NCBI GenBank assembly: GCA_005406025.1
Contig: BGZK01000743.1
Coordinates: 232,576 to 296,575 of the forward strand
Reading direction: 5' to 3'
Origin: Eumeta japonica
Taxonomy: Eukaryota > Arthropoda > Insecta > Lepidoptera > Psychidae
Length of the DNA: 64,000 nucleotides
Position numbers and translations under genes: made by a program. Below are positions 1 through 64,000 of this stretch, in pieces; position 1 is the first letter of the stretch; each line of letters opens with the position of its first letter. A model generated the notes under the pieces. It made no database searches, was not told the DNA's origin, and was given only the letters and a program-made list of their open reading frames with translations.

Positions 1-1433
1 ATTCATAAATAAATAAATTATTGCTTTTTAGTATACAGACACTTAAAATTATTTTAATTTTCAATAATTGTAAATAATATCCAGCCTTCTTACGTTAGTA
101 ACGTAATATATAAAAACACTTCAAATAACTCGAAAGCAACCGAGTTATTTAGACGACAAATTCAGAATGTCTGTAATCGTCGTAATCAATGTGAAATGTC
201 GAGGCTTCCATATTCAGTTGTATTATAGCGTTATGGCGACGCCTCGGCCCGAGCCAGCGGTCGCAAAGCCGCGAGCAGGAACAGGAGTACAGCTCGGTTG
301 ATCGCGAAGTTTCGCTTCGACAACGAAACGGCAATTGTAATTCATGTAACATAATTTCACCTTTAACGTGAACTCTTAGGTGTTATATTCGTTTGCGGAT
401 TCTTGTGTTATATCATTATGTAAATAACAATGCATTTCGATCAGCGGAGATTTCCGATTATACCCGAATAAAAACGTTTTGCATCATTCCACGTGTCCGT
501 TAAATATAGAAGCGTTGTGAGTGTAATTGAATTTATGCTAAGTTAGTGTAGTGGTATTTAGAGACGAATTGATTGTTATTCTATTTATTTATCAGAAGTT
601 TGTTAATGAAATTAGAAGATAGAAATTTTGCTTTTCCTTGCATATTTTAGCTGAATTATTTGCAAGCAGATATTACCTCGCTTTACTACAAAATAAACAG
701 AGTTGATATAGACGTCGTTATTCGCGAAGTTCAATCGATATTAAATTGGTTTGAGAGTAATTTCATTATTAAGTTTGACGAAATTTACAGACAGTCACTG
801 ATATAAGTGAGCCTCCACGAAACGCCGACGTCTATTTAGCTCAGAATCAAACTTAAAACGCGAGTATAAACGTATTTTCATCGAAATTGCAGATAATGTT
901 AAAAATCAAATTCAAACCAGATATAGTTCACTAAGCAATTTGTCGTTTTAGATTTACTAAGTAAGTCAAATACGATTTATTCGAACATTTCCTGAGGATA
1001 AACTAAATAATTTAAATTTATTATTTCCTGAATTTTGACATAAATGCATTAAAAATGAGTTAAAAGTATTATATTCTCGTCTCCTTAAAAGATTAGATAT
1101 GTACGAGTTATTTTTGCATTTAAAAAGATATCTAAAAGATACATTTCCTCAAATTTTAGCTTAAGTAATATCTGTTTAACTTCCGATAACAATTGCAGCA
1201 TGGGACGATTTTTCAGCTCTCAAACGCATTCATACGTACCTCAGGAATAGCCAGACAGTACAAAGGCTTTCAGATCTCGCGTTGTTATCTATAGAAAAAC
1301 ATTTACTGTTGCAAATCAAAATAGAAACCAAATTTTATGACTTGGTATTAGCTCATTTTCTCAAGAAAAATCGTAGATTACCACTAAATTTAAATAGCTT
1401 TTTATATCATTTAATTCATTTATCCACTGCGCT
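1..1433. other. AT-rich non-coding DNA, no gene seen
   Basis: No open frame of useful length with splice signals or a recognisable protein match was found on either strand. A 67-codon minus-strand frame at 149-352 has no family resemblance and I do not call it. The stretch lies upstream of the first receptor exon and may be flank or 5' intron of that gene. Confidence 0.5.
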
Positions 1434-1435
1434 GC

Positions 1436-1592
1436 TATAAATTCGACTAAAGAGCTTCATAGCTTTTCAAAGCTGCTTTATGCATGCTCGAAGTCTTTCC
1501 CGTTGCGTATTCTATCGTTGACTTCAAATAGCAAAGCGGCGAATGAAATATCTCCGCGATTATACCAGAGGGCGTTACTGAGCTCGGTAAGT
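1436..1592 (+). promoter_or_regulatory. Possible TATA box and non-coding first exon with a strong donor
   Basis: TATAAAT sits at 1436-1442 and a consensus donor (ctcg|gtaagt) has its GT at 1587-1588. The sequence between them has stops after every ATG, so any exon here would be 5' UTR, starting about 25-30 bases past the TATA. The idea that it starts the downstream Ig-like receptor transcript is inference only. AT-rich DNA produces TATA-like strings often. Confidence 0.18.
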
Positions 1593-2520
1593 AATAGTTA
1601 TATTTTTATTAATAATGTTTAATGTTGACAATTTTATAAGGTTCGGCTTCCCTTCATATTTTTCTCACCGCTCGCCACTGGTAGGTAGTAGCTAGGTCGT
1701 CAAGGTGAAAACCTATTAATTTCGACAACATTAAATAGCGTTTAATGTAACATAAATATAAAGCGAGCATAGTAATTTATTTATTGCAAAGAAATCATAT
1801 TTGTTAAATTTAAAATAACGATAACGGGCTATATAAACGTAAACGGTCAAGATCGATAACATTTTGTTTTTGTTTTAGAAATATTTGCATTCTTTATTTT
1901 GGATTACTTTTATTTTTGTTCATTTTTTTATTTAATGTAAGACAGGCATAACATTTGATCTAATATGATTATAATTAGGTTAACCAGGTTTTCTTAGTTA
2001 GGCATTTTGTAAAGTATTTCGCGGGCAATAAATACAACATTTATTAAGTAAGTAGTTCTTAGAGGTTTAGACTAGTTTATTTATATTCTGAATTGGCTTA
2101 TATTAACTTGCAGACAATTTTTTTAGGTGTTTTTTGTTTGTAATATTTTCCTTTTGTTTGTATACTTTATTTTACTGTTTAGTATATTACGCGTATTTTC
2201 ATCCAAATTTAAGATTTATTGCGGATAACATTGTTTAATATAAGTGAATTAATAGTTTTTTTTTGTTTTATATATTTTTCGACGGGCACTACTGGCATAC
2301 GAGGGTTCCTATTTATGTGTTTGGAATATCAAAAAGAAACAAACGCCTGTCATTTAAAATGGTTTTTTTTTCTTTTTAAAATATTTTCCATGATGATCGA
2401 TTCATTTTTGCATACACTAGAACCAATTTATATACCACTTTTTCCTTTCTCATTAAGCTATCTCCAAAACGTGCATTTTGTATTCATCAACGGCCACTTC
2501 GCGGCTCGCAAAATGTTGAT
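1593..2520. other. AT-rich non-coding DNA
   Basis: Only a 102-codon plus-strand frame (2219-2527) is open. It starts with a non-ATG codon, is rich in Phe, Ile and Leu because the DNA is T-rich, and has no splice context that would make it a signal-peptide exon. No gene is called. Confidence 0.4.
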
Positions 2521-2527
2521 CACGTAA

Positions 2528-2990
2528 TTAATTCTTCATGCATGGAAATAAATAAAAATCTTTGGGTGCCAAATCGGGGCTGTACGCCGGATGACTCATC
2601 AATTCGATCTTTTGACCTTCCAAAAATTTTTTCGCATCCAAATTTTCGTGTAATTTTTTGTGTATGCTAGTCATACTTATTATGCCCAGGGACGCTTTTA
2701 TCTTGAGATATGTAACGTGACGATATTGCATTATTAGTTCCCGCACAGCATCGATATTTAAAAGTACAACAAATGATTTTGAGCGACCTTCTCTAAATTT
2801 ATCAGACTGCCCACGATTTAATTCACTAAACCAGTGGTACACAGTGGTCTTTGATAGTGCTTCGTCCCCGAAAATCGAAATAAGTTGATAGATTCACTTT
2901 TTTGAATTAGCAGCCAACGCGGAAAATTATTATAAATCATCGTACGAAACTTTTGACGAATCAAATTCATGGTGATTAAAACACGCAATT
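2528..2990 (-). mobile_element. Mariner transposase fragment, internally deleted
   Basis: The minus-strand frame from 2842 to 2528 reads like the N-terminal DNA-binding part of a mariner (DD34D) transposase (YHWFSELNRGQSDKFREGR, then NIDAVRELI and TSIHKKLHENL). It jumps directly to the catalytic-domain segment YSPDLAPKDFYLFP. In full-length relatives about 100 residues with the first catalytic Asp lie between these blocks, so this copy has an internal deletion. Related sequence continues to about 2990 in other frames. No terminal inverted repeats were identified. Non-functional remnant. Confidence 0.8.
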
Positions 2991-3009
2991 TTCAAAATGA
3001 AGCCATAAT

Positions 3010-4247
3010 GGTAAAACACGGGCACGCTTGGATGATTTCCCTGAGTATCTATCCCAGTTTATGGAAGAACACGAGGCACTGTTGGCGTCCTTGGATGACT
3101 CTAAGCCTGAACATGAGACTGTTCTGACCAAGGTGAATGCGGATTTTCTCATAATTTTAGAATTATCGGATTCGATCAAACTATCCTTGTGTGACTTATA
3201 TGCGGAAGGGAATTGGAACGGGTTTGAGCTGGACCATCTCTGCCGACGACCGACACAATTTAGCAAGCGAGATCAGGAATGGCTGTCGCACATCAAAATG
3301 CTCAATAACAGTCTATTCGCGGACTGTTATCACGGCCAGTCAAAAATTTGCGTATTTCTTGTCCTGTCTTTTATCGAAACCAGTAGTTTTGGTACAGCAC
3401 TTGAACATTAGCAATGATTCTTATCTAATTGTGTGGGATTTATTAGTGTTGCTATCAAAACACTCGGCGGTTAGCGAAGGCTTTTTTCTCTGAAATCTTA
3501 AATGTCGAACGTAACGGGTGCCAAATATAAGTTGCGGATAGGTTTTCTCAACCCTCTCCTGATGGCTACGAAGTCACTGGAGAGGTCGAAACTTCCGGTT
3601 GTAGAGTGGCATACCTACTCTTCCTCATGGTGCCGTCTAAGCTTCCAACTGAGTTAAAAACACAGTGTAAGCAAAATACGGTATTGACTCTCGAGTGTTG
3701 CCAATATTAGACCAGCTCATAAAATTTCTCGAGGAGGAATTTCGACTCCTTGACAATATTCCACGAGATGTGCGGATATCGAGCGATAATGTGGATCGTT
3801 GGGTGACACCCGACCAGCGGGTGAGAGGCAGTGATCGCACAATTAAAACCCCTCCACTACTGCAGCAGGAATCGAACTCAAAACGACATCCGGCTGATGC
3901 TGTGGAGCGGAATCAAAAATAGTGCCCATTTTGTGGAGTGGGTGGTCATGTACTAACCTCACGTGGGTTCATTTTGTAACATAAATCCCGATAAGCAGGC
4001 GTTTGTAGCACAACGCGGATTGTGTTACACCTATCTCGGGAGATACTATACGCGGGAATTTGAACAGCCAGCCATTCTAGGCGGCACTGCGGGCTTACGC
4101 ACCCCAGGCGGGAGTGTGAGTAACACCCGAGGGAGGAGTAACTCCTTCCGGATTGATATAAGCGGAAGTCAGCGGGTGCACTCGAGATCACCTGCTCCCC
4201 AAGATTTAAATTATAAACGACTAAAAACTGTTTCCCCTAAACTATGA
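3010..4247 (+). pseudogene. BEL/Pao-type retrotransposon gag fragment
   Basis: Three broken plus-strand frames (about 3013-3411, 3695-3922 and 3963-4247) read as parts of a BEL/Pao Gag. The middle piece has LPILDQLIKFLEEEFRLLDN, like the end of the DUF1759 Gag domain. The next has CPFCGVGGHVLTS followed by AFVAQRGLCYTYLGRYYTRE, matching the paired zinc-knuckle area (QxFVxxxxLCxxCLxxxHxxxEC) with cysteines lost. No protease or polymerase follows, so it is an isolated 5' remnant. It is on the opposite strand to the larger BEL/Pao copy at 15.8-19 kb and need not be the same family. Confidence 0.6.
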
Positions 4248-5182
4248 ACAACTAACTGATACAGTGTAGGGGATACGCAGAGCAGACGTCATACGGAATT
4301 GCTTACCGGCTATTATTGAAAGTTTAAATAAATTGCCATAACAAAAAACTTACTCGCGGACGAGTGAAATGTAGGAAAAACGCGGGTCAGTGCAGGACTA
4401 ATATATTTATATACAAAGAATACAATTTACGGCAGTGAAACAATAATAGACAACAGTGCCACTCAATGATCGCGGCTACAGCGCCCAGACACTTAGAACG
4501 AGCGTCAACGAAAACCAGGTGAACCCTAAACTGACTATAGCTCAGGATGTCCGGGCGCATATAGTTTATAAAGAAGAAAGAGATCAGACTTAATAGTTTG
4601 ATTAAATCAGGTGTTAAAGTAAAATTTTGTAAGCAATGGTCTGATTTTGATATAGAATACAATTTATATGTAGCCACCCACCGGTCTCCCGTTATATAAA
4701 ATTATTTCAGCCATGAGGTAAAGTGAACCTCATTGTGCTAAATAAACGTTTTGTACTTGTGAATAAATAAAATGCTTAAATAACATTTGTATCGGGACTT
4801 AGACTTTCAAAATCTAATATGAAAATACAAATACTAATGTTAGTGTATAAAAAAAAATTGGTTTCATAATTCTACAGTAATGAAGTGCACAAAATAAATA
4901 TTTTCATTCTATGTAGTTATAAAGCAAAGTGTAAATGCTTGAGATTTTTTGTTATAAATGTCATTACTTTTTCAGTAATGACATAACAAATTAATTTTTA
5001 CTCTAAATATAGTACATATATTTCTATTGAGTTAAAAGAAATACTAATTGGTAGAGCGCATTATTTCAATACTGCAGGTCGTGTAATATTGAAATTGTGT
5101 CAAATTGTTTTAGGAACTGTCATATTCCTGTCACTAAAAATACCCTCGATACGAACTGATACATCTTCTTACTTTTGCTCAG
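4248..5182. other. Non-coding DNA upstream of the first receptor exon
   Basis: AT-rich, no supported exon. The frame of exon A1 stays open leftward to about 4987 but has no ATG. It encodes a hydrophobic run (IVLGTVIFLSL) at about 5104-5136 that looks like a signal peptide. With no start codon, and a strong splice acceptor at 5182, I treat this as intron. Confidence 0.4.
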
Positions 5183-5332
5183 GAGTAAACCATATGTGGT
5201 TGTCGGGGTCCGTGAACACAATCAACCATCTAACGGAGTTCTGCTATGACGAGGGTGTCGAGTTCTATGTCACGTGCCAATCCTACCACGAAGCTTTCAG
5301 AGCCACTCAAGAAGTAATGTGGCGCCTTTACG
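5183..5332 (+). CDS. Exon A1: first half of Ig-like domain 1
   Basis: Acceptor after a long pyrimidine run (cttcttacttttgctcag) at 5182; donor g|gtaagt with GT at 5333. Both ends are phase 1. The 49 full codons begin VNHMWLSGSVNT and end VMWRLY. Cys is at residues 20 and 31 and Trp at 46. Residue 31 (YVTC) would be the B-strand Cys and MWRLY the C strand. It aligns without gaps with A2 (20988) and A3 (31683) up to the Cys. I chose this start over an earlier AG at 5077 because its pyrimidine tract is far better and its length and phase match the sister exons. Confidence 0.75.
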
Positions 5333-8300
5333 GTAAGTGGCAATTCCGAATTGTTCTGTAAAGCTGACGTCAGATAAAAGCAGACTAACCTTACGCCACA
5401 AAACATTAAGTAATAGTCCGACATCATAAAAGGTTGTCCTTTCACCTACACATCTATATTTATTAAGGACTTGTGCATTTGGAGCATATTTTTGGGGAAA
5501 TACACACACATACACGCGTTTATCTGTGTTTGCGTGGGTGCTTGCACGAGTGTGTGCGTGCGTGCATGCTCGCGTGTGTGTTTGTGTGTGTGTTCAATGT
5601 TTTGAACACAAAATCCATATCAGTTTATTGAACTCACGTATTTTTTGCTAAAATAGCTGATTTACTGATTTAGGCCCTTCCTGCACTGCAAAATAAAATT
5701 CGCGTGAAAATAAATCCGTGCCGCCTCGCGTTCAATTTGCATTAAGTCATAGATTTTTTCCTCAAACATTTTTAACCGCCAGTGTTTAGCAAACGCTCTC
5801 TGTAATGTTGACGACAAGCTTGAAATTCTTAAGACTTTTTTAGAAGTTCCGCTGACATTTTCTTAATAAGAACATTGTTAGTTAGTTTTCTTCGTTAGTA
5901 TTGAATAAAGTAAAATATTACATTTGACGAAAATAAAATAATAAACTATATACTTAAATTTGAAAGCTTACAATTTTTTTCCCGGAAACTAAGCGTTTCC
6001 GTCAAAGTTTATAGAACAAAAGTTGTTCAGTTTGACCACCTGTAGATCTGACCAGGTAGATCAAATTCCAAAAAATTTGTACCACTCTGTATGTTTATGT
6101 ATATGTACGTGTACAACATGATTTCAATTATATAAGAAAATAGAAAACACTTTGTACCATATCAGCAATGGAGTGGATTTTGCATATTTTTTTACTACTT
6201 TTGACTTATATAATTTTGAAAACTTGGTCATATTATGTACGTACTACTAACTGGCAGCAGCGAGTGGTGCATTTTAATGTAGCCGCAGCCCGCGCCGCTA
6301 TTCGCTCGTTGCGAGTTATTCTGTCATTCCGCGCGTGGACAAGGTATTGCTGTCTTTTTTTTAAAAACCACAAGGTTGCACCTGCACTCGCGCATCGGAA
6401 CGGCGACGGCCGTGACCTTAGTGTGTCGATGATTCGCGTTGACCCGTCTTGTAGGTTTGCTATTTAATACTTACATCGCGCGTTTTAATAATAGCGTACC
6501 GATACTCAAACATCCGATACATGGAAATGGTGCGAACACTTGCAATATGCAATGATAACGTTTCAGAATCAGCGCGTGTCTATCGTAAACGGTGCAGAAT
6601 AAGTATAAATTGGAACATTTGTTGGACGATTTGAGGGATGCTTGCTAGTAGCCACTGAAGAGTTTCACTGCCTATCTTCAGCTTCCATTGCCCGTTTCCG
6701 CGATTTCGGAAAATTTAGAACTCCGACTCCGTAGATCGTGGCGTAAATATTATTAATGTGGAACCACAAAAGACATTTTGAGATTATTCGCGAAAAATTC
6801 CGAAATTAGCAGCTGCCAAGTGGCTACAGTTTTTGGTTGTTGTCAAGCTTAAACGATTGAAAGTGATTTGCGTAAACGTGCTCGATTATGAATTCAACAA
6901 TGCGAAAAGCATTTTTAAAGTAGACTGCAGTATGTTTAAATACTCAGGTAAGCAGTGAAATATTCATTTCTCATTATGAATTTAAGATTACACATTATTT
7001 GGTACGTTTGTTACGTAACATTACCTATTAACTTACAGAACTAAGTAAGTATTGGGATAATTAAAACAAGCATTTATAAATGTTATAATTTGTATAGCGG
7101 ATTATAATTATAACTATAACCTTGCTAATGAGAGTGGCTCGCAAGAATGGGTGCTGTTAGCACATGGGGTGGGTGACACGTCTTTGTACAAAAATGGGAC
7201 AAGTCAATATAATTTATAACTTAAATATAACATTATGAATTCTATTATTTCACCAAATAATTTAAAAATATGTTTCCTAGATTGGGTGTTTAGGTCTTAC
7301 ATAGGCAGTATAATAAAAATTACGTTGTATATATAGTCTATATATCCCGCTAAAGCTGTTGCGTTTGCACAGACTAAAGACTAAAGACTAACGAAAGCAA
7401 GACTTTCTGCAGGAGTTGTGGCGTTCATTTTCGGAATTAGAATTCGTACTATCAATATTAGACCAAATGCCTGGAAGATACAGTTTTATTCCTACATCAC
7501 GACTAACAGCTATTTTATTAAGCAAATTGATATCACATTTGTTATATGTTTTAAGGACGATCAAACAATTCCTACATTCATTTAGTACAAATAACCGCAT
7601 ATCTATTATAGATACATAATTTCCATTGTCTTTCCAACACTAAACCGAATTACATCTGGACTTATACTTACTTATCCAAGTAAAAAGAATCGCAAAAAAG
7701 ACTGCTACAGAGAGTTAGTTAAATATTTGCTTGAAATATTTTCTATTTTCACGATTTCATTACAAAAAGAATAACACTCGTGCTTTAAGTTACCGCCATC
7801 GGGTCGGGAGTGTTTAAACCAGGTATGGGCAACCTTTTACTTGTTGTGACCCAAACTTTAGTGTGCAAATACCTTCGCGGTCCGGTTTCAAAAAGTAGTG
7901 CATTTTTAGGTTATGTTTTAAAATAGTGTTCATAATTTTTAGCCATAGATATAAGAAATTAAATTTTTCAAAATGTCTCGTGGGCGGGATCAAATTTTAC
8001 AGCGGACCGGTGGTTGCCCACATATGGTTCAAACTTTTTCCTTTTCATGGAACGTAGACGCAGATAAGAAGGCCGTGCGCGACGAAGTTGGGATCACCGA
8101 GGGGTATCAACCATTGCCAAAGGAGCCCGCCCACCGTTCACAAGTAACAATGAGTCTCACCAAGAAACATGACGATTGGTTGTTAAAATGCTACGGCTAC
8201 GATTCGATTGACGACGGCTTTTTTATCATTGTTTATGAATCTACAGCAGTCCGGTTCCGCATGAGGCGAGACGACGTATGCCAAGGTCAGTCACATATTT

Positions 8301-11300
8301 ATGTACATAATATTCGCTTTTATAAATATCAGTGTGACGTTGATTGCTGTGATAACAGACCCAATCTTTCAGTAGTAAAAAGTAATAAGCGCCAAATTGG
8401 TCTTTGCATGAGTCATAGTTTGTGCAATAGTACGGCATTATTTAGCACTGCTAAATAATGCCGTATTGATAATGCCGTATAAATAATGCCGTATGCCGTT
8501 TGGGTGGACCTTCTAGTCAAAATTACTCTAACGATATTTAAAAAGTTTCACTCAAATTAGAATTTCATAAAATTGGTATAGCCATGCACTAGTCTCGTAT
8601 TCATCACAAGCTCCGGTCTCATGCCCTCCGCCCGTGAGCGGAAAATTGGGTGTCAGGAGTCACGGCGCGGCGTAACGGCGCGAGGAGGTTAATTATTGAC
8701 GATTACTCATAAATTGTTAGCATTTTATGCATTCATCCCAAGCTCCGGCCTCATGCCCTCCGCCCGTGTGCGGTAAATCGGGTGTCAGGAGTCACGGCGC
8801 GGCGTAACGGCGCGGAGGTTAATTATTGACGATTACTCATAAATTGTTACCATTTTATGCATTCATCCCAAGCTCCGGCCTCATGCCCTCCGCCCGTGTG
8901 CGGTAAATCGGTGTCAGGAACGGCGCGCGTAACGGCGCGAGGAGGTTAATTATTGACGATTACTCATAAATTGTTACCATTTGCATTCATCCCAAGCTCC
9001 GGCCTCATGCCCCACCGCCCGTATGCGGTAAATCGGGTGTCAGGAGTCACGGCGCGCGTAACGGCGCGAGGAGGTTAATTATTGACGATTACTCATAAAT
9101 TGTTACCATTTTATGCATTCATCCCAAGCTCCGGCCTCATGCCCTCCGCCCGTGTGCGGTAAATCAGGTGTCAGAGTCACGGCGCGCGTAACGGCGCGAG
9201 GAGGTTAATTATTGACGATTACTCATAAATTGTTACCATTTTATGCATTCATCCCAAGCTCCGGCCTCATGCCCTCCGCCCGTGTGCGGTAAATCGGGTG
9301 TCAGGAGTCACGGCGCGCGTAACGGCGCGAGGAGGTTAATTATTGACGATTACTCATAAATTGTTACCATTTTATGCATTCATCCCAAGCTCCGGCCTCA
9401 TGCCCTCCGCCCGTGTGCGGTAAATCGGGTGTAAGGAGTCACGGCGCGGCGTAACGGCGCGAGGAGGATAATTATTGACGATTACTCATAAATTGTTACC
9501 ATTTTATGCATTCATCCCAAGCTCCGGCCTCATGCCCACCGCTCGTGTGCGGTAAATCGGGTGTCAGGAGTCACGGCGCGGCGTAACGGCGCGAGGAGGT
9601 TAATTATTGACGATTACTCATAAATTGTTACCATTTTATGCATTCATCCCAAGCTCCGGCCTCATGCCCTCCGCCCGTGTGCGGTAAATCGGGTGTCAGG
9701 AGTCACGGCGCGGCGTAACGGCGCGAGGAGGATAATTATTGACGATTACTCATAAATTGTTACCATTTCATGCATTCATCCCAAGCTCCGGCCTCATGCC
9801 CTCCGCCCGTGTGCGGTAAATCGGGTGTCAGGAGTCACGGCGCGGCGTAACGGCGCGAGGAGGATAATTATTGACGATTACTCATAAATTGTTACCATTT
9901 CATGCATTCATCCCAAGCTCCGGCCTCATGCCCTCCGCCCGTGTGCGGTAAATCGGGTGTCAGGAGTCACGGCGCGGCGTAACGGCGCGAGGAGGTTAAT
10001 TATTGACGATTACTCATAAATTGTTACCATTTTATGCATTCATCCCAAGCTCCGGCCTCATGCCCTCCGCCCGTGTACGGTAAATCGGGTGTCAGGAGTC
10101 ACGGCGCGGCGTAACGGCGCGAGGAGGTTAATTATTGACGATTACTCATAAATTGTTACCATTTTATGCATTCATCCCAAGCTCCGGCCTCATGCCCTCC
10201 GCCCGTGTGCGGTAAATCGGGTGTCAGGAGTCACGGCGCGGCGTAACGGCGCGAGGAGGATAATTATTGACGATTACTCATAAATTGTTACCATTTTATG
10301 CATTCATCCCAAGCTCCGGCCTCATGCCCTCCGCCCGTGTACGGTAAATCGGGTGTCAGGAGTCACGGCGCGGCGTAACGGCGCGAGGAGGATAATTATT
10401 GACGATTACTCATAAATTGTTACCGTTTTATGCATTCATCCCAAGCTCCGGCCTCATGCCCTCCGCCCGTGTACGGTAAATCGGGTGTCAGGAGTCACGG
10501 CGCGGCGTAACGGCGCGAGGAGGATAATTATTGACGATTACTCATAAATTGTTACCATTTTATGCATTCATCCCAAGCTCCGGCCTCATGCCCACCGCCC
10601 GTATGCGGTAAATCGGGTGTCAGGAGTCACGGCGCGGCGTAACGGCGCGAGGATAATTAATGACGATTACTCATAAATTGTTACCGTTTTATGCATTCAT
10701 CCCAAGCTCCGGCCTCATGCCCTCCGCCCGTATACGGTAAATCGGGTGTCAGAGTCACGGCGCGGCGTAACGGCGCGAGGAGGATAATTATTGACGATTA
10801 CTCATAAATTGTTACCATTTTATGCATTCATCCCAAGCTCCGGCCTCATGCCCACCGCCCGTATGCGGTAAATCGGGTATCAGGAGTCACGGCGCGGCGT
10901 AACGGCGCGAGGAGGATAATTATTGACGATTACTCATAAATTGTTACCATTTTATGCATTCATCCCAAGCTCCGGCCTCATGCCCTCCGCCCGTGTACGG
11001 TAAATCGGGTGTCAGGAGTCACGGCGCGGCGTAACGGCGCGAGGAGGATAATTATTGATGATTACTCATAAATTGTTACCATTCATTACAGGGTCGATGA
11101 AAGTATATATACAAAAGTATGGTTTCTGTTTTTGGAAAGCGTTTGCGCAATACCTATTTTTAAAGTTGAAATACATTCCTGTCATCTCTCGGACAGAACA
11201 CGTTATAAGGCCTATAAGTACTTTGTTCAATTCTAAAAAATAATATAATCTTATGACGAATTGGGTTATATGCTAAATCCAGTCTTAAAATGCATATACC

Positions 11301-14300
11301 GATAGCGCGAAACATACCTACACGGTAAATGTTGACTCCATTTTTGATACATTTATATCTAAAACTCAAGCACACTTGACAATACAGTATTGTTTTCTAA
11401 AGCAAAAAAACCCAATAGTTCCCAATGCCCTATTATTTTGGACTTCCCTTCACTGCTGCAGTAAAAATAGTCGCCGTACACATATTTACATAACAAACAT
11501 TATTTAGAATAGAATGTTGTACTTTAGTCACTCTTTAAATATGGATTTGGCAAATATGAATAATAATGTTATTTCTGAACTTCAAATCCCACAACAGGTT
11601 TCATTTTCGTTAAGGGATATTTTATTTTGTATTTATTTTTATTTCCATGTTATAATTAGAAAAACTGAATTATCGAGCAACACTTCTGTGAATAATCTAG
11701 AATTTGTGGATTTTTTTTATTTTAATATTTATTATTAACATTATTTCTAACTCCATAAAATTCCACTAATAAAACACACACACACGTGTGTGTGGATGAG
11801 TGCGTGCGCGCGTGCGCTCGTTTTTGTGTAAGCGTGTGTGTCAGTGTTGGGGGAGGGATTAATATTCTACACAAAACACTTTTACATCTTTAACTCTCTA
11901 GTGTTGTTGTTAATATTTTCCAAAGACTTCTACGAAGATTTTCCTACACACAAATCTTTGGACTGATGACTTCACGAGACAAAGTGTATTCAGTCTTCAG
12001 TTTATAATATACGAACATGACAAAAATTGGTATTCGGTCAGAACATGTTAGTGGCTACTCTCTGTCAGTCTGTATATTTTTTTATAACTTAAAAGTAGTT
12101 TGACCGATCTCGATGAAAGCAAGTGTATATTCTGAACCGGTGATTACTCAAATATGGTTATCATTCGGTGTATATTCAGAACCGGTGATTACTCAAATAT
12201 GGTTATCATTCGGTGTATATTCAGAACTAGTGATTACTCAAATATGGTTATCATTCGGTGTATAGGTACTCAGAACCGGTGATTACTCAAATATGGTTAT
12301 CATTCGGTGTATATTCAGAATTGGTGATTACTCAAATATGGTTATCATTCGGTGTATATTCAGAACCGGTGATTACTCAAATATGGTTATCATTCGGTGT
12401 ATATTCAGAACCGGTGATTACTCAAATATGGTTATCATTCGGTGTATATTCAGAACTAGTGATTACTCAAATATGGTTATCATTCGGTGTATATTCAGAA
12501 CCGGTGATTACTCAAATATGGTTATCATTCGGTGGATATTCAGAACTGGTGATTACTCAAATATGGTTATCATTCAGTGTATATTCAGAACCGGTGATTA
12601 CTCAAATATGGTTATCATTCGGTGTATATTCAGAATCGGTGATTACTCAAATATGGTTATCATTCGGTGTATATTCAGAACCGGTGATTACTCAAATGAC
12701 AGGTTTTGTAATTCACATACACCGAATGATAACCATATTTATTTTATTTTTTTTATTAGTCATATCAATTTCTTTTTATGTAGTTGCGTGTGTGTATAAT
12801 TCAATTTTTGTCACAGTTATGGGATGTACGAGCTGTACATAATAACAAGTAGTGTTTAAAAAAATTCAGTTTAATGATAATGAAATTGTATGTGCGCTGT
12901 GCGGGATTGGGTTTGAAGGTATATAATTATTTTATCTAATCGCTACCTCACGGCCGCCGCGGATGCGTTCCGTTTCTCATAACTGTAGGTATCCGACTTT
13001 GCCTCGTAACAGCCTTAAAATCCCGGCCCTGTTGGGAGTTGTTACTTTCAACATCAGAGGTAGGTAAAGTGACCAACTTATTGAGAGCTTGACGAACGAT
13101 TCCTTTGGCTGTAGCGACATCGACAACTTTTGTTAAATTCGAATTCAAAATATCTTTTATTTCATAGATTACAAAATAACACATAAATGCGTCATAATTT
13201 TTGCGAATTTACACTTTACCGTTAGTTTGGAAGGCAGTTTTTCCTCAAGAAAAACGAGCAAGAAACTTAAGGTTAGCTCTTTTCTAATTTACTCATACAT
13301 AGCCAAAACAAATACAAATACATGAAATAGCCCGTTAAGAAGGCGAGCCGCTTATGCCCATGGATATTTGTCTTAGAAATATTCAGAAATTGTATAATAC
13401 TATTTTTTACTGAATGGTTGTTTAATAACACTCTTAAATTTATATGGGGGTAAATCTTGTATATCTACCGGAACCTTATTGAATAGGCGCACACAGAGCC
13501 CTCTGAATGAATTTGAGACTTTACTTAGTCGACTAACATATGTAATGAGTTTATTTTTATTTCTGGTATTGAGTTTATGTCCACTACTATTTCCTTTAAA
13601 CATTTCTAATTTTTTTTACATATAATAAGTTTTCATAGATACATTCGAATTTCCTTAAACTTATTTCTAAGAGATGCACGAGGTCCGAGCTTGTAAATCG
13701 CGCAAACGGTCCCCTTCTGCAGCACGAAAATTATATGAACATCCGCGGCGTTTCCCCAGAGCAAGATGCCATACGACATTAGGCTGTGGAAACAGCCAAA
13801 ATAAACCAATCCAGAAGTCTCGACGTCTGATAAATTTCTTATTTTTTTGGCTGCATAAGCGGCAGAGCTAAGCCTTTTCACCAACTTACTTATATGAGAA
13901 CCCCATTGAAGCCTGTTATCTAAATTATTCCAAGGAACACGGTAGCATTAACAAACTCCAATTCTTTGTTATGTACTAAAATAGTTCCGGATCCATGTCC
14001 TACATTTGGAAGTGAGAATATAATACATTTTATTTTCATTTCATTAAGAAGTAAATTATTTACAGTAAACAATTTCTCTACCATAGATATAAAGCATTGT
14101 TCACATCGTCATAAATGGGCTGTTATCTTTTAACTGTGAATAACAAAGATGTATCATCTGCAAACAGTACTACCTCATGAACATCCTTAACAAGGCTAGG
14201 TAAATGATTTATGTAGACTAAAAAAAGGAAAGGACAAAAATTTGATCCCTGTGGTACACCCATGTGGACTATACATGCAGACAATGTCATGCCATTGACA

Positions 14301-17300
14301 TCAACTCTCTGAACCCTGTTATTCAAATGTGACTTCAGAAGGTCGAGTGCTCGGCCTGTTACTCCATAGTGATGTAGCTTCCCGATCAGAGTTTCATGAT
14401 AAACACAATCAAATGCCTTGAAGAGATAGTAAAATACGCCAATTGCATCTCGCGAATCCTCTCAGGCTCCAAAAATATATTGCACAAGCTCAAAGCCAGC
14501 ATCGATTGTTGAGCGACCCCAAGTAAAGCCGAACTGTTTATTAGACATTAATTTATTAGTACAAAAATGTATTAACAACTGATTTAAGATTAATTTTCGA
14601 ATATTTTGCTAAATGACGGTAGTATACATATAGGTCTGAAGTTATTGGGACTTGATGCACTACCACCTTTAAATAATGGAATCACTTTACTTTCTTTCAT
14701 CAAATCGGGAAACACACCATCATCTAAACACTTATTAAAAATAAACGCCAAATGCGGGCAATGTAATCTATAATGGAATTTACAATTATAATAGAAAGAC
14801 CATGAATGTCAGCAGTCTTTTTCATATCTAAAGATTTAAATGTTTTGATAATCTCTTCAGAACTCACATTATGAAATTTAAATTCCAAATTAATATTACA
14901 AATCGGACTATCTTTCTTAAGTAATAATTTGGCAAGAGCGGGAGACGAGTTAAGAGAACTGGTAGTTAAAACAGGAATATCAGTAAAGAACGTTTCGAAA
15001 GCCTTAGCAACCTCTATGTCTTCATTCAAGGTTTTGTCATCTAACTTAAGTTTAAAGTCAATAACTCAGCCCATAACTCTTCTAGTCTCGTCGTTCTTTA
15101 TGACACCCCAAGTCATTTTAATAACATTATTGCTATTTTTTATTTTATTATTTACGTATTTCGCTTTAGCCGCGATGCAAACACGTTTAAAATATTTTGA
15201 ATATTTTGTTATATATTTGTTATAATTTTTCTGTTATATAGTTTAAAGCAAAGCTCTCACTATTATTAAAAGTACATTTTCAGGTCCGGAATGTAATATG
15301 ATAAAAATTCCTGGCCACTTTTAAGGATATAACGTTATCTTCTTTCAGCAATACCATTTCTTCGACCGTGATACTCTGCTGCAGAGTGCGCTACTTGGTA
15401 CGTACTTGTAACTCAGCTAAATACTATGTAGTTCATCTTTTCCAGAATTGTTGGCAAAGTTTTCCGATTTGTTGATATCTGTTTGGTCCAGACGTATCCA
15501 TAACTTCAAACGGCACTGATATTAGAGGCAGCGCGATAAAGAAGCGACTACGTGTGACAGGATTGAGATCTTATGGATCTCAGGATAAAGAATATAGGGG
15601 ACGTGAGTTTAAATTAGCCTCTATCTGTACGAAAAGAGTCGTCGGTTTTTCAAAAGATAGTGACGCGTTACCTGCTGTCCTTCTTAAATGAAATTTCAAA
15701 AACTATGCCAGCCTCCCAAATTCCCCCAAAATTTAGTGAATATAAAGAGATAAATTTCATGGTTATTCCTTCGTCGCTCATGTATTCATGAACAGACCGA
15801 TGACTTGACCTCAACAACTATCCTAATTCATTGTTGATGCATCAAAGTTTGTTCCGTTGTCACAATAAATAGTGTGAGGCTTGCCATGTCGAGATACGAA
15901 TCGCCACAGACATAACAGAAAAGCTTCGGTACTTACGTCACTCACTAGTTCTAGATGGACGATTTTTCTTAATAGAAAAAACAAAAAATACATATATATA
16001 CCATTTAGTATTGCGAATACTACGCCCTTTCCTACTAGTAACATTAACTGCGACTTATTTAACTCATCAACTTGTAAATAATCTTTTATCTCTATATTTT
16101 TGTATTATCATTATGAATAAAGCAAGGTGCATAAGCAAATATTCCTTTTAGTCTATTCAAACTTCAATATGAACTAAAATCAATTAACTTTGTATTAATA
16201 ACGTTTACATGAACTTTAAGTTCACGTGTACTTCTACCGATAACTTACTTAGCTGGAGCCATTTTATGGGGTTATGTTTTGGAAAAGAAGGATCTTCCCA
16301 CCACGGGTAGGAAGCTTCCAATAGGGTTTAAGGTTCAACTCCTCTTGACACTAAGTTTGCAAGGTTTTGCTCTGTAGGAAGATGTCTTCATGCATGACCG
16401 TTCGTGAATACATTTATTTCTTGTATTCGATTACAAACTAGGCTTTCAATAAATTTTGAGGAGTCTCGATCCAACATAATACAATAGAAGAATCTGTCCA
16501 GAAAGTAATTGGATCAATCCTAATATTGAATGCCTTTAGTAACTTTGAACATAAACGAGCTCCCAATGGGGCCCCACATAGTTCTGAGCGTGGTATAGTA
16601 GTAGACTTGATTGGTGCGACTCACGCTTCCACACAGTATATTAACTAAAACAAAATTTAATTTGTTAAAAAAACGTAGATATTCGCAGGCACCATAAGTA
16701 TTTTGGGAAGCTTCAACAAAACATTGGCGCTCAATGTTGGTGAATCACATAGGACATTACGTGTTATTTGTATTTCGGTTAAAAAATTTAAATTCTTTGC
16801 AATACCTAACCTCTGCTTGGATAGATTAGTTGGCACTGGATCGTCTCTATTCAATTTTTGGCTCCACGGTTTTTGTAGAATAATTTTGGTTTTAATTGCA
16901 CATGGACATAATAGACCTAAAGGGTCATATATTTCATAAGTCAAACATAAAATCGTTCTCTTAACGATATTTAAATTAGAGTTAATAACAATTGCAAATC
17001 GTACGTTATCAGATTTAGGTGAACAATTCAGCGCTAAAACACTAAATTCTCTTTTTAGTAGTGATATGCCGCATGTTCCATTATTAACAACAAAATTGTT
17101 AGTTGTGTTTGTTAATATTTTGTGTACTGAAAAACAAGGAGAATTTAATCATTGGGATACATATTCATAAATGTACATAAATGTGTTGTCTTATTTACTA
17201 TAGAATCCATTAGATATATTGTCTACGTATATATCACGTTAAAATATTAAAGCCATAGTTGCATTTGGGCATTCTCGAGCAAGTTGAAGCAGACATTTAG

Positions 17301-20300
17301 CACTTAAGTAAAACGCAGAAGCGGTACCATAAGTAACCGTATTGAGCTACAAGACCTTTAAGGGGGCATATTTATCGTTCCTACACAAAATTAGCTGAAA
17401 ATGGCGCTGAGATGGATCAATTTCTATTTGCCTGTAATGTTTTTGAATATCAGCTATTAATACATATTTATGACATTGATATCTTTATAATACAGATCAT
17501 CTTAAACTACTAGTGTAATTGATTGAATGTTTTTTAAAGACTTTCCCGAAGTAGTTTTGGCAGAGCCATCAAATACAACTCTTTCTGAGTTTGTTAGTTT
17601 CATTTTTATCTCGTATGACATGATGGGGTAAATAATATCCAAATTTAGACCTTTTTATTTTACATAGATGACCTGAATTTGAATACTCATTAATAAAATC
17701 TTTGCATTATTCTTTAACTAAAGGTAATTTTTTAAGTCTTCTAAATTTAGTTCTTTCTAATTTAGTTTTCTAAATTATAATAAAGTGATTTTGCTTGAAT
17801 AAAGGAGTCTCCAAGAATTAGCTTCGGATCTTCCTTGAATAGAATTTTTATAGAAAACCTACCTATACGTAATACTTTGACATTTTGAAGAAAATGAATT
17901 TCACTTGAATTATGTTCGATTGTCGATGAAACCTCTTCGTTGTGAAATTCTTCTATTTCCCAAAATAAGTTAAGTGAGTCATGTATTTCTTATGTAAAAT
18001 TGGAAATGACGGTTTGTTTTTGTTCAAATATTGGGCTATATCTAAAAGACCGGATACAAGCCAAATTAGAGATGAATGTTGCAAAATAAGCTTATTTTTT
18101 TCTTAGTTAATTTATTTTGAGCCAACTATTTCCCAAAATACGTAAGCCCATGTCTATGTTAGGGGGACGATAGACCTCAGGGTCGCCAAGCTCAATGTTT
18201 GTAGATAAGTTAAAATTTCCAATATTAATATGTTTCGATGGTAAAAGGCCAGTAATTTGTGGTACACACAACTAAACACTGTGAGTCTTTGCAAAACGAT
18301 CCAACAAATAACTATAAGTTGAGATTGTAATGTTGTTCAATATTTAATGAAACATCATTTATCCCCGATGCATAAGCCAGATTTATTTTTACAGTTCCTA
18401 CAGATAATTTTTTATAAATTTTCCATAATGAATGAAGATTAGCTGATTGAACCTAGAACAGCGCGATCTCGACAAACCTTTTCGTTAAATTTATTTTGAA
18501 CTTCAACTGCTGCGATGCACAGGAGATCTTTGCCAACCGACAGCTGAGAATACAATAGACAATGAGACAACTGGTAAGGTTTAGATCTCGTGTGAATTTG
18601 TTTTGTCTAAATGTAATAATTGTTATAATAAATTGTTGTGTTTTAACTTATACATACGACAAGATCCCTTGATAAAACATTACTAAAATTTGTGGCGCTT
18701 ACGTAAACAATTAGTACATAAGTATAGGCGTGCTACTTCATTATGCCGTTCTTCTACAGGCATATGTTCAAATTTAGGGCACTTGTAGATGAAATGGTTT
18801 TGTTCACATATTGTACATAAATAATTGGTATGAGTGGACGTAGTACTCGCATTACCTGTTTTGTCAAATTGACGATAAACACTTTTTGCCGACAGATTAT
18901 TGCATAGTCATGTTGCACAGTACTTACTGATTTTTCATATTGCTTAATATTCATATTAAATCGGTAAAAATAATACTTTTTTTTCCAATGTCAGATTCGG
19001 TTGCGTTTTAGCCTTATTTTCGCCGTTAAGTTAAAATTATAAATATTGCCTGTGGATGTCGGCAAAGTAAAACTTTTTTTTGGTTTATCTTCTATTCTCT
19101 AAGAATGTTTTTATTACGTATTGGATATCTTAAATAGTTTTTGAGATATTTGAAAAAGTGGAATACCTTTTTTTTTAGCTAAATGACTTTTGAAATCTTA
19201 GAGCCTGTGTTGGCCATATTAAGAATCAATCTAGACACAATTATGAATCGAATGTCACTGACAATGCCAGTAGTCGAAAAACATTCTTTGGTTTCAACAA
19301 GCTTTAGGAATTGGAGTTTCTTACAATAATAATTGTAGTGTTTTAGTACCACTGTATAGTGATATGAAACTGAAAAATATCTTGTTATTTAGATTAGCCA
19401 AAGAATACTCTTGGGCCACTGCAAATAACAAACTTCAATGGTGGCCTCATATCATTACGTTGGCGAAAGCGCTTAACTTTGCTACCTGTGAAATATGTAT
19501 TAGAAATATTCGGAATTTTATAATACGACATAAAACGCACGCATGCATTTGTAGATCGTAAAGTAGAGGCATTGAGGATAGTAGCCAGGCTTTGAAAACC
19601 AGGGATTCTTGAGATCTACGGCCCGCCGTCAATACAACACGGCCATGCGCAGCAGGACCGACGGTGACTCGAGCCCTTTGTTTGTTGTGACCATCATGGA
19701 GAGGTTTTGTAGGATGGTCAGCAGGCTTGGCCGTTGCGGTTTGGTTACCGCAGTATTGTAAGCCCACTCTCCCTCAGATAGAAGCCGCTGCCCGTGTCCT
19801 TGAGGATCGGATCGGTCGCTTCATACGACTGAGTTCATACGATCCGGTCGGCGAATTCGGGTGTGCGTGCGTTTGTGACTGTGTCTGTTTCTGTGCACGT
19901 GTGTGCGTGCGTGCATGTATATTTATATATAAATATATGTATTGCTATCTCGGAAACGGGCTAACGATGAAAACTTGTTCTTTGATAAAGTTTTCTTTTC
20001 AAGTTTATATATTACTTTATGTGTTTACTAAGCTTATACTAACCTGACGTTAATTTGACAAATGGCTCTACGTCACATTATTATCGTGAGGTTCGATAGC
20101 AAGGAAACTTTACACACTATATAATATTCGTATATTATGTATTCGAATATTATATATTTGAATATTTATTGTTGGAACTTAATTTACTTAAAAACCAAGC
20201 ATTTCATTCCCGGGGTCGTTCTTATACTCTTATATTCCTATACTGAAATATCAAGAAAAGCTTGACCGTTATGTACTAACAAATAGTAATAAATGATTTT

Positions 20301-23300
20301 AAACTTTTCATTATTTAAACATTTTTCTTTTCCCAATAAACCTTAAGTATTTACGAAATCTCATCAGATATAAAAATATATATGTGACAGAACTACCGCA
20401 CATGATCCAGAGCAACTTGGAGAATCACAAATTAAACTAAGAGAATATAATTTAAAACTTTTAAAAATAATAAAATGCTTTTCTTTGTGAAATACTGTCA
20501 ACCATTTTTCCATTATTTTCATTATTTACAGTTAAACATACAAAGTAAATGCTATTCATCAAAACTCAATAAGTTTCTCGTATTGAAATCTTTTTTCCTC
20601 CTGCCTCCTCTCTGAAAAACAGGCGTGACGTTAACTAAAATGTCACATTAAAATGACATTAGCTTTGTGTGAAAATCAGGTTACTCATTGATCTAACACT
20701 ATTATCATAGGTTTTAAAATTTTACAGAAAACAGGCACTTCGTAGAAAATCAAAACGTTTTCTATTACTTTTGCGATCAGGCTAGTGTACGTAAATTGAC
20801 TACTCTTACATTTTTCCATGAACCCGCGACACTAAATAATAAAATCATTTCGTGTTGCGTTAATGCGTATTCGGCTCCCCGCGAGGTCCTTCGGTGACCA
20901 AGTTCACTACTTCGTTGTGTGCCATCAGGAGAGTATAAAATACAACCTCAATATGATGAGCGGGGTCCCCGTTTGTTTCTCTTGCAGTACCGGGTAAAGC
21001 TTACTTGACGGGATCTATCAACACCACCCGACCTCACACGGACTACTGGTACCGCATCGGAGACGAGATCTGCCTCGAGTGTCACTTCGAATACTCAGAA
21101 GACAGTAAGTTTATTACCAGACGAGTGTGGTGGAGAACAGATGGTGAGTTTATTAAAATTACACATCACGGGACCACGGTAGGACTGTACTTTATGTACG
21201 TCAACATGAAAAACTCAGATGGTGTTTTAAACACAATATCAAAATAAAATTGATTTGTGTATAGTTTTCGTTGTTTTTTTGTAAAACAACCAATACCAAA
21301 AAAGATCAAAAATGTAAGGTGAATACAAAGTATTAATTATCATTGTTGGTAAATGTGATTCAGTCATATTAAATTGTAAGTCCAAATATTAACAAATTAA
21401 AACAATCATAATAAACACATTGGGTCACATAAAATGACGCTACACTTATTTTCTTTAATTTGCATTTGTTTTTTTTTTATTTACGTATAATTTTATTACG
21501 CTTTTCTAGATAAATGAAAGAATGAATTGAAATGAATCAATCGATACTCACAACATGCGTAGACACGGCCTGTGTGTGCATACCGATTGCAAATATTTAT
21601 GCTGTGGTGCTATAAAACAAATCGATTGAATGCAATCCTTCACGACTCAATGGTTCATCTGAATCTCATAAATTATTTACACACCCAAATATTGAATTAT
21701 GAAATTTTGAATACAACAAAAATCTTTATCATGTTGCCTATTGAAAACAAAGTCAGAATTGGGACCATTACCTAGCATTGGAATTTATTTCGAGCTGAAA
21801 CATGTTTTCAAATTTCTGATCGACCAGACAAAGATATTGCTAAAACCTCTAATGTCACTTAAAAAATGCACTAGCTAAGTCATGTCATGGCAAGGAAGAA
21901 AACAAAGTCAAACATCAGAATTTTTTTACTTCTGTCTTTACTGCAGTGTCTTCACATCACACATAACCACTCTCACACAATAGGTGAATGATGTTTTCAC
22001 TGACTAAATGCTTATTGTCACTCGAAGCACACGAAATGCACCGTTTAACATTTAAGGTCGTACTTTAAGATTTTTGTAAAACTTTCACATATGGTGTAGC
22101 CATTTTGTGGCCAACTTGGTTGTAGCACGAAAATGGTCCACTTCGACCGATGATACCTTACTTTCCCTCTGAAACGGAACCTATTTCGCCTACATGTATA
22201 TTAACTGTTTCGATATATATGTTTGCTTTAGCACGCGTGATCGTCTAGTTCATATGTGGGCAAGAATCGACCCGCAGTAAGATTTGATTTGATTCGATTA
22301 AGATTTTGAAAAACCCAATTAAAAATGTTACACAACCTACTCATACTCACTGAATCAAGTGAGCGAGTAAGCCGAGTGGCGGCGGTCATCAAAGATCGAG
22401 GCGGCAAACATCAAAGCCTTTGATGTTTACCGCTTCACTGGCGGCACAATAAAAGATTATTGCTTCTCAATTGTTTTACACTAGACTATTCTAGATCATT
22501 CCTTCAGTTCGCATATATAAGCGGTCAGATGGCCCGAACTTCAATTCAGGTCTATTGCCGGTTACCGAGATGATAACTTCGACAAGCGATATCCTAGTGA
22601 ACTGCTAGTGCCGTCAATTTGCTTTGTAACTTTGTGTGCATCTGGAGTACTTATTAATTATATTTTGTTATTAAGTTTAGCGAACGAAAAGTAAACTAAA
22701 ATGACGTCTGGTGGAAAGAAACGAAAAGTAGATGTAAAGGGTCGCCAGCTTTAATAAAAATGGACTGAAGAATTCTTTTTTATCTTGCACAATGGTAAGC
22801 CTATTTATGTGCTGTGTAGTGAATCCATTTCAGTGATGAAAAAATTCAATATAAAGAGGCATTACTCAACTAAGGATCCTATGTTGCACTTACTGACTGG
22901 ACAAATAAGAAAAGATAAAATTCAGAACCTTATCGCAAATTTAAAAAAAACAGTAGCAAATGTTTCATAAAAAAGAACACAACTTGATATTGTATAAAAG
23001 CTAGTTTTATAGTTAGTTCTAATTGCCAAAGTCATTAAAACCATTTGCGAGGGGAATTTATCAAGGAATGTATGTTAAAAGTTTGCAGTGTTTTGATTCC
23101 TGAAAAGAAAAATGAATTTGAAAAAAATAGTTTGTTAAGACGAACTGTTGTCCGACGTATAGAAATGATAGCTAATGATATAAAAACAACATTGACTGAC
23201 CTTATGGCTGGTTTTGAATCATTTTTCATGGCATTAGACGAGAGCACCGAATTATCTGACACAGCTCAACTGACTATATTTATTCCAGCTGTTGATAAAG

Positions 23301-26300
23301 ATTTCACTGTTATTGAGGAATTGCTTGCTTTACAGCCGATAAAAGGAACCACTACAGGAGAGGACATTTTTAATGAAGTTTAAAAATTTTGGCTTGCCAT
23401 GGTTAAAATTGTCAGGTCAGGTCAAATCAGGTCATGTAAAGGTTACATCGAAATTTTGTATGAAAAAGCAACTGAAATAAATGTACAAAAAGATGATTTG
23501 ATAGTCCTTCATTGCATTATCAACCAACAGAACTTGTGTTCTAAGTCCATTCGACTCCAGAACGTTATGAATGTGGTAGTAAAAACCATCAATTTTATTC
23601 GATACCGAGGGCATAATCATCGTCAGTTCAAGACGTTTTTGAATGAAATGTCAGCCGAATATTACGACGTAACATACTATTGTGAAGTCAGATGGCTAAG
23701 CAAAGGGAAAATTTTGAAACGCTTTTACGAGCTTAAAAATTAAATAGCAGATTTTATGCAAATATGCAATTTGCATATAATCATGAATCACAATTCATGT
23801 GAACCGAAACTCGTCTCTCTAACCATTATTTTTTTTATTTGTCTCTTTTTATAATTATAGAAAAACACGTTAGTCGAACTGAAGCGGTCCGAAAATGGTT
23901 TACTTATACATTTCCGTACTCATTTCCGCTATTAGTTTATATTAGAAATTTCGTAATAGCCCGCGTTTTTGGGTATTTTAGTTTGAGCGTTTGCGTACCA
24001 ACCCGCCCGCACCGCTTGTTTTACATTGTGTCTAAACGTCGGATAACGTCCATTGTTTCCGACCCGTGTCCGTCAATTTTCTATACTTTGGGTAATATAC
24101 AATGATTTGAGAGATGAAATATGGAGCAAACTCTTATAAAATACGCATGTAAAATAGCAGCTACCGCTATTGAGTGTAAAAGAATTCGTCCGGCGAGTGA
24201 AATTTACATGACCCACCTCTATGACCTCACTTCCCCTTTATCACTCTTCTTCTTCATCTAGCAGCACACACTCCCCACCCCCACCCTCCCCCGGGTCTGA
24301 TATTCTAGTCTAACACACTAACGACTTTTCTGAGCTCATGAGGTTCAGGGACAACGTTGACCACCTATACTCTAATAACTCTCATGCACAGAAAAAAACC
24401 GATTTCACTGAAACCAGACCTCAAAAATTCTGGGACCGATGGGAGGCGATCGGAGGCGTGGTATTCTAACCGGAAATCACTTTTTCTAAAAATTGTAAGT
24501 TTTTGAGGGTAGAAAATTTGGTCTAAAACTAAAAGTCACGATATCTCAAATGAGCAAGAAAGTCGCGAAAACTCGCTGGAGGAGATGTCCGCCAAACGTG
24601 GCGCAAAAAGGGTCATACCAAGGTCGCAGTCGAGCGTCCTGCCTCCAATAGCGAAACAGAAAACAAAAGCCACTAGAAAGGCTGCTGCTGTCAAACGACA
24701 GCGAATCCGAAGTCAGCTGAAAACGGATGAAACGAAACGAAACGCCCCACGCCGCGGGCTAAGAATCGGCGACACTAAAGGAGCCAACCACCCCGGCGTC
24801 AATTTCTCAACCTAATGTCGCGCTTATCGCCGCAATGAACACCATTGAAACACCGATACAGATAAAAACGGCGGAGGGCGCCTTCTGTGCCGCTGACCAT
24901 GCGGCAACAAAAATAGTATACCTCACTAGGGACGCGAAGGACGAGAGACGCTAGAAGCACCAAGAAACATCAGCGAAAAGGTAACGACCTCCGTTTACAG
25001 CAAACTACAGTCTATTACGGAGCTCGTACTTCGCCTAGAATAATTTCGCTCCCGATACATATTAAAGGTGGAGCGCAAAAAGGCGGTGTAAGCACACGAC
25101 GTAGAGGTGGCTGAGAGGCGACTACAGAACGCGACAGAGCTCCACCTGAACAGATGTCGGAAAATAGAAACAATAGGGTATTTGACACTTTTTTTGAAAA
25201 GTATGTCAAAATATTTAAAACATAGCCATTTTTCACTAGATTTTTTATTTTATCAAAATACGTTCGTTAAGTAGTCCTAAAACACCTTTCAAATTTTAAT
25301 CACTTTAAATTCCCGCGGAAACGCTGGTCGCCATGTTATTTCGGTATGACGTCACTATCAAGTAAACAAACAAAACGTCAAATCTAAGGTTAGATTAATT
25401 AACTTAAATTCGCGTTTTTGCCATATCTTGCGCTATTAAACGACATGAATCATTATCATTACTGTTTAGTGACGAATTGTAAAAGTTCTAGTGTTAAAAC
25501 CCTGGAAAATTGTTTATCAAAGTGCCAAATGACATCGAAATGAGAACTGTATGGTTAGAACTCGCAAGACGAGATCCGAAATCATTTTCTACGAAAAGCG
25601 ATCTGTACTTATGTGAGGATCACTTTAATGTAAGTGTAAATACTTCTATCTATATATTTACAAATATAAATCTAACGCCATCTCTAACATAATCATAACT
25701 TAAAAATTACTTGCTAAAAAGTACTTTGTTTTGTTTAGTCGATAGTGACGTCACACTTGACATAATCATGGCGGATAGCGTTTTTGGTCACGTGATATAC
25801 AGATTAAAAAAGTACGAATTTAAACTTAAAATAATAAATGGAAATCGTGATTTCTTGATCGGAAATCAATATATTCCTGTTTCCCATTCAATAAGTTATC
25901 ATAATTACATACTTTCACATTTTTTTGTTTATGATGGCAACAACCCTATTGTTGGAAACATGATAATCGAAACAAAGAAGCCGCAGGACGCTATAAAAAA
26001 GATGGACGTTGCCGGAAAGATTGAAAGGCTCCCTAAGACACTTGAGGAGAGATCTAAGACCTATGCGGTGGCGGCAGCAAAGCCGAAGATGTCGGAAGCC
26101 ATGAAGCCGCAAACTCCTGGCCTAATTACTACCGCCGCCCACACACTCATTATCTCATCCAGATGCGTCAACCACACAAGTGGCCAGGTGGTCAAAGCCA
26201 TCAGGGATATATTTGACGCTAGAGAGAAGGGAGTCGGGGTAGATTGAGTGAGTAAGGCCAGGAACCAGCAGGTCGTCCTGAGTTGCGCATCTCAAGAGGC

Positions 26301-29300
26301 GATAAAGCGTATTAAGGCGTGTATAAAGATAAAAAGTACAGACTTGGAAGTGTTGAAGCCGGAGTCCGCCCTCCCACTTATTATAGTCCGGTATCTACTT
26401 AAAATCAACTCCGATCATGGCATCCCGGACTCACTAAAGAGGCAAAACGGCTATGCCATTGAAGGTATTGACTGGAAAAAGGCGCGCGTCCGCTGCCAAA
26501 GACGAACAAGAAACCCTCTGAAGTGTCATTTAGTTCTAGAAATGTCGCCCATGCTATACACCCACTTATAAAAGCCGGTCGTATATATGTAGGGCTGCAG
26601 CGTAGATTGGTGTGAGACCAATCGCCCCTAGTGCAATGCTCGCGCTGCCTCAGTTTCCGCCACAATCGAAAATATTTCCGAAAAGAGTCAGATAAATGCG
26701 CGTACTGTGAAGGCGAACACACTAGTCCCTTGTGCCAAGCACGCGAAATCGCTAAGCCCCAAAAGTACATAAATTGGCTGCAAATATGTCGCACACTGAG
26801 CATTCAGCTCGGTGTACGGCGTTCGAACAAAATGAAATAACATAGCGCGGATAAAATTCGCGTATTATTAGCGGCGGCGCCTCGGATAACCAAAACCATA
26901 TTCACAGGGCCGACGGTTTGTTGACGGGAAAAAACACTGGCCACGCATCTCTGCAGTTCATCCAATCCAACCTGCAGTGAAGTTAGCTTGCTACTACGGA
27001 ATTGCTGGTTGAGGCGTACAGGCACAAGATCGCAGTAGCACTAGTCCAGGAGCCCTATATGGGCAATATTGACGAGCTGAAACGATATTCCGGATGCAGG
27101 GTCATCTAGAGGATTACTCCACGAAACGGACCTGTCAAAGCTGCCATAATCATTCTGGACAGTGGGCCGACGTCAAGGAGGTGCAGACCTTCATCAATGA
27201 AAACTTCACACCTGCTATGATCACAGCCGGGAAATGCAGAATTGGCATTATATTGGTGTATTTTGAAGGCGACAAGCCTATCGGCTCATACCTTGACCGC
27301 GTGAAATGGGTCTGCTATAAACTCGGGAAAACAAAGTTGTCCTATAGGGTCATCGTCATGTATGCATCGTATGCTTGGGCACCGACGGCAAATAATCTCA
27401 GCGTGCGAAAAATGTTTAACGCCCTATAGCGCAGGGTCGCACTAAAGGCATACCAAGCTTACCGAACGGTCTCTCTCCACTTCGCACTGATCCTCTCGAG
27501 GTTGGGGCTTGCAAGAGGGGCCTTTGGGATGAGATAATAGCTGTGTGGCAGGAGAGATGGACGGTATATGGTAGAGAATTACATCGCTTCTTCCGGACGA
27601 GGCGGATAGACTTAGCTTCGACTGAGTCGCTCCGGATTACGAAACATCGCAGATTCTAACGGGACATGGCTGCTTTCGAAAGAAACTGTATGACATGAAG
27701 CTGTGTGAGACTAGTGTGTGCTTCTGTGGAATGGCAGATGAGGATATGCACTACGCACCACGAATGAAAATGATGGATGGTATCACGCGGGAGGCTATGG
27801 GGCCGATTCACTACACCGATCTAATTAGCTGCAAGGCGAAATTCGACAGGCTGGTAGAGTTCGCGCGTGCATGGCACAGATTACGCGGGAGACTAGAGGA
27901 GGAATCGAGAAGGTAACAATTTGAGCTGCCCGTTACCGAAGAATGTTAATGTGGTGTCAAACCCTACTAAGGGAGAATTGACAAAAGGGACAAGGAAAAG
28001 AGTAAAAAATAACTTGTAGGAAGCAGGAAGAGACTGCGGGACTAGATTATCGGTGTCCCGTGGTGCTTCCACGATTCGGCCCGTATGACCGTAAGGTTGG
28101 AGGGGCCATGGGAGGTGGTAGACTGATCCTCTCGAGGTTGCTCTCTCTGAATATAAGAGTGAGGCAAGCGGCCTGGCTATACGAGGTAAAATGTGGAAAA
28201 CATTTGATAGACGTATGTACCGATTAGGAGCTCCAGAGCCCCGTGGATTTGATAAATTAAACGAGAATTTGGAAAGATATTTTAGGTTTAGGCGCCAAAT
28301 TAAGGTGCTAAGGTGCTAAGGTGCGCCAATTAAGGCGCCAAATTCGAAATATGTAACAGGATTTCAGCAAATTGCCGCATCCTGCGCACGTTTCCGAACT
28401 CGGTTGAGAGAGCGTGGAGGACTTGGATCTGACAACGATGGACCGACTCGCCATCGTCGGGACGCACATTTACATCGACGGTAGTTGAATTGAAAACAAA
28501 GTCGGTGCGGCCCTAACGGAATGGCGGAACGGGATGGAATCCGAGAACTCCGAATATCGACTCGAGCCCTTCTACACGGCAGAAATGTTCGTCCTGCATC
28601 GGGTAATAAAGAGGGTGAAAAAGGGTAAGCATTAAGCATGCTCAACATCTTCAGTGACTCAAATTCATCGTTGCAGATGTTGGCCGGTCCCATAGCCTAC
28701 AACCCCCTGGCCCATGTAGCAAGGAGGGACATACTGGATATCATTCAGAGGGAAGGGGAGTGCGTTTATTTTGGGTGCGAGTTCACGCGAGAACCACGAG
28801 AAACGAGCGTGCTGATGAGCTCGCCAGGAATGTTGCCGTTAAAAAGAAGACGATGGCGGGCAATGATCGTTTACCCCTGTCATTCGCTAAAAAGGCGATT
28901 AGAGCGAAGATCCTGGAAGAGTGCCAACAGAAATACGCCGAGGGAATCACTATTTAAATAATCAAGTGCTTTTTCCCGAGTGAAAGAGGCGTACAGGATC
29001 CTCTCACAAGTCCAAATAACGCCCCTCTTAGCGCAAACCCTCACGGGATATAGCGGATTCGCCCAGTATCTACACAGGTTCGAGCTGACGAATTCGCCGT
29101 ACTGCGCATGCGTCCCAGACAGGATTCAGGATCTACTACACGTTCTGAAATAATGTCCGATTTTTCTGAAGGAATGTGCGGAGACCGAGACGGGCACTGG
29201 TATCCGAATCCTGAGGGAGAAATTCCCCGACCTCCTAAGCAAAAATAAAAATTGGAAAATGTTTTTTACGTTCTGCGAAGGGGTGGTGAGTAAAATTAGC

Positions 29301-32300
29301 AAAAGCAATGGATCAACGGTGTAATCTAGCAATTAAAAACCGTGATGGGTATTACGATGCCGTATTGGTCTGCGACAGTATATTTTGGTACTTAACGAAA
29401 GAACGCAGCCCTTTAGTTTGGAAGGTTAAACATGGGAATGGTAAAACAATATAAACGAGCGGCAACTACAAAAATGTAAAGTCATATATAAATGTTCTCA
29501 TGTTACTAACTTAAGGCAACATGTAAATAACATTGGCAAGATGTAAATCGTATAAATTAAGTTAAAGAATGCCTGTAACTAGTATTAAGTTGGTGGATAG
29601 GGGTACAATGACTGGGAGAAAAAAAAAAAAGCATTTAATTATTTACATTCCAATTCCAACCCATGTATGAAAGGCTGTGCAAATGACGAAGAACAAATCT
29701 GAGAAAAGAATACAAGGACTGTCACGAACTGTGTGATAGGAGAGAACAGTAAAAAAACTCTTATTGCCTTTGCTCCTCGAAAATTCCATTAAAAAGAAAT
29801 AAAACCTTTATTTTACAGATAAAATAAAGCATTTCGATTATATTTTTAATTCAACACATGATGGCCAGAAAAACATATCAACGCTACTGTTATCTACGTC
29901 ATTGCAATGGTATCACAATTCTTCATTATTGAAGTGCTGGTATGGAGAAGTCAATGAAAAAAAGGCAATTGTCAAGGAAACGATCCTTATGACGGTGCGC
30001 TTGCTCTTAGATACTACTTGGAATCAAGGTTGGTATTCAATCAAAGGCATTGATTGATAAAGAACGAAAACTAATCGATCTTAATTTTTCCGGAAAACTT
30101 ATGCCAGCATTATGTTTATGTAATTCCATAAAATAATCACAGTTATTTTCAACTTCCCGCTATGAAAGTTAGAATTTTTCCATAAATTAGGCAGTTACTG
30201 TTTTTAGTCCTATACTTTCTAAAATCTAATTTTCGTCGAATCCTGAAGTTTTAGGATCTTAGGAATCTATTTTGACCGTATTTGGAGTGGTATCTGTGTA
30301 TTTCTCTCTCTTTCTCTTAATGGTTTATCTTTTTTTGCTTAAAAAACTGCATCGAATAACAATAAGCAGATCAAAATCGAACAACAAAATCGTAGAAGAA
30401 AAATTTAAAAAATATTTATAAAATTTTGAACAATAGCGCTCAAAACCTATCAAAATTATATTTATGAGTTCGGAGAGTTTTAATACGTAAGTCGATCTTT
30501 CGACCTGGATGAGCTCAATAATTTAGTGCTGCTTTATGTTTGAACTGTTTGAGCTTGAAAGTAGTAAGAAGTTTCTGGGTTTGCCTGCAGGGTCAACCGT
30601 TTTCAAAATTCTAGAGCTCGAAAAATTTCATTCAAGAAGCTTAAAAACACATCCACAAACATTATAGCGGGAAGTTTTAAGTATGTGCGGCAGGGTTAAC
30701 GGTTTTTCAGATTTTCTTTTTACTGTAATTAAAGCAAATTAAAGCGGGGATTTCCCTTTAAGTATTTGCAGCTGCCCAAAGTTGATAAAACATTTAATGT
30801 GTACTGGCGGTTACACATGCCTGTTATCAAAGTTGTTCTTTAACAACGACCGATTAAGTTCAATGCGAAAGTGGCCTGTAAACGAGATTTCTCTATCGCG
30901 ACATTTCTTCTCGTATAAAAATCGTTCAACGTCACGCCGACATAACGATTATTCAAATTCAAACTCAAAATATCTTCATTTCGGAGGTTACAAAATAACA
31001 CTTGAAATACGTCATAAGTTTTTGCGAATTTACACTTTACCGCTCGTTCGGAAGGCAGTTTTCCCTCAAAAAGAACGAGCAAGAAACTTAAGGGTAGCTC
31101 TTTTCTTATTTGTTCATACATAGCCAAAACAAATACAAGACCATTAAAAATGAAACAGCCCGGTAGGAAGTCGAGCCGCTTATGCCCATGGATATTTGTC
31201 TTCTAAATATTCAGAAATTGCATAGTACCGTTTTTTACTGAGTGATTGTATAATAACACTCTTAAATTTATATAGAGGTAAATCTTGTATATCTACAGGA
31301 ACCTTATTGAACAGGCGCACACAGAGCCCTCTAAATCAGTTTGTGACTTTACTTAGTCGACTAACATGTGAAATCAGTTTATTTTTATTTCTGGTATTGA
31401 GTTTATGTCGACTACTATTTCTTTTAAACATTTCTAATTTTTTTTTCCATATAATAAATTTTCATAAGTGAATTGAGATGCCAGGGTTAAAATTCCAATT
31501 TCCTTAAACTTATTTCTAAGAGATGCACGAAGTCCGAGTTTGTAAATTGCGCGAACGGCCCGCTTCTGCAGCACAGCTTTATATGTACCTGTCGAAAATC
31601 TTGACGATACAACAAAATAATCCAGTTATCCGTTTTTCAAAACACTACTATAAATTATCTGAGTATTTTTTTCCATATCCAGCGTCTACGTATACGGGCA
31701 TATCAGGTACCATAACGACCACCGCAAAGTACAACGAGCACCGCTATTATGCCGGCGACACCCTTCATCTCGTGTGCCACTCACTATGGTCATGGAAATA
31801 TCTATTTAGTTCACAAATATACTGGAGCATCGTGGGTATGTACAAACAAAAAGCTTCTCGAAATTTTTCATAAGTACAACTTTAAAAATTTCATTATAAG
31901 AAACGCGAAAAAAAATGCTTTACTGATACCAATGTCTAGTGACCATGCAATATGTGTGACCGTAAAAGTAAAGTGCCCTCACCAGAGCCCATGTCCTCTA
32001 CTTCATAGTGGTAGTCGAATACAAAATATCACGCTTCAGTGACGTGAAAGCTTTAAAATACTAAACCGCGCTGCACAGCGGAATATACGGCGTGCGTATA
32101 TAAGACTCCGCGTACTGGTGCGCGGAAAACAGAACTTACAGAGGATTTCTGTTTATATGAGGACCATGGACTTTTTTATGTATATGAAGGCAAATTACCA
32201 CTTATTCGTGGATCAATCACGAAATCTCAAGAAATACTCATGTTTCATTAAGTGATAGTTAATAAAACACGGTAAATAGTTGCGGAAGGAATGAAGGTAT

Positions 32301-35300
32301 TTTTATATATTATAAGTCACAATGACATTTTAACAAATGGTTTTACATATCTGTCACTAGATGTCGTTAGTATGTTCATATTCAATTATTTTGATATTAT
32401 AAACTTATAATTTTAACAGCACCACTTATCAAAATAATCTAAACATAGTACACTGATTTACAGTTTGACAAAAAAAGGTTATCTATTTATATTTAAACAA
32501 TATTTTCCAAACCCAGTTTTTTAACAAAATAGTTATGCTTAGCAGAAGTTAAGCTTTTTGTAAAAATATCAGCGGGCATCTCAGATGCTGACAAATAAAT
32601 TATTTTTATCATTTTATTCTTATATTCCATGCTCTTGCAGACTGTTTTAGTCCATAAATAGCTTTATTTAATTTAAGCACACAATTACTTGGACATTTTA
32701 AGCTAAGTGGAGCTTGCATGTAAACATTTTCATTCAGGATACCATTTAAAAATGCTGTTACTACATCAAGATGTGTAATTTCAAAATTAAATTTAGCACT
32801 TAGAGCAAACAAGAGTCTAAGGGTGGAGTACCTGAGCACTGGTGCATAAGTCTCTTTGAAATCCACACCCTGTTGTTGGGTGAAACCCTTAGCCACCAGC
32901 CTAGCCCTATACCTGATACTACTATCACTCTCAAATTTTTTTGAATACCCATCGACACTGCACCACTCGATCTGCTTTTTCCGATCCACTATGTCCCATG
33001 CTTTGTTCTGCTCAAACGCTTGAAGTTCCTCTTGCATAGCCGTTGCCAGTTTTCTGTCCGGACCCTCTGTTGCATCTTTATAAGTTATTTCATCAGCACA
33101 CAACTCTGACAGATTATCTGAAACACAGAGATTAGTATAGCCAAACCTGTCGGGCTTTCTCCTGGGACGTTTTTCTGGTAACTGTGAGGTTTCAGCACTG
33201 TCCATGTGATCAAATTCTTCTTCAGACAATGTGCGATATGAATCATCTTCGGAACTCTGAATGTCTGAATCTAATACATATGTAGGATCCTCTTGTCCTT
33301 GAATAGTTTCATCAAATAATTCTGTGGAATTTTCTTGTTCAGACAATGGATTTTTATTTGTGTTGCTTATTTCAACCTGGGTAGTGCTATCACTTCTCTC
33401 CATTATGATCACATCCCTACTTGTACATATTTTTTTAGTTTCAGGATTGTACAGTCTGTATCCTTTAATGTTTTCAGAATATCCCACAAGAATGTATTTC
33501 ACAGCTTTCTTATCCCATTTTAATCTTTTAGCTTTGGGAACGTGCATCATTGCTGGACTGCCAAAGACTCTGATGTGACCAAGATCGGGTTTACATCCTG
33601 TCCACATCTCAATTGGCGTTATTTGGCCTAAACCTGAGGCTGGCGATCTATTTTTGAGATATACTGCCGTATTGACTGCCTCGGCCCATAGTTCCTTTTC
33701 CATCTTTGCATCAAAAAGTAGACATCTAGCACGTTCAACAATGGTCCTGTTGAAACGTTCACAGAGACCGTTCTGCTCCGGGGTATAGGGATTCGTCTTC
33801 TGATGAATAATTCCAGACTCTTTCAAGTACTTCTCCATCATATCTGAACAGAACTCCCCTCCGTTGTCGGTTCTCAATGTCTTGATTTTTGTTCCTTTTT
33901 GATTTCTAACCATACTATGAAATTCCTTGAAATGCTGTAAAACCTGATTTTTCTCCTTTAAAAAGTATACAAATGCCATTCTACTAGCATCATCCACGAA
34001 CAATAGAAAATATCTCGCCTGTCCAACTGATCGAACCTCCATCGGTCCACACAGATCCGAATGAACCAAATCTAGCACTTTGTTTCTTCTATGTGGGGCT
34101 AGTTTAAAGGGTAAACGAGCCTGTTTTCCCTCACAGCATACTTCGCAATTGGATTTCTGAATATCAGCTTTTGTATCATATGATACTCCTTCAGCACCAT
34201 TTTCATCTTCTGTAGGTCGTTACTATTTACGTGGCCTAACCTTCTATGCCATTGCACCACTTCTGCAGATTTAACAGCTGCTGCCAACACTTTCTCCGAC
34301 TTCAATGTATTTAATTTATACACACCATTTTGCAGGGTTGCTTTTCCAATAAGCTCATTCTGTCGATTACGGATGTAACAAACCTCTTTTGTGAAAGTAA
34401 CTTTGTTTCCATTTGCTATCAACTGGCTTACTGATAACAAGTTAGTTGTTAGGTTAGGTATGTATAAAATGTTGTTTACACTGATGTCAAACTGAAATTG
34501 TTTACTTTGTAGTGATCCTTGTGTCTCCGGTACATAACACTGGCACAGTCATTTTATTAGCAACAATAATTTCCTTTGTATCGTGTAATTCTCGAACTCG
34601 CAATAAGTTTTCTTTGTTAGACGTCATATGGGCGCTTGCACCCGAATCTATATACCAATCGTCATTACTGAATTCACTATTGAAAAAAGCGGCACTAAAA
34701 GCATTTACTGACTTTTCTTTTAATTCTGGGCACTGATTTTTGTAATGACCAGTTTTTTTGCACTTGTAGCATTTTATAACCTTTTTGACAGTTGACGTTG
34801 ACATATTGTTGTTCTGGTTTTGATATCTGCCAACTTTACCTTTTGATTTTGACCATAGTGCTACCAACCTCAGAACTCATGTCAAGCAATTTCGTTTTGA
34901 TGACGTCAGAATTAATGGCGATCCCTGAATGCTCTATTGCCATGATCATCGGTGCAAATTTTTCTGGAAGTCCCGCCAATAACAAAGACCCGATCCACTC
35001 TTCATTGATTTCGAAACCTGTCCCCTTTAATCTTTGTGCAGTTTCCACTATTTGGCTGACATAGCTCGTCATGGTTTCACAATTATCTAATCTAATTGAA
35101 ATTAACGTTCTCAACAAACTGATTTTTCTAGTAAAGCCACTGTCATCAAATAACATTTGCAGTTTTTTCCACAAGCTTGCCACTTTAGTTTCGTTCTTGA
35201 TATGCACATATAGTTTAGGATCAATCGTCATAACGAGTTTCGCCTTCGCTTTCTTGTCCTCGGTTTCACTAAAGACTTTTGGAACGGCGTCTATGTCAAT

Positions 35301-38300
35301 ACCTTCCAACACGAGAAAATTTCTTGCAGCAAAAGCCCAATCATCGTAATTCTCGCGTCCTTTAAGCTTTGGCACATTGACTATATAACTTCCCGACGAC
35401 ATTTTTAACACTTTTCACTAATTTACGATACAACTATTGTACTTTTCGATAAAATGCGTTACCTGGGCCCATAACCTAATAAAACACGGTAAATAGTTGC
35501 GGAAGGAATGAAGGTATTTTTATATATTATAAGTCACAATGACATTTTAACAAATGGTTTTACATATCTGTCACTAGATGTCGTTAGTATGTTCATATTC
35601 AATTATTTTGATATTATAAACTTATAATTTTAACAATAGTATGGTCTTATTGTTTTGTTCGCACTCGTAGGAGCAAGTAAATAAGGTCAAGTGGTAAGAA
35701 AGGGGCAGGCGGTAAGAAACCTCACAACTCGCCCAGCCCGCCCCGCCCACCCCCTCGCAAGCTCACCGCGCTTGCCACCCGCATCTCTTCCTGCTTACCG
35801 CTCTCACATCTTAGGGGGTGATATCATCCGCGGGTGCTTTATAACTACATATTTATTAGGATTTCAGTGGTTGATGCGCATTAAAATTACAGATCGATTT
35901 TTCATATTTTTATAATGATTTCTTTGACATAATTCTTTACTCTCATGTTCGTTTCAAAATAAATTGCACTTTATTTTTGGCCTTTCCAAGTAATTATATG
36001 ATTTATGTTATGAATGCGATTGAACATTGTTTAGTCGGTATAACTACAAAGCATCTACTCACACCGATCTGGCTGCCAGTAAAACCAACTTTTATGCAAT
36101 ATCTCGATAACTTATGCTCCAACTTTTATGCTCGATAACTTCAATTATGCAATATCAAATTGTATGTACAAACCAAAAAATCTTGAAAAATAATCTAACA
36201 ACATAGTGACAATTTTTTTATCATTTTGATATACGTCTAATAAAAAAATTCTGAAGAATTTTTTGTTATTGGTTGTGTGGTCACCTACGACGTATGTGTG
36301 AGATATTAAAGATAGTTCTAAAAAGCACTACGGCAAGTCCGTGGAAGTTGGGAGCTACAGATCGAACGCTGCATTGCGCACGTCATTGCCTCGCCACAGC
36401 ATTCTTCGCGCGCCGCTCCGAAGCCAAGGTACGACCGCCCGCCGAGGCATCCTTCGGCCGTCTGACGAATCAAGTCGATGGTAGGAATATTTAAACCACG
36501 ACGCGTGCAGGCGCTCTGCGATGCGCCCGGTGACGGGCGCCGCCGACGCGGATACAATTGAATACAATCGAAAAAATGAAAAACAATTAAAAAACGATTA
36601 TAAGAATATATATTATAAGAATAAATTTATTAAAAATATTACACACAATTCATATAGTTCCTAAATGTTTCACTAAAAGCAACCCAGCGTCCTTTCCCAC
36701 CATAAGTGGTGACATTGATTTTTTTAAATTCGACCAAAGATAATCTTTGTAGAGAATTTAATTTTTTTCAAAACCATTTCAAGGGTTTTTTTATTCAGTA
36801 TCCTTGATTGACTATGAACACAAAATAAGCAAAAAAAAACTTTTTTAATTTTGAAAATTCTTAATTTTGCGAGCGCTAACTCAAAAACTGAAATAGAGGC
36901 CTAAATAAATAGTTTAAACATAATTTTTTTTTTCGTGACTATTAACGAAATTTTGAGTAAGTTTTATTTAGCACAGTCTAACGTCCATACAAATGAAAAT
37001 TTATTGTGGCAAACGTATCAAAGCCTATCCAGGGAGCTGACTTCCTCAAGCACCATCAACACGTCGTAGACGTAAAAAATAAGAAATTGATAGACACCGT
37101 CACCAATATCAAAACTAACGGATACATTAAAACCTTGAATATACCTACAATACATAGCACCGATATCACAAAATAATATCACAGCATATTAGATGAATTT
37201 CCCGGAACTACGAGATTGACAGCTATGACACTCAAGAACAAAGAAGTCCAATATTTTATAGAAACAGAAGACCAACCTGTACACTGTCGAGCTCACCCGA
37301 TACCCCCACATGGATACAAAAAAGTCAGAAAGTAATTTTAAAACATGATGGAACAAGGACTTTGTAGACTAAGCAATAGCTTATGGTCATCGCCTCTTCA
37401 CGTCCTACCGAAAAAGAACGGAGACATACGAGTCTGCGGAGGCTACCTTCATTTAAACGCCATCACGAAAATCGACCGATATCCCATATTCTGCGTCAAA
37501 GACTTTAGATACCAACTCTCTGGAAATACGACATTTTCTACGCTAGACCCTCAACCAGGCCTATCAGCAAGTAAACGTCCATGGAGAGGACATAGAAAAG
37601 ATAGCCATAACAACACCAATGGGATTATTCAAATTTCACCGGATGTGTCGGGAGCTGAAAAACGCAGGCCAGACATTCCAACGGTACATACACCAAGTAC
37701 TATTTAAACTAAACTTCGTTTTTTTCATTCATCGACAACGTTCTGATTGCATCAGAAAGCGAAAAGCGACATTTTACACACCTACAAACAGTACTCGGAA
37801 AATTTTAAGAGAACGGAATCACGATCGATCCTGCTAGATGCAATCTCGGCCAGCCGGAAATAAAAGTCCTTGGATATATCGTATCAAAAGAAGGTATCAA
37901 ACTGCCAGCAGAAAAGATTAAACTCATCATGAACTATCCTAAGCCCCAGACCAACGAAGAACTCCGACGCTTCCTCGGAATATTGATTTCTACCGTGTGC
38001 ATATACCTAACGCTGCGTCCATACAAACACCGCTCAACGCATACCTATATAATGTCAAGAAAGACAAAACTAAAATTCAATGGACCGAAGAATCATCGCA
38101 AGCGTTCGAAGCGTGTAAAACAAGCATAAGCGACGCTGTCTTACTCGTTCACGCGTCACATCGAGCTCCGTATGCATTATTCTACGACACTTCAGTCAAA
38201 TCAGCCGGCGCAGTACTACAACAATACATAAACAGAAAAAGGCAACCACTTGGACATTTGTCAGAAAATTCTCAGACTCACAATGTAAATATTCAACATA

Positions 38301-41300
38301 CGACCGAAAATTCCAAGCGATTACTGTGTAATACTTCAGAAATATGATCAATGGACAATCGCTCATTTATTTTCACAGACCATAAACCGATAATTTATTC
38401 AATGACAAAAGTAACGTCAACGACTGAAACGCCAAAAAAGGATAAGACAACTTTTGTTCATCAGTGAATTCACAACCGATATACGACACATAAGCGGTAA
38501 ATAAAATATCGTAGCCGATTCACTCAGTCGCATCGAAACAATATCTTTCCCAACAACAATCGACTACAAACAAATCGCATCGGAACAAAAAAATATCCCA
38601 CCATAATACAACTACTGCAGCAACATAATACATTAATGAAAAAAATTATTATCCCGGATGCGAACACCGAAATATACTGAGAAACATCGACGTCGAACAT
38701 TCGACAGTACACACCGGAGCAATATCGCTATGAAGTATTTAAAAGTGTTCACAATATAAGTCACTCCGGTACGCGCACTACCCGCAAAATGACGTTACGA
38801 AAAATTTTGGCCATTAATGAATGCCGACATTGCGAAATGGACAAGAAGCTGCATGCACTGCCAGAAAACAAAACACAGCAACAAACGCATCCAACGCTGA
38901 ATCGAATTTCCCGCCAAGCGATCAATTTCAACACGTCCACATCGTCGGACCGCTACCCACTACAAAGAGGGGACCGATACCCCATCACGATGATCGACCG
39001 ACAGATGAAATGGCCCGAAGCGATACCTACAGACAATATAACAGCCAGAAACGTAGCGCATACTGTCTACCAACACTGGATAGCACGATACGAATGTCCT
39101 ACAATAATCACAACCGATAAGGGACGTCAATTCGACACCCAGATATTCAGTAATCTGATGAAATTAATGGGCATAAAAAAAATCGCACTACTACATACCA
39201 CCCGCAAAGTAACGGTATAATCGAAAGATGGCATCATATGCTAAAGACCGCAGTACTCACGAAATTATCAAACTCAAATATATGGATAGACGAACTACCT
39301 ACAATACTACTAGGTCCACGAGCTACCTCACGCACAGATTCTGAAGTTAGTCCAGCTGAACGCACATACGGCTACAACTTGCGATTTTTTTCAATCAAAA
39401 CTCTATATCTGTAATCATGATAAATGACAGCTACGTCGATAAATTGCGCTCAATAATCGAAAAAAAAAACAGGCCGCAGTTATTTACAGTACATCACAAT
39501 AGTCGGCGCATTTTCGTACATAAAGATTTACAAGCCTGCAGCCATGTGTTTATTCGGATCGACGCGGAAAAGAAATCACTTCAAGTAGCTTACCTGCTAC
39601 TAGACGAAGAAAATACCGCCGTACATACAAGAAATACACTACCGCGAGTCAACACAGAGACTCCGGATCGCGACCCCGTCATCAGCCCGAACAACACGAC
39701 GCTGTTAAAGAGAACGCGTGCCGGCGCATGTCAAGCCGCCGGCGCGGAAACAATTGAATACAAGCAAAACAATCAATAAAGGATTAGGGCACTAACAATC
39801 GTTTCGATTGGATAAAATTCTGGATTTTTGATTGGAGGATCATGTAAATATAATGTTGACAGGTTAGTATATAAGATTATTACACGCAATTTATAGAACT
39901 ATTAGCTGTTTCATTGAAAGCAATCCAGCGTCCTTTTCAGCCACGATTGTCATATTTTTTTAGCGATTAGTCTAGCTTTAAAAAAAAGTTATACTAATGG
40001 TAAATTTTGATCCAAGTAGAGAAGTAAAATGTATACAGTGCAATTTCCGATTGGAGTAAATAAGCGCTTACTTTTTTCAAATTAATATACATTTTTTAAT
40101 ATTGCAATAATTTCATTTGTATTTCATTTGTGTGTTTACTTATAGAAGACAATCTACAAATAGGATACATAGATAACAACACCTATGTTGTCGGAGCGCT
40201 GCCAGATCATATAATATAGTTATCTTATTATATATCATGCGTTTTTTTAAATAAAAGACAGCGGATTCCGTTTGACCGTTAACAACCTTAAAAAAGCGGG
40301 GATATCAAGAACACGTGTATATTCACTATAAAAATAGGATGAATCCCGATTCCCTGAACTTCCACATTTGATTTCTGACTTAAAGTCGAAACTCTGCTTT
40401 TCGGTCATCAGTAATTTATAAATTGTTTTTTATTGAAACTTCGCTGGCTGGCTGGTTTATCTGTTACAAACTAACGCACAAGTTTACCAGGTCGTACATT
40501 CATAAAATAATAACAAAACGTTGTTGCTCTTGACCGATTACGTGTACGTCGCCCGCTACCGTTATTTTGAAGTTAAACAAATATGTTTGCCTTGTAAAAC
40601 AAATTATTTTACCCACCTGATAATACCCAATATAATATATTATATCGTCGAAGTTAATTGGTTTTGACATTGATCGCTCCAGGTTTGGACAGCAATCGCA
40701 TGATTGACATTGCCCGTTCAAGCACCTTCTGATAACCAGCTTGCACGCCACTTTAACAAACTCCGCAATGTACTTTGAAGTAGAGGGAATCCTAATATAA
40801 TTAAAGTACCCACAAAAACCGAAACAAGAAAAAATACAATTTTATAATTTAATTATAAAAAAAAGGCCGCATAAAAACTGTTTTTCACCCCGTAGTAACT
40901 TTAATTCTAGATCTAAAGCACTAAAAAATGTACGCGCCTGGGACAATCTGAGAGATAGTCAGTTGGAGCGGTAACTCGCCCTTCCGACGTTTCGTCCCAG
41001 GTGTTCAGGTACTCGAGCCATGATCGTCTAGTAGCACTGTTTTTAATTGTGTTTGTTGTTTTCAGTCCCGCTAAGATATTTTTTTGTATATCAACCGAGT
41101 TGATAGTGCACCATTCAGCGTTTTCATTCGCCTTCACTTGAGCGATGTACATCCGAACCGCCAGCCAACGAGTCTATATGACGTCTCGCGCATGTCCTCC
41201 TGCCCCCGGATCTGTCAGTTGTCTTTTATCTATGAATGATAAACTATGATATCAAAGGGAGGAAACTGGCGTATACAAATATTAAGTGTTCTATTGTTCA

Positions 41301-44300
41301 TATCTTATAGGGAGTAGAAGAAATTTTAATTCAGGTTTTATAAAACGTATTGTACAGTGACAATCCTGCTTTTACCAAATTACTAGTCTCTTGCCTGAAA
41401 GCGATTGAAACAATATATTTTGCGTCTTGGTCCAATACAATCACCCACATAATTTTTTTCTCTTTTACGCGTAATAGATTACCATGGCTGAAAGTTGGTA
41501 GTCAAAAATAGACCTATTTTCTATGATTTATTTGAATGAAATAAAAGTCGACTTACCTACATTTTTCTGATTTTACGATCCTTTTCGGTAATATCTAAAT
41601 ATATAGGCAGGCGTATTGTAACTCTTAGACGAATGGACGAAATAAGCACTCGTCAAAACATAAAGATAATGATAATATGCTCAACGACCAAATAGACGTT
41701 TATAAATCGCCATTATTGGACGCTTGCCTGTAACTACTTGTTAATGTTGGTGATGGTTAGTCTGTGACATTTGACAAGCATGTCTATCGGTGGTGATCTG
41801 TGGCTGTCTTAAGAATGTTTTCGTCGCTCTTTGACTATTGCATGACAGCGGCCTGCCTAACGAGGTTGTGTTGGTTGTTTTAACGCTCCTTGCACCCTGG
41901 TGGATGTGACTGTCGGCAATTTCCTGAGGATGTGCCTTGTTGGCATGAAACGTACGTAGAATTAAACAATTTAACGGTTGGCGGAATTAGATAATTATAA
42001 AAATAAATAACACTTGCTTAGGTGTTCGATATCTGTCAATCCTCTGGAATCAATATTCATTCATTTGGATAGAGATTCGTAGTGGAGAGGCAGATTCGAG
42101 GGTCAGTGGTGGGTTGCATGCTGCATGTTAATGCATGTTGCAGGCAAGCGTCTACATTCTAAAGTATTTCACCGGCATCTGTTTTTTGTATTAACCTTGA
42201 CAAAGGAAAAACTGTTCAGAATAGGAATGAAGTAATGAAGCACCATTCATCGATGAATGTGTTACTTTACACTTGAAAAACTCAATGACAAACAAGAGTA
42301 AAGCGATTCTAAATCCGAATCTAAGATTATTAAAAGTATTGTATCTGAGATGACTTTGCAACATCACATTTTTCTTTCCTCTAATACACAGAGATGTCGT
42401 ATTTTAGAAACTATAAGCTCTCTCACGCCGATGGACTCGCCACTTCTCAGACCTCTTTGTTTGCATTATCATTTGTATGTACACCACAAATACACGTTAA
42501 CTGTTTAAACAGATAAAAGCTGTTGGGATCAAACGTTGGTTCTTTTGGAAAAGGGGTCCTTCCCAATAAATAAGTTCGATTCGACATTTAATATAACGCT
42601 GACAGAAGAACATCACCTCTGGACTCTACAGTGCATGCACAGAGAGCTTTCCAGCCACATCAAAACAATTTATCCAATAGAAATACTGATGATTCGTCTG
42701 TTATTGAAAGAAGAATGGAAAATGCAAGGTTTGTCATTTTGTTTTATTATCTATTTATTTAAAAAAAAAAATATTTTAAAATAGCATTTTGATTCAAGTT
42801 GCAAGACCTAAAATCATAAGCAGACATTAGAGCATATGCTTAAATTGTATACTGAATATATCTTAAGTATTGGTAACTCAATATACTTGGTGGCTTTTTG
42901 AATCAATGCATATTGATATAATATTGAGATTATTGGCTTCGGTAAGAAACTGGACGGTTAGTTATTTGGAATATACATATAAGTTTCAATTTAAATTGGT
43001 CAGGTTAACCTATAATCGAAATACTTGATTGCGAGGATATGAATAAGAGAGTGAAATTAATAATGAATAATATTAACAATGAATTAAACCACTAAACATA
43101 AGCCATTCGGAGACGTACTCAAACACACAATAAAAAATATCATAATCGGTCAAGCCGTTTACGAGGAACTTGGTAACTAACACACATACAGAAGAATATA
43201 TGTATAAAAATAGACATAAATATGAAATATACAACACTGAGTCATAGTAATATCTTATTCTTTTAAGGAGAAAACTTTACCTCATTTATCTTTGCCTATA
43301 ACCGACTCCAAAAACAACAAATTATGTAATTAGATTTTAAGGGTCATACTTATTTCTTTCATTTTTGCAAAAGTTTTTGTTTGCTATATGCATTGTTTAA
43401 ACATCATAATATTGCTGCAAAATGTGCTAGTACTTGATGTAGAATTGATTTTCCAAAATTTACGCAATGACAATATTGTGGGTCTAAAGTTGAATTCTAA
43501 ACTAATTATTTTATAATACGAATCAGGATACTTTGCTTAGGAAAGAGAGAGAAGCGAGTCGAGAGCCCCGGTACCCGAAACGGGGATGTCTCTAAAGGAC
43601 TCTCCGATGGCCTTCTCAACTTGTATGTCCTTATTCAAGGTTTCATCATTATTGATAAGTTAAAAGTCTAAAACCCGGCCCTTCATTCTCTAAGCCTCGT
43701 TCTTTTTGACGCACCAAGTCTCTTTCATTATATTCTTCATATCGATTTCTTTTTTTTTTTGTTATTGGTATATTTGATATTAGCCGTGGCGTATATATTT
43801 CGAAAAATTTGAATCATTTCGTACATATTTTTTAAAGTTCTTTTTAATATTATAAGATATTTCGCTATAAAGCTCATATAGCATTAACTTCCAGACCGCA
43901 AGTGGAAAAACGGGGTCATTGGAATTTCAAGTGTAGCTGCTGTGGCGTTCGTGTGCCTCGTGACATACCTCAGCATTAAATACTTGCACAAGTTGAAACA
44001 AAGAGAAAAGGTATTTTATTCCTTTCTTACAAAACTTTTAAACTAACACATATATATTAACATATATCGAATAAAATTTTTCTATTAAATATTTTGCAAT
44101 ACCAAATGAAAAATAAGGGTCATTCCATTCTGGCTGCCGCTCCCCATTGTTGACTAAAAATCTTTTCTAGACTTACAACTCCCAGTTCGACTATATATAG
44201 ATATATATTGTAATATATTTAGAATTTTCCAGTTTTTAACGTATGTTAAATACTTTAAATATATCGTTATCTTTCAATTTATAGGTTTATTTTATTTCAC

Positions 44301-47259
44301 TCCGCAGAAAATATAGGGAACAAACTTTTCATGGTCTTAAAATGGTTCAATTTTGCTAAATGTGTGCCTATAATATATGACGATCTCTCTCCGTTTCTCA
44401 TGAGTTCCATCATCAGAACTAGATTTTGATAAAAATGGGACCAATGTGAAAGTTTGTCCTTTCAAATAAAGAAAGTTTTATTCGGCGTATAAATGATGAA
44501 GTTTTGAGGTAAAAAACTTTACAAAATTTCAACCAAAACGACAACCTCTTTTTTACATAAAAAGCGGTTAATTATTTATATGACAAGATGGTCTAAACTG
44601 TCAAACGCTTTACTGTATATAGACTACATCAATTTAATCACCCCTGCTCATACTATACATACCCATAAACTATTTACCTAAATTCAATTTTTAAATTTTA
44701 TACCTTTAATATAAAGTTATTATTTAATTTAATTGTGTTTCATATAGTATATAAAGTAGGTATAATCTATTAAATAAGTATATCTGTAAATAAATAACTA
44801 AGAAAAAAATTTTTAAATAAGAAAATTATTTACTTAAAATTTTTATTTTATTTTAAAACGCATTTTTCATTATTATTGTCAGTTCTCAATAAATAATAAT
44901 ACTTAATAATGAAGTGCAGGCGCGAGACGCCGTCACCTCCATTTCTTTCAGAATTGTCTATTTCATTTTGTATTGATTTCCTTTTTAACATTTTAGAATG
45001 TTCAGAGTTAATTCAGTGAAGAAATATTAATTATATGTCATTTCCTTGACGATTGGTCGATAGAAAGTTCGATGTTACAATATAAAAATATGATACGATT
45101 TCAGTAGATGGGTGAAGACTGGGCACTTTGGTCGTAAAATAAACTAGCGTTGTAGTTTATTGTTTAACCAAAATGACTTTGAAACAGTGACATAAATAAT
45201 AATTGTATTGATATGTTCAACTTTATAATAAACTGAAACATAAGCATATATTGTTTTTCTAGTGAAACATATTATTTGTAGGGTAATTCATATATATTTT
45301 AGTAAATATGTGATTTAGCCAATGAATTATCCATTTGCTAAGTCACATATCCTTGGCCGCTAATACATACAAGGTTACGTCGAAATAAAAGACGTCCGCT
45401 GTCAAAAATCATTTTACTCGTCGTCCCTAATATAGGCTCATACTTTTGACAATTTTTGTGCTATTATATTGCTATTTAATTAAAGTTTTTTTTTTACTGA
45501 AAGTAAAAAAAAAATCAAAAACAATCATGTATTACAAAATAGTGACAAAGTATTTTTTTGCATTTTTATAGCACTTTCCACGATACCAAAACGCTTATCC
45601 GACGTGCTATAACAATCGCTACTCCTTTAAAACCAATAAAATTTTGTTCATAAACAAAACATTTCACAGTAATATGCAGTAATGTGCAGTCATATCCTTA
45701 AAATACAGTTTTAGGTGTCATTTCGAATCGAATATACCTATCACATATATTTTTGGGAGCTTTGAACAATTTTGAACTTGTCATACTATAGTCATTTGTA
45801 TAAATTGTGTTTAAAAAATCGTTAACTGGTCAATAAGTATACATTTTTGGAAACCTCCATTAGTCATTTTATTATATATGCATAAATATATACCAACTAT
45901 TACGCGTGGTTCAATATCCCTGTTTTTCATATTTGAAGCTATTTTATTTAATATTGTGCTGAGTAAAAATCTTGCACTTAATGCAGTCGAAATTCAACTA
46001 AATCCATGCAATAATTGCAATAAGTAGCATAATAAAGAAATGTAATGTACGAAAAAGATAACGGACGTGCTATCTGTCCTTGTCTGGCCGGTCTGCGACG
46101 ACGGAGATAAAGCACATTCAAACGCCCACTTTGTCTTACTATCAAGTGAAAAATTACCTTTCTCTAGAAAAAAATGTTTCACTTTCTAAACGATGAAATA
46201 ATAAAAAAACATTTTATTTATTTATATTGTACTTTTTATTATTATTTTTTCGAAGAGCAAACACAATACACATTACAATAATTCGCCTAGAACACACATT
46301 GATAAATTAATTTATATGGAAAAAAAGTGTGTGTGTATTAGTGTACACACGTAAGAAGTGAAACTTCTTTATGACATCATTTTTCGATAAATGATTTACT
46401 ATTTACAACTTCACAGAAATTGGTTGAATAAAGCTAAATTAGATAAAGTTTATGCAAAAGGCTTTTATTATCATAGACATGGATACAAAAATAAAACAAT
46501 CATTTCACCTTTCTGCTACTAAGATTATAGCATTTCATTAATTATAATAGAATTATTACTATTATTGTTATCGTTATTATATATTTTTGTAATTAATGGT
46601 TTAACTCACTGATATTTACAATCAAAAACTAAGGTTAACCTGAAATAACCTTAAAAAAAATGTAACTACTCAAAACGAGCCGCAAAATACATTGGAGACA
46701 TTTACCAATCCCTACTCCGCTGGAGAAAGTATACTTCGAATCACGCGTGGTAGGGATAAGAAAAAGATGGCGCGTAACGGAAAAATGTGACGCGTAACGA
46801 AAAAATGTTGCACTAAATTTTTTTCCAACCCCGATAAAGAAGTTTCACTTCAAAAAGGGTTCATGCTTTTTGTAGCTCAGACTGACATTATATTGATTTC
46901 TGTTGTTCCAGACTAAAGTAAATTCTTATGAAAGCAAGGGCAGTGCCAGTAATAAATCTTCTTTAGATGAAGAACCGGTGTACGAGGAAGTTGATTCAGA
47001 GCAAGGTACACTAAATCGAAAGAATGACCAAGTGATATATGAACGTATGACATCCGGATCAAAAACAAGAGCAAAACAAGCTGTACTAGACGAGGACGTG
47101 GAGATGACTAAAACACAGAAAATGAGCCCCTACGCAGATGGTCAGAGCGATTCAAATTATTCAAATCAAATTAAAAATGAAATAATTGAAAAAGAAACCA
47201 AAACGAAAAAACTTGGAATCAAAGTATCTCGACATGAGACCAGATATACTAATAAATAA
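5183..47259 (+). CDS. Ig-like single-pass receptor gene, eight exons reconstructed (5' end missing)
   Basis: Join of 5183-5332, 8064-8285, 20988-21143, 29819-30028, 31683-31835, 42513-42728, 43895-44010 and 46912-47259, about 523 residues plus an unfound signal-peptide exon. Seen directly: every junction has AG/GT and compatible phase (all ectodomain junctions phase 1, transmembrane to tail phase 0); three A-B exon pairs align with each other; one hydrophobic span is followed by basic residues; the tail has tyrosine motifs and a stop, with AATAAA 67 bases on. Known of the family: paired Cys about 60 apart with a Trp 15-17 after the first is the core of an Ig domain. Inference: a plasma-membrane receptor or adhesion protein whose tail binds SH2-domain proteins. 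Three Ig domains plus one membrane span also fits insect adhesion proteins such as Fasciclin 3, but I see no clear sequence match. Introns reach about 12.7 kb and are mostly transposons. Confidence 0.75.
5501..5600. repeat. TG/CA-rich simple repeat
   Basis: A run of ACACAC followed by interrupted GTGTGCGTGCGTGC. Alternating purine-pyrimidine tract in intron 1 of the receptor gene. Confidence 0.8.
5601..7817. other. Intron 1 DNA, no supported gene
   Basis: Intronic sequence between exons A1 and B1. A plus-strand ATG frame at 6168-6467 begins with a hydrophobic stretch but continues into unrelated Arg-rich sequence with no donor of the right phase. A triple ACTAAAG repeat occurs near 7372-7392. 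Nothing else is recognised. Confidence 0.4.
7817..7965. mobile_element. hAT-type transposon terminus (isolated)
   Basis: The sequence caggtatgggcaacctttt at about 7820 followed by TTGTGACCCAA and CGCGGTCCGG is like the terminal inverted repeat of Charlie/ZBED-type hAT elements (CAGGGGTGGGCAACCTTTT and relatives). No transposase or second end is seen nearby, so it is a solo terminus or a deleted copy. It ends about 100 bases before exon B1. Confidence 0.5.
8064..8285 (+). CDS. Exon B1: second half of Ig-like domain 1
   Basis: Acceptor gcag|at at 8063 after a pyrimidine-rich stretch; donor g|gtcagt with GT at 8286; phase 1 at both ends. The 73 full codons begin KKAVRDEV and end RRDDVCQ. The key segment is VTMSLTKKHDDWLLKCYGYD, with Cys at residue 42 as the F-strand Cys, then a G-strand-like stretch. 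It starts with the same 'ataa' as B2 and B3, giving an Asp-Lys at every A-B joint. The frame is open upstream to an ATG at 7973, but that part falls in hAT-like DNA and has no counterpart in B2 or B3. A nearby alternative acceptor at 8057 has the same phase and would add two residues. Confidence 0.7.
8431..8498. repeat. Perfect 17-bp hairpin followed by short direct repeats
   Basis: Arms 8431-8447 and 8449-8465 are exact reverse complements around one base. The unit AATAATGCCGTAT then recurs to about 8498. It lies in intron 2, 145 bases after exon B1. Confidence 0.85.
8592..11083. repeat. 132-bp satellite array, about 19 copies
   Basis: Units start (at 'taattattga') at 8690, 8820, 8947, 9076, 9206, 9337, 9469, 9601, 9733, 9865, 9997, 10129, 10261, 10393, 10525, 10654, 10785, 10917 and 11049 (partial). 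Spacing is 132 in most and 127-131 in deleted ones. Each unit joins an AT-rich half to a CpG-rich half containing CCGCCCGTGTGCGG (a short hairpin) and the doubled word ACGGCGCG. A partial, more diverged copy lies at 8592-8689. Copies are very alike, so the array is young or homogenised. It fills part of intron 2 of the receptor gene. Confidence 0.95.
11084..11770. other. Intron 2 DNA, no supported gene
   Basis: AT-rich sequence with only short frames (62-74 codons) and no family match. Confidence 0.4.
11771..11850. repeat. CA/TG-rich simple repeat
   Basis: ACACACACACACGTGTGTGTG followed by GCGTGCGCGCGTGCG and GTGTGTGTC. Purine-pyrimidine alternating, partly self-complementary tract. Confidence 0.85.
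12119..12741. repeat. 45-bp minisatellite (about 13 copies) capped by an inverted unit
   Basis: The word GAACCGGTGATTACTCAAAT recurs every 45 bases from 12134 to about 12697, with single-base variants (ACTAG, TTGG or TCGG at one site, and a 3-base insert near 12266). Directly after the array, about 12714-12741 holds part of the unit in reverse complement (ACACCGAATGATAACCAT). Because 45 is a multiple of 3 and the unit lacks stops in two frames, two long overlapping open frames appear. I regard these as by-products, not genes. The layout suggests a transposon end with expanded subterminal repeats. Confidence 0.9.
12948..13136 (-). other. Unassigned minus-strand open segment
   Basis: Reads as a polar, proline-, serine- and arginine-containing peptide (RDFKAVTRQSRIPTVMRNGT near its end) abutting the 3' end of the jockey-like LINE. 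It looks like a transposon ORF scrap, but I do not recognise the family. Confidence 0.25.
13137..15240 (-). mobile_element. Jockey/CR1-like non-LTR retrotransposon, 5'-truncated, copy 1
   Basis: Minus-strand pieces in order: a region before the polymerase (15029-14724, FETFFTDIPV); reverse transcriptase with GVPQGSNFCPFLFLVYINHLP and the intact catalytic FADDTSLLF (14326-14123); a C-terminal thumb or tail with YGILLWGNAADV (13884-13633); and a terminal basic stretch (13603-13400). Frames are broken between pieces. The 3' end at about 13137 has a GAATTTGAAT-type tail. The polymerase N-terminus and endonuclease are missing, so it is a dead partial copy. Its 3' region recurs at 30.95 and 55.38 kb, and a 5'-ward piece at 43.6 kb. 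Confidence 0.85.
15241..15780. other. Unassigned DNA between two retroelements
   Basis: No clear coding signal. It may contain the 3' untranslated part or LTR of the adjoining BEL/Pao element, but no matching partner LTR was seen. Confidence 0.3.
15780..18965 (-). mobile_element. BEL/Pao LTR retrotransposon, degraded
   Basis: Read right to left on the minus strand: a Gag zinc knuckle at 18720-18855 (CTICEQNHFIYKCPKFEHMP, a CX2CX4HX4C pattern); polymerase at about 17640-17540 with LPHHVIRD and VVFDGSAKTTSGKS; the Pao post-RT block IYDPLGLLCPCAIKTKIILQ (16944-16657); and integrase with KIVHLELVSDVSTEAF and SRHGKPHTIYCDNGTNF, which carries a catalytic Asp (16044-15823). The order gag, pol, integrase is normal, but frames are broken repeatedly. 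No flanking LTR pair could be matched by eye. Confidence 0.85.
18966..20987. other. Intron 2 DNA with a TG-rich tract
   Basis: No gene supported. A GTGTGCGTGCGTTTGTG tract lies at about 19860-19920 and AT-rich dyads at 20110-20165. Frames at 19364-19561, 19447-19767 and 19727-20047 have no family match. Confidence 0.4.
20988..21143 (+). CDS. Exon A2: first half of Ig-like domain 2
   Basis: Acceptor gtttctcttgcag|ta ends at 20987; donor g|gtgagt with GT at 21144; phase 1 at both ends. The 51 full codons begin PGKAYLTGSINTTRPH and end RVWWRTD. Cys is at residues 28 and 31, and Trp at 47 and 48. NTT is a potential N-glycosylation site. The block LTGSINTT..TDYWYRIGDE aligns with LSGSVNTI..TEFCYDEGVE of A1 and ISGTITTT..HRYYAGDT of A3. 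This is the clearest splice context of the three A exons. Confidence 0.8.
21144..22700. other. Intron 3 DNA, no supported gene
   Basis: AT-rich. A very good-looking acceptor (tacttctgtctttactgcag, ending at about 21966) is followed by stops in all three frames within 45 bases, so it does not open a coding exon. The last part, about 22500-22700, is probably the 5' end of the hAT relic. Confidence 0.4.
22701..23743 (+). pseudogene. GTF2IRD2/ZBED-like hAT transposase relic
   Basis: An ATG at 22701 opens MTSGGKKRKV. After two stops comes KWTEEFFFILHNGKPIYVLC then NIKRHYSTKD and LTGQIRKDKIQNL, the BED-like N-terminus of the GTF2IRD2/SCAND3-type hAT family common in insect genomes. Later frames (23045-23383 and 23399-23743) give MALDESTELSDTAQL, with a catalytic-region Asp, and EVRWLSKGKILKRFYELK, both typical blocks of the family. 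The C-terminal dimerisation domain is absent. Stops and frameshifts make it non-functional. Confidence 0.8.
23744..24539. other. Unassigned DNA; possible LINE 5' UTR at the right
   Basis: No coding signal. The GC-richer stretch from about 24420 leads directly into the R1-like gag and is probably its 5' untranslated region. Confidence 0.35.
25169..25953 (+). mobile_element. Short TIR element carrying a THAP-domain exon
   Basis: The ends AACAATAGGGT (25169-25179) and ACCCTATTGTT (25943-25953) are exact inverted repeats, and the LINE gag reading resumes just outside. Inside, an ATG at 25445 starts a THAP zinc-finger: YHYCLVTNC, then after a 1-nt frame break VPNDIEMRTVW and YLCEDHF, followed at 25630 by a consensus donor (aat|gtaagt). 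THAP domains are the DNA-binding part of P-element-type transposases and of host proteins. At 785 bp there is no catalytic domain, so it is non-autonomous. A target duplication is unclear (GGAAA occurs on both sides). Confidence 0.65.
27505..28121 (+). mobile_element. 5'-truncated R1-like LINE tail inserted with a 19-bp target duplication
   Basis: The 19 bases actgatcctctcgaggttg occur at 27486-27504 and again at 28122-28140. Removing one copy with the DNA between restores the reading from the host LINE's ALILSRL to its IRVRQAAW block. The inserted piece encodes an R1-like C-terminus: CETSVCFCGMADEDM (27695 on) and LVEFARAWHRLRGRLEEESR, ending at 27916, then a GC-rich 3' UTR without poly(A). 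Confidence 0.75.
29633..29818. other. Host DNA between LINE poly(A) and exon B2
   Basis: Short intronic remnant containing the polypyrimidine region and acceptor (ctttattttacag) of exon B2. Confidence 0.6.
29819..30028 (+). CDS. Exon B2: second half of Ig-like domain 2
   Basis: Found by searching for a partner to exon A2; it has no start codon and is easily missed. Acceptor ttttacag|at at 29818; donor g|gttggt with GT at 30029; phase 1 at both ends. The 69 codons are fully open and begin KIKHFDYIFNST, with LQWYHNSSLLKCWYGE (Cys at residue 39) and ILMTVRLLLDTTWNQ at the end. The last part is close to exon B3 (ILMIRLLLKEEWKMQ). It has two potential N-glycosylation sites, NST and NSS. Its order, phase, length and shared 'ataa' start support it as the missing half of domain 2. 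Confidence 0.75.
30029..30944. other. Intron 4 DNA, no supported gene
   Basis: AT-rich. The 113-codon frame that begins at 30782 runs into LINE sequence and has no domain match. Confidence 0.4.
30945..31592 (-). mobile_element. Jockey-like LINE 3' end, copy 2
   Basis: Strongly similar along its length to 13137-13740 (shared gcgaatttacactttaccg, gccgcttatgcccatgga and gagatgcacgaggtccgag-type words), in the same orientation, with the 3' tail at 30945 (attcaaattcaaa). 5'-truncated at about 31590, leaving only the C-terminal coding tail. It ends about 90 bases before the acceptor of exon A3. Confidence 0.85.
31683..31835 (+). CDS. Exon A3: first half of Ig-like domain 3
   Basis: Acceptor tttttttccatatccag|cg ends at 31682; donor g|gtatgt with GT at 31836; phase 1 at both ends. 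The 50 full codons begin STYTGISGTITTTAKY and end QIYWSIV. Cys is at residue 31 (HLVC) and Trp at 47. It aligns with A1 and A2 through the GT/GS motif, the Tyr-rich stretch and the Cys. Upstream the frame is open into jockey-like LINE DNA, which is not part of the exon. Confidence 0.78.
31836..32259. other. Intron 5 DNA between exon A3 and the copia element
   Basis: No gene seen. A short frame continuing from A3 past the donor is intron read-through. ATAGT at 32255-32259 is the left target duplication of the copia element. Confidence 0.5.
32260..32418 (-). repeat. Copia 3' LTR
   Basis: 159 bp, matches 35477-35635 base for base by eye. Preceded by ATAGT. Confidence 0.93.
32475..34132 (-). pseudogene. 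Copia integrase and polymerase start, joined to RNase H end by deletion
   Basis: The 489-codon frame (34078-32609) holds the integrase core: HSDLCGPM, FVDDASRMAFVY with a catalytic Asp, LRTDNGGEF with the second Asp, TPEQNGLCERFNRT with the Glu. Then follow the spacer with VFGSPAMMHVP, and polymerase up to TFxE-like ETYAPVLRYSTLRLL, HLDVVTAFLNG and KAIYGLKQSARAW. The YVDD-containing half is absent. About 20 bases on, the reading becomes the last part of copia RNase H (ASEMPADIFTKSLTSAKHN), which ends at about 32490. One deletion of roughly 1-1.3 kb explains this. Confidence 0.88.
34099..34900 (-). pseudogene. Copia Gag zinc knuckle, protease and pre-integrase, frame-broken
   Basis: Minus-strand frames 34867-34502 and 34440-34099. 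The first has CYKCKKTGHYKNQC (the single CCHC knuckle) and WYIDSGASAHMTS, the copia protease with its D-S/T-G-A site. The second has LLSVSQL and VVQWHRRLGHVN (GAG_pre-integrase domain, the His pair of the zinc site). The pieces are in different frames, and each break lies close to a run of A (TCAAAATC, ACAAAGTAAA, ACAAAAGC), so 1-nt indels or consensus errors are likely. Confidence 0.85.
34836..35411 (-). pseudogene. Copia Gag N-terminal domain
   Basis: 191 codons from ATG at 35411, beginning MLKMSSGSYIVNVPKLKG and including NYDDWAFAARNFL, which is the start of copia-type Gag (UBN2/DUF4219 area). It also has LWKKLQMLFDDSG and ETAQRLKGTGFEINEEWIGS and LLAGLPEKF, all usual Gag blocks. It ends at a stop just after a frame break into the zinc-knuckle segment. 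Opposite-strand open frames here are shadows. Confidence 0.88.
35462..35476 (-). other. Copia primer-binding site
   Basis: Directly abuts the 5' LTR. The minus strand reads GGTTATGGGCCCAGG, as in Drosophila copia, where an internal part of initiator tRNA-Met primes minus-strand synthesis. Confidence 0.75.
35477..35635 (-). repeat. Copia 5' LTR
   Basis: 159 bp, identical by eye to 32260-32418. Followed by the right copy of ATAGT. Confidence 0.93.
35641..36480. other. Intron 5 DNA, no supported gene
   Basis: A C-rich stretch near 35720-35810, otherwise AT-rich. The GC-rich part from about 36330 leads into the gypsy 5' LTR and may belong to it. Confidence 0.35.
36490..39965 (+). mobile_element. 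Ty3/gypsy-type retrotransposon, old and gag-less
   Basis: Shared but diverged segments at about 36540-36720 and 39740-39965 (acaattgaatacaa, attacac.caatt, gtttca.t.aaagcaa, ccagcgtcctttt) look like decayed LTRs. Between them come the end of protease, polymerase, RNase H and integrase in plus orientation from about 37012. No Gag is seen between 36720 and 37010. LTR divergence and many frame breaks indicate an old insertion. No envelope-like gene was recognised. Confidence 0.75.
37012..39779 (+). pseudogene. Gypsy pol remnant: protease end, RT, RNase H, integrase
   Basis: Plus-strand pieces in several frames. QGADFLKHHQHVVDVKN at 37030 is the protease-RT linker. RT has SLWSSPLHVLPKKNGDIRVC (37345 on). 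The catalytic box reads FIDN rather than the usual Y-x-D-D. KVLGYIVSKEGI follows, then RNase H (ALFYDTSVKSAGAVLQQ) near 38165-38220. Integrase has its zinc region near 38750-38830, the core with TIITTDKGRQFD (a catalytic Asp) and TTRKVTV where P-x-N-G would be. The C-terminus (38 residues into 39417-39779) has VHKDLQACSHVFIR, typical of insect gypsy integrases. Stops, frameshifts and catalytic changes make it inactive. Confidence 0.8.
39966..40616. other. Intron 5 DNA, no supported gene
   Basis: AT-rich. The minus-strand open frame ending at 40500 continues past the donor of the candidate exon at 40617 and is not itself called. Confidence 0.35.
40617..40791 (-). CDS. Candidate cysteine-rich exon on the opposite strand (unrecognised)
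   Basis: On the minus strand an acceptor (aattatattag|g) is followed by 175 bases, open throughout, ending in a good donor (tatcag|gtgggt). The peptide holds AEFVKVACKLVIRRCLNGQC and QSCDCCPNLERSMSK, with six cysteines in 21 residues, then a Tyr/Ile-rich end. Acceptor phase 2, donor phase 0. I do not recognise the family. It lies inside intron 5 of the receptor gene, antiparallel to it, so it would be a nested gene or a transposon exon. A second minus-strand open segment (41152-40913, EWCTINSVDIQKNILAGLKT) upstream could be related but lacks clear splice sites. Confidence 0.3.
40913..41152 (-). other. Unassigned minus-strand open segment
   Basis: 79 codons with balanced composition (WLEYLNTWDETSEGRV) unlike the AT-rich surroundings. 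No domain recognised. It may be a transposon or nested-gene exon, read before the cysteine-rich segment at 40617-40791. Confidence 0.2.
41640..42160 (+). mobile_element. Penelope-like element 3' end, copy 1
   Basis: Shares long near-identical stretches with 53930-54435 (tttaaatcgccattattgga, gtggtgatctgtggctg, ggcatgaaacgtacgtagaa, tcgagggtcag.g.tgggtt). The first 80 bases are the last codons of the GIY-YIG-bearing ORF (ending DACL-stop); the rest is 3' UTR, ending at gttgcaggcaagcgtct. It is truncated at its 5' end. Confidence 0.75.
42513..42728 (+). CDS. Exon B3: second half of Ig-like domain 3
   Basis: Acceptor gtttaaacag|at at 42512 (weak pyrimidine tract); donor g|gtttgt with GT at 42729; phase 1 at both ends. 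The 71 full codons begin KSCWDQTLVLLEKG. They contain FNITLTEEHHLWTLQCMHRE, with Cys at residue 40 and an NIT glycosylation site, and end EILMIRLLLKEEWKMQ. The C-terminal half is clearly homologous to B2. Joined to A3 it gives the membrane-proximal domain, and its phase-1 end fits the transmembrane exon (g + ac = Asp). Confidence 0.75.
42729..43539. other. Intron 6 DNA, no supported gene
   Basis: AT-rich sequence without recognisable features. Confidence 0.4.
43600..43815 (-). mobile_element. Jockey-like LINE internal fragment, copy 4
   Basis: Matches 14990-15180 (words gccttagcaacctctatgtc versus gccttctcaacttgtatgtc, attcaaggtttcatc, and cgttcttt.tgacgca.caagtc). It comes from a part of the element 5' of the 3' tails seen at 30.9 and 55.4 kb. 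It ends about 80 bases before the transmembrane exon. Confidence 0.7.
43895..44010 (+). CDS. Transmembrane exon of the Ig-like receptor
   Basis: Acceptor ttaacttccag|ac at 43894 (phase 1); donor aaaag|gtattt with GT at 44011 (phase 0). It encodes (D)RKWKN, a 22-residue hydrophobic span GVIGISSVAAVAF to LVTYLSI, then the basic stop-transfer segment KYLHKLKQREK. This gives a type I topology: Ig-like domains outside, basic side and tail in the cytosol. The first codon is completed by the final g of exon B3. Confidence 0.85.
44011..46911. other. Intron 7 DNA, no supported gene
   Basis: AT-rich; no further exon with phase 0 at both ends was convincing. At about 46750-46805 the words gcgcgtaacgg and gacgcgtaacg recur, similar to the CpG-rich half of the 132-bp satellite unit. 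A minus-strand frame at 45994-46182 has no family match. Confidence 0.4.
46912..47259 (+). CDS. Cytoplasmic tail exon with tyrosine signalling motifs and stop
   Basis: Acceptor gatttctgttgttccag at 46911, phase 0, then 115 codons and TAA at 47257-47259. The tail is hydrophilic and rich in Glu, Lys and Ser. Motifs seen: NSYES near the start; EEPVYEEVDSE; DQVIYERMTS, 19 residues after the first Tyr; SPYADG; SNYSNQ; RYTNK at the end. Established: YxxM binds PI3-kinase p85 SH2, YxN binds Grb2-type SH2, and paired YxxL/I with 6-12 residues between form an ITAM. Here the pair is YxxV and YxxM with 15 between, so it is ITAM-like at most. AATAAA follows at 47326. Confidence 0.85.
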   Translation, partial: TKVNSYESKGSASNKSSLDEEPVYEEVDSEQGTLNRKNDQVIYERMTSGSKTRAKQAVLDEDVEMTKTQKMSPYADGQSDSNYSNQIKNEIIEKETKTKKLGIKVSRHETRYTNK

Positions 47260-47325
47260 TAAGCTTTTTTAACAAAAATGAAAAGGGTAATGTAAGTACG
47301 AATATAAATTAATTAGAACAAAGTG

Positions 47326-47331
47326 AATAAA
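47326..47331 (+). promoter_or_regulatory. Polyadenylation signal of the receptor gene
   Basis: AATAAA 67 bases after the stop codon. The short 3' UTR is plausible for an insect gene; alternative signals further on are possible. Confidence 0.55.
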
Positions 47332-48004
47332 GAAATGAAGAAAAAGATAACAGTATAGGATATTGTAATGAATAGCACTCTATACTATCATACTAATTGT
47401 TAGCACTACATCTAAGAACAACCGAGTGGGTTTGCGGTGGAGCGGGGGGCAAGTGAACGTCGGCGCCCGCGCCACCGCGGCGAGTTATACATGCATTGCA
47501 AACTGCTGGACAACTATCTGCATCAAAAACTATTGTTACTTTAAATTTAATTTTTTCTCTTTGTAATGATCCAAATTACATATTTACTTTATTATATCTA
47601 AATACATAGTGTTTTCAACGATGTTAGTAAGTTCAAATTCGATCGTATGTTTTTCTCCCCAACACTAATATACATTTATGCTACAATATTTATACTATAT
47701 AATGCTTGAAATGTGTAGGAATAGCTGATACTAGTGAAAATAAATTAAGGAAAACGGTGTTTGTCATTGCTCAAATAGATAAGAAGTTTAATTAAAAGCC
47801 GTTGTTTTGTTGAAACGTGAATTGTGTGCAGATTATAACAGTAAGCATTACAATATTTATACAATCTTATGTTCAAATACTTTGTATTTGATGACGATTT
47901 AAATCAAATAATAGCTTATTTTCTCTACTACACACGTCCACTCACTAGGTCGGTCTTAACGAAAGTCAAACTTAAGAGTCGCAGGTTCGCACTACCTATA
48001 TGAG
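47332..48004. other. Non-coding DNA after the receptor gene
   Basis: Contains a GC-rich patch at about 47425-47490 (ggggggcaagtgaacgtcgg). No gene is supported. Confidence 0.35.
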
Positions 48005-48009
48005 GTGAC

Positions 48010-48216
48010 ATGAGTAAGACAACGAATACCAGCGCATGTTCATGTATAACAACGTATTTGCCCGAATCACCAACGAAGACAACCAGCCAGCATCTTGAAA
48101 AATCTATGGTATTAGAGAGAAGCCGGGGTCCAAATACTAACTCTGAAAGCCTATATAGCGTGTTCCAGACGAATCCAATTGCATATGACAAATGCACACA
48201 CGAACACAAGCACTGA
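48010..48216 (+). CDS. Hypothetical small ORF with tyrosine motifs
   Basis: ATG to stop, 68 codons, preceded by an in-frame TGA. Composition is more protein-like than its surroundings: Ser/Thr-rich, then SESLYSVFQTNPIAYDKC. It lies 750 bases after the receptor stop on the same strand. It might be an alternative tail exon, a short peptide gene, or chance. No good phase-0 acceptor is seen. An overlapping 93-codon minus-strand frame is considered its shadow. Confidence 0.22.
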   Translation: MSKTTNTSACSCITTYLPESPTKTTSQHLEKSMVLERSRGPNTNSESLYSVFQTNPIAYDKCTHEHKH

Positions 48217-48590
48217 TTAATATGTGTTTAAACTTTAATATCATGTTTACGTAAAAGAGCTTTTAAATTCCACATAAGGGTGATAAATTTTTAATTCAAT
48301 GCAATGTGTATTTATACGTGTTTAATTTTTAGGAAATGCGCTTCTTCTGACCAAAGTTTTATTCATGTTACTGTAGTAGATTCTATAGAAATCAGTTATG
48401 TATGATAATGTTAGTGGTCTTATAAATAAAACGATAAGAATTTTTTTTTAGTTTTTTCTGTACATATTATTAAAAATTAGGAATTTGTTCTATTTCCGGA
48501 ATAGCAACTTAGTTACACCTGCGCAGGCGGCAGATAATACGTAGGTGTAAATATTGCAAAACGACTGCTACCATGGCTGTTTATACCATT
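48217..48590. other. Non-coding DNA
   Basis: No feature recognised. Confidence 0.35.
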
Positions 48591-49031
48591 TCGACGTGAC
48601 GCGACAGGACCACAATCTCAGCTATTTATTGAAAAAAAACCAACTAAGTGTGAGTCGAACTCGCATCACAGTTCAATATTTAACACTACATATTTTTAAA
48701 AATAGTTAATTAATAAAGGCAAGCTTATAGCGAGTAGCGGAGCAAATGACCCTTAATTGCGTATTGCGAATATAGTATTATGAGGCGCAAAAAAAAAACT
48801 AAACTTTAATAAGGGCCCCCTTTAATTTCGGAATAAATTTTATTTTTATTAATTGTTGTTATAGCCGGAATAGAAATACATGATAATTTTAACTGTCTAC
48901 CTATGACGGTTATGAGATACAGCTCATTGGCAGTTTATCAGCAGTCAGTCATAACATGGCAGTCAGAGGATCAACGGAAGCTTAGTAATAGGGTCCCGTT
49001 AATACGATTTGCGTACGGAACCCTAAAAAGT
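48590..49031 (+). mobile_element. Lepidopteran RTE/SINE-like repeat tail
   Basis: The stretch from about 48900 (atgacggttatgagatacag.. tcagcagtcagtcataacatgg .. ttagtaatagggtcccgtt .. gtacggaaccctaaaaa) matches, from memory, the 3' end of a very common repeat in moth and butterfly genomes. The region before it has tRNA T-arm-like words (gagtcgaactcgcatcac). The exact family needs a repeat-library search. Confidence 0.5.
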
Positions 49032-50050
49032 GATAACTCGATTTCGGTAATTCCAGACACCTCGAAAAAAATTCTTCTTATTTAGCTTTATGTTAAACTA
49101 TTTTATATGTGCTATCAACTTTTCTCAAAAAGGTTTAAATTGAAAAATTTTTTTTAGTTTAGACAAAATATAGATTTTGTCGTTTAACATAAAATGTTTT
49201 TGGGTAAAAAATGGAGATTTTTCAATATTTGCGGAACGTTAGAAGTAAATGAAAGAATCTATTAATGATTTTTTAAATAAATACCTATTGTCGATTTGTT
49301 GTATTGTTTGTTAATTTTCATGTATGCAAAAATGCAAGGCATTACGCAAAAACTACAGCGTGATTTCTAATTGTAATTTCTATAAAATGTGATACTTCAG
49401 TCAGAAAAATATTCACTATTTATTTCACTGAAATCCATCCAGTCAATCAAAAAAAAAACGTTTAATATACTCATAACGCTACCCGACGCGTCGAAATGTG
49501 CAGTGGTGCAGTATGGATGCGAACAAACACGTGAAAGCAAATCTCTGTGTCTGTCCGTGTGTGGACTTATAACTCGAAGATCGCCGATGAATTTCATATG
49601 ATTTCTTTGGTGATATAGAAACAACTTTTCTGGCCAGCTTAGTAATCGTTCAGTTATTATAGATAACCTAGCGTTTTTGTAGCAACGTTCTTAATTTATC
49701 ATTTCTGTAGAAATATTTCAGCTGGACTTTTAACTCAAATTTGGCTCAATCACGCCTTTCAATGAGTAACAATGCGGTGGTATCTGCAAACAGTACAAAC
49801 TAACGAACACGCTTCTCAGGCATGTTCATTAGAATTTAATAACACTAAGTCGAGCCATCGTTACGAGCCCTCTGAATTTTGATACTCAAGTGCCATTTCA
49901 GACAGCCGAGTGCCCAGTCCTTAACCCCATTATGTCACAGTCGGGTGAGTACACCGGAAACGTCTACGCGCAATTAAAAAATTAATAGAGGTCACCATAC
50001 TGTAAACGTAGAGTGTTGTCTATGGTTGTCTACCTTGTTTCGGTTTGTGG
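49032..50050. other. Non-coding DNA with one repeat-like segment
   Basis: About 49490-49625 (tgtctgtccgtgtgtggacttataactcg) looks like a widespread lepidopteran repeat fragment. Nothing else is recognised. Confidence 0.35.
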
Positions 50051-50093
50051 AAAGATTTCCACCGCGGCATGAAATGCTGCGGTGGAAATCTTT
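50051..50093. repeat. Near-perfect 20-bp hairpin
   Basis: Arms 50051-50070 and 50074-50093 are reverse complements around GAA, with a single mismatch that would be G.U in RNA. The arms are GC-richer than the flanks. Confidence 0.9.
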
Positions 50094-51362
50094 TACATCG
50101 AACAATGTCTCTTTCGTTCATGATCCCGATACCGGTCACATTTTCGATTCCAAAGCCCACCTCCGCTCTCGGTTTATCTCGGTCTCGGGCTAGTTACACA
50201 TGCCGGTTCGCTTTCGTTACCGACCATTCACTATTCCGATTATACGTTTTTTTTTTTTATTTATTGAAAACGCAATCATAAACGATGAACGAATTTATTA
50301 CGATTGGCAAGAGCTTCTCATTAAATAATAATCAAGGTAACAGCTTTTTACTTACTTGCAAAACTCCTTCAATTTCTATGCGTGTTTCGTATTTATGTTG
50401 AATACATCCCTGACTAATCAGATAACTTCTCTGTTTATATATCAACCCTTAAATCATTAAACAAGTATTTTTGTGTTAGTTATTTTCGTATTGTACCCAA
50501 AACAATATTCCAAAATATCTTGAAAAGATAGTTCCTGTTCACCAAATAAACTGTTTCACTCCTCCCCATGTTCTAGAAGAGCAATAATTACTCTCACTTA
50601 CATTCTTAAAATTATGAAATGCGTGTTATTTTATTTCTTTTGAAAAGTGTATTTAGATTGTGTCATCGCCATCGTCGTAACTTAAAACTTTCGTTTGTTT
50701 ATTGGTTTTTACAAATCAGTCGTAATGTCAAGAGGAGTAATATTAAAATATCATAATTTGTAAATTAAAATTATTAACATTTGTCTACATTTTACTATTT
50801 TTAAGATACAATGTTAATTCATGGATACGGTTGACAAGTCGATAACGCGAACTCATATCATTTCACTCATTTTAAAATTGTCCAACACAATTAAAACAGT
50901 TTTCACAAGAACTGCAATAGCATGTCGGTGACGCAAATTCATACAATTTTCTCTTACCAAAAAACTCTCAACGTGCCTAAACAAGTTTTTCACTTCAAAA
51001 AGATTCTTTACGCTAACTTTACCATTAACTTTCACCCTTTTAAGAATGAAACTTTAAATTATTGCTCCTCGGTTGCGCCTTTAGAATACCTATGAAGTAC
51101 TTCTTCCGAAGCAGATGTTTAATATCCGGTCTGCACTTTAAACATCTTATCTCACAAAATCAAATGTTAATCTATAAATCATTGAAAATATAATAAAACT
51201 GCAACTTTGTTAACCACTTTTTTTTACAAACGCATTATTTATTATTGTTTGTTATGAAAATAGTTAACTTTCAATTACAAAATTAAATATACCATAAGAT
51301 ATAAGACAAAATATAAGAGATAACTTAATAAGAAAACAGTAACTAAAAAACTTATCATCCCA
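50094..51362. other. Non-coding DNA, no supported gene
   Basis: AT-rich. Frames at 50045-50281 and 50853-51035 (minus) match no family. Confidence 0.35.
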
Positions 51363-53780
51363 GATCAGACGCTTGCCTACAACATGCATTAACATGCAGC
51401 ATGCGACCCATCGCTGACCCTCGAATCTGCCTCTTCACTAAGAATCTCTATCCAAAGATTTGAATATTGATTTGAGAAGATTGATAGATATCAAACACCT
51501 AAGCAGCTTTTAATTTTAAAATTATCTTTAAACGTATTAAAAACAACTGACAAATGCGGACACAACTTCGTTAAGTAAAATGCTGTCATGCAATGGTCAA
51601 AGGGGACGAAAGTATCCTTACCAGCAGCCACAGACCGCTACCAATAGTTTTTTTTTTGTAATTCTCCCTGTGCGAAGGGATAGGAGGGGGAAAACGCGTT
51701 ATGGGCAGTCCGTGCGCCCGGGCGTACGGAGTTAGTCCGACTCACACGGACTAAAAACCCCCTGAAACATTAAGACGCCTGCCGTTAGCCCGTATGCTTT
51801 TACAGCTTCGTCTGAAGCGGCCAGAAGGCACTGGAGGTGCCAACGTCGTGAAAGGTCGTTGAAACCCTTCCGGATTACCACGACGTAATAACGTCGTAGA
51901 TGAGGATGGTGCCCCGGCAATAGGCATAAGAACTAAATTAAAATCTATTACATTGTGTAACAGATTAACTAACAGAAGACGCTTGTAAAAGCGAGTAGTG
52001 GAGGGGATGGCAAAACTATGAAAGGCGGTTAAAACTAATGGTTCCGATGGAGGAATGTAAGCCCTTAAAACGCTGACTTTAAATTTAAAGCATGACCTAT
52101 TATTGTTACGTAAAGACGTAACGTAACATAATTAAATTTAATTGAATTAAATTCGAAATTGGATCGTGCACCGATAACAGAGTTTGACCGCTGGCCTCTG
52201 AGCTAGTCCACCCCCAAAGACTGCTACTGGTCGACAAATGCGGTTGCCCTCACGTGATCAATAATAATCCTTTATGTTTGTAAAACTAACGAAATAACTA
52301 ACTGAAATGAGATCGGTGTTGGAGCGTGATCCTGCGGGAGCGCACCCTAGACGCAGAAACCGGGCGCGGGCTTGGCGTGCAGACGGGCAGTAAATCGGAG
52401 TGAACACTCGGGACGAACGCTCGTGACTGACTGTCGACTCACGGTGAACACTTCGCGGTACCACGCTCGCTCATCGCTCACGCTCGAAGCCCGATAATCC
52501 GAAACGCGGCTCAAAGAAACACTACATACACAGTAACACACTAATCTAAACGGTGGTCCAGGGGACTCGACCGAAGGTGACCGATCGCGACCGAGGAATA
52601 AAGCCTGACTGACCAGCGACTGACTGAACACCAATAGACATGTCAATTGTCACAGACTAACATCACCAACCATTACCCAAAAAGTTACAGGCAAGCGTCC
52701 AATAATGGCGATTTACAAATGTTCATTTGGTCATTGAGCATATTCTTATTGTCTTTACATTTTAAAATTTCGAAAGATTCCAAAACACTTAAACGTAACC
52801 CCTTCTCACACACATGCAAAACATCAAAATTATGATCGTTACTGAGCTTCTGATCGGTTTCTATTAAATGTTTAGCAACATGGGATCTGTCTGATTTATT
52901 ATTTCTATAGGCTGAAATGTACTATTTGTATCTAGTTTCAAAACGTCCGGTTTGTTTCATATATACCGATTGTAATTTTCTCTGAAATTATACCTTAATA
53001 TGTCAACTAGCTATATATTTCTTTTGGTCTTTTGATTGTGTTATAGATACTGTTCCTTATATTACTTTTTTGCTTTTTATTAATAAGTCCATCAATACAT
53101 TTTTTACTGTATCCGTTTGCCAATGCTATAATGTATTGGTATTTAATTCCATTAAAAAATTCTGATTGTTCAGGGATATGATGAATAACCGATGTATCAT
53201 AGATTTGTATGCCGCCAATTTGTGTTGCCATGGATGACAAGAAAAAATAAGTATTGTAGTATCTATGCAAGTGGGTTTTCTGTGTATTTTAAATTAATGT
53301 CTACCATTTTTTCTAGTTAAGGTCAAATCTAAAAAACATATTGAATTGTTTGTTTTTTCCTTGAGTTTAAATTGGATTTTGGGGGTGTATATTCTTAATG
53401 TAATTTTGAAACAGTTCGAATTCTGTCAAATTACCCAGCCAACATATGATAATATAGTCCACATATCTAAAATAATACAGGATATTATTATTGTTTGCTA
53501 TGTGCTCAAATTCGAATTCATCTATAAAAATTTCGGCCATTAATGAGCTGAAAGGTGAACCCATAACTAGACCGTCTTTTTGTATATAAAATTGATTATT
53601 ATAACGGAAATAATTTTTAGTCATGCACAATCCCATTTATTTTAAGATATTGTCCTTCTCGCCTGGATGTAGTTCATGTTTTTCTAACTTATATTTTATA
53701 ATTGTTAAACATAATCTAATTTGTTATATTAGTAACAAACTACCTACGTCGAATGAGATAAAGAGAAATTTTAGCCTTTA
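51363..53780 (-). mobile_element. Penelope-like element, copy 2, interrupted by an insertion
   Basis: Minus strand, right to left. Polymerase with NYFRYNNQFYIQKDGLVMGS and FSSLMAEIFIDEF and YYFRYVDYIIICWLGN (53636-53367; the catalytic box reads YVDY where Penelope-type enzymes have YVDD). The thumb/linker (53270-53007) has GYSKKCIDGLINKK. A GIY-YIG-domain C-terminus (about 52960-52690) has AYRNNKSDRSHVAKHLIETD and HVCEKGLRLSVLESF, ending DACL-stop. The 3' UTR runs to 52638, is split by 51648-52629, and resumes to 51363. The N-terminal part is missing. Frame breaks make it inactive. Confidence 0.8.
51648..52629 (-). mobile_element. Short LINE-derived insertion with poly(A) and 8-bp target duplication
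   Basis: ACCAATAG is present at 51640-51647 and at 52630-52637. Removing one copy and the 982 bases between restores the Penelope-like 3' UTR seen at 54.0 kb. The insert has an oligo(T) at its left end (poly(A) on the minus strand), a GC-rich right end (5' end on the minus strand, starting with TCAGTCAGTCGCTGGTCAGT) and no long ORF. It fits an internally deleted, non-autonomous LINE or long SINE. Confidence 0.8.
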
Positions 53781-54435
53781 AACATAATAAATCAGACGGA
53801 TCCCATTTTGCTAAATATTTAATTATAACCGGTCATATGCTCAATAACGATCATAATTTCGATTTTTTTGCATGTGTGTGAGAAGGGGTTACATTTAAAT
53901 GCTTTGCAATCTGTAGAAATTTTAACAAGTAAATTTAATAAGAATATGCTCAATGACCAAATTAACATTTTTAAATCGCCATTATTGGATGCTCGCCTAT
54001 AAATATTTTGGTAGTAGTTGGTGATGGTTAGTCTGTGACAATTGACAGGCATATCTATTTGTGGTGGTCTGTGGCTGCTGGTAAAGATGCTTTCGTTACC
54101 CTCTGACCATTGCATGACAGCGTTTCACTTAACGAGGTTGTGTCCGCATTTGTGGGTTGTTTTTAACACTTATTACACCCTGGTGGATGTGACTGTTTGC
54201 AAGTTCCTGAGGATGTGCCTGATTGGCATGAAACGTACGTAGAAATTAACATTATATCGATTAGCGGACTAAGATAATTTTAAAATTAACACTTGCTTAG
54301 TTGTTTGGTATCTGTCAATCCTCTTTCGAATCAATATTCAATTCTTTGAATAGAGATTCGCAGTGGAGAGACAGATTCGAGGGTCAGCGATGGGTTTCAT
54401 GCTTCATGTTAATGCATGTTGCAGGCAAGCGTCTA
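53781..54435 (+). mobile_element. Penelope-like element 3' end, copy 3
   Basis: Plus strand. It starts inside the GIY-YIG-bearing C-terminus (AATAAATCAGACGGATCCCA.. encoding NKSDGSHFAKYLI) and runs through the 3' UTR to gcaggcaagcgtct. It abuts copy 2 in the opposite orientation at about 53780, both truncated there, giving a head-to-head arrangement. Confidence 0.75.
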
Positions 54436-55377
54436 TTATGAATATCCGCGAAATAACACCTCGCATAATCGAACATCCCAGATTAGTTTATAAGTAAAAA
54501 AATTACTTATAAACACAGGTTTTACATATTCTTCTTTTGTTTTGTTGGGTGTATTGAGTTTTTTTGTTATGATGTTCAAATGTTCCTTGAAACTGCAACA
54601 TGCTTCAATCAACATAAAGTCTATATTCATGGGCAAGCATGTCCGGCGGACAGAAAGAGATAAATACAAAGAATTTTAATGCACTGCTATGTTTTTTTTA
54701 CTAGCATGACTCTATCTCTCTCTGCCCACATAACACGCTAGCCCGTAAATATTTGTTATGCCACTGACACCATCTTTATTTTTCAAAATAAGTACTGCTT
54801 GTAATTATGTGTTCAATGGCTTTGTACGAAGAAACCAAGCTAAAATACCTTTAAATGATAGTCAAAACACTATAGTTTATTAATGGCGTTTCTCAATTAC
54901 TTATGTACAAGGTGCAGGCCGAAGCTCCTTATATTCCTGAAACGTTTTCTTTCAAATCTCTAGTTTTAAGGCTGTTTGGTTGGTCTATTAGCAAATCAAA
55001 CATCACATGTATACTTACCTGCAGTTTCATTTTCCAAAGCAAGGACCCGGGTTGTCCTTTAACAGGTAATTTTCAGAATGACCCTTCTTACTTTCAATAG
55101 GTACATGCTGCATTAAATTTGAACACTAAACTCTTTTCAAGCGATAATTGAGTTTTCATCTAAGCCACGCCTAAGGATGCTCGTGACCCCGCCAAAACCT
55201 AGGACGTGCTGTACGTTATCGAGGATGGTCATATCTTCCTACGAGAGGGATCAGCTTTAGAACTGGATATAGTCATCAAGATCGGGAAATAAAACTTTCC
55301 GATCTTTCCAGAAATTCTGGAAGCTTTTGCAAAAAGAAGAAGAATAAAGATACTGCAGGTTCTTAGTGCAAATTTTA
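54436..55377. other. Non-coding DNA, no supported gene
   Basis: A minus-strand frame at 54436-54669 and a plus-strand frame at 54903-55100 have no domain match or splice support. Confidence 0.35.
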
Positions 55378-55900
55378 AATATAAAATAATCATATTCAAA
55401 TTCAAAATATCTTTATCTCATACATAGCCAAAACAAATACAAAACCTTTAAGGACGATACAGCTCGGTAAGAAGTCGAGCTACTTATGCCCACGGATATT
55501 TGTTTTCTAAATATTAAGAAATTGTATAATACTCTTTTTTACTAAGTGATTGTTTACTAACACTCTTAAATTTATATAGGGGTAAATCTTATATATCTAG
55601 AGGAACCTTATTGAGTATGCGCACACAGAGCCCTCTAAATGAAATCTATATTTTTTTACATATAATAAATTTTCATAAATGAATTAAGATGCCAGGGTTA
55701 GGATTCCAATTTCCTTAACCTTATTTCTAAGAGATGCACGAGGTCCGAGCTTGTAAATTGCGCGAACGGCCCGCACCTGCAGCACGAAAATTCTCTGAAC
55801 ATCCGCGGCGTCTCCCCAGAGCAAGTTGGCATACGACATTAGGCTGTGGAAACAGCCAAAATAAACTAATTTAGCAGTTTCAACGTCTGATAAATCAAAT
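55378..55900 (-). mobile_element. Jockey-like LINE 3' end, copy 3
   Basis: Starts at the attcaaattcaaaatatc tail, then repeats the words of 13260-13830 (ccaaaacaaatacaa, gagctacttatgcccacgga, gagatgcacgaggtccgagc, catacgacattaggctgtgg). A short deletion near 55650 removes about 100 bases relative to copy 1. 5'-truncated. Confidence 0.85.
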
Positions 55901-57401
55901 ATAAATAAAAATATAATAAAATGATTTATTTCACAAATAATTATACATGCGTAGATATAATAAAGAAAAAAATCATTTGTTTACGTTACATATTCAAGTT
56001 TGGATCATAGATATATAGATATGTCTATATATAATTGTGATAATAATAATGCTTTTATTGCCGCACTTACGAATATAGATTAATTTGGGTACATTATCCT
56101 AAGAGCAGCATAAAAATATAAAAGAGGAAAATTATGTCCGAAAAATTTCTTTACCATGACAAATTGAGAGTAAATAACAACTCAAACGCTGGGAATACAT
56201 TGTTTTATACAAACATAACTAAAGCATGACGCTTAAAGCATGAAACATAATTCTATATTCTGTCTGTCGCGTAAACACCCACCAAAATGCAAATTTCTGC
56301 TTAAAGAATTTTCTTATAAAGAAGTAAAATCCGAAATAAAAGTTTGTACAAAGATTCCCTTATTTTAAAATAAAAACGAAATAAATATTTATGCACCTGA
56401 CTTCAACATTTGTTTTAATTAAAAAAAAAAAAAAAAAAAAATTTTGAGGCGTAAGGTATATTGGAGTTGATATAATTATTATAGATATTTGTAGCCAATG
56501 TCACATATTTTTTAAATATTGCAAAACGTGTTCTCAAATCTTCAATAAAAAAGAAAATTTAATAAAGAAATTTCAAACTTATTTGAAAATCTAACTTCCG
56601 AAGGACACTGCAAAATTTCAGTGGGATACTCTTGTTCCTTAAAGAGTACCCTCGTGAGGAAGCCTGCTCTGACTGACCACCAGTCACTGTTTAAGAATTA
56701 TCAACAATAAAAGTATATGTAGATTCAATGCGGTGTTGGCATTGTATTCTCATCATCTGACGAGATATATGATGGGATGTATATGTATCTACAGTGGGGA
56801 TTAACATTAAACTGTATATTTTCACGACCAAACGTCTGACGAGGTGAGCATATAAAACTTTGTAAAATAAAAGTGTCAACACTGTGAGACAATATTAGAT
56901 TAAAGAAGAAACTCTTTATGTTTTACTAATACATTTCGAAGTGAAATTCGATATGGATACTTCTTTCAATATAAGTGAATACTATAAATAATTTATAAAA
57001 ATTATAAGAACAAAAAAATAAAACATGACAAAAGTGACGTTCCTAGGCAGCAAATAAAATGTGTACATTAACGAAACTAAGTTTAGCAATGACACGAAAA
57101 TAAACTTGAGACCTCAAAAAAAAAAATGTAAAAACATTAGTATTGTTCCAAAAAGAATGTAATTTTCAAAACATATTTGAAAAAAGATACTTCCAAAAAC
57201 AACTAATTTTCTTGTGATTAAAATCTTATGATAAACATTTAAGCGGCAAATAGAAATTCTAATATTCAATTATCTGCTATAAGTTTTCGCCATATTGAGG
57301 GCACTTTGGACATTAAGAAGCTATTGGATCGAAAAACTAGAAGAACCGCAAGAAGTCAAGAAATAGAAAGAACTCTTGTCCTGGTGCATCAGAAGTGAAC
57401 G
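55901..57401. other. Non-coding DNA, no supported gene
   Basis: AT-rich, with an A-run at 56421-56440. No gene recognised. Confidence 0.4.
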
Positions 57402-57459
57402 ATGATGACAACACAAGGGTCTTCTAGGAAGCTGGATACAAAAGACGAAAAACCTAAAG
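57402..57459 (+). CDS. Tentative first coding exon
   Basis: Two adjacent ATGs at 57402 and 57405, then a charged peptide (MMTTQGSSRKLDTKDEKPK) ending in phase 1 at a weak donor (aaag|gtttgc). Phase fits the exon at 59754 (g + gt = Gly). There is no direct homology support, and other exons could lie between. Confidence 0.35.
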
Positions 57460-60400
57460 GTTTGCATGTATATATATTTAGTAATAAACAAAATAGGTCC
57501 TGCATTGGCAACATCAACTGCCTGACGAGAGCTGTAAATTCTTATAACGAATTTAGGGAGAAATCCAAGAATATAAATTACATTAAAACTTAGGCTAGTA
57601 CACTGTAACCGAGTGCACGTTAGAAACAATATAAAAAGCACCTACATCGCTCAAATTCATAAGCGTGAAATCAGAAATTTTTAATAGATGTTAAATAAGC
57701 TTACAAATACATTTTTCCTCAAAGGAAAATAATGAGATACTCCAATAACTACTTGAAAAAAAATATACAGTAAAGGATAACGTTCTTGATAAATATAATA
57801 AAAGCAGCGAAAGCACTAAATGACTTTATCGCCGTTTTTTGTACTCAGAACAGTGAAATTTCTCAAATTAAAACACGTAGAAGTAGTAACTATATATAAT
57901 AACCATAACGTACCTAGTATAGTGTAGAAGCTTATATTAAATAAGTATACTCGAATTTCAATTAAACAGGTTCGATATATAGTTCAGACTGAAAACTAAG
58001 TCACTGCGGGCCTAGCATGACACATGCCTGCCCTAGAAAAAAGTCTCCTTATAAGGCTTCATGCATTACGCTACCCGAAAAGCATAGTCTTAAAGAGAGA
58101 GAGAGCTAGATAGATTCTTCTCTAAGACTTCGTGCTGAATACGCTAGAAGAAATTTAAAAAGAGTTATCAAATTCAATAGTCACAATCGAATAAACGGAA
58201 ATAAAAATATTTGAACGATTCCAGTGATGGTATATGCACACAAAACGTAGTGACTTATCATTGGTCCCGTCAACACTTTTAACGTTACTCAATTCGACAG
58301 AAGTACTTATTCTTGGAATTTCTATGGGAAACTAAATACGAAACAAACAACTTCGCAGAAGATACAAACTGAGTGGCTCATAGCTCACCACTATAACGAG
58401 CTGAACTGACTGTGACATCACTTGTAGAATTCATAACCACAGAAGATAAATTATCCCAATTGGCGAGCAAGAATTCAAGTTATGTGTGTTAGAGTCTCTG
58501 GCCAAGTTGGCTGCAGCATGGAAAAGAAACGGGACGATCGAAATACCACACTCTCACAGACTACAAATGTGAAGTAACAGCTTCCGCTGTTTCGTTTCGT
58601 CCAGTGAGCGAGAGTTCCAAAGTTTCACTACTCCTTCCATTAATTGTCCGTCCTTCACATATCCTATTCCTGTTCATGAGCCGACAACACACTAGTGACT
58701 CCTCTGGGCTTCCGAGCGTCCACGAGCGGCGATGATCAACCACTCTCTGGAGTCTCGAAACCCCTTTCCTCTCAAAACCTTTGAAGATGCTATGAAAAAA
58801 CACATAAACTTCACTATTATATAGACAAACAATTTGATTAGAATCGTGGACATCATTGCTTTACATTAGTATCACAAAACTAATGATCTTGAAAATTTAT
58901 ATACTGTAAAGAAATAATGAATGCATATATTTTGTAATGAAAATTTCTTGAAGATATTGCCATAATGACGTTGTTGGTTTAGGGTTGTTAAATTATTTAG
59001 GTGCAAGTGATCTGTGACGTAGAACAGGACAACACACTTAACACTTAAAGAGTTTTACTGATATAAACACACAACACTATATAGCGAATAGTTCAGGAGT
59101 ACCGTTTACACAGTACTATAGGGCGATTATTAAACATAAAATAAACGATATTATAAAATATATTTAAGCAGCCAGACGTCACGTCCATAAAGAAACTGCA
59201 AGTCGTCGTACGTCGGAGTTGCTGGTAGATCGCACCTCTCTTCACATGGTACGCAACGTAAAACATAATTGTTACGGGAGTGCGCGTTGCCGGTAACACC
59301 GACAAAATATTTTTTTATTATTATTTTTAACTATAGTTCTATTTATAAAGCAATTAAAATTTTGTTTGATAAATAATATGTGGTGTGAATGTATGTATTA
59401 ATGTAAAAATATGATTTTTTATAAATAAATTTAGCTGAACAGCCCACATTGGAAATAACCTTTCAAATGACAATTATATGTTTTAATCCACCAATAATTC
59501 AATTTGTATTTATGTCTTTCTGATATAAAAAAATGTAAGAAAAAATTAGAATTCGATTTTATGCAAATTTCATTTTATAAAAAAAAAATCAATAATATCT
59601 GTAACAGCAAATGGATCTGGTAATCATAGAAAATTATCGTGATATGCAGCTATATTTTTAAGCATGACTATAGCCCATTAATTTGCAAGTTTTGTAGACG
59701 TAGTATAAATATATGTTTATTCGAGCGCTCAAGGTACATCCTTACTCGTTCAGGTCAAAGGGACATGCGCGGCTGGCTGGTGCTTAATGACGGTACCCAG
59801 TATCTTTCAGCTCACCATTCAATATTCTGGAATAAGTTCTCACAGGCACCCTTGGGATTCCAGGTATGGATATGTATGTTTCAGCGATAGCGTTAAGTAG
59901 ACGTTATTCCAGGCTTATTTTATTTTTATTCTCTTTATTTACAGTCCAAGATAACAGGCCATTAATTCAAAATTTGAGATAAATACTTGGATTTTTGATA
60001 TGTTACTTTGCGAGGTGTAAAAATTAACTTTTACTTAAAGTTTTTTTTAATCCTTACCGTTTTCCCAGTATTCAAGAAAAAAGTTTAATTTTTTTTCTTT
60101 TCGCTTCTCGGGGATAATTAAAAAAAAACTTACATGGTTCATTTTTACGCCTTTAAAGTAATATTTATCAAAAATTCAAGATTTTTATCTCAAATTTCTA
60201 TTTAATGACCTATTTCCTTGGACTGTGAATAAATAAAATAAAAATAAAATAAGCCTAGAATGACGTCTACTTAATTTATTCAAAAACATTACGAATTCGT
60301 GAAAACCTTTTTCCAATTTATATATCCATTTGCAAAACGCTAAGCTTTAAAATGCTAATTTTTGTTAGGTCAAGTATATCAAATAACCCCATACCAAGTA

Positions 60401-63400
60401 AATGGTGAACCTTGGATATGTAAAAAAATTTACGGCAGGAGCATACATCTAACACTTTTAAACGAGCAATTCTTGTAAACGTCTATATAAAATTTAGTAT
60501 GCAGGGTTTTCGAGGGCGATAAATCTATCGAACTATATTTTATTTTTGGTCAGCCTCGTTTTATTCATGTTTTAAGGCAATAAATTAAAATACGAATGTA
60601 AATTTAGCCTCTATCGAAAAAAGAATAATACCACAGTTCGGAAATCGAACCGTCCCGAATCCTGAAGATCCTGGTTCAATATACATGAGTAGTTTTTTCA
60701 ATATTTTTTTTCAATTTTCTTTTTTTATGACAAAACGTCAAGTTTCTTCTTTTAGGAGAAAAAGTTTCTTTTTTTTGTGAGAATAACTATTATTGGGAGC
60801 AAATAACTGCTTTAACGACATAGCAACACTAAAGCTACGTAACAATAAATGGCATTGTTAAGCAACACCAAGCCAAACTGTGATGATGATAATATTTATT
60901 ATGTAGGTAAGATCAAAAAATATTATTTATTCATATTTCATCAGTACGTAATTCGCATCTAAGTATATTTTCCAGGAAATAGGTGTACAAAAAAAAACGA
61001 GCGAAGCTTGGTCATCCAAGTGCTAACGAAGTTAAAAACTATAATAGCAAAGTAGGCTTTACAAGTCATTTAGTAGTCGACCAAGTTGCACAATGTACTT
61101 GGAGAAGTGAAAAATAAAATTTCGTACAAAATCCATTGAAAATTAATAAAATAACGTTTTTGGTTGCGTGAAATATGTAGTAAATTTAAGTTTATGAACC
61201 GTATAAAATTGTGACAACATAAAAATATGACATCCTCAACACCCCGTCCATGTGGGCCCGTTATTAAACGTTATTAGCCTTTAAATCGTGAACTCAATTC
61301 AATAAGTTTAAGTATCAATCAAAAAATCCCCTTCTGAACCCGCATATTGCAAAAGTTAACTACGAAACCTTACACTACGAGTGGCCCCACACGCACTTAG
61401 CTGATTTTTGTCAAACCTTTTACTCTAGACTGTTGGACAAAAATATATAAAGGTTTCTTTCTTGTGAATTGTATTTATAATTAAATGAACACACTTGCAT
61501 ACTTACAAGAAAGGATTCAGCCTTCGAGTCAGAGGGGGGTCACATAGTTGAGGGCAATTCGGTATAGGCTCTAGTGCGATTAAAAAAATTAGTGGTTGAC
61601 CTACAGCCAAATCAGGATTTCATGACTCCAATGACCCCTCGACCCTGAAACCGCTATTTCATACCTCTTTGTTCCTTATTAATATTATTATGATTTATAT
61701 CAATTCATAATTATTTATTTCAAGGCGCTGGCTTGTTGTACAGTCGCAGTGGCCACGTCCAAATTAGAGGATGTGAGTCAGTGGACCGAGAACAACCTGA
61801 ACAAGATTCTAGATGAAGGCGATAAATTGTACCAAGACAGTTTCTTACACTTTGAGCCTGAGAAGATGAAGAAACTGACTATGGAACAGGTATGTGACTG
61901 TCAATGACGCTATCACTTTATTGATAATGATACCTGAACGAACGCTTCGAAACTTGTTTATATACTATTATTGATAAAAACGTCAATTCTCAAGTTATAT
62001 ACATTAACAAAAGAGTTTATACTTTAGACATTTTTTTCTACTTTACAAATGACAGAAGTTAACTAATGGAAATGTAGGTCTTGTTTGTCGGAAAAAAATG
62101 GTTTTTATTGGCTCTCAGCCCATATTATTGGAAAATTTTAGACTCATACGACTAGGAAGGTCCGTTTACTCGAAAAAGATCAAATTGAAAATTCTGACAG
62201 AAGACCACGATTATGGACGTATATGATGACGGTAATGCGAACAGAAGATATTAAGTTTAGGGCTGATCTCACGATGAGCGGCGAAGATGTGGAGAGACAA
62301 GGGCAGTTCGCACTTTATCAAGCGGGAGGTTTTGCATGATACGTTTGTTGGCAACATAAATATGGCCATCAAGATTCTTAAAGACGCTTCTGGTGCAGCA
62401 AACGACCTCAGCGAAGCTGTTCATGAGAGGCTTCTGGTGACCCTTTTCCTATGGGTGTCTCTTTTGTATATTTACAGTCACGCAAATATACGCAGAATTT
62501 GATTTCGTGTTACTTAAGACGGTGTATCTTGAATTAATGGTTTATGGCAAACACCACACGTAGCTATAGTGTGGAGGTTTTTTTTTTAACATGTGCAAAT
62601 TTTTTAACCAAATGTTTTCAAAATCTATTTCATGTTTCTTATTCTTAATACATCGATCACCACAGATTTTGCGGAGATTCTTTACGCCTGACGGCCGCAT
62701 GTACCGCGCGATAGTGTATCAGCCGCGACATAAGGGTGAAGTCAACAAAGATATGTATTCCCAACTTATAAAGTTCTTCGGCCAGGACAGAGCTGGTGTG
62801 TTGGTAGCCAAAGCAGGAGAAGAAGCCGTCGCATTATTCAGGACTAACTTAGGTAAAGATATCTCTTAACGTCGGGTCTCGCACTTTCGATTAAAACGTC
62901 TATATACTACGCGTCATTTCTACTTCTTGCTTTGAATATTTCTCCGTCTCTTTAAATAGTGGCGGTCCTTTTAAAAACCGCCACTATCTAAATTGTACTA
63001 TTAATATAGAAAAATAAAATATAAAAGTAATAGAGTGACTGTAATGAACCATAACAAGAAATAAGAGTAATATCTACTATAATACATGAATTTTTAATTG
63101 TAACATCATATTAAAATGGAAATTTGTATAAAAAAAGTGGATTCGCAAGCGTTCGTACGCACTGAGCGATAACTTACTGATCAAGTCAATACGAGCTGAT
63201 ATAGTTTATAAATCCTTACAAGTCATACTAGTTCAACTTTGCTTCGAGAAATTTTTCGTACCCAAAATACTCTTAAGCTTAAAACTTGTGACGTATAAAA
63301 TGTTTTAAGTTCAAGCTTTTATGACTTGAAACTATTCATTGGTCTCATATTACTTAATAGAATTTCCGTTATTCCTATTATCAGTGTCACTGTATTCTAA

Positions 63401-63671
63401 TAGCCACGGCATTTTCTTCAGTAGCTGTAGTTGTGGTGTCCCATAAGGATTCGGTGAGGAAAAATCACACTTTCGTTCTCAATATGAGTTTACAGCTAGC
63501 TCACATGAAAATATGAATGTATTGACACGTCTTGTGTGTATATTCACGACTCTCCACTCCACGTTCACAGGTTACTACGTGTTCGATCCGGCAGACCGGG
63601 ATCGGTACGGCCGCTCCATCGCGCCCCTCTACCGTGGGCTTGGAAAGGCTTGCTTGTCCCTATATCCTTGT
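57402..63671 (+). CDS. Multi-exon gene, possible OTU/C76-like cysteine-peptidase fold (partial)
   Basis: Exons 57402-57459 (tentative), 59754-59863, 61725-61889, 62142-62436 (with a 1-nt frame break), 62666-62852 and 63571-63671, continuing past the right edge. Phases chain correctly: 1, 0, 0, 0, 1, 0. The protein has GWLVLNDGTQYLSAHHSIFW, ALACCTVAVATS, QWTENNLNKILDEGDKLYQD, then RAGVLVAKAGEEAVALF and GYYVFDPADRDRYGRS. The W-NLN-IL-EGD-LY block between an early Cys and a late YY-FDP block is the layout of viral tegument (C76-like) and related OTU-like peptidases. This is a structural guess, not a confident match. The catalytic Cys and His are not certain. Confidence 0.6.
57460..59753. other. 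Presumed intron or flank, no other gene supported
   Basis: Minus-strand frames 57641-57321 and 58803-58561 have no domain match. A GAGAGAGAGA run lies at about 58095. Confidence 0.35.
59754..59863 (+). CDS. Exon of the C76-like gene: GWLVLNDGTQYLSAHH block
   Basis: Acceptor catccttactcgttcag at 59753 (phase 1); donor ttccag|gtatgg with GT at 59864 (phase 0). The 36 codons read QRDMRGWLVLNDGTQYLSAH then HSIFWNKFSQAPLGFQ. Composition and splice sites are clearly protein-like against AT-rich surroundings. The join to the next exon reads GFQ-ALACC. Confidence 0.65.
59897..60270. mobile_element. Fold-back MITE flanked by TTAA
   Basis: TTAA at 59893-59896 and 60271-60274. The ends GTAGACGTTATTCCAGGCTT and the reverse complement of AAGCCTAGAATGACGTCTAC match over about 100 bases with scattered differences, so the 374-bp element can fold back almost entirely. 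It has no coding capacity. TTAA duplication is typical of piggyBac-type elements, though the ends lack the usual CCC. It lies 33 bases after the exon donor at 59864. Confidence 0.85.
60275..61724. other. Intron of the C76-like gene, no feature seen
   Basis: AT-rich. A tRNA-like word (cggaaatcgaaccg) near 60640 is not part of a foldable tRNA. Confidence 0.4.
61725..61889 (+). CDS. Exon of the C76-like gene: ALACC and W-NLN-IL-EGD-LY block
   Basis: Acceptor tatttatttcaag at 61724; donor gaacag|gtatgt with GT at 61890; phase 0 at both ends. The 55 codons include ALACCTVAVATSKLEDVS, QWTENNLNKILDEGDKLYQ and FEPEKMKKLTMEQ. The cysteines in ACC are the most likely nucleophile if this is a peptidase. 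Alternative acceptors at 61742 and 61748 are phase 1 and would not fit the upstream exon. Confidence 0.7.
62142..62436 (+). CDS. Exon of the C76-like gene with a 1-nt frame break
   Basis: Acceptor attattggaaaattttag at 62141 fits phase 0 and opens THTTRKVRLLEKDQIEN through KFRADLTMSGEDVERQGQF. The frame then fails at about 62310, and the coding sense continues one base over (HFIKREVLHDTFVGNINMAI to LSEAVHERLL) to the donor ctg|gtgacc at 62437. The exon is 295 nt, one more than a multiple of three, so a single extra base near the GGG at about 62301 would explain it. It is either an assembly error or a real lesion making the allele null. Confidence 0.6.
62666..62852 (+). CDS. Exon of the C76-like gene: RAGVLVAKAGEEAVALF block
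   Basis: Acceptor acatcgatcaccacag at 62665 (phase 0); donor ttag|gtaaag with GT at 62853 (phase 1). The 62 codons run from ILRRFFTPDGRMYRAIVYQP to ALFRTNL. The GVLV..AGEEAVALFR run looks like paired beta-strands before the YYVFDP strand of the next exon. Confidence 0.75.
62956..62987. repeat. 11-bp perfect hairpin in intron
   Basis: ATAGTGGCGGT at 62956-62966 and ACCGCCACTAT at 62977-62987 around a 10-base loop. It lies 103 bases after an exon. Confidence 0.85.
63571..63671 (+). CDS. Exon of the C76-like gene: YYVFDPADRD block
   Basis: Acceptor ctccactccacgttcacag at 63570 (phase 1); donor tgt|gtgagt with GT at 63672 (phase 0). With the preceding g it reads GYYVFDPADRDRYGRSIAPL then YRGLGKACLSLYPC. 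A FDP/FDxHxR strand at this place is the hallmark late motif of C76-like and OTU-like folds; here the usual His is replaced by Ala (DPADRD). The protein continues beyond the window. Confidence 0.75.
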
Positions 63672-64000
63672 GTGAGTTGGTTATGGATTACTACTACAAG
63701 CCCTACTATTTCACATGAAACCGGTATACTTTATATTTCGGATAGATTTATTGCTAATAATTGCCACTGCGTGTACAAAAATGTATGCTTCTTTGGTTCA
63801 CTGACTCTGTTGGTGGTAGAGTTTTTCATAAAACATAGATATGCATGTATTTTTGTAACCAAATTTTTCATTAAAACCAATAAACTTTAGAAATAAGCAG
63901 GTTATATTCGACTTTTGTCAGTTTTTCAAAATAGATCTTGAATGCCCAGCTTTTGACTCTATAATACATTGCAATTTTAATTAGAATAAAATATTCCAAT
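63672..64000. other. Intron of the C76-like gene at window edge
   Basis: AT-rich. Open frames crossing the donor at 63672 are read-through. Confidence 0.5.

Follow-up and report, generated by a model that had tools for sequence, protein, structure and literature searches.

A putative insect receptor gene with at least three probable immunoglobulin-like domains, each divided between two phase-1 exons

Receptors with several immunoglobulin (Ig) domains, a transmembrane segment and a cytoplasmic tail are familiar from the NCAM, L1 and Dscam proteins, in which the Ig domains are spread over two exons with phase-1 borders. The gene described here, in a window of 64,000 nucleotides from Eumeta japonica (Lepidoptera, Psychidae; contig BGZK01000743.1), appears to follow the same plan. 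However, in contrast to the NCAM/L1/Dscam design, the inner introns of its three domains all agree in phase and in position, past the tryptophan of strand C, and Pfam matches neither an FN3 nor an Ig model in it. The oyster receptor CgIgIT2 has five Ig domains, a transmembrane segment and a classic ITAM (PMC11999971). Likened by description, this gene would be another invertebrate Ig receptor with tyrosine motifs in its tail, but it has at least three domains rather than five, and a strict ITAM is absent. The receptor design is known in kind. The suggestion of an earlier note on this DNA that an undescribed insect lineage may be involved is unproven. Such a gene was not found in the literature searched, and with most subscription papers outside the scope of that search its unpublished status is unproven as well. 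The available parts of PMC6439351, PMC8914287, PMC11999971 and PMC9218073 do not describe one, and no relative turned up in viral contigs, which were scanned with the profile of the repeats and separately with the tail and with exons B3 and A2.

The exons are of two types, A and B, and the gene model consists of the following features.

5183 to 5332, forward strand: exon A1, N-terminal half of Ig-like domain 1; open frame, phase 1 on both sides, splice sites ctcag/GA...ACG/gtaagt; the exon resembles A2 and A3
8064 to 8285, forward strand: exon B1, C-terminal half of domain 1, bounded by gcag/AT...AAG/gtcagt
20988 to 21143, forward strand: exon A2, N-terminal half of domain 2, from its open frame, splice sites and repeat likeness
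29819 to 30028, forward strand: exon B2, C-terminal half of domain 2, on the same three grounds
31683 to 31835, forward strand: exon A3, N-terminal half of domain 3, on the same three grounds
42513 to 42728, forward strand: exon B3, C-terminal half of domain 3, on the same three grounds
43895 to 44010, forward strand: transmembrane exon, VIGISSVAAVAFVCLVTYL followed by a run of basic residues; entered in phase 1 and left in phase 0
46912 to 47259, forward strand: cytoplasmic tail exon with the stop codon, carrying EEPVYEEVDSE and DQVIYERMTSG
47326 to 47331, forward strand: poly(A) signal AATAAA, 67 bases 3' of the stop

The earlier note had placed an A-B-A-B-A-B series of six exons on the forward strand of this window, and all six are found there, within the coordinates it first gave and in that order. 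Their lengths (150, 222, 156, 210, 153 and 216 bp) are as claimed and are all divisible by three, and the introns that separate them measure 2731, 12702, 8675, 1654 and 10677 bases. Each exon has AG directly upstream and GT directly downstream, and each begins and ends in phase 1. Because every A exon has a final G and every B exon starts with ATAA, all three A-B joints encode Asp-Lys. The first cysteine is residue 31 in each of the three A exons. The frames and splice sites thus bear out the claimed series, the exon ends confirm the phase-1 introns and the Asp-Lys joints, and counting on the translations upholds the shared cysteine.

The repeats resemble one another within each type, and like the exon series and the reading frame this is observed directly. 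In leave-one-out searches, B1 and B2 ranked first among the remaining segments (E 0.024 and 0.026) and B3 second (E 0.078), while A1, A2 and A3 are alike both in the repeat comparison and on leave-one-out. A and B are not copies of one half-domain, an idea that was rejected when all nine A-B pairs proved to be without similarity. Each of the six half-domain exons is symmetrical (phase 1-1, length 3n), and with the uniform A and B ends any A exon could therefore join any later B exon in frame, with Asp-Lys kept. An insect-specific receptor that gains alternative ectodomains by mixing or skipping half-domains, as a modest parallel to Dscam diversity within an Ig lineage outside the Pfam models, would nevertheless be very improbable.

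The transmembrane stretch, at 43915, was picked from five hydrophobic stretches in 42729-46911 by phase and splice sites. Its exon has the acceptor cttccag/ACC, in the phase left open by B3, and the donor AAG/gtattt, which gives an in-frame join to the tail. The hydrophobic segment, which like the tail is observed directly, thus lies in frame between ectodomain and tail, as in a type I transmembrane receptor. The spliced frame encodes 522 residues or 61.2 kDa, signal peptide excluded, with an ectodomain of 375 residues, the transmembrane segment and a tail of 128 (tail length and tyrosine count are taken from SIKYLH onward). A scan of the ectodomain found five N-glycosylation sequons, four in domain 2 and one in domain 3. 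Positions 1-5182 were scanned for a hydrophobic stretch with a start codon and a good phase-1 donor, and no signal-peptide exon came up, so the 5' end of the gene is probably outside the window; the signal peptide presumably lies upstream or was missed by the scan. Since A1 requires a preceding exon and the 5' end probably lies beyond the window, the domain count is a minimum.

In the full model, all eight exons are open, all seven introns are GT-AG and the phases are consistent. Third-position GC exceeds that of the flanks in all six A and B exons; in B2 and B3 the excess is weak. This is not what would be expected of a decayed gene in a transposon-rich stretch, a reading to which the long introns (up to 12.7 kb), the low third-position GC of the tail exon (0.28) and the retrotransposon pieces in the introns lend themselves, and which is most improbable. 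The mobile-element pieces listed here are all intronic and leave the exons untouched; their proteins would suit a moth or butterfly as host.

32609 to 35414, reverse strand: copia-type retrotransposon with gag, zinc knuckle, integrase and RVT_2 pieces, in the A3-B3 intron
16.7 to 17.1 kb: Pao-type piece, in an intron
14.1 to 14.5 kb: reverse-transcriptase piece, in an intron
38.7 to 39.4 kb: weak integrase pieces under the Pfam cut-off, in an intron

The introns also hold two tandem arrays. One, at 8599-11083 in the B1-A2 intron, is GC-rich and consists of 19 copies of a 132-bp unit with 96% matches (GC is 0.50 in the 2-kb bin 8001-10000), and the other, at 12123-12697, has 12.7 copies of a 45-bp unit and falls mostly within two overlapping open stretches of the forward strand. 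Further downstream, at 61683-63720 on the forward strand, several open stretches (e.g., KLEDVSQWTENNLNKILDEGDKLYQDSF) resemble exons of a second gene; five pieces of them gave no significant Pfam match. Rfam and tRNA scans found nothing.

The case for the Ig fold begins with geometry. In the Ig superfamily the two cysteines stand about 55-75 residues apart, with a tryptophan 10-17 residues past the first. The earlier note had described an Ig-like spacing (Cys-Cys about 60, Cys-Trp 15-17), and measurement in all three domains agrees with it: Cys-Cys distances are 61, 60 and 60 and Cys-Trp distances 15, 17 and 16 in domains 1 to 3, within the superfamily ranges each time. The strand-B pattern Y-x-x-G-[DV]-x-x-x-[VL]-x-C is likewise present in all three. 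The inner A/B intron falls about four residues past the tryptophan, which is where strand C would end, and exon A1 would encode strands A to C.

Database searches were less telling. Pfam found no Ig family at E up to 10 in the whole ectodomain or in any of the three domains, and single-sequence searches of the PDB with the ectodomain, domain 2 and domain 3 gave no significant match. Domain 3 alone matched no Ig chain there, and domain 2 alone matched titin (E 0.19) alongside non-Ig chains at E 0.11 and 0.12. When a profile of the three repeats was searched against all PDB chains (E up to 10), 44 of the 51 rows returned were Ig, at E 0.14-0.44, with 39 rows from PD-L1, 5 from IL1RAP and none from any other Ig protein. 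The top three rows were the non-Ig protein Spo0B (E 0.04-0.05), and four further rows were other proteins. The best Ig chain in the searches with the ectodomain, the profile and domain 2 reached E 0.13-0.19, which is below significance.

The repeats might instead have another fold, as extracellular domains whose Cys-Trp-Cys spacing mimics that of Ig domains. The want of a significant match in Pfam and the PDB would suit such a fold, as would the AlphaFold model of a B exon alone, an unspliced piece predicted at low confidence (pLDDT 48.8) as two helices and not as beta structure; that model does not support an Ig fold and is best regarded as uninformative. Another fold is, however, rather improbable, since the spacing and the strand-B and strand-C patterns recur in all three copies and the weak matches are mostly Ig proteins with the true profile, unlike with the reversed profile, which returned three rows with no Ig protein among them.

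A profile-profile comparison set the repeat profile against 12 Ig and 10 non-Ig domains, whose sequences were mostly typed in rather than copied from database records. The top six of the 22 were all Ig: the second domains of Beat Ia (18.4) and Fas3 (17.7), CD4 domain 1 (16.2), VCAM domain 1 (16.0), UNC5 Ig2 (14.0) and titin 3lcy (13.7). The best of the non-Ig domains scored 13.6, that is, 0.1 under titin 3lcy, and 5 of the 12 Ig domains scored 11.4 or less, within the non-Ig range. Moreover, a reversed query profile reached 16.3 (myoglobin) and a shuffled one 19.0 (barnase, the best of 264 shuffled comparisons). The difference between Ig and non-Ig scores had a p of 0.026 raw and 0.088 after shuffle correction. 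By judgement, the domains very probably have the Ig fold. Membership of the Ig superfamily is likely on the geometry and on weak, non-significant profile evidence, but the sequence does not establish it.

The two leading partners raise the question of descent. The gene could encode a receptor for neural adhesion or guidance whose repeats expanded from a single domain akin to the C2-type domains of Beat, Side or Fas3. Domain 2 of Beat Ia scored 18.4 against a shuffled mean of 10.1, and domain 2 of Fas3 scored 17.7 against 11.0 (both sequences typed in rather than copied from a record); both have L-x-C in strand F, like this gene, and that of Beat Ia also has its strand-B Y-x-x-G-D. On the other hand, these scores are not significant. 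The second domain of Beat Vc, copied from the PDB, scored 10.2 against a shuffled mean of 11.7 (z -0.6, background level), and the first domains of Beat and Fas3 are also at background. Pfam C2-set_2 gave no match, and in the alignment the EF loop of this gene is about three residues shorter than that of Beat Ia domain 2. The architecture differs too, as there are two domains in Beat proteins and many in Side proteins, and the first and second domains of Beat and Fas3 are unlike, whereas this gene has three like units; Fas3 itself was rejected on that ground. A relationship to this group is unlikely, though less so than another fold. The earlier note had regarded L-x-C in place of Y-x-C as an oddity, a point that does not hold by itself, for L-x-C also stands in strand F of Beat Vc domain 2 in an alignment of the PDB sequence.

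The tail holds seven tyrosines, including those of EEPVYEEVD and DQVIYERMT. YEEV suits binding by a Src-type SH2 domain, and YERM binding by that of PI3-kinase (p85). The strict ITAM pattern YxxL/I-x6-12-YxxL/I is absent, by which a true ITAM was rejected, and no PxxP motif or Pfam match was found in the tail. A relaxed two-tyrosine pattern occurs in 540 of 5000 shuffled tails, so that two spaced motifs alone mean little.

Another candidate for the identity of the gene is the lepidopteran haemocyte protein P77, a transmembrane adaptor, or a close relative. P77 is tyrosine-phosphorylated upon activation of plasmatocytes by growth-blocking peptide, and integrin phosphorylation and cell spreading follow. 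It is reportedly a 77 kDa protein whose C-terminal tail has an ITAM-like domain and SH2/SH3-binding motifs, an account attributed to Oda et al. in PNAS in 2010. That work is cited in PMC13116936, PMC9853324 and PMC4619603. Compared with armyworm P77 as so described, the product of this gene is likewise single-pass, with paired tail tyrosine motifs and a comparable mass, and the 61 kDa chain (signal peptide excluded) with its five ectodomain sequons is compatible with P77. However, P77 is not known to have Ig domains, the tail lacks both a strict ITAM, unlike the ITAM-like tail described for P77, and PxxP, and its relaxed pattern is unremarkable. Identity with P77 or a near relative is thus quite doubtful.

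The best explanation, held with moderate confidence, is that the gene encodes an insect-type cell-surface receptor of the immunoglobulin kind that crosses the membrane once (type I) and whose highly divergent Ig-like domains, at least three in number, derive from duplication of one two-exon unit. The symmetrical exons, transmembrane exon, tyrosine-bearing tail, stop and AATAAA make a multi-exon receptor gene well supported as far as the DNA can tell, and the gene is probably real. That part of the earlier reading of an Ig receptor stands; the Ig fold is likely. In such a receptor, with the membrane orientation predicted above, the Ig-like domains would probably recognise either a soluble ligand or a partner carried by another cell. 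Phosphorylation of the tail tyrosines would be the likely output; Src-type SH2 domains might dock at YEEV and the p85 SH2 domain at YERM, and the receptor would couple contact to a tyrosine-kinase pathway.

Should the gene turn out to encode P77 or a protein related to it, an adaptor already known from haemocyte signalling would gain an Ig ectodomain. If the preferred Ig reading is true, the receptor is one that the Pfam models used cannot see, and automatic annotation would therefore probably list it as uncharacterised. The half-domain exons, being so regular, would then suit tests of half-domain splicing and would offer a clean case for dating the duplication of Ig domains in insects.
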